Origin: Pseudomonadota bacterium
GTDB taxonomy: Bacteria; Pseudomonadota; Gammaproteobacteria; Burkholderiales; Rhodocyclaceae
DNA length: 51,046 nucleotides
Assembly (NCBI GenBank): GCA_021849505.1
Contig: JAJZSW010000011.1
Location: forward strand, 1 to 51,046
Direction of reading: 5' to 3'
In this document: in pieces, positions 1 through 51,046 of the stretch
Layout: the number at the start of each line of letters is the position of its first letter
How positions within the stretch are numbered: position 1 is the first letter of the stretch
Notes under the pieces: model-generated
The model's database searches: none
What the model was told of the DNA's origin: nothing
What the model saw: only the letters and a program-made list of their open reading frames with translations
Program-made: the position numbers and the translations under genes

Positions 1-318
1 GCGCCGCCTCCACCGCCGCATTGAGCGCCAGGATGTTGGTCTGGAAGGCAATGCTGTCGATCACCCCGACGATGTCGGCGATCTTCTTCGAACTGGCCTG
101 GATGCCGCTCATCGTTGCCACAACCTGCTTGACCATCTCGCCGCCGCGCGCGGCGACCTCGTTGGAACGTGTCGCCAGCGCGTTGGCCTGGCGCGCGCTT
201 TCCGCGTTCTGCTTGACCGTGGCGTTGAGCTGCTCCATCGAGCTCGCCGTCTCCTCCAGGCTCGACGCCTGCTCCTCGGTCCGGCTCGACAGATCCTGGT
301 TGCCGGCGGCGATTTCCT
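1..318. repeat. Segment with identical blocks shared with 2847-3164
   Basis: Bases 1-127 match 2847-2973 exactly and 224-318 match 3070-3164 exactly, at a constant offset of 2846. The ~96 bp in between differ clearly. Both copies encode the same part of the MCP signalling domain in two tandem genes. Confidence 0.9.
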
Positions 319-2272
319 GCGCCGCCGTGTTGATCGCTTCGGTGGCTTCCTTGATGCGGCCCACCACTTCGCGCAGCCGTTCGACCGTGGTGTTCGTGTC
401 GTCCTTGAGGCGGCCGAAGATGCCCTCGTAATCCTTGTCGATCTGCTGGGTCAGGTCGCCGCGCGCCACGCGGCCGAGAACCTCCGAGGTCGCCATCAGC
501 GCCTCGTGCGTGGTGCCGAGCAGACCGTTGATGCGCTCGGAAAGCGCGGCGAAAAAGCCCGACTTGCCGGCCAGGTTGATGCGCCTGTCGAGGTTGCCGC
601 GCGCCGCGTTGTCGACGATCTCCGCCACCTCGCGCTCGACCGCCAACTCGTCGGTGCGGTCCTGCCACTCGCCGACCGACCCCAGGCGCTCCCCGTCACC
701 GGTGAACACCGGGCTCGTGACGACGCGGTACGTACGGCCGCCGATGTCCATTTCCGTCTGCGTCGTGCCGGTCAGGCTGGCGAGCCGGCCCAGCGCGGCT
801 TGCGGATCGGCGTACAGGTTGCCGATGCTGCTGCCGACGAAGCCGTCAACGCTGAAGGCCGGGTTCTGCGCCTTCAGCACCGGCTCGATGCGCCGCAGGG
901 TGTCGAATAGCGCCTTGTTGGCGTAGATCACCGTCCCGCGGGCGTCGGCGATGCGCACCGGCGTGCCGACGCAATCGAGTGCGATCTTCACACGCGTCAT
1001 CTCGTCGGCCTGGCGCTTCGTTTCGGCCACCTCGAAACCCATGCGCGTCTGCAGGATTTGCAGGCCCTGCATCGCCTTTCCGATTTCGTCATTGCGCGCG
1101 ATGTCAATCACGTTCGAATAGTTGCCCTGCAGGATGTTGGCGAAGGTCTCGTCCATCTCTTCCATCGGCCGACGGATCGAGCGACCGAGAATCACCGCGG
1201 TAATGCCGGCGACGAACAGGGAAAGCAGTCCGGCCAGCAATGCGATGCGCGTCGCGTTCGTTGAGGATTCAGCAACAAGCTGCCGCGTAACGGCCGCTTT
1301 CTCCTGCAAGACCGCGCGCCCCTTGAGCATGACATCCTTGTACTTCCGCCACATGGCGATTTCCTCGGTGGTCTGCAGGGCGCGCGCCTTGTCGGCATCG
1401 CCATCGATGGCTATTCTGGCCACCTCGTTTTGCATGGCGAAGTGCTTGCTGCTGGCTTCGCCCACCCGCGCAAGATCCTCGTTGACGGCTGCATCTTCGC
1501 CTGCAATGCTGCGTGCCTGAGCAAGCTGCCGATTGAAGTCTTCATGGGCCTGCTGGAGATTCTTGATCGCCTGCTTGTCTTGCGGGTTGAGCATGATCGC
1601 GCGCAAGGCAGCCGCACTCTGCAGGCCCTGGGTATACATCTCTCCGTAATTGTTCTGCAGCACGATGTCCCGATCGGCGAAGTGCTGAAACTCGCTGACC
1701 ACGCTGCGCAAGCCCATCCAGGCACTGCCTGCAGCCAGTGCACCCATGAGCACCACCACTCCGATGCTCGCCCAGAGCTTGGTGCCGACGCTGATGTCCG
1801 TGATGCCCGCCAGCGGGTTTGGCTTGACCGCCGCGCCGTAGCGAATCTGGAGGCTACCCTGCCTTTTCTCGCGGAACCGGCGATAGACGGCCTCGACCTG
1901 CGCCACAACGGCCGGATCAGGTTTCCGGCGTACCGACATATAGCCGGTAACCAGGCCATTCTCGACGATCGGTGCGGCATTCGCGAGCACCCAGTAGAAG
2001 TCGCCGTTCTTGCAGCGGTTCTTGACGTAGCCGGTCCAGGGCCGGCCCTCCTTCAGCGTCCGCCACAGGTCATCGAAGGCTTCGACCGGCATGTCGGGAT
2101 GGCGGACGATGTTATGCGGTTCGCCGATCAGCTCCTGTTCGGTGAAGCCGCTGATTTCGAGGAAGTCATGGTTGACATAGGTGATGCGCCCCTTGAGATC
2201 GGTCTTCGAGACGATCAGGTGGCTGTCGGTCAGCTTGACCTCGTTCTGGGTCACGGGGAGGTTGGTGCGCAT
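1..2272 (-). CDS. Aer-like PAS methyl-accepting chemotaxis protein (3' truncated by window edge)
   Basis: Translated from the ATG at 2272 the frame stays open to base 1, so the C-terminus lies outside the window. The first ~120 residues are an Aer-type PAS domain with the typical stretch [13 protein letters not shown], which in E. coli Aer belongs to the FAD-binding PAS fold. Then come a membrane segment, a ~150-residue sensor region that looks periplasmic, a second membrane segment, a HAMP-like region, a second PAS-like domain, another HAMP-like stretch and the MCP signalling domain, cut at the hairpin tip ([13 protein letters not shown]). Redox or energy taxis is inferred from the Aer PAS. 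It lies 35 bp downstream of the neighbouring MCP gene and is probably co-transcribed with cheY-cheA-cheW. Parts of its signalling domain are identical at nucleotide level to that neighbour. Confidence 0.88.
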
Positions 2273-2307
2273 GGGGATTACCTCTTCTGATTAGCTCTCT
2301 GCATGGA

Positions 2308-5058
2308 TCAATACTCGGCCCACTCGTCCGCTTCGTCATCGGCAAACCGGGCCGGCGGCAGGCGCCTGGCGACACCGGGTGAGCGCGCCGGCCGGGCGCG
2401 GACCGAAGCCCCCGCGGCTGCGGCAAAAGTCGGCGCCGGCAGGACGGCACCGCCGTCCAGCCGGAACATCGCGACGGCCTGGCGCAGGCCCTGCGCCTGC
2501 TCCTCGAGCGATTCGGCCGCCGCCGCGGCCTGCTCGACCAGCGCGGCATTCTGCTGGGTCACCTCGTCCATCTGCGAGACGGCATTCGAAACCTGTTCGA
2601 TCCCCGCGGCCTGTTCGCGGCTGGCCTCGGCGATGCCGCCGACGAGTTGCGCCAGCTGCTGGAAAGCCTCGACCACCGCGGTGATCGTTTCCCCGGTTTC
2701 ATGCACCTGCCGGGCGCCTGCATCGACCTTGTCGACGGATTCGGCGATCAGCGCCTTGATTTCCTTGGCCGCCGTCGCGCTGCGCTGGGCCAGGTTGCGC
2801 ACCTCGGTGGCCACCACCGCGAAGCCACGCCCCTGCTCGCCGGCGCGCGCCGCCTCCACCGCCGCATTGAGCGCCAGGATGTTGGTCTGGAAGGCAATGC
2901 TGTCGATCACCCCGACGATGTCGGCGATCTTCTTCGAACTGGCCTGGATGCCGCTCATCGTTGCCACAACCTGGCCGACCATCGCGCCGCCCCTGGCCGC
3001 CGCGCCGTTTGATTCGCGGGCTAGATCGGCCGCCTGCCGGGCCGTTTCCGCGTTGTTCCTGACCGTGCTGTTGAGCTGCTCCATCGAGCTCGCCGTCTCC
3101 TCCAGGCTCGACGCCTGCTCCTCGGTCCGGCTCGACAGATCCTGGTTGCCGGCGGCGATTTCCTTGGCGGCAGTGTTGATGGCTTCCGTCGCCGCGATGA
3201 TCTGGCCGACGACGTCGCGCAGCTGCGTCACCGTGGCGTTGGTATCGTTCTTCAGCTGTCCCAGTGTGCCGGCGTAATCGGCCTCGATCTGCCGCGACAG
3301 ATTACCGCCCGCAACTGCATTCAGAACGCGGGCGATATCGTCGAGGGACCGGGCGACGATGTCCGTCAGCTGGTTCATGCCGGTAGCCATTTCGTGGAAG
3401 AAACCCTGCATCGCGTCGGCATCGATGCGGCGGCTGAAATCGCCCTGCACGGCGGCGCCGAGCAGCTCCTTGAGTGCCTGTTCCGCCCGGACCTCCTGCG
3501 TGCGGTCGCGCCATTCCGCAACCGCCCCGAGGCGCTGGCCGGCCGGATCGATCACCGGGTTGGCCGCGACGGTCATGTGGCGCGCACCGATCTCCAGATG
3601 CGCGACATGCGTCCCGGTGAGTTCGGACAGCAGCTTGGCCTGGTGGGCCGGATGCTTGTGAAAGCTGTCGATGTTCGTGCCGACCAGCCGGTCCGCGTCG
3701 AAGGCCGGCAGCTGCCTGCGGATGTCGTCCTGCGCGCCGCGCAGCACGGCGACGACCGCCTTGTTCGCATAAATGACCTTGCGTTCGTTGTCGGCGATCA
3801 TCACGCCGGTGGAGACGTTGTCGAGCGCAATGCGGATACGCAGGTTTTCGGCGGCGGCGATGCGTTCGCGCTCGAGCGACTGATGCAGGTTCTCCTGCAT
3901 GCGGTTGACCGCCTGGCCGATCTGCGCAAGCTCGTCGTCGCCGGCCACGGTCACGGACTGCGTGAGGTCGCCGTTGGCAATCCGTTCCGCGCCGGCACGG
4001 ATGGCGCCGATCGCCTCCAGCAGGGCACGGCGGAACCCGAAATAGAGCAGCACCAGGATCGTCAGTGCCAGCGCGACGATCCCCAGCGTTACATTACGCG
4101 ACTGCACCTGGCTGTCGATGCGCATCTGCAATTGCCGATCGAACTCTTTCATCGTCACCTCGACGACGGCATAGCCGGTATCGACGGCTTGCGAGGCCAC
4201 TTCGAAGATCTTCGGCGGCGGAACGGCAATGGTCGCCGGATCGAGAATTTCCTTGTCGATCATATCGAGGAAATTCAGCGTGGCGGCAAGGAACTCCTTG
4301 CCGCCCGCATCGACGGCGGCCTTGATGCTGGCATCCTTTGCGCTCGCGCCGGCCAGATGTTCCTCGATCTCCATTCGGTTTTCCTCGATCGCGCGCCGCA
4401 GGATCATCAGGTCGACGCGCACCGTCCAGTCGAGTTCCCGCTTGGCCGCCGCGCCCGTGGTCAGGGCACGCGACAATCCGAGCGCCTCGACCATCTTCGG
4501 CAGATGGTCGGCGAAGACCGCCTGCAGGTAGTTGGTTGCGATCACGGGATCGAGCGCCGCGTTGGTGGCGGCCGCCACGGCGCCGATGTAATCCTGGATC
4601 CGCCCCACCAGCGCGCTGTGGCGTTTGAGGCTGTCCGGCGCAGGCAGCTGGAGTGCCTGGGCCTGCAATTCCGACCATTCGCCCTGCAGCGCATGCCATG
4701 CCTGGGCCTGCTTGGGCAGGGCTTCCGCGTGCTGCGCGGCAGCCCCGGCGGCGAGCGCCTTGCCGGCCGCCGCGGCAAACTCATCCATCTTCGCCTTGAG
4801 CTGCTGATTGCCGCCCAGCACGCCCTGGCTGGCGCCACGATGCCCCTGTACCGCACGCATCAGCTGCATGGCCGGGGCGATCAGGGGCGTCGCCAGCTTT
4901 TCGCGCTCGGAAAACGCGATCGTTTCGGCATAGCGTTGCAGCAGCGGAAACGCGACCACCGCGATGGTGATCAGGGCAAACAGTCCCATCAGCAGGATCT
5001 TGCCGGGTACGCTGAAGCGGTTGAGCAGGCTCTGGATCGGGGCGAGTATGCCGTTCAT
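2308..5058 (-). CDS. Methyl-accepting chemotaxis protein with PAS and double HAMP-like region
   Basis: The ATG at 5058 is preferred over the in-frame TTG at 5064 because AAAGGA lies 6-7 bases upstream of it, giving 916 residues. Domains in order: membrane segment at about 22-42, a ~280-residue sensor region of nitrate/nitrite-sensor (NIT) or four-helix style, membrane segment near 325-345, HAMP, a PAS domain, a second HAMP-like region, and a full MCP signalling domain with the hairpin core [20 protein letters not shown]. The C-terminal tail holds one copy of the dispersed 25-bp repeat, translated AVLPAPTF. The protein ends EWAEY, which fits the x-[HFYW]-x-x-[HFYW] pentapeptide that tethers CheR/CheB in some receptors. 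No cheR or cheB is in the window. The ligand is unknown. Confidence 0.9.
2426..2450 (-). repeat. Dispersed 25-bp repeat, copy 1 (in MCP tail)
   Basis: Core on the minus strand resembles GCCGTCCCGCCAGCGCCGAC with two changes. It is translated AVLPAPTF in the linker after the MCP signalling domain. Confidence 0.85.
2847..3164. repeat. Segment with identical blocks shared with 1-318
   Basis: Partner of the segment at 1-318: two exact blocks of 127 and 95 bp separated by a diverged stretch, as expected from gene conversion or a recent partial duplication between tandem MCP genes. Confidence 0.9.
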
Positions 5059-5092
5059 CGTCAATCCTTTACGGTGGGCAGGCGGGAGCGGG

Positions 5093-5599
5093 TCACGGGG
5101 TTTGCGCCGCTTCTTCGACCAGCGCCATTTCGCCGGACAGCATCAGCTTCTCGATATCGACGACGATCAGCATCCGTTCGCCGAGGGTGCCGAGCCCCTT
5201 GATGTAGCGCGTATCGACGGTTGCCGCGAATTCGGGCGCCGGGCGGATCTGGTCGGAGCGCAGGCTGGTGACGTCGGAGACGCCATCGACCACCATGCCG
5301 ACGACGCGCCCGCCGAGCGACAGGATGATGACGACGGTGAACGGCGTGTACTCGACCGTGCCGACCCCGAACTTGATGCGCATGTCGACGATCGGCACGA
5401 TGATGCCGCGCAGGTTGATGACGCCCTTGAGGAAGGCCGGCGCGTTGGCTATCGTCGTCGGCGGCTCGTAGCCGCGGATTTCCTGCACCTTGAGGATGTC
5501 GATCGCGTATTCCTCGGGGCCGAGGGTGAACGTCAGGAACTCCTGGGAGTACGCGCCTGCGTCGCCGGCAGCCTGTTGGGAATTGTTTTCCTGAACCAT
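5093..5599 (-). CDS. cheW: Chemotaxis coupling protein CheW
   Basis: A 168-residue CheW, the adaptor that joins MCP receptors to CheA in the cytoplasmic array. The start at 5599 (MVQENNSQQ) is chosen because AGGAGA lies just upstream; a longer reading from 5623 would overlap the end of cheA. The CheW fold covers most of the protein: [16 protein letters not shown] near the start, then [19 protein letters not shown], the receptor- and CheA-contacting strand typical of the family. It lies 20 bp after cheA and 34 bp before the MCP gene, so it is in one operon with both. Confidence 0.97.
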
Positions 5600-5619
5600 G
5601 CAGGTTCTCCTGTGAAGGG

Positions 5620-7791
5620 TCAAGCGGCGGCCGGCAGCGCGCGGCGCGCCATGTCGACCAGCATCGCGACATCGAGGATCAGTGCGACGCGGCCGTCGCC
5701 CATGATGGTGGCGCCGGAAACGCCGGAGACTTTCCGGTAATTGGTTTCGAGGCTCTTGATCACCACCTGGTGCTGGCCGACCATCGCATCGACGAACAGC
5801 GCGGCCTTGGTGCCGTCGGCCTCGAGGATGATCATGATGCCGTCCTCGAGTGCGGCAAGCGCGCCCGGCACCCGGAAGACCTCGTGCAGCGCGATGATCG
5901 GCAGGTACTCGTCGCGCACCTGCAGCAGCCGCTCGACGCCGGCGACGCTCTTGATCATGCCGGGTTCGGCCTGCAGGGATTCGATCACGTAGCCGAGCGG
6001 AATGATGTAGGTTTCCCTGCCCACCGCCACGGACATGCCGTCGAGGATCGCCAGCGTCAGCGGCAGGCGCACCGTCATGCGCGTGCCGATGCCGGCCAGC
6101 GAATCGATATCGACGCGGCCACCCAGCGCGGTAATGTTCTTCTTCACCACGTCCATGCCGACGCCGCGACCCGACACTTCGGTGATCCGGTCGGCGGTCG
6201 AGAAGCCGGCCTCGAAAATCAGCGCGAAGACCTCCTGGTCGGTCATCTGGTCGTGCACGCCGAGCCCGCGTTCCCTGGCCTTGGCGAGGATCTTGTCACG
6301 CGGCAGGCCGGCGCCGTCGTCGCCGACCTCGATGACGACATTGCCGCTCTGGTGATAGGCGGACAGCGTGATCGTGCCGACTGGCTGCTTGCCCTTCGCT
6401 GCACGCACCTCCGGCAGCTCGATGCCGTGGTCGAGGCTGTTGCGCACGAGGTGGGTGAGCGGATCGGTGATGCGCTCGATCAGGCCCTTGTCGAGCTCGG
6501 TGTTTTCGCCGGAGAGTTTCAGTTCGACCTGCTTGCCGAGCTTCTGCGAGATGTCGCGCACCACGCGCGGGAAGCGCGAGAAGACCACCGACATCGGCAT
6601 CATGCGGATCGACATCACGGATTCCTGCAGGTCGCGCGTATTGCGCTCGAGCTGGATCAGGCCGTTGTGCAGGCGCTCGAACTCGACCGGATCGATCTGG
6701 GCGGCGGACTGCGCGAGCATCGCCTGGGTGATGACCAGTTCGCCGACCAGGTTGATCAGCTGGTCGACCTTGTCGACACCAACCCGGATGGTGGTATCGC
6801 CGGCGGCCGGTCTGGTCGCCGCCGGCGCTGCCGGCACGGTCCGCGCTTCCTTCCTTGCCGGCGGCGGTGCGGGTGCGGGCGACGGCTCGGGCAGGGGCTC
6901 GAAGAAGCCGTAGGACTCGTCCGCCGGCGCCGCCGGCGGGACCTCCGGGAGCGGTGCGAAGAAGCCGTAGGCGTCGTCGGCCGCTGCTGCTGCTGGCGGG
7001 GCAGCCATCTCGGGCAGAGGATCGAAGAACCCGTAGGCGTCATCGCTCGCGGTGGCGGGGGCGGGAGCACTGAAGAAGCCATAGGCGCCATCCGGCGCAT
7101 CGGCCAGGACCGCGGCTTCCGCGTCCGCCGTACCGAGGGGCACGATGCGGATGCTGTCGTTGCGGGCGACGAACTCGAGCAGGCCGCGCAGCAGTTCGGG
7201 GTCGGCGGCGCCGCTCAGGCGCACATGCCAGGGCTGGCCGGGAACGGCCGGCGCTGTCGCCGCGCGCAGTTCGCCATGCGTTGCGAGTTCAGCCTTGAGG
7301 TTCTCGAACGTCGTTGCGCCCGCGCCGCCTTCAAGCAGGAAATACAGGTCGAACCCGGCCGCGGGCGTGGCGGCCTGGAAAGTCGGCGCTGGCGGGACGG
7401 CACCTGCTTCGGTCAGTTGCCGCAGCCGTTGGCAGATCGCGTCGGCGGCAACCCGGTCGGCCTCGCCCTCCCCCTGATGCGCGGCGAGCAGGTTCTTGAG
7501 CACGTCCCCGGCATCGAGGAAGGCGTCGATCATGGCGTTGCGCAAATGCAGTTCGCCCTTGCGCACGCGGTCGAGCAGGTTTTCGAGGATGTGGGTGACG
7601 TCCTGCAGGTCGGTGAAGCCGAAGGTGCCGCTCGAGCCCTTGATCGAATGCGCGGCGCGGAAGATCGCGTTGAGCTGCTCGGCGTCCGGGTCGGCGATGT
7701 CCAGGCCCAGCAGCAGGTTTTCCATGCTGGCCAGATGCTCGGCGGTCTCCTCGAAAAAGACCTGATGGAACTGGCTCATGTCGATGGACAT
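5620..7791 (-). CDS. cheA: Chemotaxis histidine kinase CheA
   Basis: This 723-residue CheA passes phosphate from receptors to CheY. The P1/HPt domain is at the N-terminus with the phospho-accepting His48 in [15 protein letters not shown] small alpha/beta domain at about 135-215 is probably P2-like. Then comes a long Ala/Pro linker, the P3 dimerisation domain, the ATPase domain (N-box [15 protein letters not shown]-boxes DDGAGL and GRGVGMDVV) and a C-terminal CheW-like P5 domain. Between P1 and the P2-like domain sits repeat copy 2 (AVPPAPTF). The linker also carries four short repeats of the form AYGFF-x-PLPE. The ATG at 7791 has GGAGG about 5 bases upstream. Confidence 0.97.
6894..7092 (-). 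repeat. Four-fold YGFF peptide repeat in the CheA linker
   Basis: The linker between the P2-like domain and P3 encodes YGFF four times at intervals of about 16-22 codons, three of them followed by x-PLPE and preceded by Asp/Glu. The spacers are Ala/Pro-rich. Confidence 0.85.
7379..7403 (-). repeat. Dispersed 25-bp repeat, copy 2 (in cheA)
   Basis: Exact match to the consensus (core GCCGTCCCGCCAGCGCCGAC on the minus strand), translated AVPPAPTF between the P1 and P2-like domains of CheA. Confidence 0.92.
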
Positions 7792-7825
7792 GGCGCCTCC
7801 TTGCGCAAGCCGGGCGCGGCCGCGT

Positions 7826-8191
7826 TCAGCCGATCACCTTCTTGACGACCTCGACGAGCTTTTGCGGATCGAAGGGCTTGACCAGCCAGCCCGTCGCACC
7901 GGCGGCACGGCCCTGCTGCTTCATCGCGTCAGAAGATTCGGTCGTCAGCATCAGGATCGGCACCGTCTTGTATTGCGGCAGCGCGCGCAGGCTCTTGATC
8001 AGCGTCAGGCCGTCCATGCGCGGCATGTTCTGGTCGGTGAGGACCAGGTTGAAGGTCTTGCCCTTCGCCTTCTCCAGCCCGTCCATGCCATCGACCGCAT
8101 CGACGACCTCGTAACCGGAACTCTTGAGGGTAAAGCCAACCATCTGGCGGATGGAGGCGGAATCGTCGATCGCAAGGATGGATTTGGCCAT
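7826..8191 (-). CDS. cheY: Chemotaxis response regulator CheY
   Basis: A single-domain 121-residue receiver, usual CheY length. The conserved residues are all present: acidic pair Asp9/Asp10, phosphorylation site Asp53 in LVLTDQNMPRMDG, Thr83 and Lys105. It is expected to be phosphorylated by CheA, encoded 34 bp downstream, and to bind the flagellar switch. Its start has AGGAG about 9 bases upstream. Single-domain receivers next to cheA are almost always CheY, although other CheY copies may exist elsewhere in this genome. Confidence 0.95.
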   Translation of the reverse strand: MAKSILAIDDSASIRQMVGFTLKSSGYEVVDAVDGMDGLEKAKGKTFNLVLTDQNMPRMDGLTLIKSLRALPQYKTVPILMLTTESSDAMKQQGRAAGATGWLVKPFDPQKLVEVVKKVIG

Positions 8192-8207
8192 GGGGTGCGC
8201 TCCTGTT

Positions 8208-9413
8208 TCAGAAGAGTTCGATGTCGCCGTCGGTCATCGCCTTCTGGGCGACGGGATTGTGGGTGGTCTGTGTTTCGAGGCCCTTGAGCGCGGCGGCAAT
8301 CCTGCCCTGCTCCGCGCGCAGGGAGGTGATGGCCGCCCGCGCATCGCTGGTCGCCGCTTCGCGGTCGAGCGTGCGACCCAGGGCACTCAATTGCTCGAGC
8401 ACCCCGCCCAGCGCATCGACGCGCAACAGGACATGACCGAGCAGCTGCGACACCATGTCCTGGAACTGCATCGCCGTGATCGCCTTGCCGACGAGCGTAT
8501 CGACGGCGGCGGCGCTGCCCGCGAGATCGCCGAGCGCGCCGACGCGGCGCCGGTCCTGCTCTTCGAGGGTGCGGACAATCTGTTCGACTTGCTGCTTCGA
8601 CTCGAGCGCAAAGGTCATGTCCTGGCTGGCCATGCCTTGGATCGCGGCCTCGGTCTGCTTGACGGAGGCCTGCATGCCCTGCATCAGGCCGTTGATCTGT
8701 TGCGAGAACTGCGAAGTGCGCGCCGAAAGGTCGCGCACTTCGTCCGCGACGACCGCGAAGCCACGCCCCGCCTCCCCCGCCCGCGCGGCCTCGATGGCGG
8801 CGTTCAGGGCCAGCAGGTTGGTCTGCTTGGCGATCGCGCCGATCTCGGAAAGAATGCCCTGCACGTCCTGGGCATGCTTGGAGATGCTGTCGGTGAGTTC
8901 GACCAGTTCCATGCCCAGCTTGCTGTTGTTGACGATGCTGTCGACCACGCGCTGCATGACGTCGGAGGTATCGCGCACGAAGGAATCGAACTTGACCGTA
9001 GCGGCCGCCTCGCCGCCGCCGGTCACGGCGAGGGTCAGGTTGCGCTGTTCTTCCGTCTGCGCGTGCATGCCCTGGAAGCTCGCGGTCAGATCCCCGATCG
9101 CTTCGCCCAGCAGTCCCTGGACGCGCGCGATCTCGCCCCGCGTCGCCTCGAACTGGGCGGCAAACTGCGTGACACATTCACGCAGCAGGTTGCGGAACTC
9201 CTCGAGCAGCGCGCGCTCTTCCGCACTGTCGCGGAGCTCCCGCGGCCGGGCGTTGCCGGCAGCCCAGAGGGCGACGGCCCGCCAGCCCAAAGCCAGCACG
9301 ATGAAAGCCATGCCGGCGGTCCAGTCCGCCGCGGGTGCGGCGAAAAAGAACAAGGCAGCCACGAGTCCGGTGAAAACCAGCCCCCAGCCCAAGGTCTTGT
9401 CGAAATAGCGCAT
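8208..9413 (-). CDS. Short membrane methyl-accepting chemotaxis protein without HAMP
   Basis: A 401-residue transducer. Two closely spaced hydrophobic segments (about 9-27 and 31-50) leave almost no periplasmic sensor. A coiled-coil region follows, then an MCP signalling core with the hairpin [21 protein letters not shown] at about 196-216, and a long C-terminal helical region. There is no recognisable HAMP domain. The last residues are DGDIELF, an acidic, Phe-ending tail. It is 16 bp upstream of cheY and probably the first gene of the che operon; motB ends 144 bp further upstream. It may sense an intracellular or membrane state, since no ligand-binding domain is visible. No strong Shine-Dalgarno is seen at the ATG. 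Confidence 0.88.
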
Positions 9414-9557
9414 GATGAAGCCCGGCGATTTTCAGTTCCGATGAGTTCCGATTGCCGGCAACAACCGACGGCCGCTACCTGCATCCCCTTTGCAACCCGG
9501 CCCATTTTAAAGCTTAGGCCCGTCCCGGCAGGGCGATTAGACGGTAGGGATGACCCC

Positions 9558-10508
9558 TTATCCGGGTGCTGGCGGCGCGGCTGGCGGGGCGGCGCGCACG
9601 CCCGGCTGCAAGGTTTCCGTCACCGTCTCGACGGGCACCTCGCGGCCGTCGCTGAGGATGGCCTCCTCGGTACGCTTGTTGAGGACGACGATGCTGATGC
9701 GCCGGTTGATCGGGGCGGTCGGCTGCGCCTTGTCGAACAGCACGGTCGAGGCAAATCCCACGACGCGCATGACCTTCTTGTCGTCGAGTCCGCCGAGCAC
9801 CATCTCGCGCCGCGAGGCGTTGGCGCGGTTGGTCGAGAGTTCCCAGTTGCCGAAGCCCCGGTCGCCGCCGGCATAGGGCGTGGCGTCGGTATGGCCGGAG
9901 AGGGAGATGCGGTTCTCGACCTTGTTGAGCAGCGGGCCGATCTCGCGCAGGATCACCCGGGTATAGGGCTTGAGCTCGGAACTGGCGGAATCGAACATCG
10001 GCCGATTCTGCTCGTCGACGATCTGGATGCGCAGGCCTTCGCTGGTGATGTCGAGCAGCATCTGGTTCTTGAACTGCTTGAGCGCCGGACTCGCCTCGAT
10101 GAGCGCCTCGATGTCGCCCTTGAGGCCTTCGAGGCGCGCCTTTTCAATTTTCTCGAAATCGGCCTTGAGCGCCTGCAAATTGATTTTCTTGCTCGGCGCA
10201 TCGACCTCGCCCTCCTTCACCTGGCCATGCGTGCGCGTAAGGTCCTGGCCGCCCCCCTGGATCACGGACGAAGAATCGCCCGTGCCGGAGCCGCCGAGGA
10301 GCGCCACCTTGAGCGGCGTCTGGAAATAGTCGGCGATGCCCTTGAGGTCGCCCTTGGTCGTCGAACCAAGCAGCCACATCAGCAGGAAGAAGGCCATCAT
10401 CGCCGTCACGAAGTCGGCGTAGGCGATCTTCCAGGCGCCGCCGTGCGCCGCGCCGCCGCCCTTCTTGATCTTCTTGACTACGATTGGCTGCTGGCTGTCG
10501 TCGCTCAT
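9558..10508 (-). CDS. motB: Flagellar motor stator protein MotB
   Basis: A 316-residue stator subunit. After a basic N-terminus comes one membrane segment starting WKIAYADFVTAMMAFFLLMW, in which Asp32 is the proton-conducting residue. A periplasmic linker and an OmpA-like peptidoglycan-binding domain follow (SGHTDATPY near 205, then NWELSTNRA and NRRISIVV). It should form the torque-generating stator with MotA, encoded 60 bp upstream. The gap between the two genes contains a copy of the dispersed repeat, and no clear ribosome-binding site is visible at the ATG. Confidence 0.96.
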   Translation of the reverse strand: MSDDSQQPIVVKKIKKGGGAAHGGAWKIAYADFVTAMMAFFLLMWLLGSTTKGDLKGIADYFQTPLKVALLGGSGTGDSSSVIQGGGQDLTRTHGQVKEGEVDAPSKKINLQALKADFEKIEKARLEGLKGDIEALIEASPALKQFKNQMLLDITSEGLRIQIVDEQNRPMFDSASSELKPYTRVILREIGPLLNKVENRISLSGHTDATPYAGGDRGFGNWELSTNRANASRREMVLGGLDDKKVMRVVGFASTVLFDKAQPTAPINRRISIVVLNKRTEEAILSDGREVPVETVTETLQPGVRAAPPAAPPAPG

Positions 10509-10522
10509 GGCTGGTCAGGGCA

Positions 10523-10547
10523 AAAGTCGGCGCCGGCGAGACGGCAG
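10523..10547 (-). repeat. Dispersed 25-bp repeat, copy 3 (between motA and motB)
   Basis: An intergenic copy with three differences from the consensus, in the same sense as motA-motB transcription. It occupies about half of the 60-bp gap. Confidence 0.85.
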
Positions 10548-10568
10548 GCGGCGGTCCTTATTAGCCCC

Positions 10569-11426
10569 TTATTTTCCTTTTCTTGCCTTGATATCCTCTT
10601 CGAGCTCGGTGAAGCTCGGCCGATCGCCGGAATAGAGAACCTTGCGGCCGAATTCGATCGCCACCTGCGGCGCATAGCCATTCATGCTGGCGAGCAGCAC
10701 GGCCTTGATCACGTGATAGATCTTGCTGCCCTCTTCCACCTTCTGGTTGAGCCGGTTGGCGATCGGCTCGACGAAACCGTAGGCCAGCAGGATGCCGAGG
10801 AAGGTGCCGACCAGGGCGCCGCCGATCATCTTGCCCAGCACGGCCGGCGGTTCGCCGACCGAGCCCATGACGTTGACCACGCCCATCACCGCCACGACGA
10901 TGCCGAAGGCGGGAATCGCGCCGGCGGTGGTCTGCACCATGTGCGCGGGGAAATGCGCCTCGGCATGATGGGTTTCGATCTCGATATCCATCAGGTTTTC
11001 GATCTCGAAGGCGTTGAGATTGCCGCCGACCATCATGCGCAGGTAGTCGCAGACGAACTCCATTACGTGATGATCGGCCTGTATCGACGGATACTTCGAA
11101 AAGATCGGACTGGCCTCGGGATTCTCGACGTCGTTCTCGATCGACATCAGGCCTTCCTTGCGCACCTTGGCGAGGATCTCGAACAGCATGGCCAGCAGAT
11201 CCATGTAGACGGCCTTGTTGTACTTGTCGCCCTTGAGTGCGGCGGGAATCGCGCCGAAAATGGCTTTCAGGGAACGCGGCCCGTTCGAGCCGACCAGATA
11301 GCCGATGGTCAGACCGAAGATGGCGACATATTCCAGCGGCACCCACAGGGCGCCAAGGCTGCCGTGAATGGCATAGGTGCCGACCGAGGACAGCAGGACA
11401 ATGACGTAGGCGATGAGCAGAAACAT
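10569..11426 (-). CDS. motA: Flagellar motor stator protein MotA
   Basis: A 285-residue MotA of usual length with four membrane segments: two near the N-terminus, then a large cytoplasmic loop, then two at about 170-225 (AGAIPAFGIVVAVMGVVNVMG and IGGALVGTFLGILLAYGF). The conserved prolines of the channel helices (AIPAFG and GEPPAVLG) are present. With MotB it makes the proton-driven stator. It lies downstream of flhC but is separated from it by a strong terminator, so it should have its own promoter in 11427-11532, where I could not assign one with confidence. Confidence 0.96.
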   Translation of the reverse strand: MFLLIAYVIVLLSSVGTYAIHGSLGALWVPLEYVAIFGLTIGYLVGSNGPRSLKAIFGAIPAALKGDKYNKAVYMDLLAMLFEILAKVRKEGLMSIENDVENPEASPIFSKYPSIQADHHVMEFVCDYLRMMVGGNLNAFEIENLMDIEIETHHAEAHFPAHMVQTTAGAIPAFGIVVAVMGVVNVMGSVGEPPAVLGKMIGGALVGTFLGILLAYGFVEPIANRLNQKVEEGSKIYHVIKAVLLASMNGYAPQVAIEFGRKVLYSGDRPSFTELEEDIKARKGK

Positions 11427-11532
11427 GCGGCAACCCTGGAAAAATAATCAGGCACCGCTCCCCGCGGCGCGCAAGCTGCCGCAATCATAGCGGCAAAAGC
11501 CGGGAATCGCATGCCGGCCGGGTGCAACAATG

Positions 11533-11568
11533 AAAAAAGTCGCCCTGCCTGTTTCCGGGCGGGGCGAC
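11533..11568 (-). terminator. Rho-independent terminator downstream of flhC
   Basis: On the minus strand an 11-bp, nearly perfect GC-rich stem (GTCGCCCCGCC pairing with GGCAGGGCGAC) is followed directly by six T residues. It lies about 30 bp after the flhC stop codon. Confidence 0.93.
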
Positions 11569-11596
11569 GGCAAGGAGACCGGAAAGGAAAGACGTC

Positions 11597-12136
11597 TCAG
11601 GCTGCGGTGACGGCTTCGGCGGCGCGGCGCGTCTTACCTGCGCGAGCGGGCATGTGGCACAAGCCGCAGACGTAGTCGTGCTTGGGGTCGTGCGCATGGG
11701 CGACGAAATCGCCGCCGCAGGTCTTGCAGGAGGTCATCTGGAGCATGCCGGCGTCGAAGAAACGCACCATCGTCCAGGCACGCGTCAGCGACAGCACGTT
11801 TTCCATGCCGCAACGCGCCGTCTGCTCCATGTAGAGCCGGTAGGCCTTGATGATGCGCTCCAGGCCGGACAACTTGGTATGGCGCTCGAGGAAATTGAAA
11901 TAGGCCATGAACAGCGAGGCATGGACGTTCGGCTGCCAGGTCATGAACCAGTCGGTCGAGAACGGCAGCATGCCCTTGGGCGGCGAAACCCCCCGCACCT
12001 CCTTGTAGAGCTTGAGCAGGCGCTCGCGGGACAGATTGGTTTCGGCTTCAAGCAGTTGCAGGCGCGCACCGAGCTCGATGAGCTCGATGGCTAGACGAAT
12101 ATCTCTCGCCTCCGAGATGACGGATTTATTGCGCAT
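11597..12136 (-). CDS. flhC: Flagellar transcriptional activator FlhC
   Basis: A 179-residue FlhC. The start at 12136 (MRNKSVISEARD) has GGGAGG just upstream; a longer in-frame reading overlaps flhD and is rejected. The C-terminal half carries the zinc-binding cysteines in CKTCGG and CGLC. With FlhD it forms the heterohexameric activator of early flagellar operons. It lies 35 bp after flhD and ends at a strong terminator. FlhDC as flagellar master regulator is known in enterobacteria and many betaproteobacteria. Confidence 0.96.
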   Translation of the reverse strand: MRNKSVISEARDIRLAIELIELGARLQLLEAETNLSRERLLKLYKEVRGVSPPKGMLPFSTDWFMTWQPNVHASLFMAYFNFLERHTKLSGLERIIKAYRLYMEQTARCGMENVLSLTRAWTMVRFFDAGMLQMTSCKTCGGDFVAHAHDPKHDYVCGLCHMPARAGKTRRAAEAVTAA

Positions 12137-12171
12137 GGACGACCTCCCTGAATTGTCGCTGCGATCAGTGC

Positions 12172-12489
12172 TCAGGCCACGGACTCGACCGGCTTGCCGG
12201 CGGCGAGGATGGCGGCATGAATGTGGCCGACGCCACGCTCGCGCTCGTGGTTGGCGAGCAGATCGATCAGCAGGGAATCGTCGAAACGGAAGCTGCACAG
12301 CAGCATGTCGGAACTGGCCATTTTCAGGACCTGCCCCGGCGTCAGGGTTTCCAGGATGTCGGCAATCTCCTCGCTGATGCCCAGGCGGAACACGGCGGCT
12401 TCGCGATCGCTGCGAACCATGTTCTGCGCCAGCATCAGATAGGCAAGATTGACCTCCTTGATGTCATTGTAGGTGTCGGTCGCTTTCAT
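12172..12489 (-). CDS. flhD: Flagellar transcriptional activator FlhD
   Basis: A 105-residue FlhD, slightly shorter than the E. coli protein. The start at 12489 (MKATDTYND) is preceded by GGAGAGGAAAG. The family motif around NLAYLMLAQNMVRSDREAA and the FRLGIS turn are present. It is the partner of FlhC in the flagellar master regulator. The upstream region to 12697 is AT-rich and carries nested dyads, so this promoter is likely a regulated control point for motility. Confidence 0.95.
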   Translation of the reverse strand: MKATDTYNDIKEVNLAYLMLAQNMVRSDREAAVFRLGISEEIADILETLTPGQVLKMASSDMLLCSFRFDDSLLIDLLANHERERGVGHIHAAILAAGKPVESVA

Positions 12490-12581
12490 CTTTCCTCTCC
12501 TTGCATTGCCGCCAATCCCGTGAATCTCCAGGTGCAAAAATCCCACCGAAGAATGCCCGTCTGGCAGTGATGACATTCTCC

Positions 12582-12668
12582 GCAGAACTCTGCAAGAAGA
12601 AAATCAATGGAAAGACCATCCTTTTGTAAGAATAGGATGGGAGACTCTTGTAAGAAAAAACCTTACAA
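12582..12668. promoter_or_regulatory. AT-rich regulatory region upstream of flhDC with nested dyads
   Basis: Three inverted repeats stand in this otherwise GC-rich context. GCAGA-AC-TCTGC is at 12582-12593. CCATCC-N13-GGATGG is at 12616-12640. TTGTAAG-N7-CTTACAA is at 12648-12668. A further TTGTAAG at 12624-12630 sits inside the second dyad. They lie 93-179 bp upstream of the flhD start, as expected for operators of a regulated promoter. The hairpin at 12648 is not followed by a T-run on the minus strand, so it is unlikely to terminate the upstream gene. Confidence 0.55.
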
Positions 12669-12697
12669 AACTGATCTTGTTTTCTGTTTTTAATGAA

Positions 12698-14653
12698 TTA
12701 TTTTGTGGTCTGACCCGCCGGATCCGGCTGCTGGACCGTCGCCACGCAGTTCCGGCCATGCTGCTTCGCCAGATAAACCCCCTCGTCGGCCCGCTTCAGC
12801 AAGGCATCAATGTCGGTCGTGCCGGCGTCACGCACCGCCACGCCGATGCTCAGGCCGCACTTCACCCGTGCATGGCCCGCATCGACTTCCATGGCGGCAA
12901 CTGCCTTCCTGACCCGCTCCGCGCAGATCAGCGCCGCCGGCAAGTCGGTTTGCGGACAAATCACCGTGAATTCGTCGCCGCCGGTGCGGCAGGCCACATC
13001 CTGCGCGCGCAAGGCCTTCTTGATTGCGGCTGACACCTGCTTGAGTACCGCATCACCCACGTCGTGGCCATGGCCGTCGTTGATCATCTTGAAGTTATCG
13101 ACATCGATCAGCATGCAGGCGAGCGGCCGCTTGCTGCGATTCGCCGCGAGCCATTCGCGCTGAAAGAATTCGATCGCATAGCGTCGATTGGGCAGCCCGG
13201 TCAGCACGTCGGTCAGCGCCGCTTCCTGCAGGCGGCGATTGGTCACCGCCAGCTCGGCGGCAAAGCGACGGATCTCGTCGCGATCCTGCTCGATTTCGCG
13301 CTGCAGCGTCACCACGCGCTGCGCCGCGCGCAGCCGCGCGCCGAGCACCCGGGGCTGGAGCGGCTTGAGGAGGAAGTCATCGACGCCGGCGGCGAAGGCC
13401 TCTACGAGCTTGTCCTCGGCTTCGAGCGCGGTCAGGATCAGTATGTAGATGCCGCGGCCGAGCTTGGTCTGGCGCAGCGCGCGCGTCATGCCAACGCCGT
13501 CCATGCCGGCCATGACCCAGTCGGTGATGACGATCTGGGGATGGATTTCGAGCGCCATCACGAAACCCGACTGGCCATCGACGGCCTCGAACACCTGATA
13601 GCCGGAAGCACTCAACATCGTGGTCAGGATGGTGCGCACCACCTTGTCGTCATCGACGACCAGCACGCGCAGGGCCTCACCCTCGACGTTGGGCATGCCG
13701 TCGGCGGACAGCGCCGGCGCGGCGGTCGGCTGCGAGAACTCCTCGAACGGCGGCACCTCTTGGGCAGCCACGTCGAGCAGCGCCGCCCATTCCCGCCACT
13801 CACGGGCGACCTGATCGCCAAGCGCAATCAGGGGTTCGCTCTCGATCGCCAGCGTGCTGCCGTAGCGGAACAGCTTCGGCATCAGGGCACGCCGCTCGCC
13901 GTCGTCGGCCAGGCACAGGTCGGCGATCAGGCGCCCCAGGGCCAGCATCCAGACGAGCTGATAAAGGGGCGAATCGGGCGGCGCGCCCACCCGGTCCGGC
14001 TCCTCGTGCCTGAACACGGCATCGACGTACATGCGCGGCAGACCCCAGTCCTGCAGCATCGCCGCCGTCAACTCGGTGTGGGTCGTCGCAAAACTGTCGC
14101 GCTCGCAGGCGACGAGCGGCTTGTCATCGCCCCGTTCGCGCTGCTCGATCACCTGCCCATATTCGCGTGGGAAGACGCTGGCCAGCGACAACTCACCGAT
14201 GCGGCACAACAGACCGATGCTGAAGGCCTCCTCGGGAAGAGCGATGCGCGTGCGCGCCGCCAGGGTCTGCGTCGCCACCGCGCAGGCGAGGGAATGCGAC
14301 CAGAAGCGCTGGTAATTGAAATTCGTGCACTGCCCGCCGCGGTAGTTCGATACCAAAGAAATGCCCAATGCCAGATAGCGGACGGTGGCAATGCCGAGCA
14401 GGATAAGCGCATCCCGCACCGAGGTGATCGGCCGTGTCTTGCCGTGCAGGGCATTGGCGGCCTTGATGAGCCGCCCCACCAGGGCCGGGTCGGCCTGCAC
14501 GGCATGGGCAAGCTCGGCGACGGACACCCCGGGCTTCTGGGTCAGCCGCATCACCGCCAAGGCGGCCCCGCGGGGCGAAGGAAGATCGCCCAGCGCCTTG
14601 ATTTCCTCCAGCCTTTCAGTATTGAACGGGCTGCTGTTCTGAGGTGAGGACAT
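12698..14653 (-). CDS. HDOD-REC-GGDEF signalling protein (paralogue 1)
   Basis: This 651-residue protein has an HDOD domain in the first ~280 residues (LPSPRGAALAVMRLTQ, ADPALVGRLIKAAN), a receiver domain with phospho-site Asp378 in IVITDWVMAGMDG, and a GGDEF domain with an intact active site GGDEF at 558-562. RAQD sits five residues before the active site, matching the RxxD allosteric I-site. It is therefore predicted to be an active, product-inhibited diguanylate cyclase controlled by phosphorylation. The same domain order occurs in the protein at 16662-18569. It lies immediately upstream of the flhDC control region and on the same strand. Confidence 0.92.
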   Translation of the reverse strand: MSSPQNSSPFNTERLEEIKALGDLPSPRGAALAVMRLTQKPGVSVAELAHAVQADPALVGRLIKAANALHGKTRPITSVRDALILLGIATVRYLALGISLVSNYRGGQCTNFNYQRFWSHSLACAVATQTLAARTRIALPEEAFSIGLLCRIGELSLASVFPREYGQVIEQRERGDDKPLVACERDSFATTHTELTAAMLQDWGLPRMYVDAVFRHEEPDRVGAPPDSPLYQLVWMLALGRLIADLCLADDGERRALMPKLFRYGSTLAIESEPLIALGDQVAREWREWAALLDVAAQEVPPFEEFSQPTAAPALSADGMPNVEGEALRVLVVDDDKVVRTILTTMLSASGYQVFEAVDGQSGFVMALEIHPQIVITDWVMAGMDGVGMTRALRQTKLGRGIYILILTALEAEDKLVEAFAAGVDDFLLKPLQPRVLGARLRAAQRVVTLQREIEQDRDEIRRFAAELAVTNRRLQEAALTDVLTGLPNRRYAIEFFQREWLAANRSKRPLACMLIDVDNFKMINDGHGHDVGDAVLKQVSAAIKKALRAQDVACRTGGDEFTVICPQTDLPAALICAERVRKAVAAMEVDAGHARVKCGLSIGVAVRDAGTTDIDALLKRADEGVYLAKQHGRNCVATVQQPDPAGQTTK

Positions 14654-14660
14654 GGCCTTT

Positions 14661-14691
14661 GGTATTGTTTTTTGCTATAAGTTTTTATACC
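14661..14691. promoter_or_regulatory. Divergent AT-rich promoter region with a short dyad
   Basis: The ~85 bp between the HDOD protein start (minus) and the Nudix start (plus) holds an AT-rich block bounded by GGTAT and ATACC in inverted orientation with 21 bp between. It is the only space available for promoters of both genes. I cannot fix the -35/-10 elements. Confidence 0.35.
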
Positions 14692-14738
14692 ACCTTCCAG
14701 GCCGGTTGATTCGCGGATCAGGCGCTAGAATTTTCGCC

Positions 14739-15299
14739 ATGGATCCAGCCATCAATTTCTGCTGCAGTTGTGCCGCCCCGGTCAGCCTGCGCGTACCGCC
14801 CGGCGACACCCAGCCGCGCCATGTCTGCGGTGCCTGCGGCGCAATCCATTACCGCAACCCGCGCATGGTGGTCGGCGCCCTGCCGGTCTGGGAAGACCGG
14901 ATTCTGCTCTGCCGGCGCGCCATCGAGCCGCGCCATGGATGCTGGACGCTGCCGGCTGGCTTCATGGAAAACCAGGAAACCGTCGCTGAAGCGGCGCTGC
15001 GCGAAACCCGCGAGGAAGCCTGCGCGCGCATCGCGCTCGACGGCATGTACACGATGATTTCCGTGCCGCACATCAGCCAGGTGCACGTCATCTTTCGCGC
15101 GCGCCTGCTCGACCTCGATTTCGCCGCCGGCGACGAGACGCAGGAAGTGGCGCTGTTCGAGGAAGCCGCCATTCCCTGGGACAGCATCGCCTTCCGTACC
15201 GTGGCACTGACCCTGCGCCATTTCTTCGCCGACCGCGCGCGCGGCAACTTCGGCCTGCACGTCGAGTCGGTCGTACTGCCCAAATCAGTGCCGAAATAA
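14739..15299 (+). CDS. Nudix hydrolase with N-terminal zinc ribbon
   Basis: A 186-residue protein starting at ATG 14739 (MDPAINFCC); an earlier in-frame ATG at 14652 overlaps the divergent gene and is rejected. The N-terminus has two Cys pairs (CCSC and CGAC) as in zinc-ribbon Nudix proteins. The Nudix box GFMENQETVAEAALRETREE fits the GX5EX7REUXEE pattern with all catalytic glutamates. The substrate is probably a nucleoside diphosphate derivative such as ADP-ribose or a dinucleotide; sequence alone does not decide. It ends one base before the convergent TonB-like gene. Confidence 0.9.
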   Translation: MDPAINFCCSCAAPVSLRVPPGDTQPRHVCGACGAIHYRNPRMVVGALPVWEDRILLCRRAIEPRHGCWTLPAGFMENQETVAEAALRETREEACARIALDGMYTMISVPHISQVHVIFRARLLDLDFAAGDETQEVALFEEAAIPWDSIAFRTVALTLRHFFADRARGNFGLHVESVVLPKSVPK

Positions 15300-15300
15300 A

Positions 15301-16011
15301 TCAGTCTTCGACCTCGAATACCACCGGCAACAAAACGGCAAACTCCTGGCCGCGCAGCGACTCCGGCAAGGTGGTACGCGCGGCGGCGGCGCGCAGCATA
15401 TCGAGCGCGGCCGTGTCGAGAATTGCGTGGCCGCTCGAACGCGCCAGTTCCGTCTGTCGCGGTGCGCCCGCAGCGACGCTGACGCGCACCTCGGCGGTGC
15501 CGGCCATGCCTGCGCGCCGCGCCGTTTCGGGATAGCTGCGAAAGCGCCGCGCCTCTCCGGCGAGGGCCAGGCGGTATTGGCGCAGGCCGGCGGCATCCGG
15601 GCCGCGCTCGCTGAGCGTGGCCATCGCGACCGTGACCGGCTCTGGCGCGAAGCGGGCAAAGGGGACGCCGCCCACCGCCTCGCTCGGAACCACGGCGGGT
15701 GCCACGACCAAACTCGGTGCTGGCGGGACGGCATCCGCTGCCGCAGGCGCGGGCGCGATCACGGCCGCCCGGCGCTGCAGGGCCGGCGCGGCACGCGGCA
15801 CGGGTGCGGCAGCGCCGGTCACCGCCTCCGGAGCAGCGCGCAGTTCGGCACGCAAGGGCGCTGCGGGCGGCACCCCGGCCAGTTCGGCCAAGGGCACGCC
15901 GGCGAACATGCCCAATGCCAGCGCATGCAGCGCCAGGGAGCCGGCCAGCGCGCGCCAGGGAACTCCGCTGCTTTCGTGGGTTTTTTCCGGTTGCCGGGAT
16001 AAACTAAACAT
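15301..16011 (-). CDS. TonB-family energy transducer-like protein
   Basis: This 236-residue protein has a basic N-terminus, one membrane anchor at about 24-42 (LAGSLALHALALGMFAG), a long Ala/Pro-rich stretch, and a C-terminal TonB-like domain with YPETARRAGMAGTAEVRVSV and the later DTAALDMLRAA helix. The His in the anchor (LALHALAL) matches the functional His of TonB anchors. It could energise TonB-dependent receptors such as the one at 24017-26032, but no exbB/exbD is adjacent, so the pairing is inference. Its linker includes a copy of the dispersed repeat (AVPPAPSL). Confidence 0.85.
   Translation of the reverse strand: MFSLSRQPEKTHESSGVPWRALAGSLALHALALGMFAGVPLAELAGVPPAAPLRAELRAAPEAVTGAAAPVPRAAPALQRRAAVIAPAPAAADAVPPAPSLVVAPAVVPSEAVGGVPFARFAPEPVTVAMATLSERGPDAAGLRQYRLALAGEARRFRSYPETARRAGMAGTAEVRVSVAAGAPRQTELARSSGHAILDTAALDMLRAAAARTTLPESLRGQEFAVLLPVVFEVED
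15710..15734 (-). repeat. Dispersed 25-bp repeat, copy 4 (in TonB-like gene)
   Basis: Three differences from the consensus; translated AVPPAPSL in the Pro-rich linker of the TonB-like protein. Confidence 0.85.
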
Positions 16012-16076
16012 CGTCAGAATGGTCTGATAGCTTTATGGCACTCTTTCGCGGCATTTTAGGACGACAGCTTCCGGTC

Positions 16077-16649
16077 ATGACCGCTTACCCGCTGATCCTC
16101 ACGCTCGACCCCCATGGCGCCCCCCATCGCTGGGTGACTTGGCAGCATGCCTGTTTCTACTACGCGAAAGATCTGGTTGCCTGGGCCATCGGTGACAACA
16201 GCTTCGTGATCCATGGCGGCCTCAACCGGCTCACTGGCCTGCGCTCGGAAATCTGCGCCAACAGCATCATCGCGATCAAGGGTCGCGCACTGGCCGGACG
16301 CCAGTTCCAGCAAGTGCCGCCGCTAGACAACCGCGAACTGTTCCATCGCGACCGCCACATCTGCGCCTACTGCGGCGACAGCCTGCCCAGTTCCAAGCTC
16401 ACGCGCGACCACGTCATGCCCGTCTCGCAGGGCGGCCGCGACATCTGGATGAACGTCGTCACCGCCTGCCGCGGCTGCAACCAGAGGAAAAGCGGCCGCA
16501 CGCCGGAACAGGCACGCATGCAGCTGCTCTACGCGCCCTACGTGCCGAACAAGGCAGAGTATCTGATCCTCTCGAACCGCCAAATCCTCGCCGACCAGAT
16601 GGATTTCCTGGCACAGCACGTGCCCAGCCAGAGCCGGGTCAGGCTCTAG
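16077..16649 (+). CDS. HNH endonuclease family protein
   Basis: A 190-residue protein with a C-terminal HNH nuclease motif: CAYCG, then RDHVMPVSQGG, N in WMNVV, and CRGCN, giving the two zinc-binding Cys pairs and the catalytic His. The N-terminal half (LILTLDPHGAPHRWVTWQHA) is typical of a betaproteobacterial HNH family of unknown role. An in-frame ATG at 16035 would add 14 residues; 16077 is preferred because it leaves room for divergent promoters, but neither start has a clear Shine-Dalgarno. It is not surrounded by phage or restriction genes. The cellular function is unknown. Confidence 0.78.
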   Translation: MTAYPLILTLDPHGAPHRWVTWQHACFYYAKDLVAWAIGDNSFVIHGGLNRLTGLRSEICANSIIAIKGRALAGRQFQQVPPLDNRELFHRDRHICAYCGDSLPSSKLTRDHVMPVSQGGRDIWMNVVTACRGCNQRKSGRTPEQARMQLLYAPYVPNKAEYLILSNRQILADQMDFLAQHVPSQSRVRL

Positions 16650-16661
16650 TTTTTTACCGCT

Positions 16662-18569
16662 TCAGACGTCATTCGGGCAGTGCGTCTTTCCCTGCGAATA
16701 CAGGCAGACGCGATCCCGTCCGGCGTTCTTGGCCGCGTAGAGGGCGGTATCCGCGCCATGGACCAGCGCATCGACATCGGCAAAACCCGCCTCGCGCACC
16801 GCAACTCCGATGCTGACCGTCTCACCGATCGTTGCGCCGCCGAAATCGAGTTGTAGCGCCTTGATCAGCCTGCGCAAGCGTTCCGCCACGACCAGAGCGG
16901 TGCGCGGGTCGGCCTCCTGGCACACCAGCAGAAACTCCTCGCCGCCAATGCGACTGACGTTGTCGTGCCGGCGCGCGGCCGCCTGGATGGCCTGGGCGAT
17001 CTCCTTCAGCACGAGGTCGCCCACCGCATGACCATAACGGTCATTCACGGACTTGAAATGATCGACGTCGATCATCAGGACCGCCACCGGTTGTCCGCTG
17101 CGCAGCGACACGCTCCAGGCCTTTTCCAGCGCCAGCATGCCTGCGCGCCGGTTGGGCAGCCCCGTCAACACGTCGGTCATCGCGGCATGCTCGAGGCGGC
17201 GGTTGGAAATGGCCAGCTCCGCCGCGAACTGCTTGAGTTGCGCGCGGTCATTCTCCCAGGCCTCCAGCAGCCTGACATAGTGCAGGGCGGCGCGCATGCG
17301 CGCGTGCAGGGCACGGTTGCTGAGCGGCTTGACGATATAGTCGTCCACCCCGGCCTCGAAGGCTTCGGTGACCTTGTCCTCGGTCTCCACACCGGTCACC
17401 ATGATCACATACATCGACTGGCCCCATTCGGTGGCGCGCAGGGCGCGGCATAACTCCAGCCCGTCCATCTCCGGCATCAGCCAGTCGCTGATGACGATCT
17501 GCGGCATCACCTGCACGGCCAGGGCGAGCCCCGCCCGGCCGTTTTCGGCGGTATAGACCGTGCAGCCCAGCTGATTGCGCAGCGCGGCTTCGGTCATCAG
17601 GCGGCTGGTGGGCTCGTCCTCCACCAACAGCACGGTGGTCTTGCAGGCCATGCCCGGATCCTGTTCGGGACGCGGCGCGGGCGCCTTGACCATGCTGTCG
17701 AAACTCGGCAGCGGTGTGGCCGGGATCTTCAACAGCTCGCCCCAGTTCTGCCACTGCTCGATCGCGCGATCGAAGAGGGCGCCGAAGGTTTCCGCGTCGA
17801 GACCGATCTGTCCCCCCAGGCGCATCAATTCGGCGAGCTTGTTGTGACGCTCGACTTCGCTGGCCCGTCCCAGATCGGCCATGCGCCGGGCCTGGAAGAA
17901 CAGGTGGGTCAACTGAAAGGGGCGCGAGCCGTCGACGAATCCCGCGGTTTCCGGAGCCTCGTGAAAGGACAGCGGCTCGGCAAGCGCCTTCGGCATGCCG
18001 CAATCGGCCAGGATGACGGCCGTGATCTCGGCATGATCGGTTTCCAGCCGGGCACGCTCGATGGCCAGCAGCGCCGCACCCGTGCTCCGGGTATCGAGAA
18101 TCGCCGCATATTCCTCGGCATAGGCGCTCGCCAGCGCCAACTCGCCGATCCGCGCCAGCAGGCCGCAGGCGAAAAGTTCATCCGGGGCGCCGACGCGCAC
18201 CACCCGGCAGAGCTCCTGGCAGCACACCGCCATCAGTAGCGAGTGGGACCAGAACTCCATGTAGTCGAAAGCCCGGCAGGGGCCGCTGGCATACTGATCG
18301 ATGAAGGAGAAGCCCATCGCCAGCTGGCACACGCCGCTCATGCCGAGCCGCAACACCGCATCGCGCACCGAGGCGACGGCACGGCCGCCCTGTGCTGCCG
18401 AATTGGCCTGTCGCAACAGACGGCTGGAAAGCGCGGGATCGGCCTGCGCCACGCGCGCCACGGCGTCGAGCGTCGCATCCTCGCGTCGGCAGATCTCCAT
18501 GATCGCCAGCGCCACCCCCTTCGGGCTCGGCAATTGTCCCGCGATGCGCAGTTGTTCGGCCTTTCTCAT
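16662..18569 (-). CDS. HDOD-REC-GGDEF signalling protein (paralogue 2, GGEEF)
   Basis: A 635-residue paralogue of the protein at 12698-14653: HDOD domain first (LPSPKGVALAIMEI, ADPALSSRLLRQAN), a receiver domain in the middle (IVISDWLMPEMDGLELC), then a GGDEF domain with active site GGEEF at 542-546 and RRHD five residues upstream as a likely I-site. It is predicted to be a phosphorylation-controlled diguanylate cyclase. Its ATG overlaps the stop of the upstream REC-PAS-GGDEF-EAL gene by four bases (ATGA), making it the last gene of the TonB receptor/YfiR/kinase operon and a likely output of that phosphorelay. Confidence 0.93.
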   Translation of the reverse strand: MRKAEQLRIAGQLPSPKGVALAIMEICRREDATLDAVARVAQADPALSSRLLRQANSAAQGGRAVASVRDAVLRLGMSGVCQLAMGFSFIDQYASGPCRAFDYMEFWSHSLLMAVCCQELCRVVRVGAPDELFACGLLARIGELALASAYAEEYAAILDTRSTGAALLAIERARLETDHAEITAVILADCGMPKALAEPLSFHEAPETAGFVDGSRPFQLTHLFFQARRMADLGRASEVERHNKLAELMRLGGQIGLDAETFGALFDRAIEQWQNWGELLKIPATPLPSFDSMVKAPAPRPEQDPGMACKTTVLLVEDEPTSRLMTEAALRNQLGCTVYTAENGRAGLALAVQVMPQIVISDWLMPEMDGLELCRALRATEWGQSMYVIMVTGVETEDKVTEAFEAGVDDYIVKPLSNRALHARMRAALHYVRLLEAWENDRAQLKQFAAELAISNRRLEHAAMTDVLTGLPNRRAGMLALEKAWSVSLRSGQPVAVLMIDVDHFKSVNDRYGHAVGDLVLKEIAQAIQAAARRHDNVSRIGGEEFLLVCQEADPRTALVVAERLRRLIKALQLDFGGATIGETVSIGVAVREAGFADVDALVHGADTALYAAKNAGRDRVCLYSQGKTHCPNDV

Positions 18570-20683
18570 CCCTGCTCCCCCCCTGTGGTGCTAGTGGCGG
18601 GCACCGCCGCCGTCCAGTCCTGCGCCAGCAGGGCATCGATTTCGGCCGGCGCCACAGGACGGCTGAAATAATAACCCTGCAGCATTTCGCAGGCCATGCC
18701 ATGCAGCAGCATCGCCTGTTCGCGGGTCTCGATGCCCTCTGCCGTGACCGTGAAGCCCAGGTTCTTCGCCAGGCCGACGATGGTGCGCACGATGGCCAGG
18801 TTTTCCTGATGGTCCGGCAGGCCGCGCACGAAGCTTTGATCCACCTTCAAATTGTTGAGCGGCAGCCGCTGCAGGTAGCTGAGCGAGGAATAACCCGTGC
18901 CGAAATCGTCGAGCGACAACTGCAGGCCCATGCCGCGCAGGGCATTGAGGGTCTGCAAGGTGGTGGCGCTGTCTTCCATCAGGGCACTCTCGGTCACTTC
19001 GAGTTCCAGGTACTCGGCCGGCAGGCCAGTCTCGCGCAGGATAGCGGCTATTTCGCCGACCAGGTCCGGATCGCGGAATTGCACCGCCGAGAGATTGACG
19101 GCGACGCGCAAGGGCTGTCCGCCCGCCTGCCAGCGCAGCGCGTCCCGGCAGGCGGTGCGCAACACCCAGGCGCCGATCGGCACGATCAGGCCATTTTCTT
19201 CCGCCAGCGGGATGAAATCGAGCGGCTGAACCAGGCCGCGCTGGGGGTGCTTCCAGCGGATCAGCGCCTCCAGCGAGCGGATGCGTCCGCTGGCCAGGTC
19301 GAACTGTGGCTGATAGGCAAGGAAGAACTCGTCGCGCTCGAGCGCCAGCCGCAGGCTGCTTTCCATATCGAGGCGGCGCATGGCCTCCTCGGTCAGCGCC
19401 GCGCTGTAGAACTGGGCATTGTCGCGCCCCAGGTCCTTGGCGTGATACATCGCCGTGTCGGCATGCTTCAGCAGGCTGGCGGCATCCTCACCGTCGTCAG
19501 GATAGATGGCGATGCCGATGCTGGCCGTGACGATCATCTCGCGTCCCTCGAGAATGAAGGGACGGTGCATCAATTCGTGAATGCGCTGCGCGACCGCAAG
19601 AGCATTCTCGCCATACCGCAGATGCGGCAGCAGCAGGGTGAACTCGTCGCCGCCAAGGCGGGCCAGGTCGATCTCCTCGTCCGGGCAATCGGCACGCGCC
19701 ACCAGGTCGGCGGGCCGCACCGCCTGGCGCAGACGATCCGCGACGATCTGCAGCAACAGATCGCCAGCACCATGGCCCAGTGTGTCATTGACGGTCTTAA
19801 AGCGGTCGAGATCGAGGAACAGGATCGCCAGCTTGTCGTGATGATTCCGCGCCCGCTGGATCTCGCGAATAAGCCGCTCGGTAAACGACAGACGATTCGG
19901 CAGGCCCGTCAGCGGGTCGAAATAGGCCAGTCGATAGACATGTTTCTCCGCCTCCTTGCGGGAGGTGATGTCCTGCACCGTGCCGATGCCTGCGCACAGC
20001 TTGCCGTGGGCATCGAAACTCAACTCGGCCTGCTCGTGCACCCAGCGCACCTCGCCGCCGACCAGGATGCGATGCTCGAAACTGTAGGGTTCGCCTCGCA
20101 GAGCTGCCTGCCACGCCTCGTCCAGTTTCGCGACATCGTCTGGATGCACCAGGCCGAGGAATGTCTCGTAGGTCAGCGGCGTGCCCTCGGGGATGTCGAA
20201 CATGCGGTAGGTCTCGCGTGACCAGTCGAGACGGTTGCTCTGCACGTCGAGATGCCAGCTGCCCAGGTGCGCGACGCTTTGCGCCTGGTGCAGCTTCTGC
20301 AGGTTCTCGTAGGCGCGGATCAGATAGAACACCCGATGGCCGATGAGCGCCCAGTTGATCGGCTTGCTGATGAAATCGGTCGCCCCCGTCTCGAAGGCCC
20401 GTTCGACCGAAGCGACGTCGTCCATTCCGGTGACCATGACGATCGGCAACTCGTCGCCGATTTTCCGGCGCAGGCGCGCGCAGGTTTCGAAGCCGTCAAG
20501 ACCGGGCATTTCCACGTCGAGCATGACCAGGTTGCAGGGCTGCTCGCCGAAGCGCTGCAGGGCCTCCGCGCCATCGGCGGCGAGCACCACCTCGCAGCCG
20601 GATTTCTCCAGCGCGGCAGCCATCAGCAGGCGGGCAGTATGCTCGTCATCGGCAACCAGCACCCGGATCGACTGCTGTCTCAT
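18566..20683 (-). CDS. REC-PAS-GGDEF-EAL response regulator (c-di-GMP enzyme)
   Basis: This 705-residue protein has an N-terminal receiver ([11 protein letters not shown], phospho-site in [17 protein letters not shown] near 110), a PAS domain with following PAC (about 135-255), a GGDEF domain with intact GGDEF at 344-348, and an EAL domain with E472-A-L ([11 protein letters not shown]) and the DDFGTGYSS loop. Both catalytic signatures are intact, so it could make or break c-di-GMP. The start at 20683 has AAGGGGG upstream and overlaps the kinase stop codon (ATGA); its own stop overlaps the next start the same way. It is a likely phosphoacceptor of the upstream HPt domain. Confidence 0.94.
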
Positions 20684-23475
20684 GACACCCCCTTGAGCAG
20701 GACGCACAGCTCACGGATGGCTTGCGCGTACTGCTGTCCCGCGCGCGGTGCCAGTTGGCGCGCCGCTTCCAGCCGGCCCTCGCGGCCGCAGGCTTCCAGT
20801 TCCTTGTACAGGGCGGCCAAGGCTTCCGCGCCGACATTGGCCGAGCTGGACTTGAGCGTGTGGGCGCTGCGCCGGAGCGCCTCGGCATCGCCGGCGGCCA
20901 AGGCTTCATCAACCTGTGCCTGCAGGCTGGCCGAGCTGTCCAGATATGCCTTCAGGACCTTGCGCATCAGTCCCATGCTGCCGTCCGGATCGAGTTGGCG
21001 CATCTGGTCGAGGCAGGCGGTATTGATCGCGGCGGCGGGCGGCGATGCGGGGGCGGTCGACGCGTCAGGCTCCCGGGCCGGTTCCGCGGCCACGGCGGGC
21101 GCCTGGCCCAGCCAGCGCCGCAATACCGTCTCGAGCTGATCGAGCGTATAGGGCTTGGCCAGATAATCGTCCATGCCGGCCGCGAGGCATTTCTGGCGGT
21201 CGCCCTCCATCGCGTTCGCCGTCAGGGCGATGATCGGCAGATGCCGGCCGCTGCCTTTCTCGCGTTCCCGCAAGCTGGCGGTCGCGTCGTAACCATCCAT
21301 GACCGGCATCTGGCAGTCCATCAGCACGAGATCGTAATCCTGTCTTTCGGCGAGCATCAGCGCCTCGACCCCATCGTTGGCAATGTCCGCAGTCAGCCCC
21401 AGATTTTCGAGCATGGCACTGGCAAATACCTGATTGACGGCATTGTCCTCCGCCAGCAATATCCTGCCCTGCAGCCGGCCATCCGGAATGGCCGGCCGGT
21501 GATCGGCTGCAGGCGCCACGGGCACAGGCTGGCCAATCAGGATGTCGCGAATCACCTCGTAGAGATCGGACTGGCGGATCGGTTTGTTCACGTAGCGCAG
21601 GATGCCGGCGCGTTCGCTCGCGCGCGCATCGCCCGGATTGGCGGCCGACGCCAGCATCACCCGCGGCATGGCCGCCAGCGCGGGCTCGGCGGCCATTGCC
21701 TGGGCCAGTTGCAGCCCGTCCATCTGCGGCATGTGCATGTCGAGAATGGCGAGCTGGAACGGATCGCCCGCTTCGGCCGCCCGCAGCGCTTCGCGCAGGG
21801 CTTCCGCGCCGCCGGCGACGCAACACACGCGCATGGTCCAACCGGACAGCTGCGTGTCGAGAATCTCGCGGTTGGTCTGGTTGTCATCCACGACCAGGAC
21901 GCGCAGGCCGGCCAGTTCGGGATGACGACGCGGCACCCCGGTCAGGCTCCGGGCGCGCGGGAGATCGAGCGAGATCCAGAAGCGGGCACCCTGCCCGGGC
22001 GTGCTGTCGACGCCAATACGTCCGCCCATCATCTCCACCAGGCTCTTGCAGATCGCCAGCCCCAGCCCGGTGCCGCCGAACTGGCGGGTGGTCGAGCTGT
22101 CGGCCTGGGCGAAATGCTCGAAAATCTTTCCCTGCGCCTCCGGCGCGATGCCGATGCCGGTATCCTCCACGCTCAGCTCGACTTGCAGCCTCTGCGTTCC
22201 CGCCGGACTTACCCGGGCACGCACCACGACTTCGCCGCGGGCGGAGAACTTGATGGCGTTGTTGAGCAGATTGATGAGCACCTGCCGCAGGCGCATGGCA
22301 TCCCCGCGCACCAGCAGCGGAGAGTCGGGCGGAATCAGCTGCGTCGCCAGTTCGAGCCCCTTGGCCGCCGCCGGCTGGGCGAACATCGCCGCGGCATCCT
22401 CGACCATCTGGCCGAGATCGAAATCCGCGGCTTCCAGCTCCATGCGGCCTGCTTCGATCTTGGAAAAATCGAGAATGTCGTTGATGATGTCGAGCAGATG
22501 CCTGCCGGAACCGAGCACCACTTCTGCATATTCTTTCTGGGTCGGGTCGAGACGGGTAGTCAGCAGCAGTTCGGTCATCCCCAGCACGCCGTTCATCGGG
22601 GTGCGAATCTCGTGGCTCATCGTCGCCAGAAACTCGCTCTTGGCCTTGCTCGCGGCCTGTGCCTGCACCAGCGCCACGCGCAGCTCGTCCGTGCGTGCCT
22701 TCACCATGTCCTCGAGATGCTCGCGATGCTGCCGCAGGCTTTCCTCGCGGCTGCGGATCTGATCGAGCATCTCGTTGAATCCCCTGGCCAGGCCGTCGAG
22801 CTCGGTAATGTCGCTGGCACCGGCGCGCACCTCGTAGGTACCGGTGCGCGCCACGCGGTCGATCAAGCCGGAAAGCTCGCCGAGCGGCTGCAGCACCTGA
22901 TGCGTCAGGCGCGTAAGTAGATAGTGCGTTACCAGCAGGGCCAGCAGTATCGCCACTGCGAGCGTCAGGTTTTCGATCAGCAGCTGCAGGTAGAGCGGTT
23001 TCAGGTCGATCAGCAGGCCGACGGTGCCGAGCTGTTGCCGCTCCTGCTCGATCGGCCACGTTATCCAAAGGTAGCCGAAAGGAATCGATTCTGCGTGTTG
23101 CGGTGCGAGTTGGTCCGGAATGGCCCGGTCGAAGCTGGCATAACGCGCGAACAGCCGGCCGGTGTCGGCGAAGATGCCCGCCCCGCTCACTTCGGGCGAA
23201 TGCTTGAACGACTGGAGCAGCACGGTCGCCGCCTGCTCGTCGACGAAGGCCAGCGGAGCAATGGCGTTTTCGGCAATGATCGCCGCCTGCACCCTGGCAT
23301 TCTCTTCAAGGTCCTTGCGTTCGAGAAAGTAATCGCTGACGACGGCGAAGACGAGAACCAGCAGCAGGGCGGTGCCCACCGTGCGGTGGCTAATGTGCAG
23401 CAGGCGCTGCAGCAGCGATGCCCGTGGCGGTATGACAGGGGTGGCGGCTGGCAAGCGCGCGGGCGCGTCCTTCAT
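20680..23475 (-). CDS. Hybrid histidine kinase with CHASE8-like sensor, two REC and HPt
   Basis: A 931-residue membrane kinase. A membrane segment near 30-50 is followed by a ~110-residue periplasmic region resembling the CHASE8 sensor of YfiN/DgcN ([20 protein letters not shown]), a second membrane segment near 158-178, HAMP, HisKA with phospho-site His288 ([10 protein letters not shown]), HATPase ([28 protein letters not shown]), receiver 1 ([13 protein letters not shown]), receiver 2 ([13 protein letters not shown]) and a C-terminal HPt domain with His872 ([13 protein letters not shown]). The start at 23475 overlaps the yfiR stop (ATGA). In YfiN this sensor sits on a GGDEF domain; here a full phosphorelay module replaces it. 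Periplasmic YfiR is the likely regulator. Confidence 0.93.
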
Positions 23476-24014
23476 TGCTTCACCGTGCGCGCCAGTTTGA
23501 GCAGATTGGACGATAGCGCGAGGTTGCTCTGTCGCGCCGCCGCCAGGTTGATGTCGAAGCGCAGTCTGTCGTTTTCTTGGAACAATCCGATCATGCCCCC
23601 TGCGTGGACGAAATTCGGGACATCGCTGATGGTCAGCACGGGAAGTTTGGCCACGCGCTGCAGCACCCACTCGACGCGGGGTTCTTCGTCTGCGGCGATG
23701 AACAGCACCTGACATTCGTGCAGCTCGCTGGGCCGGGTCGCCCCGCGTACCCGGACCTCGCGGCCTTTTGCTGTCTTTCCCTGCAAGGCTTCCAAGTTGC
23801 CCGACAACGCTCGGGGGCCGAGGCTGCAGATCAGCAGCGGGTCATTGCCGGGCCCGTTAGCGGGCCAGTCAGTGAACTTGGTGAAATTCAGGATGAAAGC
23901 GGCCTTGACGCCGTCTTCCGAAACATCCGCTGCCGATGCTTCGAAAGCCATGATCAAACAGGCCATCAACATGGCTCCGAATCGCCACGCCGCCTTGTAA
24001 ACAGCAAACCGCAT
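23472..24014 (-). CDS. YfiR-family periplasmic regulator
   Basis: A 180-residue protein starting at ATG 24014 ([10 protein letters not shown]), two bases after the receptor stop codon. It has a signal peptide ending near ASA-AD and the YfiR/DUF4154 core: [46 protein letters not shown], and [20 protein letters not shown]. Two cysteines, in ICSLG and ECQVLF, correspond to conserved YfiR cysteines. In Pseudomonas, YfiR is a periplasmic repressor of the YfiN diguanylate cyclase. Here its likely partner is the CHASE8 hybrid kinase encoded directly downstream. Confidence 0.93.
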
Positions 24015-24016
24015 TA

Positions 24017-26032
24017 TCAATATTTCCAGTCGGCGCGCAGGTAAACCGCCCGCTGGATTTCTGCGGGACTGGACTGAATGAAGTTGCTGCCATATTCGGG
24101 GTGGACGCGATCCAGCAGGTTCTGCCCGACCAGCGACAGTTCCAGGCCTTTTCGTGCTTGCCACGCCAGGCGCATGTCGAGGGTGGTAAAGGCGGGGATC
24201 GTCCCGAAGACGGGATTGTCGATGCGGCTGACATGCCGCAGCCAGGCGTCCCAGCGCCAGCTGCTGCCAAGATCGAGCGAAGAGCGCAGCGAAAACTGGT
24301 GTACAGGAGAGGTGTCGGTGTAGTCGCTGACTGTCTGCAAGGGCAAATCGGCGGTGATGACTTTCGTCTTGAGCCAGCCATAGTGGGCCTGCAGGCGCCA
24401 GTCGGCGGTGGCGCGCCAGTCCAGGCTGGCCTCGATGCCATGCTGCCGTGCCCGGTTGGCATTATTGTCGAGAGTCTCGATCAGAAGATAGCCGGTGGGC
24501 ATGGGTTGCGGTGCGGTCAGGGCCGCGCCACGCAGCCGGTCATAGCGATAGTAGAAAGCGACCAGGTCGATGCTGGTGCTGCGGTTGAGCTGGTGCCGCC
24601 AGCCGAAGTCGAGCGCATCCAGCTGCTCGTCGCCGATCCGCTCGCTGACCAGCTTGACCACGCTGGGCTGTATAAAGAGCGGATCCCCCAATGGATACGC
24701 CCGCAAATAGGCGGCACCGCCCCGCTCGATGCGCGAGGGCGTGCGCACCGCCCGCGCCAGGGAGGCCCAGGCACTGGTCTGGGTGCTGGGCGTCCAGAGC
24801 AGGCGCAGGTTGGGCTGGATGACGAAGCCGGTATAGTCGTTGTGTTCGAGGCGCGCACCCACGCTCAGGCGCCAACGCTCCGGCTGCAGGGTAATCTCGT
24901 CCTGGGCAAACAGGCTGTAGAGGGAGGTGGCACGCCGCCTTTCCGCGACGCGGATCAGCGGCGAACTTTCGATGCGATCGCTGCTGAAGCGATAGCCGAG
25001 GCCCCAGGTCAGGTCATGCGCGGCGCCGAGCTTGACCTGCTGCTGGTATTCCAGATCGGCCGTGGTGCGCTGCTCGGCGAGGATTGCATGCTTGTAGTCG
25101 GAGGATTCGAGATAAACCTGCAGACTGTCCTGCCGTTCCGTCCCGCTGCCCCCCTCCCAGCGGCCCATCAGATGTCCGTTCGATACCCGCTGGGTGCGGC
25201 GTTCCAGATAAATCGCGGGCGGCTCCGTCATCATCACGACGTCGTCGCCGGCAAGCGAGCGCGCCGCGCCGCCCTGCACCTGCAGCCGGCCCTTTTCCAG
25301 CAGGCGCTCCATCTTGAAGCCGGCGTCGAACTGCTGCCAGTCGTCGGCGCCCGCGCCCCCGCCCAAGCGGCGCGACGCATCGACATCATGCAGCTTGGCA
25401 TGCACCGCGACGGCAGTGTCGGGGTCGGGACTCCAGCCGTGACGCACAAAGCCATGGCCCTTCAGCTCCGAACCGGCTGCGGCGGCGATCTGGCTGCCCT
25501 GAACGTCGAAGGGCGAGCGGGTGATGATGTTGATCACGCCATTGACTGCGTTGGCACCCCAGATCGACGCCCCCGGCCCGCGGATCACCTCGATGCGGGC
25601 CACGTTCTCCAGGGGCAGCCCCAGCGTTTCCCACATCACACCGGAAAACAGCGGCGTATAGACGCTGCGCCCATCGACCAACACCAGCAGCTTGTTGGCG
25701 AAGCGGTCGGCAAAGCCGCGGATCGACACCGCCCACTTGTTGTTGCCGATGGCGGAAACCTGTACGCCCGGCGCCAGACGCAAGGCTTCCGGGATGTTCG
25801 TCGCACCGCTGCGCCGGATATCCTCGGCACTGATGACATGCACGGCGGCGGCCGTATCGGCGAGCGTCTGGCTTTTCTTCGCCGCCGAGGTCACCACGAC
25901 GCTCATCAGTTCCTCGAGATTCAGATCCAGGCTGTCGACTGCCGCTGCCGGAGTCGACCAGGCGGTCGCCAGCAGCGCAAGCAGCGCGATTCTGTTCGCT
26001 GAAGGACGCACGGCATTCCCCTTTGTCATCAT
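24017..26032 (-). CDS. TonB-dependent outer-membrane receptor
   Basis: A 671-residue receptor with a signal peptide ending near PAAA-VD. The plug domain (SAAKKSQTLADTAAAVHVIS, IRRSGATNIPEALRLAPGVQV, LVLVDGRSVYTPLFSG, RIEVIRGPGASIWGANAVNG) is followed by a beta-barrel ending in ...LRADWKY with a terminal aromatic. The plug belongs to the receptor type often encoded next to yfiR-like genes. No N-terminal FecA-type signalling domain is visible, so signalling would go through YfiR rather than an anti-sigma factor. The ligand cannot be read from the sequence. It is the first gene of the five-gene operon; no clear Shine-Dalgarno is seen at its start. Confidence 0.92.
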   Translation of the reverse strand: MMTKGNAVRPSANRIALLALLATAWSTPAAAVDSLDLNLEELMSVVVTSAAKKSQTLADTAAAVHVISAEDIRRSGATNIPEALRLAPGVQVSAIGNNKWAVSIRGFADRFANKLLVLVDGRSVYTPLFSGVMWETLGLPLENVARIEVIRGPGASIWGANAVNGVINIITRSPFDVQGSQIAAAAGSELKGHGFVRHGWSPDPDTAVAVHAKLHDVDASRRLGGGAGADDWQQFDAGFKMERLLEKGRLQVQGGAARSLAGDDVVMMTEPPAIYLERRTQRVSNGHLMGRWEGGSGTERQDSLQVYLESSDYKHAILAEQRTTADLEYQQQVKLGAAHDLTWGLGYRFSSDRIESSPLIRVAERRRATSLYSLFAQDEITLQPERWRLSVGARLEHNDYTGFVIQPNLRLLWTPSTQTSAWASLARAVRTPSRIERGGAAYLRAYPLGDPLFIQPSVVKLVSERIGDEQLDALDFGWRHQLNRSTSIDLVAFYYRYDRLRGAALTAPQPMPTGYLLIETLDNNANRARQHGIEASLDWRATADWRLQAHYGWLKTKVITADLPLQTVSDYTDTSPVHQFSLRSSLDLGSSWRWDAWLRHVSRIDNPVFGTIPAFTTLDMRLAWQARKGLELSLVGQNLLDRVHPEYGSNFIQSSPAEIQRAVYLRADWKY

Positions 26033-26095
26033 GAATGTTATTGGTATCTTATTCTCGGCATCGCAGCCCGTCTAGAACTAAAGAAATATTCTACC

Positions 26096-26118
26096 GGCAT
26101 GGGCTCCGCAAACATGCC
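26096..26118. promoter_or_regulatory. Dyad in the divergent receptor/ygiQ intergenic region
   Basis: GGCATG and CATGCC form a perfect 6-bp inverted repeat with an 11-bp spacer, in the 98 bp between the divergent TonB receptor and radical SAM genes. It is a candidate operator; the regulator is unknown. Confidence 0.35.
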
Positions 26119-26130
26119 ATTATTCGCCCC

Positions 26131-31189
<5,059 letters not shown>

Positions 31190-31223
31190 GGGACTGAACG
31201 GTAATCTGGGGCGGCACACATAA

Positions 31224-31247
31224 AAAATGCCCCTTGCGGGGCATTTT
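31224..31247. terminator. Bidirectional terminator between hybrid kinase and dsrC-like gene
   Basis: A perfect 10-bp inverted repeat, AAAATGCCCC-TTGC-GGGGCATTTT, has A-rich and T-rich flanks on both sides. It serves convergent genes ending at 31189 (+) and 31265 (-). Confidence 0.93.
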
Positions 31248-31264
31248 GTGTCACCGTGGCAATA

Positions 31265-31594
31265 TCAGACGCAGCCGGTCGGCTTGGGCATCCCCGCATA
31301 GCGGCAGGCCTGCTTGGCGGGGCCGTAGGGGAACAGGTCGAACAGGTATTGCTTGTCGCCGAATTCCTCGCCCAGGTCGGCGGGCAGCAGCTTGGCGAGC
31401 AGGCGCAGATTGGGCGCAGTGCCGTTCTCCGCGTAGTAATTGCGAATCCAGTTGATGACCTGCCAGTGCTTCTCGCCGAGCACCAGTTGGTCCTGCTCGG
31501 ACAGCACGGTGGCGACTTCCTCGGTCCAGTCGTCCAGATTCGCCAGATAGCCTTGCGGGTCGGTTTCGATTTCCTTGCCATTCACGTTGATCAT
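31265..31594 (-). CDS. DsrC/TusE-family sulfur relay protein with both C-terminal cysteines
   Basis: A 109-residue protein of the DsrC/TusE/RspA family. It ends ACRYAGMPKPTGCV: penultimate Cys108 and, ten residues between, Cys97. Both are the CysA/CysB pair of true DsrC, whereas TusE keeps only the last. DsrC carries a trisulfide in sulfite reduction or sulfur oxidation; TusE works in tRNA 2-thiouridylation. The presence of both cysteines favours DsrC-like chemistry, but no dsr genes are nearby and RspA-type homologues exist, so the pathway is open. GAGG precedes the ATG. It is transcribed alone. Confidence 0.9.
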   Translation of the reverse strand: MINVNGKEIETDPQGYLANLDDWTEEVATVLSEQDQLVLGEKHWQVINWIRNYYAENGTAPNLRLLAKLLPADLGEEFGDKQYLFDLFPYGPAKQACRYAGMPKPTGCV

Positions 31595-31758
31595 TTTGAT
31601 TTCCTCTCTGTAAGGTTGGGGGTATGGGGTTTCGCGTGCTCAATACTTGACTTGTTTGGTCAAGATTATAGGGGCATTAAGCCCGGTTGCCAATAAGGAT
31701 TTATCCGAAACTTGATCAGTTCGGCTTATGGATGAAGAAGCGGGGAGAGTATGATGGG

Positions 31759-31851
31759 TGGCGGAGAGGAAGGGATTCGAACCCTTGTGCCAGGTTTCCC
31801 TGACCATCCGATTTCGAGTCGGCGCCGTTATGACCGCTTCGGTACCTCTCC
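31759..31851 (-). tRNA. tRNA-Ser(CGA)
   Basis: On the minus strand a 7-bp acceptor stem (GGAGAGG/CCTCTCC), a long type-II variable arm, the T-loop GGTTCGAATCC, the anticodon loop CTCGAAA (anticodon CGA, reading UCG codons) and an encoded 3' CCA all fit tRNA-Ser. The top pair of the anticodon stem appears mismatched. Confidence 0.95.
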
Positions 31852-31891
31852 GGTGCGCGGATTATAACCGCCTGCCTGTCGCCAGGCATAC

Positions 31892-34624
<2,733 letters not shown>

Positions 34625-34664
34625 TTAATTGGGAATTGTTGGCGCTATTCTAGGAGGAATGCCG

Positions 34665-34925
34665 ATGATTACGCTCAAGGATTGCCTCGACTACAGCGAC
34701 CTCACGGAGGAGGAGGTTGCGGTGATCGCAGCGCATGAACATCTGCCCTACCCTTTCGCAGTCGAGATGGCTTGCGGCCTTTCGCAAACGGGTGATGGCG
34801 AAGAGCTGTTGCGTTGCCTGCTCAAGGCGGCGGTGCGCGATGCCCGGCACGAACACGATGCCGCGGCGCTGAAAACGGCGCGGCACGCCTTGGCAGAGTT
34901 TTCCGCAGCGCATCCTGTCCACTGA
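34665..34925 (+). CDS. Small conserved-looking protein of unknown function
   Basis: An 86-residue protein starting at ATG 34665 (MITLKDCLDYSDLTEEE), chosen because AGGAGG lies 7 bases upstream; the ATG at 34659 is too close. It is predicted soluble and largely helical, with no membrane segment. Cysteines are scattered (KDCLDY, MACGL, LRCLL) and HEHLPYPFAVEMA sits in the middle. It lies alone on the plus strand between serS and rarA, both minus. I do not recognise a family. The strong ribosome-binding site and good codon use argue that it is real. Confidence 0.75.
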   Translation: MITLKDCLDYSDLTEEEVAVIAAHEHLPYPFAVEMACGLSQTGDGEELLRCLLKAAVRDARHEHDAAALKTARHALAEFSAAHPVH

Positions 34926-34929
34926 GGGG

Positions 34930-36258
34930 TCACTGATCGTTCTTCTGCCGCTTGCGGTACTGCGCGTCGAGGGCGCGCAGGTGCGCGAGCTTTTCGCCGA
35001 TCTTCTGTTCGAGTCCGCGCGGCGTCGGCTGGTACCACGCCACCTTGGGCATGCCTTCGGGAAAGTAGCTCTCTCCGGCCGCGTAGGCTTCCGGTTCGTC
35101 GTGTGCGTAGCGGTATTCGCTGCCGAAGCCGAGTTCCTTCATCAGCTTGGTCGGCGCGTTGCGCAGGTGCTCGGGCACCGGCCGGCTCTGATCCTTGCTG
35201 ACGAAGCGGCGCGCCGCGCCGTAGGCCACGTAGCCGGCATTCGACTTCGGCGCCACCGCCATGTAGATCACCGCGTTGGCCAGCGCCAGTTCGCCCTCGG
35301 GCGAGCCGAGCCGCTCATAGGTCTGTGCCGCCTCCAGCGCGATCGTCAGCGCGCGCGGGTCGGCGAGGCCGATGTCCTCGCTGGCCATGCGGATGATGCG
35401 CCGCGCGAGGTAGAGCGGGTCGGCGCCGCCGTCGAGCATGCGCGTGAACCAGTAGAGCGAGGCGTCGGGATTCGAGCCCCGCACCGACTTGTGCAGCGCC
35501 GAGATCTGGTCGTAGAAGGCGTCGCCGCCCTTGTCGAAACGGCGCAGGTCGGAGGCCAGCGCCTGCTCAAGAAAGTCGGCGCTGACGAGACGGCACTCCG
35601 ACGCCTGTGCGGCCGTGCGCAGGGTCTCCAGCACGTTCAGCAGTCGGCGTGCATCGCCGTCGGCGTAGCCCACCACGCGGTCGATCGCCTCCGGCTCAAA
35701 CTCCAGATCGGGGAAGGCATGGTCGTGGGCGCGCTGATACAGCTCACGCAGTTCGTCCGCCGCGAGCGGCTTGAGTACATACACGGCGGCGCGCGAGAGC
35801 AGCGCCGAATTCACCTCGAACGAGGGATTTTCGGTCGTCGCGCCGATGAAGGTCAGCAAACCCTGCTCGACGAAGGGCAGGAAGGCATCCTGCTGCGCCT
35901 TGTTGAAGCGGTGCACCTCGTCGACGAACATCAGCGTGCGCCGCCCGGACTGCGCCAGCGTCAGTTGTGCCTGTTCGACGGCGGCCCGGATGTCCTTGAC
36001 GCCCGAGAACACGGCAGAGAGGGCGATGAACTCGGCGTCGAAAGCGTCCGCCATCAGCCGCGCCAGCGTGGTCTTGCCGACGCCCGGCGGCCCCCAGAGA
36101 ATCATCGAATGCGGCGTCTTCGACTCGAAGGCCAGCCGCAGCGGCTTGCCCGGCCCGAGCAGGTGCTGCTGGCCGATCACCGCGTCGAGCCTCGCCGGGC
36201 GAAGTTGCTCCGCCAGCGGAGCGTGGGGGTTGGCTGCCTTGAACAGGTCGTCGGACAT
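34930..36258 (-). CDS. rarA: Replication-associated recombination protein A (AAA+ ATPase)
   Basis: A 442-residue RarA/MgsA. It starts MSDDLFKAANPHAPLAEQLRP and has Walker A GPPGVGKTT, Walker B LMFVDEVHRF, sensor 1 FIGATTENPSFEVN, and the family C-terminal region FYDQISALHKSVRGSNPDASLYW and KSNAGYVAYGAA. It acts at stalled replication forks. The stop codon lies 4 bp from the convergent small gene. Codons around 35572-35596 match the dispersed 25-bp repeat at 23 of 25 positions, in a different reading frame from the other coding copies, without any visible length insertion. Confidence 0.96.
   Translation of the reverse strand: MSDDLFKAANPHAPLAEQLRPARLDAVIGQQHLLGPGKPLRLAFESKTPHSMILWGPPGVGKTTLARLMADAFDAEFIALSAVFSGVKDIRAAVEQAQLTLAQSGRRTLMFVDEVHRFNKAQQDAFLPFVEQGLLTFIGATTENPSFEVNSALLSRAAVYVLKPLAADELRELYQRAHDHAFPDLEFEPEAIDRVVGYADGDARRLLNVLETLRTAAQASECRLVSADFLEQALASDLRRFDKGGDAFYDQISALHKSVRGSNPDASLYWFTRMLDGGADPLYLARRIIRMASEDIGLADPRALTIALEAAQTYERLGSPEGELALANAVIYMAVAPKSNAGYVAYGAARRFVSKDQSRPVPEHLRNAPTKLMKELGFGSEYRYAHDEPEAYAAGESYFPEGMPKVAWYQPTPRGLEQKIGEKLAHLRALDAQYRKRQKNDQ
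35572..35596 (-). repeat. Dispersed 25-bp repeat, copy 6 (in rarA, other frame)
   Basis: Two differences from the consensus. It is translated CRLVSADF, a frame unlike the other coding copies, in a stretch that looks like normal RarA sequence. It could be a converted or chance-similar site. Confidence 0.6.
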
Positions 36259-36344
36259 GATGCGCCAATGATAAACCCGCCCCACCTGCCCACCCGCCGT
36301 GGGGTAAAGTGCGCGGAGCATTCCTGACAGTCCGGACCCCACCC

Positions 36345-36785
36345 ATGCAAGATCCTGCCGGCATCGCCAGCGTTTCCCACGTCATCCAGCTCGCGGTGGC
36401 GCCCGTGTTCCTGCTGACCGGCGTCGGCGCGATCCTCTCCGTGCTCATCAACCGCCTCGCGCGCGTCGTCGATCGCTTTCGCACGCTCGAATGCGAGCTG
36501 CAGAAATCCGTGGAAACGGCGGTTCCCGTGATCAAGGGAGAGATGAACCGGCTTTCGCGCCGGGCACGCATGATCCACTGGTCCATCGGCCTCTGCACGA
36601 GCTGCGCGCTGTTCGTCTGCCTCGTCATCGGCCTGATGTTCTTCGGCTCGGTCATCGGCGCGAACCTCTCGACCGCCATCTCCGTCCTGTTCATCGTGGC
36701 CATGCTGACCCTCATCGCCGGCCTGCTGTGCTTCCTGCGCGAAATCACGCTGGCCCGCAGCAGCATCCACGTCCTGCCGCGCTAA
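36345..36785 (+). CDS. DUF2721-type small membrane protein
   Basis: A 146-residue protein starting at ATG 36345 (MQDPAGIASVSHVIQLA); 12 extra residues from 36309 are possible but lack support. Three hydrophobic segments at about 13-33, 78-100 and 105-128 and the motif VFLLTGVGAILSVLINRLARVVDR fit the DUF2721 family of inner-membrane proteins, whose function is not known. It is divergent from rarA and followed after 43 bp by a LysE-type gene, with a repeat copy in the gap. Confidence 0.85.
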   Translation: MQDPAGIASVSHVIQLAVAPVFLLTGVGAILSVLINRLARVVDRFRTLECELQKSVETAVPVIKGEMNRLSRRARMIHWSIGLCTSCALFVCLVIGLMFFGSVIGANLSTAISVLFIVAMLTLIAGLLCFLREITLARSSIHVLPR

Positions 36786-36787
36786 TG

Positions 36788-36812
36788 GTGCCGTCCCGCC
36801 AGCGCCGACTTT
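36788..36812 (+). repeat. Dispersed 25-bp repeat, copy 7 (intergenic)
   Basis: Exact consensus copy starting 3 bp after the DUF2721 stop codon, filling most of the gap to the LysE-type gene, in the sense of transcription. Confidence 0.92.
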
Positions 36813-36828
36813 CACACTAGAGACAGCC

Positions 36829-37449
36829 ATGTTCGACATCCAGAACTACGCCAGCTTCCTGATCGCGATCCTGATCTTCCAGCTCGTGCCGGGGCCCGGC
36901 ACGATCGCGATCCTCAACGCCACCGCGAAGAACGGACTCGGCGCAGGCTTCGGAGCGGTGCTTGGAACACTGTTCGGCGACTTCATCTTCATGGTAGCGG
37001 CGGTACTGGGTCTTGCCGCGGTGATGCAGGCCAACCCGCTCCTGTTCGAAGCCCTGCAGTGGTTCGGCGCCGCCTACCTGGCCTGGATCGGCATCCAGCT
37101 GCTGCGCACGCGCTGCGCCGACCAGGCTGATGAGACTGAGCAGCGGCGTACCGGCTGGGTCTATTTCCGCCAGGCCTGCGCGGTGAGCCTGACCAATCCG
37201 AAGGTGATCCTGTTCTTCGTCGCCTTCTTTCCGCTCTTCCTGCGCGCCGACGCCTCCGGCGGCACGCTCGTCGCGATGATGGCGCACGTCACGCTGCTGA
37301 GTTTCCTGTATCAGGCCGGGCTGGTGCTGGTCGGGAATGCCGTCGCGCTGCGCCTCAAGGCCTTTCCCTTCGCGCGCCGGCTGGCGACCCGGCTGGCGGG
37401 CATTGCACTGATCGGTTTTGGCTTCAAGCTGGCCGCCAGCAACCGCTAG
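36829..37449 (+). CDS. LysE/RhtB-family amino-acid exporter
   Basis: A 206-residue inner-membrane protein with about six hydrophobic segments and the family signature near the N-terminus (LVPGPGTIAILNATAKNGLGAGFGAVLGT) plus SLTNPKVILFFVAFFPLF in the middle. LysE/RhtB proteins export amino acids or related solutes; the substrate is not evident. Its end lies 10 bp from the convergent lolA gene. Confidence 0.92.
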   Translation: MFDIQNYASFLIAILIFQLVPGPGTIAILNATAKNGLGAGFGAVLGTLFGDFIFMVAAVLGLAAVMQANPLLFEALQWFGAAYLAWIGIQLLRTRCADQADETEQRRTGWVYFRQACAVSLTNPKVILFFVAFFPLFLRADASGGTLVAMMAHVTLLSFLYQAGLVLVGNAVALRLKAFPFARRLATRLAGIALIGFGFKLAASNR

Positions 37450-37459
37450 GGGGTGTCAG

Positions 37460-38065
37460 TCAGTCACCGATGACATCCGCTCCCTTCTTCGGGACGAAGC
37501 GGAAGGCTTCCTTCGGCAGGGTCGGGTTCGGCTGGAACTCGGTGAACAGCAGCGTCGTGGTCTGACCGAAATTGTCCTGCACTTCCATGAGCCGAGGCAG
37601 GTTTTTCGAGAGGCCGATACGCACGCGCGCAAAGGTGCTGTCCGCGGCTTTCGGCACTGCATCGACGATCTCGAGCCCGTCCGCGGTCCCCGCCTCGGCC
37701 AGCGTGAAATGCTTGTCGAGCGATTCGCCGGTGAGCAGCGCCGCCGGGCTCGCGCCGAGCGTCTTGTCCATCTTGCCGATCGTCACCTGGTTGAGGTCGA
37801 CGTCGTAAGTCCACAGCTTCTCCCCGTCGGCGACCAGCAGCAGCTTGTAAGGTTTCTCGTAGGACCAGCGCAATTTGCCGGGACGCGCGAGCATGAAGAT
37901 GCCCGTCGAATTCTGCGGCTTGCGGCCCGACTTGGCGACGACGCTCTGGGCAAAGGTGCCCTGTGCCGCATGGGTATTGGCCCAAAAGGCTTTCAGCTGG
38001 TCGATGCCGGCTGCGGAAGCCAGCCCGGAGAACAGCAATCCGCCGATGAGAATGAGTTTGCGCAT
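37460..38065 (-). CDS. lolA: Outer-membrane lipoprotein carrier protein LolA
   Basis: A 201-residue periplasmic chaperone that carries lipoproteins from LolCDE to the outer membrane. The start at 38065 (MRKLILIGG) gives a signal peptide ending ASA-AG. The LolA fold is recognisable from AAQGTFAQSVV, GIFMLARPGKLRWSYEKPYKLLLVADGEKLWTYD and LPKEAFRFVPKKGADVI. It lies 55 bp after ftsK on the same strand, the order known from E. coli. Confidence 0.95.
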   Translation of the reverse strand: MRKLILIGGLLFSGLASAAGIDQLKAFWANTHAAQGTFAQSVVAKSGRKPQNSTGIFMLARPGKLRWSYEKPYKLLLVADGEKLWTYDVDLNQVTIGKMDKTLGASPAALLTGESLDKHFTLAEAGTADGLEIVDAVPKAADSTFARVRIGLSKNLPRLMEVQDNFGQTTTLLFTEFQPNPTLPKEAFRFVPKKGADVIGD

Positions 38066-38120
38066 GGGCGCATTATCGCCCATGAGTGTGATCCGTCGCC
38101 TGCAACAGAGTGTAAGAAAA

Positions 38121-40448
38121 CTATTCGGCCTGCTCGGGCACCAGCACTTCGCGGCCGCCTGCACCGTTCATCGGCGAGACGAGGCCGGCGCGCTCCATCG
38201 CCTCGATCATGCGCGCGGCACGGTTGTAACCAATCCTCAAGTGGCGCTGCACCAGCGAGATCGACGGCCGGCGCGTCTTGAGCACGACCTGCACGGCCTG
38301 GTCGTACATCGGGTCCGTTTCGACATCGCCGCCGTCTTCGCCGCCCGCTTCGGCATTGTCGCCGGCAGGCGCGGACAGGATGTCCGCCATGAATTCGGGC
38401 GCGCCGATCTTGCGCAGATGCTCTACGACGCGATGCACCTCGTCGTCGGCAACGTAGGCGCCATGCACGCGCACCGGCAGGCCGGTACCCGGCGCGAGGT
38501 AGAGCATGTCGCCCTGCCCCAGCAGCGCCTCGGCGCCCATCTGGTCGAGGATGGTGCGCGAGTCGATCTTGCTGGAAACCTGGAATGAAATGCGCGTCGG
38601 GATGTTGGCCTTGATCAGGCCGGTGATGACATCGACGCTTGGCCGCTGTGTGGCGAGGATCAGGTGGATGCCGGCCGCGCGCGCCTTCTGCGCGAGCCGC
38701 GCAATCAGTTCCTCGACCTTCTTGCCGACCACCATCATCAGGTCGGCCAGCTCGTCGATGACGACCACGATATACGGCAGGCTCTTGAGCGGCGGTGGGC
38801 CGGCTTCGGGATCACCCGGCAGCGCCAACGGGTCGGCGATGAAGGTGCCAGCCTTCTCCGCTTCCCTGATCTTGGCGTTGAAGCCGGACAGGTTGCGCAC
38901 GCCCAGCGCGCTCATCAGCTTGTAGCGGCGCTCCATCTCGCCGACGCACCAGTGCAGCGCGTTGGCGGCCTTGGTCATGTCGGTGACGACCGGCGCCAGC
39001 AGGTGCGGAATGCCTTCGTAGACCGACAGTTCGAGCATCTTCGGGTCGACGAGAATCAGGCGCACGTCCTTCGGCTCGGCCTTGTAGAGCAGCGAGAGGA
39101 TCATCGCGTTGATGCCGACCGACTTGCCCGAGCCGGTCGTGCCGGCCACCAGCAGGTGCGGCATTTTGGCGAGGTCGGCGACCAGCGGCTGGCCGGCGAT
39201 GTCCTTGCCGAGCGCCAGGGTCAGGTGCGAGTGCATGTCGTGATAGACCTTGGCGCCGAGGATCTCGGCGAGGCGCACGGCCTGGCGGCGCGGATTGGGC
39301 AGTTCGAGCGCCATGCAGCTCTTGCCGGGCACCGTCTCGACGACGCGGATGCTGACCAGCGACAGCGCGCGCGCCAGGTCCTTGGCGAGGCCGACGACGG
39401 TCGATCCCTTGACGCCGGTGGCCGGCTCGATCTCGTAGCGCGTCACCACCGGGCCGGGATGGGCGGACATCACCTGCACCTGCACGCCGAAATCGGAGAG
39501 CTTGCGTTCGATCAGGCGCGAGGTGAATTCGAGCGTCTCGGCGCCCGGCAGCGCGTCGTTGGCGTGGTTCGCCTCGTCGAGCAGATGGAGCGGCGGCAGC
39601 GCCTCGCCCGGCGCATCGAAGAACAGCGGCGTCTGACGCTCCTTCTCGATGCGCACCTCGGCCTTTTTCGCCAGCGGAATCTCGAAGTCCGGGGGCTCGA
39701 TGCGCACCGGGGGCGGCGGGTTGTCCTCGATCTTCTTCCACTCCTCGGCGACCACGGCCTCGCGGCGCTCGGCCAGGGCGCGGCCGTAACGGCGATCCTG
39801 CCAGCCTTCCCAGAGGGCGACGAGACCGCACCAGGACATCTCCAGCAAGCCGCCGAGCTTCTCGATGAAACGCAGCCACGACATGCCGGTCACGAGGCTG
39901 AAACCGGCGATCAGCGCCGCCATCAGGAGCAGCGTGCCGCCGGTGAAGCCCAGCCAGGCCCCGGTCAGGCGGCTGAGCTCCAGGCCCAGCATGCCGCCGG
40001 GCGCGAGTGGCAGCGCCGCCTTCAGGCTCCAGAAGCGCATCGCCTCGAGACCGCAGCTGGCGACCAGCAAAAGCGCGAAGCCGCCCAGCGCGATGTAGAG
40101 CGGCCGGCGGTCCTCGCCGAACAGGTGATTGATGCGGTGATAGCCGAGCGCCACCATCATGAACAGCAGCCCGACCCACCACCACGCCGACAGACCGAAC
40201 AGGTAAAGCATCAGGTCGGCCAGCCAGGCCCCGAAGCGGCCACCGGGATTGGCGATCTTCTCGACATCGGCCGCCTGCGACCAGCCGGGATCGGCCTTGT
40301 CGTAGCCGATCAGGATCAGGGCGAGATAGAGGCCGAGGGCGGCGACGACCAGCCAGCGGGCTTCGCGCACCAGCGCGGCGATGCGCTCGGGCAGCGGCTG
40401 GGCGGCGGGACGCGGCCGGGTGGCATAGGAAAGCGTGGCGAGAGACAT
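38121..40448 (-). CDS. ftsK: DNA translocase FtsK
   Basis: A 775-residue FtsK starting at ATG 40448 ([12 protein letters not shown]). Four membrane segments occupy the first ~190 residues. The proline-rich linker is short compared with E. coli. The motor domain has Walker [13 protein letters not shown], Walker [16 protein letters not shown] and [17 protein letters not shown]. The C-terminal winged-helix gamma domain that reads KOPS sites is present ([34 protein letters not shown]). FtsK moves chromosomes at the septum and activates XerCD. It is divergent from trxB. Confidence 0.97.
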
Positions 40449-40470
40449 GGGCGGAATTCCGTAAGAATGA

Positions 40471-41547
<1,077 letters not shown>

Positions 41548-41550
41548 GCC

Positions 41551-42099
41551 ATGCGCAACAGGACGCTCGATGACGCATCGCGCGCCCTGTTCCGGGACGC
41601 GGTCGCCGATGCCGTGCCGCTCGCCCCCGACCACACCAGTCGCGCGCATCACGAGCCGCCCCCGCCGCTGCCGATCCCCCGGCAGCGCAGCCACGACGAG
41701 CGCGCCGCGCTCGGCGAATCCCTGAGCGACAACGATCCGCTGGCCCTGGCGCTGGAAGGCGGCGACGAAGCCGTCTATCTGAAGCCCGGCATGGCGCCCA
41801 AGGTGCTCAAGGACCTGCGCCGCGGCCGCTGGGTGGTGCAGGCCCATCTCGACCTGCACGGCATGCAGCGCGACGAGGCGCGCCACCACGTCGCCCTCTT
41901 CCTCGCCGAATGCCGCGCCCGCGACCAGCGCTGCGTGCGCATCGTCCATGGCAAGGGCCACGGCTCGCCGGGCCGCGTGCCGGTGCTCAAGCGTCTCGTG
42001 CTGGGCTGGCTCTGCCAGCGTCAGGAAGTGCTCGCCTACTGCCAGGCGCGCACCATCGAAGGCGGCGCCGGCGCGGTGATCGTGCTGCTGGCCGGGTGA
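41551..42099 (+). CDS. Smr-domain protein
   Basis: A 182-residue protein. The N-terminal half is charged and Pro-rich; the C-terminal ~85 residues form a small MutS-related (Smr) domain with LDLHGMQRDEARHHV and VRIVHGKGHGSPG. Stand-alone Smr proteins in proteobacteria (YdaL/SmrA/SmrB types) are linked to nucleic-acid cleavage, SmrB at collided ribosomes, but which type this is cannot be told here. It probably shares a transcript with trxB. Confidence 0.9.
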   Translation: MRNRTLDDASRALFRDAVADAVPLAPDHTSRAHHEPPPPLPIPRQRSHDERAALGESLSDNDPLALALEGGDEAVYLKPGMAPKVLKDLRRGRWVVQAHLDLHGMQRDEARHHVALFLAECRARDQRCVRIVHGKGHGSPGRVPVLKRLVLGWLCQRQEVLAYCQARTIEGGAGAVIVLLAG

Positions 42100-42157
42100 C
42101 CCACTTCCTGTGCCGCCTCCCGCTGCTTTCGGGTATTTCTAACAAAGACTACATATG

Positions 42158-42187
42158 TCTATCTGTATTTCGATAGAATTAGATAGA
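42158..42187. promoter_or_regulatory. Operator-like repeats upstream of AAA ATPase
   Basis: TCTATC at 42158-42163 is inverted to GATAGA at 42172-42177, and GATAGA is repeated directly at 42182-42187, exactly 10 bp on. They lie in a distinctly AT-rich stretch 20-50 bp upstream of the ATPase start. Confidence 0.45.
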
Positions 42188-42207
42188 ACTTGTGGCTGGA
42201 GATGTCC

Positions 42208-43395
42208 ATGGATCCAATCAACAACCCGTTTTCTCCCGGTGCGGGCGCGCCGCCTCCGGAACTGGTCGGACGCGACCCATTGCTTGAGCAGGCACGCATC
42301 CTGCTGGGACGTGTAAAGCAAAAGCGTCCGGAAAAAAGCCTACTGCTGACGGGATTACGCGGGGTAGGCAAGACCGTGCTGCTGAACGAAATCGAACGCA
42401 TGGCGAAGGCAGCCGACTATCAAACGATCCTGATCGAAGCCCACGAGGAAAAACCGCTGGGTGAGTTGATCTATCCAGCACTCCGTGGCCTACTTTATGA
42501 ACTGGACCGAACTGCCGGTGCGGGCAACAAGGTAAAGCGCGGGCTGGCAGTGTTGCGCAGCTTTATCGGCGGCATCAAGCTGACAGTGGGCGATGTGGCG
42601 CTGGGGCTGGATATCGAACCCGCCAAGGGTACCGCGGATAGCGGTGACCTCGAGATCGACCTGCCCAATTTGTTCGTGGCCATCGCCGAAGCAGCCGAGG
42701 AACATGGCAGCGCCGTTGCCATCCTGATAGACGAAATCCAGTATCTGAGTCAAAAAGAACTGGGCGCCATCATCATGGCAATGCACCGGATGCAGCAGAA
42801 GCAATTGCCGCTGGTGTTGCTCGCCGCAGGTCTGCCGGTACTGCCCGGCATGGCGGGAGAATCGAAATCGTATGCCGAGCGGTTGTTCAACTTCCCGGAC
42901 ATCGGGGCGCTGTCGGCAGCCGATGCGGCGAAGGCCTTGCGCGACCCGGCTCGTGAAGCGGGAGTCGAGTTTCAGGAAGACGCATTGGAAGAAGTATTTC
43001 GACTGACGCGCGGCTATCCCTATTTCATACAGGAATGGGGATACCAGTCATGGAACATGGCCAGCGCGAGCCCGATCACCTTGCAGATTGTCCGCGACGC
43101 CACACCGGAGGTCATGCGCCGGCTGGACAGGAATTTCTTCCGCGTGCGCTTTGATCGCCTGACGCCAGGCGAAAAAAACTTTTTACGCGCGATGGCCCAT
43201 CTGGGTCCTGGCAACCACCGCACAGGTGACATTGCGGCAACCCTGGGCATGTCAGTCAAAGGAATCGGCCCGGTGCGCTCCAAGCTCATCAAGAAAGGGA
43301 TGATCTATAGCCCTGCGCATGGCGACATGGCATTTACCGTACCGCTGTTCGATGAGTTCATGGTGCGCGCAATCCCGGAATTTATTCCCGGCTGA
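42208..43395 (+). CDS. Stand-alone AAA ATPase, Orc1/Cdc6-like layout
   Basis: A 395-residue protein. The start at ATG 42208 (MDPINNPFSPG) has CTGGAG 6 bases upstream; a TTG at 42190 is an alternative. Walker A is GLRGVGKT near 47-54; Walker B-like ILIDEIQYLS follows near 178; then a lid region and a C-terminal winged-helix part (TGDIAATLGMSVKGIGPVRSKLIKKGMI). The arrangement resembles bacterial ATP-binding proteins with an archaeal-type AAA module. Its function is unknown. Base composition is lower in GC than the flanks and it has its own AT-rich leader, so acquisition by transfer is likely. No partner gene is beside it. Confidence 0.85.
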   Translation: MDPINNPFSPGAGAPPPELVGRDPLLEQARILLGRVKQKRPEKSLLLTGLRGVGKTVLLNEIERMAKAADYQTILIEAHEEKPLGELIYPALRGLLYELDRTAGAGNKVKRGLAVLRSFIGGIKLTVGDVALGLDIEPAKGTADSGDLEIDLPNLFVAIAEAAEEHGSAVAILIDEIQYLSQKELGAIIMAMHRMQQKQLPLVLLAAGLPVLPGMAGESKSYAERLFNFPDIGALSAADAAKALRDPAREAGVEFQEDALEEVFRLTRGYPYFIQEWGYQSWNMASASPITLQIVRDATPEVMRRLDRNFFRVRFDRLTPGEKNFLRAMAHLGPGNHRTGDIAATLGMSVKGIGPVRSKLIKKGMIYSPAHGDMAFTVPLFDEFMVRAIPEFIPG

Positions 43396-43407
43396 CTGCC
43401 GAAAGCC

Positions 43408-43432
43408 GTGCCGTCGCGCCAAGACTGACTTT
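43408..43432 (+). repeat. Dispersed 25-bp repeat, copy 8 (degenerate, after AAA ATPase)
   Basis: 20 of 25 positions match the consensus; it begins 13 bp after the ATPase stop codon, in the sense of transcription. Confidence 0.6.
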
Positions 43433-43444
43433 CCCCCACCTGAC

Positions 43445-43461
43445 TGCGACAAACTGTCGCG
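43445..43461. promoter_or_regulatory. 17-bp dyad upstream of the ABC/metal locus
   Basis: TGCGACA-AAC-TGTCGCG is a near-perfect 7-3-7 inverted repeat, 58 bp upstream of the first gene of the locus. A related dyad occurs at 46634-46650. The hairpin lacks an immediate T-run, so an operator is more likely than a terminator. Confidence 0.5.
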
Positions 43462-43468
43462 CTACTCT

Positions 43469-43496
43469 TTGATCCAATCGGTGGTTTTTTTATTTA
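43469..43496 (+). promoter_or_regulatory. Candidate sigma-70 promoter of the ABC/metal locus
   Basis: TTGATC and TATTTA are separated by 16 bp, ending about 22 bp before the first gene and directly after the 17-bp dyad. Confidence 0.4.
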
Positions 43497-43518
43497 CGTT
43501 GCAGCAACATTCCGCCCC

Positions 43519-43848
43519 ATGCGTCCCGCCAACCTCGCCCTGATCGTCTTCGCCAGCGCCATTGGCGCCTTCGCGCTGAGCTTCGCCGACGCCGCGCGGC
43601 TGCGCGCGCAGAGCGAAAGCGCCAGCGCGGAGACGGCCCGTCTCGTCGAGCGCCTCGGGCTGACCGACCCGGCGCTGTTCACCGAGGCGCGCTACACGCG
43701 CCACCCGACACAGGCGGATCTGCAGTCGGCCTTCCAGGACCATCCCGTCGCCTTCGAACATTTCCCCACCGGCTCGCTCGTTCCGCCGCCCGCCGGCATC
43801 CTCAATGCCTATGAAAACCTGGATCGAAAAACAGCGGCACCTGATTGA
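43519..43848 (+). CDS. Small exported or membrane-anchored protein of unknown function
   Basis: A 109-residue protein with an N-terminal hydrophobic segment (about 5-25, ALIVFASAIGAFALSFADA) that may be a signal peptide or anchor, followed by a polar region with no cysteines. I do not recognise a family. It overlaps the following permease gene by about 44 bp, which suggests translational coupling. Position as first gene suggests a periplasmic accessory to the ABC transporter; that is inference. Confidence 0.65.
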   Translation: MRPANLALIVFASAIGAFALSFADAARLRAQSESASAETARLVERLGLTDPALFTEARYTRHPTQADLQSAFQDHPVAFEHFPTGSLVPPPAGILNAYENLDRKTAAPD

Positions 43849-44956
43849 CTTCACGCTCGCCTCGCTGGCGCGGCGCAAGGCGAAGAACCTCGGGCTGCTG
43901 TTCATCTACACGCTGCTGGTCTTCGTGCTCGCCTCGGTGGCGCTGTACGCGCACGCCCTGCGCACCGAGGCGCAGAAGGTACTGGCCAGCAGCCCCGAGA
44001 TCGTGCTGCAGCGGCTGGTCGCCGGCCGTCACGACCTGATTCCGCCGGGCTACCTCGAACAGATCGGCCAAAACGTACGATTGCGTGGCGTGCAGAAGAT
44101 GGAAGGCCGGCTGTGGGGCTACTACTACGACAGCGTGGTGAAGGCCAACTACACTTTCATGGCCCCGCGCGACATGCAAATCCCCCGCGGCGAAATCATT
44201 GTCGGCCCGGCGCTGGAGCGCTCGCGCGGCCTGGCCGCCGGCAACGGCATCTCCTTCCGTTCGTATTCCGGCGAATTGCACACCTTCATCGTCGCCGAAG
44301 TGCTGCCGCAAACTTCCGAACTGGTCAGCGCCGACCTGGTGCTGATGCACGAGGAGGATTTCCGCGCCTTCTTCAAGTATCCGGAAGGCCACTGGACCGA
44401 CATCGCGATGTCGGTCGCCAACCCGCAGGAAGTGCGCAACGTCGCGATCAAGCTGCTGTCGACGCTGCCCGACTCGCGGCCGATCCTGCGCGACGAAGTA
44501 CTGCGCACCTATGCCTCGATCTTCGACTGGCGCGAGGGCCTCATGCTCGCGCTGCTCTCCGCCGCGATCCTCGCCTTCGGCATCTTCGCCTGGGAAAAGG
44601 CCGCCGGCCTCTCCGCCGAGGAGCGGCGCGAGATCGGCATCCTCAAGGCGATCGGCTGGGAGACCGGCGACGTCATCAAGATGAAGTTCTGGGAGGGCCT
44701 GCTGGTCTCGCTGCTGGCTTTCCTGCTCGGCTACGTCGCCGCCTACCTGCATGTCTTCCACCTGGATGCGATGATTTTCGAGCCGGTGCTCAAGGGCTGG
44801 GCGGTGCTCTACCCGCGCTTCACCCTGCCGCCGCACATCGACGGCCTGCAGATCGCGACGCTGTTCTTCTTCACCGTGTTTCCCTACACGGCGGCGGTGC
44901 TGGTGCCGATCTGGCGCGCGGCAACGACCGATCCCGACACGGTGATGCGCTCATGA
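43805..44956 (+). CDS. ABC transporter permease, LolE/MacB/FtsX type
   Basis: A 383-residue membrane protein: one membrane segment near 28-48, a ~200-residue periplasmic region, then three membrane segments in the C-terminal third (about 243-262, 297-320 and 355-375), the layout of MacB/LolCE/FtsX permeases. A cytoplasmic EERREIGILKAIGW motif, typical of this superfamily, couples to the ATPase. An ATG at 43811 is an equally good start. Its stop overlaps the ATPase start (ATGA). Such permeases are mechanotransmission or extraction devices rather than classical importers; the substrate is unknown. Confidence 0.9.
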   Translation: MPMKTWIEKQRHLIDFTLASLARRKAKNLGLLFIYTLLVFVLASVALYAHALRTEAQKVLASSPEIVLQRLVAGRHDLIPPGYLEQIGQNVRLRGVQKMEGRLWGYYYDSVVKANYTFMAPRDMQIPRGEIIVGPALERSRGLAAGNGISFRSYSGELHTFIVAEVLPQTSELVSADLVLMHEEDFRAFFKYPEGHWTDIAMSVANPQEVRNVAIKLLSTLPDSRPILRDEVLRTYASIFDWREGLMLALLSAAILAFGIFAWEKAAGLSAEERREIGILKAIGWETGDVIKMKFWEGLLVSLLAFLLGYVAAYLHVFHLDAMIFEPVLKGWAVLYPRFTLPPHIDGLQIATLFFFTVFPYTAAVLVPIWRAATTDPDTVMRS

Positions 44957-45630
44957 TCGAACTGACCGGCATCCGCAAGGCGTTCAATCAAGGCCGCCAC
45001 AACGAATACTGGGCGCTCTCCGGCATCGACCTCGCGATTCCCGACCAGCGGGTCACCGCGCTGCGCGGTCCGTCCGGATCGGGCAAGACCACGCTGCTGA
45101 CCATCCTCGGCTGCCTCGCCCGCCCGACCGAGGGCCGCGTGCGCCTCAAGGACGAGGACATTTCCGGTCTGCCGGAGCGCTTCCTCACCGAGATCCGCCG
45201 CCGCACCTTCGGCTTCATCTTCCAGCAGTTCAACCTGATCCGCGGCCTCTCGGCGCTCGAGAACATCATCCTGCCCGCCTACCCGACCGGCCAGCCGCGC
45301 CAGGCCTTGCTGGAAAAAGCCGAAGCGCTGCTCGCCGGCGTCGACCTCGGCCAGCGCCGCGACGCGCAGGTCGAATGGCTCTCCGGCGGCGAGCAGCAGC
45401 GCGTCGCCATCTGCCGCGCGCTGATCAACGATCCGGAAATCCTCATCGCCGACGAACCGACCGCCAACCTCGACACGAAGTTGTCGAAGGAATTTCTCGG
45501 CATCCTCGAAAAGCTGGCCGATCAGGGCCGCACCATCGTGCTCACCAGCCACGATCCGCTGGTGGTCGATTCCGCGGTCGTGGATTTCGTCGTCACCCTG
45601 CGCGACGGCAGGATCGTGGACGCGAAGTGA
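44953..45630 (+). CDS. ABC transporter ATP-binding protein, LolD/MacB type
   Basis: A 225-residue ATPase starting at ATG 44953. Walker A GPSGSGKTT, the Q-loop in FIFQQFNLIRGLSALEN, signature LSGGEQQR, Walker B ILIADEPTANLD and the switch His in TSHDP are all intact. It forms the transporter with the preceding permease. Its TGA stop overlaps a GTG start of the next gene (GTGA). Confidence 0.95.
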   Translation: MIELTGIRKAFNQGRHNEYWALSGIDLAIPDQRVTALRGPSGSGKTTLLTILGCLARPTEGRVRLKDEDISGLPERFLTEIRRRTFGFIFQQFNLIRGLSALENIILPAYPTGQPRQALLEKAEALLAGVDLGQRRDAQVEWLSGGEQQRVAICRALINDPEILIADEPTANLDTKLSKEFLGILEKLADQGRTIVLTSHDPLVVDSAVVDFVVTLRDGRIVDAK

Positions 45631-46631
45631 TTTTCCAGCCGGCGATCATCGCGTTACTCCTCGCGGCGGGCATCAGCCTCTTCATGCTGCTCGCCGCGGC
45701 GCCCTTCGCCGTGCGGGTGATCCGCCACTGGGACGTCGCCAGTGGCAGCGAGCGGCAACTGCAGCTGGAACGCCTGACCTACCTGTTCTCGACGCTGGTC
45801 GCCTTCGTCTGCCTGGTGCAGATCCTCGCCGCCTTGCTGTTCGTCTTCAACGCCGACAAGATGTCGGTCATGTTCGTCGGCGCGATGTGCGCGGTCGGCG
45901 CGCTCAACGTCAATGCCTTCGGCTTCCCCGCGCTCTACGCCCAGCTCGCCCTGTTCTTCCTCGCGACGCTGTGGCTGGCGATCAACCACGTCGACAGCCG
46001 CGCGCGCGACTACCCGCTGGTGCGGCTCAAGTACGGCCTGCTGCTGGCGGCGATCCCGCTTTTCGCACTCAGCCTGTACTTGCAACTCCAGTACTTCCTC
46101 GGCCTCAAGGCCGACGTCATCACCTCCTGCTGCGGCAGCATGTTCTCGGAGCAGGCGTCCACGCTGGCCAGCGAGGTCAGCGCCCTGCCCCCCAAACCGG
46201 CGCTCATCGGCTTCTATGGCGGGCTGTGCGCCGCCATCGGCATTTCCATTTGGCACTGGCTGCGCCCGCGCGACGGCAGCGGCTACCTGACGGGCATCGG
46301 CGCGCTCGCCGGGTTCGGCGCCGCGCTCGCCGGCATCCTCGCCTTCGTCTCGCTCTACATCTACGAGCACCCGCACCACCACTGCCCGTTCTGCATCCTC
46401 AAGCCGGACTATGCGTACCAGGGCTACTGGCTCTACATCCCGCTGTTCACCGGCGCGGCGGCGGGCATGAGCGCCGGCGTGCTGCGCCTGTTCTCGCGCC
46501 GGCCGACCCTCGCGCCGATCATCAATATCACCTCGCGCGCGCTCGCCGGCGTGGCCGCCGTTGGCTTCGGCCTGTTCCTCGCCGTCGCGACCCTCATGAT
46601 CTGGCGCTCGAACCTGATCCTTTTGGACTGA
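45627..46631 (+). CDS. Polytopic membrane protein with CCGS and HHHCPFC motifs
   Basis: A 334-residue protein starting at GTG 45627, which overlaps the ATPase stop; the same frame runs open upstream but inside the ATPase gene. Eight or so hydrophobic segments span the length. Two Cys clusters lie in loops: DVITSCCGSMFSEQ near 170 and EHPHHHCPFCILKPDY near 255. Paired Cys with adjacent His suggest metal binding or a thiol redox role at the membrane surface. I do not recognise a named family. Translational coupling to the ABC genes suggests one machine. Confidence 0.8.
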   Translation: MIFQPAIIALLLAAGISLFMLLAAAPFAVRVIRHWDVASGSERQLQLERLTYLFSTLVAFVCLVQILAALLFVFNADKMSVMFVGAMCAVGALNVNAFGFPALYAQLALFFLATLWLAINHVDSRARDYPLVRLKYGLLLAAIPLFALSLYLQLQYFLGLKADVITSCCGSMFSEQASTLASEVSALPPKPALIGFYGGLCAAIGISIWHWLRPRDGSGYLTGIGALAGFGAALAGILAFVSLYIYEHPHHHCPFCILKPDYAYQGYWLYIPLFTGAAAGMSAGVLRLFSRRPTLAPIINITSRALAGVAAVGFGLFLAVATLMIWRSNLILLD

Positions 46632-46633
46632 GA

Positions 46634-46688
46634 TGCGACAATCTGACGCATTCCCCTCCCGCAACGGTCGCAGTACATTGGCTGCGAC
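46634..46688. promoter_or_regulatory. Two dyads upstream of the small membrane protein gene
   Basis: TGCGACA-ATC-TGACGCA at 46634-46650 is an imperfect relative of the dyad at 43445-43461 with the same 7-3-7 spacing. GTCGCAG-N8-CTGCGAC at 46667-46688 is a perfect 7-bp inverted repeat. Both fit in the 80-bp gap before the next gene, which suggests an internal promoter. Confidence 0.45.
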
Positions 46689-46711
46689 TATTGAGCGCAG
46701 GAGAAACCATC

Positions 46712-46894
46712 ATGAGCAGCCAATCGCATACCAAGCCGTCCAATCCCCCGGAAATGGCGTCGCTGCTGCTGGGTGCGGGCTTCGCCCTGGCTTCCCTGAT
46801 CCTGCTGCCCGCCGTCGCCCAGAAGATCGGCATGGGTTCCAGCCTGACGATCGCGCTGCGCGGCGCCCTGATGCGCGCCGCCAGCCGCTTCTAA
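46712..46894 (+). CDS. Small single-span membrane protein
   Basis: A 60-residue protein starting at ATG 46712 with AGGAG 8 bases upstream. The hydrophobic segment at about 17-35 (LLLGAGFALASLILLPAVA) is followed by a short basic tail ending MRAASRF. It has no cysteine or histidine cluster apart from one N-terminal His. It is not a known family to me. Its end coincides with the place where the TlpA-like reading frame begins, so its C-terminus may be affected by the frame problem described for that gene. Confidence 0.65.
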   Translation: MSSQSHTKPSNPPEMASLLLGAGFALASLILLPAVAQKIGMGSSLTIALRGALMRAASRF

Positions 46895-47376
46895 GCCTTT
46901 TCCTCCCGTTCGCGTTCGCGGGGTTCGTCGCCGCCTGCGGCGAGCCGCCGGCGAACCTCAACATCGGCAACCCCGCCCCGGCGTTCAAAACCACGCAACT
47001 TGACGGGGCGGCTGTCGACTTCCCCGCCACCTACGCCGGCACGCCGCTCGTCCTGCGTTTCTGGGCCGACTGGTGCAAATTCTGCGAGCCGGAAATGAAG
47101 CTCATCGACGCGGTGCGTCTGCGCCACGGCGAGCGCTTCGCCGTCCTCGCCGTCAATGCGGGGCAGGACAAGGCCACGGTGGCGTCCTTCATGAACAGGC
47201 TCGGCGTCGGCTATCCGGCCGCGCTGGATGAAAGCTCGAAGATCGCCAAGTCCTATGGCGTCGTCGGCCTGCCGACGACCTTCCTGATCGACGGCCAAGG
47301 CGTCGTGCGCGGCAAGATCGTCGGCGAAACCGACGCGGCGATGCTCGAACGGCATGTGCAAACGCTGCTGAAATGA
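46888..47376 (+). CDS. TlpA/thioredoxin-like lipoprotein lacking a normal start codon
   Basis: The readable frame ends at 47376 and encodes a lipoprotein-type leader (LLSLFLPFAFAGFVAAC, lipid Cys codon at 46936) followed by a thioredoxin fold with active site WADWCKFCEPE and cis-Pro GLPTTF. No ATG, GTG or TTG lies at a sensible position; the nearest in-frame TTG and ATG are at 46678 and 46633, before a non-membrane sequence. The ATG at 46871, one frame away, would give an ideal leader MRAASRLLSLFLPFAFAGF if base 46888 were read twice. So a single-base deletion, a sequencing error, a frameshift or a non-canonical start is likely. The next gene overlaps the stop (ATGA). Confidence 0.8.
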   Translation, partial: LLSLFLPFAFAGFVAACGEPPANLNIGNPAPAFKTTQLDGAAVDFPATYAGTPLVLRFWADWCKFCEPEMKLIDAVRLRHGERFAVLAVNAGQDKATVASFMNRLGVGYPAALDESSKIAKSYGVVGLPTTFLIDGQGVVRGKIVGETDAAMLERHVQTLLK

Positions 47377-47561
47377 TTCCCTGCGACCTCTGCGCCCTCG
47401 ACTGCGGCAGCCAGCCATTCACGCTCGACACACCGGGCGGGACGCTCAACTTCTGCTGCGCAGGCTGTCGCGGCATCTACGAAATGTTGAACGAAATCAA
47501 TTCCCCGCCAGCCGATCAGGCGCAAAATGCGCCGAACTCAACCGAAAGGAAAACCCCATGA
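47373..47561 (+). CDS. Stand-alone Cys-rich metal-binding domain protein
   Basis: A 62-residue protein: CDLCALDC near the N-terminus and FCCAGCRGIYEML in the middle. This resembles the N-terminal metal-binding domain found fused to CcoI/FixI-type P1B ATPases, where a C-x2-C pair is followed by a CC-x-GC motif. Here the domain is free and the ATPase lies three genes downstream without it. It is translationally coupled to the TlpA-like gene (ATGA) and overlaps the next gene by 4 bp. Metal delivery to the ATPase is inferred. Confidence 0.8.
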   Translation: MIPCDLCALDCGSQPFTLDTPGGTLNFCCAGCRGIYEMLNEINSPPADQAQNAPNSTERKTP

Positions 47562-47923
47562 ACACTCCGATGATGGAAGCCGGGCGCCAGATGCCGCACA
47601 TGATGGGCAACATGATGTCCCATCCGATGGCCACCGGCACGATGATGGCCGCGGGCGGCTTCGCGGCCGGCAAGGGGCTGCTCGGCGCCGGCACGAGCCT
47701 GCTGCGCAATCCGCTGGTCTTTCTCGCCGCCGGTGTCGCCGCCGGTTACCTGCTGTTCAAGTACGAGAAGGAGATCATCGAGGCCGCCAGCAAGCTGACC
47801 GGCATGGGCAAGGACTTCGCGCTGCACCAGAAGGAAAACCTCGACGACCTGCTCGCCGAGACCCAGGGGCCCGATTCAACCGCGCCCGCGGCGGCGGCCG
47901 TGACATCGCCCACACAGGGCTGA
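47558..47923 (+). CDS. Met/His-rich small membrane protein
   Basis: A 121-residue protein. The first ~35 residues hold ten or more Met plus several His (MPHMMGNMMSHPM), a composition known to bind Cu(I) in copper proteins. A glycine-rich stretch and one hydrophobic segment follow at about 50-67 (NPLVFLAAGVAAGYLLF), then KYEKEIIEAASKL and a low-complexity tail. It resembles in layout the small membrane chaperones next to P1B ATPases (PacL-like, DUF5132-like) but I cannot assign it to one. The position just before the HMA-like and ATPase genes supports a metal role. Confidence 0.75.
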   Translation: MNTPMMEAGRQMPHMMGNMMSHPMATGTMMAAGGFAAGKGLLGAGTSLLRNPLVFLAAGVAAGYLLFKYEKEIIEAASKLTGMGKDFALHQKENLDDLLAETQGPDSTAPAAAAVTSPTQG

Positions 47924-47930
47924 AGCCGCG

Positions 47931-48494
47931 ATGGATGCCTCGGCAATCCAGGTCCTGCAGCGCGCGGATGGCTACCTGCGCCTGCGCCTGCCCGCCCCCC
48001 TGCGCAGCCCCGAAACCGGCGCGGCGCTCGAAAGCAGCCTGCGGGCGCTGCCGGGCGTCGTGCGCACGAGCTGGCTGACGGTCGAAGGCAAGCTGGCCGT
48101 GCGTTTCGACCCGCAGCGGCTGACGCATGCCGATGTCGCGCGACGCATCAAGGCGCTGCTTCCCGCCCCTGACCTTGAACCGCAAGCCGCCGCGCAGGTG
48201 GAACCCGCGCCGCCGCCGGACGAACCGACCGCCGTGGGCCCGGCCGAACGGCTCGAGGACCTGCGCGCCAAGCTGATCGCCGCCGCGCCGGAGCGCTTCC
48301 GCCCGCTGGTTGAAAGCGCCACGACCGAGAAGGCGGTCACCAATTTCTTCAACGACATCGTCGCCTTCTACCTGATCAAGACCCACTGGGACCTGATCGT
48401 CAATCGCTGGATCAAGGAGCCGGTGAAGTACGGCAACGCCTGGCTCACGGTGTTCTACCTCGTCTTCCTGCTGGTGCGCTACCGCAAGTCGTGA
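47931..48494 (+). CDS. HMA-like domain membrane protein
   Basis: A 187-residue protein. The N-terminal ~75 residues ([37 protein letters not shown]) resemble a ferredoxin-like HMA domain of the HMA_2 type, without the CxxC metal site. A Pro-rich linker follows, then a C-terminal part with [20 protein letters not shown] and a final membrane segment ending LVRYRKS. The same degenerate fold begins the ATPase encoded 7 bp downstream, so it may dock with or regulate that pump. Confidence 0.78.
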
Positions 48495-48501
48495 CAGCTT
48501 C

Positions 48502-50940
48502 GTGAAGCACTACCGCATCGTTCATCGCCTGCCCTGGCGCATCCGGATCATCGCGCCGCCGCTGATCCGGCAGGCCGAACGCTGCTACCTACTCGAAATC
48601 CTGCTGCGCAAGCATGCCGCGATCCGCGCCGTGCGCGCCGTCCAGGACATCGGCTCGGTGACGATCCAGTACGACGCGGCGCAATTGCCCGAAGCGCGCC
48701 TCGTCGCGCTGATCGACGCGGTGATCGGCAACCTGGCGCGGGCCGCCCGGAAGAGTGCCGTCTCGCCAGCGCCGACTTTCGTACCAGATCCCAACCAACC
48801 GGTGCAGGAATGCCTGGCGGCCGTCGAAGGCATGACCTGCGCTTCCTGCGCCGCGCTGATCGAACTCTCGCTCAAGCGCGATCCGCGCGTCGCATCCGCC
48901 GCCGTCAACTACGCTGCCGAGACGGTGACGGTGAAGGGTTATTTGTCGAAGAGCGAGCTGTTCGAAACCGTCCGGAAGCTGGGCTATGAGGCGCGGCCGA
49001 TGGACACGCTGGCGCAGCGCCGCCTGCTCGTCGAGCGCGAGAAGGCACGGCTGGATGAGGCGCAACAGCGCCTGCTGCGCGCCGCCATCGCGAGCGTGCC
49101 CGTGATGATCTCCGGCATGCTGATGCACCGCTCGCCGGCGCTGCGCGTGATGGAGCTGGCGCTCTCCACCTACGTGGTCGCCGGCCCCGGCGGAAACATC
49201 TTCAGGAAGGCCTGGGCGCTCGCGCAGCAGCGCGAGGCGAACATGGACACGCTGATCGCGATGGGCGCCGGCGCGGCCTGGCTCTACAGCCTGCCCGGCG
49301 TGCTGCGCATGGAACACCACGTCTATTTCGAATCGGCCGCGGCGATCCTCGCCTTCGTGCTCGGCGGCCGCTACATGGAGGAGCGGGCGAAAGGCAAGGC
49401 GTCGGAAGCGATCCGCAAGCTCATCGAGTTGCAGCCCGACACGGCGATCCGCGTCACGGATGCCGGCGACGAAACGGTGAACATCGACGCCGTGCGCGTC
49501 GGCGACATCCTGCGCGTGCGCCCCGGCGACAAGGTGCCGACCGACGGCATCGTGCTGGCGGGCGGATCGTCACTCGACGAATCGCTGCTCACCGGCGAGC
49601 CGCTGCCGGTGGCGAAAGCGGCGGGCGACAAGGTGGTCGGCGGCACCTTGAACGGCAACGGCTCATTCACGCTGAAGGTGACGGCGATCGGCACGGAAAC
49701 CGTGCTCTCCGGCATCGTCAAGCTGGTCGACCATGCGCAAGGCAGCAAGCTGCCGGTGCAGAAACTCGCCGACCGCATCTCGGCGCGCTTCGTGCCCGCC
49801 GTCGGCGCCGTCGCCGCCGCCACCTTCGCCGGCTGGCTGCTGGCCGGCCATCCGCTCGCGCGTTCGCTCTCGCACGCGGTGGCCGTGCTCCTGATCGCCT
49901 GCCCCTGCGCGCTCGGCCTCGCGACGCCCACCGCGATCATGGTCGGCACCGGCCAGGCGGCGCGGCGCGGCATCTACATCCGGAACGGGGAAGCGCTCGA
50001 AACCGCCGCCACGCTCGACACGCTGGTGTTCGACAAGACCGGCACCATCACCGCCGGACATCCCTCGGTGACCGACCACCTGCCAGCGGCGGGAATCGAC
50101 GAGGCGCGGCTCCTCGCCCTCGTCGCGGGCGTCGAGCAGCATTCCGAGCACTTCCTCGCCCGCGCGCTGACCGCTTACTGCGCCGCGCGTGCCGTCCCGC
50201 CAGCGCCGACTTTCGGCTTCCAGGCAACCCCGGGGCTCGGCGTGCAAGCCGACAGCGACAGCGGCATGATCCTGATCGGCAACGCCGCGTATCTGGAAAA
50301 GGCCGGCATCGACTGCCGTGCCCAGCAGGCGCAGGCGGACGCCCTCGCCGAGCAGGGCAAGACCCCGGTCTTCGTCGCCCTCGACGAGCGCTGTGTCGCG
50401 CTGTTCGCCATCGCCGACGCGCCGCGCGCGGGCGCGCGGGAAGCCATTGCGCTGCTGCACCAGCTCGGTCTCAAGACCATCATGTGCACCGGCGACGTGG
50501 CGGCCGCCGCGCGCCATGTCGCCCGCGAGGTCGGCATCGACGAAGTGATCGCGCGCGCCACGCCCGCCGACAAGCTCGCGCTGGTCGAACGGCTCAAGAG
50601 CGCAGGCCGCAAGGTCGGCATGATCGGCGACGGCATCAACGATGCGCCGGCGCTCGCGGCGGCGGCGGTCGGCTTCGCCATCGGCGGCGGCGCCGACATC
50701 GCCGTCGAAGCGGCCGACGTCACGCTGGTCGGCGGCGACATCGCGCGCGTCGCGGGCGGCATCGACCTCGCGCGCCGCACCATGGCCATCGTGCGCCAGA
50801 ACCTGTTCTGGGCGCTCGGCTACAACGTCGTCGCGATTCCCTTCGCCGCGGCCGGCCGGCTCAACCCGATGATCGCGGCGGCGGCGATGGCGCTCTCCTC
50901 GGTGTCGGTGGTCAGCAACTCGCTGCGCCTGCAAAAATAG
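48502..50940 (+). CDS. P1B-type heavy-metal transporting ATPase
   Basis: An 812-residue pump with a GTG start at 48502. A degenerate HMA_2-like domain (1-75) is followed by repeat copy 9 (AVSPAPTF), a normal HMA domain with GMTCASC near 110, membrane segments, Cys467-Pro-Cys469 ([11 protein letters not shown]), phosphorylation site Asp511 in DKTGT, a nucleotide-binding domain, and [13 protein letters not shown] with a CxxC HMA domain favours Cu(I)/Ag(I). Two oddities sit in the nucleotide-binding domain: the usual SEHP motif reads SEH550-F551, and repeat copy 10 is inserted in the following loop (AVPPAPTF). It is probably co-transcribed with the small metal proteins upstream. Confidence 0.95.
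48755..48779 (+). repeat. Dispersed 25-bp repeat, copy 9 (P1B ATPase, between HMA domains)
   Basis: One difference from the consensus; translated AVSPAPTF between the degenerate and the intact HMA domain. Confidence 0.92.
50189..50213 (+). repeat. Dispersed 25-bp repeat, copy 10 (P1B ATPase, N-domain loop)
   Basis: Exact consensus copy, translated AVPPAPTF, in the loop between the SEHF helix and the FQATPGLGV strand of the nucleotide-binding domain. Confidence 0.92.
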
Positions 50941-51046
50941 TGGAAGCGGCCACGTTCTCCTACGGAGCCGCGTTCATGGTCGGTCTGCTCGGCAGCGGTC
51001 ATTGCCTTGGCATGTGCGGCGGGCTGGTGTCGGCCTTCTTCATGAA
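50940..51046 (+). CDS. Sulfite exporter TauE/SafE-like membrane protein (5' part only)
   Basis: From a GTG at 50940 that overlaps the ATPase stop codon, the frame is open to the right edge: 35 codons including FMVGLLGSGHCLGMCGGL. The GHCxGMCGG signature is typical of the COG2836-type membrane proteins often encoded next to CcoI/CopA-like ATPases and linked to copper supply for cytochrome oxidase. The protein continues outside the window. Confidence 0.82.
   Translation, partial: MEAATFSYGAAFMVGLLGSGHCLGMCGGLVSAFFM

Follow-up and report, generated by a model that had tools for sequence, protein, structure and literature searches.

The window, that is the whole stretch of 51,046 nucleotides that was analysed, is contig C160 of a 2.75 Mb MAG (161 contigs, 94% complete), which we refer to as G000. 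Its genes were called with a simple gene finder based on codon-usage scores and do not come from a published annotation. The products of five of the six genes of interest here were examined with Pfam, which identifies a methyl-accepting chemotaxis protein, a CheA-type kinase, a radical SAM protein, a RarA/MgsA-type AAA ATPase and a P-type ATPase that has an HMA domain. A short sequence recurs in these genes and between others; the initial annotation placed it in six genes and three or four gaps, and the gene calls give seven copies in six genes and three copies in gaps, as follows.

2426 to 2448, minus strand: copy with 2 mismatches, sense, within the methyl-accepting chemotaxis protein gene (2308-5064, minus strand)
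7379 to 7401, minus strand: exact copy, sense, within the CheA-type kinase gene (5620-7791, minus strand), translated as AVPPAPTF
10523 to 10545, minus strand: copy with 2 mismatches, in the gap between the minus-strand genes 9558-10508 and 10569-11426 (motB/motA-like by eye)
15710 to 15732, minus strand: copy with 2 mismatches in the 20-base core, sense, within a gene of about 200 amino acids (15301-15909, minus strand)
28077 to 28099, minus strand: exact copy, antisense, close to the 3' end of the radical SAM gene (26131-28149, plus strand)
35572 to 35594, minus strand: copy with 2 mismatches, sense, within the rarA/mgsA-type gene (34930-36321, minus strand), translated as CRLVSADF
36790 to 36812, plus strand: exact copy, in the gap between genes 36345-36785 and 36829-37449
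43410 to 43432, plus strand: copy of the ACTGACTTT dialect (5 mismatches relative to the main dialect), located in the gap 43396-43518
48757 to 48779, plus strand: copy with 1 mismatch, sense, within the P-type ATPase gene (48502-50940, plus strand)
50191 to 50213, plus strand: exact copy, within the same P-type ATPase gene (48502-50940, plus strand)

The initial annotation described ten scattered copies, four of them exact and most of the others with one to three mismatches. All ten places do carry the sequence and four copies are exact, but the 20-base core GCCGTCCCGCCAGCGCCGAC is found at up to three mismatches in nine of them only: five of the six inexact copies have one (one copy) or two (four copies) mismatches, while the tenth, at 43410 on the plus strand, has five and fits a second dialect, which ends in ACTGACTTT. 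At up to three mismatches the core is expected 0.10 times in the window, based on 100 dinucleotide-preserving shuffles, none of which reached nine copies. The consensus unit in this genome is (g)T-GCCGTC-YY-GCCAGCGCCGAC-TTT-y, where y is c or t, and contains about 35 bits; the profile, built from 86 of the 87 copies found in 451 kb (the window and 20 stretches of 20 kb), is flat on both sides of the motif. The copies occur in several frames, in antisense and in gaps, which rules out a repeated protein linker of the AVPPAPTF type.

In the whole assembly, the motif is found 556 times at up to three mismatches (260 forward, 296 reverse) against 10 matches for the reversed pattern that served as a control (4 and 6 by strand), so that the copies are not confined to the window. 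At up to four mismatches, the 451 kb of own DNA contain 87 copies of the 23-mer and the reversed control gives none. Together with the shuffles, these controls rule out chance or base composition.

The distribution of the motif along a chromosome was studied in a closed genome, G080, from 40 evenly spaced stretches of 20 kb. The number of copies per stretch has a variance of 3.31 for a mean of 3.98, that is, it is no more variable than expected from a Poisson distribution, and the copies are not clustered. The bias relative to replication that the initial annotation proposed to look for is absent: in the 800 kb covered, out of 2.74 Mb, and with strands assigned by smoothed skew, 78 copies are on the G-rich (leading) strand and 81 on the other (lagging) strand (p = 0.87). 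Such an unclustered, genome-wide distribution, with a density that is similar across several genera, would be compatible with a site that is used in chromosome maintenance and selected at each place, whether Chi-like, KOPS-like, matS-like or recognised by a nucleoid or partition protein. Chi, KOPS and matS are short oligonucleotides that occur genome-wide in genes and gaps, as the motif does, but the motif differs from them in being longer (sites of these types are mostly shorter) and in having no replication-strand bias; the even split between strands speaks against this explanation, and a strand-biased site is ruled out for the sampled genome G080.

Three of the 40 stretches of G080 are devoid of any copy: one is the rplA-rpoBC-fusA region (ribosomal and RNA-polymerase genes), and the two others are prophages of the tailed-phage type, with genes for terminase, portal, head and tail. 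The 40 kb of the two prophage stretches contain no copy where about 8.6 are expected, in one genome and in stretches chosen after they were seen to be empty. With the same post hoc choice, the probability that two given stretches are both empty by chance is about 2 in 10,000 (Poisson estimate, from the 159 copies in the other 37 stretches). The annotation was limited to these three stretches; the others were checked solely for relatives of the proteins of the two prophages, and there are none in the other stretches sampled from G080 and G000. The two empty prophage stretches also speak against a chromosome-maintenance site.

In both G000 and G080, most copies are within genes, in sense and in antisense, chiefly in four of the six frames, two frames being nearly avoided. 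They are also enriched in gaps: 32 of 87 copies in G000 and 50 of 159 in G080 are outside any single called gene, whereas 87% of the bases are called coding. The density in gaps is 1.02 copies per kb between convergent genes, 0.50 in tandem gaps and 0.28 between divergent genes, and in tandem gaps 37 of 50 copies are closer to 3' ends. This would suit a regulatory element or a terminator whose copies in genes are by-products, an explanation which we consider very unlikely. Indeed the majority of the copies are within genes, those in tandem gaps have about equal orientations (27 versus 23), no hairpin is detected beyond chance (z of 0.21 and 0.23 for the two strands), no inverted pair of motifs is found within 200 bp, and Rfam gives no match at the copies of the window. 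An uptake signal would also be expected to avoid promoter gaps. In the window, Rfam matches nothing but a tRNA, which rules out an RNA element.

The motif is also present by the hundreds in relatives, the closest of which are 84 to 85% identical to the window's genome in aligned stretches. We scanned 395 genomes of the family (68 genera) with the 23-mer at up to three mismatches. A count of 100 copies or more is reached by 54 of them, from six genera: 18 of 19 in g1, 21 of 22 in g2, all 4 in g46, all 9 in g64, and the single genomes of g9 and g38; dialect carriers in two further genera come in addition. The looser pattern GCCGT-N12-GACTTT adds 13 of the 16 genomes of g11, with 177 to 466 copies (the remaining three have 48, 24 and 5), and gives 101 copies in G045 (g45), with G023 (g23) and G149 (g66) below, at 87 and 63. 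Beyond these ten genera of the family, the maximum is 16 (G056), the reversed control giving at most 8 per strand. Among 386 genomes sampled from other families of the order, the maximum is 18 (G475, control 2) and the next values are 8 or less, with a control that reaches 24 in one genome. In G475, from family f38, two of the five matches listed for this pattern are near the main dialect, which may reflect import, contamination or a weak system. As for the exact motif, at least 100 stretches of named genomes contain it, and among the 80 listed, 77 are from Rhodocyclaceae or Sulfuritalea MAGs, relatives from which we infer that the window's genome belongs to the Rhodocyclaceae; the three others have one exact match apiece, in Tepidicella xavieri, a Sideroxyarcus MAG and a Burkholderiales MAG. 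A viral collection gives five exact matches, which were counted only. A contig of that collection (L001:883-2238) carries five copies on one strand, spaced three times by 316 bases and once by 385, in a tandem repeat-like arrangement.

Certain members of carrier genera are nearly devoid of the motif (0 copies in G247, 5 in G155, 25 in G242), and the motif is absent from the 40 kb of G247 that were read in search of a dialect. In a tree of the RarA protein from 28 genomes, the carriers do not form one clade. The genera g1, g2, g9, g45, g46 and g64 group with G023 and G149, while g11 is across the drawn root, beside the five other sampled genera, and G247 is on a long branch; the carrier label needs 5 changes (mean of 8.4 when shuffled), and the starred branches force at least 4. 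The sites common to g11 and g1 suggest that the motif has a single origin, followed by losses, although the RarA tree does not show it.

The motif is not the same in all carriers. In six genomes of four genera, the profiles contain 29 to 35 bits, for 21.0 to 27.5 copies per 100 kb; those of G148 and G069 come from 23 and 21 copies, respectively, and refinement on own matches exaggerates uniformity. When sites are located without using the position that is scored, position 5 is T in 74 of 76 copies in G000 and 127 of 134 in G080, and C in all 40 in G260. Under the same procedure, the base preceding GCC is T in G000 (69 of 76) and G080 (128 of 134), and C in G260 (35 of 40), G069 (12 of 13), G148 (8 of 10) and G010 (29 of 30). 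G260 is partly mixed, with T in 4 of 15 listed places, the list being ranked by likeness to the T form. In G010, which belongs to g11, de novo k-mer enrichment in 200 kb led to a related signal ending in GGGACTGACTTTT, and G045 has a form with GCGTCGACTTT. The position matrix of G023 did not converge (883 matches, 44 in the control) and was left out. Further dialects are likely in g1 and g2, for instance in G320, G256, G305 and G385, which have many matches with three mismatches and few with GCCGT-N12-GACTTT.

The genome of the window itself contains a minority of copies of the ACTGACTTT, g11-type, dialect, including 43410-43432 in the window, L162:12556, L164:8223 and L168:7383; the search for ACTGACTTT in 451 kb of own DNA gave 12 loose matches, some of which are main-dialect copies with one change. 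At L162:12556, the window's genome has the ACTGACTTT form where G080 has the main dialect at the orthologous site, as if a change of dialect were unfinished. Dialects that differ between members of one genus set the motif apart from Chi, KOPS and matS and, like its near-absence from single members of carrier genera, speak against a chromosome-maintenance site. Combined with the empty prophages, this makes us regard a role of the motif in chromosome maintenance as improbable.

The comparison of orthologous sites shows that dialects change in place. Of the 11 sites covered between G000 and G080, nine have a recognisable motif, one of which is partial. Between G080 and G260, 8 sites are aligned across the motif, which is kept at 5, always with the base of G260 at position 5; between G000 and G260, 2 sites are covered, and the one that keeps the motif also has the base of G260. 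Thus all 6 retained sites of G260 have C where G080 or G000 has T. Four sites are covered when G000 or G080 is compared to G010, and the 2 that keep the motif are both in the g11 (ACTGACTTT) form. One orthologous site is present in three dialects, in G000, G260 and G023.

These sites also tell how copies come into being. Many near-identical copies, in excess in gaps when compared with the coding fraction, could be those of a mobile or amplified repeat (REP, MITE or palindromic element) that inserts copies of itself; like the motif, REP and BIME are short, dispersed and present in many copies. Among 52 anchored pairs of orthologous sites, 15 (12 sites) have a target without motif, and none of these 15 has lost 23-25 bp: the net change in length is 0 in 6 and within 6 bp in 9, the rest being -14, -18, -19, -50, -66 and -72. 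When the target has the motif, the length is unchanged in 22 of 37 pairs, the others ranging from -54 to +33. Since empty orthologous sites mostly keep their length, we conclude that the motif arose by substitution.

The copy within rarA, which is in frame in a conserved protein, leads to the same view. The ortholog was found in 28 of the 30 genomes searched (none from G038 and G084). Most carriers have the motif at this site, often decayed (2 to 7 mismatches), and it follows the dialect of each genome: GCCGC...GAGTTT in G260, AGCGTCGACTTT in G045, and GCTGACTTT in both G010 and G208, from which the form in G073 differs by one base. The site has neither motif nor indel in G005, G018, G042, G057 and G016, which have few or no copies genome-wide, in the motif-poor G247 and G155, and in G023 despite its 87 loose copies; in the motif-poor G242 it is decayed, with 5 mismatches. 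In contrast with REP and BIME, the motif has no dyad, is not inserted and is mostly within genes. That motif-less sites are mostly unchanged in length, that dialects change at fixed sites, that the rarA copy is read as part of a conserved protein and that hairpins do not exceed chance make a mobile repeat hardly credible, and an insertion element is ruled out by the site lengths, the absent hairpin and the rarA site. The initial annotation had noted that the copies lack a long dyad and do not look like REP or MITE elements; the absence of insertion at orthologous sites bears it out.

We argue that the motif belongs to the DUS/USS kind of DNA uptake signals and that biased natural transformation maintains it, which, from the sequence comparisons above, appears quite probable. 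Among known systems, it is a transformation-maintained uptake signal that combines high abundance, copies on both strands, origin by substitution, dialects that shift together and empty prophages. This is the kind of signal that the density in the window had brought to mind in the initial annotation, and the abundance of the motif, its presence in relatives, the near-zero controls and the lack of strand bias in the sampled closed genome all support this interpretation. The existence of dialects, their change in place, the two empty prophage stretches and the origin by substitution argue for an uptake-type signal over another address tag. Several features that are general to uptake signals are found here: excess abundance, dispersal, both strands, origin by point mutation, dialects, and genes of the machinery (ComEC and N-methyl pilins).

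Passages of Frye 2013 (PMC3630211) describe the DUS of Neisseriaceae as present in many copies, with dialects at the level of lineages, one genome with two dialects and relatives without any; the motif resembles it in being abundant, in having lineage dialects, two of them in the window's genome, and in being absent from relatives. According to the same passages, CTG at +6 to +8 and A at +10 are invariant across DUS dialects (PMC3630211). In contrast, when the motif is placed in the register of GCCGT, position +8 in the window's genome is C in 74%, T in 23% and G in 2% of the copies, and +10 is C in 90%; in the other five genomes G at +8 does not exceed 7% and A at +10 does not exceed 5%. The g11 form does hold CTGA, but further along than the DUS register. 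The motif is also 23-25 bp long, with information over about 24-25 positions, whereas a DUS has 10-12 bp; it is found in another family, and its density is about one copy per 4 to 5 kb. We conclude that the motif is not a DUS: it lacks the invariant CTG and A at the corresponding positions, and its length is double that of a DUS. The string TGCCGTC is presumably common to the motif and AT-DUS.

Like the USS of Pasteurellaceae, the motif has a strong core with a wider conserved context, dialects and a high copy number, but it is GC-rich, has conserved blocks at both ends and belongs to an unrelated family. The USS core, which we take to be AAGTGCGGT, is absent by eye from the consensus of all six genomes, although the reverse complement of the motif starts with AAAGTCGGC, which resembles AAGTGCGGT and is one base short. 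The motif is therefore not a Haemophilus-type USS, since the core differs. So far as sequence can tell, it would work like both systems.

Regarding the machinery, ComEC_Rec2 is present in all 25 genomes examined, including that of the window (on C145) and the motif-poor G247, G155 and G242, and N-methyl pilins are present in all 10 genomes examined; natural competence of the carriers is inferred from such genes. Irrespective of whether they carry the motif, 72 of 78 genomes encode a minor pilin that matches the Pfam family ComP_DUS; with 62 of 68 genera having it, this family is ruled out as a marker of carriers. In the window's genome, the matching gene is of the pilE type, and its sequence relatives with solved structures are ordinary pilins. 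It opens a minor-pilin operon that adjoins an ispH-like gene and continues with a GspH-family (FimT/FimU-like) pilin and then pilV-, pilW- and pilX-like genes, the likeness to ispH, pilV, pilW and pilX being judged by eye. Inspection by eye of the N-methyl pilins in 10 genomes, and of 17 pilin regions, revealed no carrier-specific pilin. For the USS, passages of PMC12616744 mention a FimT-like minor pilin, PpdA/ComN, as the proposed receptor.

In the mechanism that we propose, the DNA-uptake machinery would include a receptor with a preference for fragments that bear the motif; the likeliest candidate is one of the minor pilins of the type IV pilus. The preferred fragments would recombine into the chromosome, so that copies born by point mutation would spread, and be repaired, from cell to cell; no copy would need to transpose. 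If the specificity of the receptor drifts, the whole genomic set would follow, which would give one dialect per lineage.

Several observations are against an uptake signal. ComEC and the ComP_DUS pilin are also found in non-carriers, so that, at this level, the motif does not vary along with the machinery. G247, G155 and G242 have ComEC while being nearly motif-free. The density is several times lower than in Neisseria. The post hoc choice of the prophage stretches, the lack of a recognised carrier-specific receptor, the scatter of the carriers on the RarA tree and the motif-less rarA site of G023 also count against it. G247, G155 and G242, which retain ComEC, are natural cases for the search of a lost receptor by gene content.

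Passages of PMC12616744 discuss uptake signals for Neisseriaceae and Pasteurellaceae, and we found no earlier report of such a signal in Rhodocyclaceae or Betaproteobacteria among the papers listed from the open-licence PubMed Central literature, preprints excluded. We are inclined to think that self-DNA recognition in transformation evolved independently a third time, in environmental Rhodocyclaceae, where it would rely on a long signal with two rigid end blocks, GCCGY and GANTTT, and a dialect-specific middle. Lineages would become separate DNA-exchange groups as hundreds of sites are replaced throughout the genome, the window's genome still having a minority second dialect. If this is true, the origin of uptake specificity becomes testable with new replicates within one environmental family, as do the way hundreds of sites shift together upon a change of receptor and the idea that dialects are species barriers. 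Many uncultured Rhodocyclaceae would be predicted to exchange DNA via transformation, and adding the motif to DNA would provide a practical handle for genetics in this family.

Last, we note that de novo k-mer searches in 100 kb of each genome gave nothing clear for G042 and G057. In G005 (L196-L200), whose genus is without the motif, we see by eye a REP-like repeat around TGTGGGAGCGGCGG, with about 10 copies per 100 kb. In G018 (L201-L205), 22 copies of 12-mers overlapping as GTGAAAACTAAGCCCTGCC in 100 kb look, by eye, like a CRISPR-like array.
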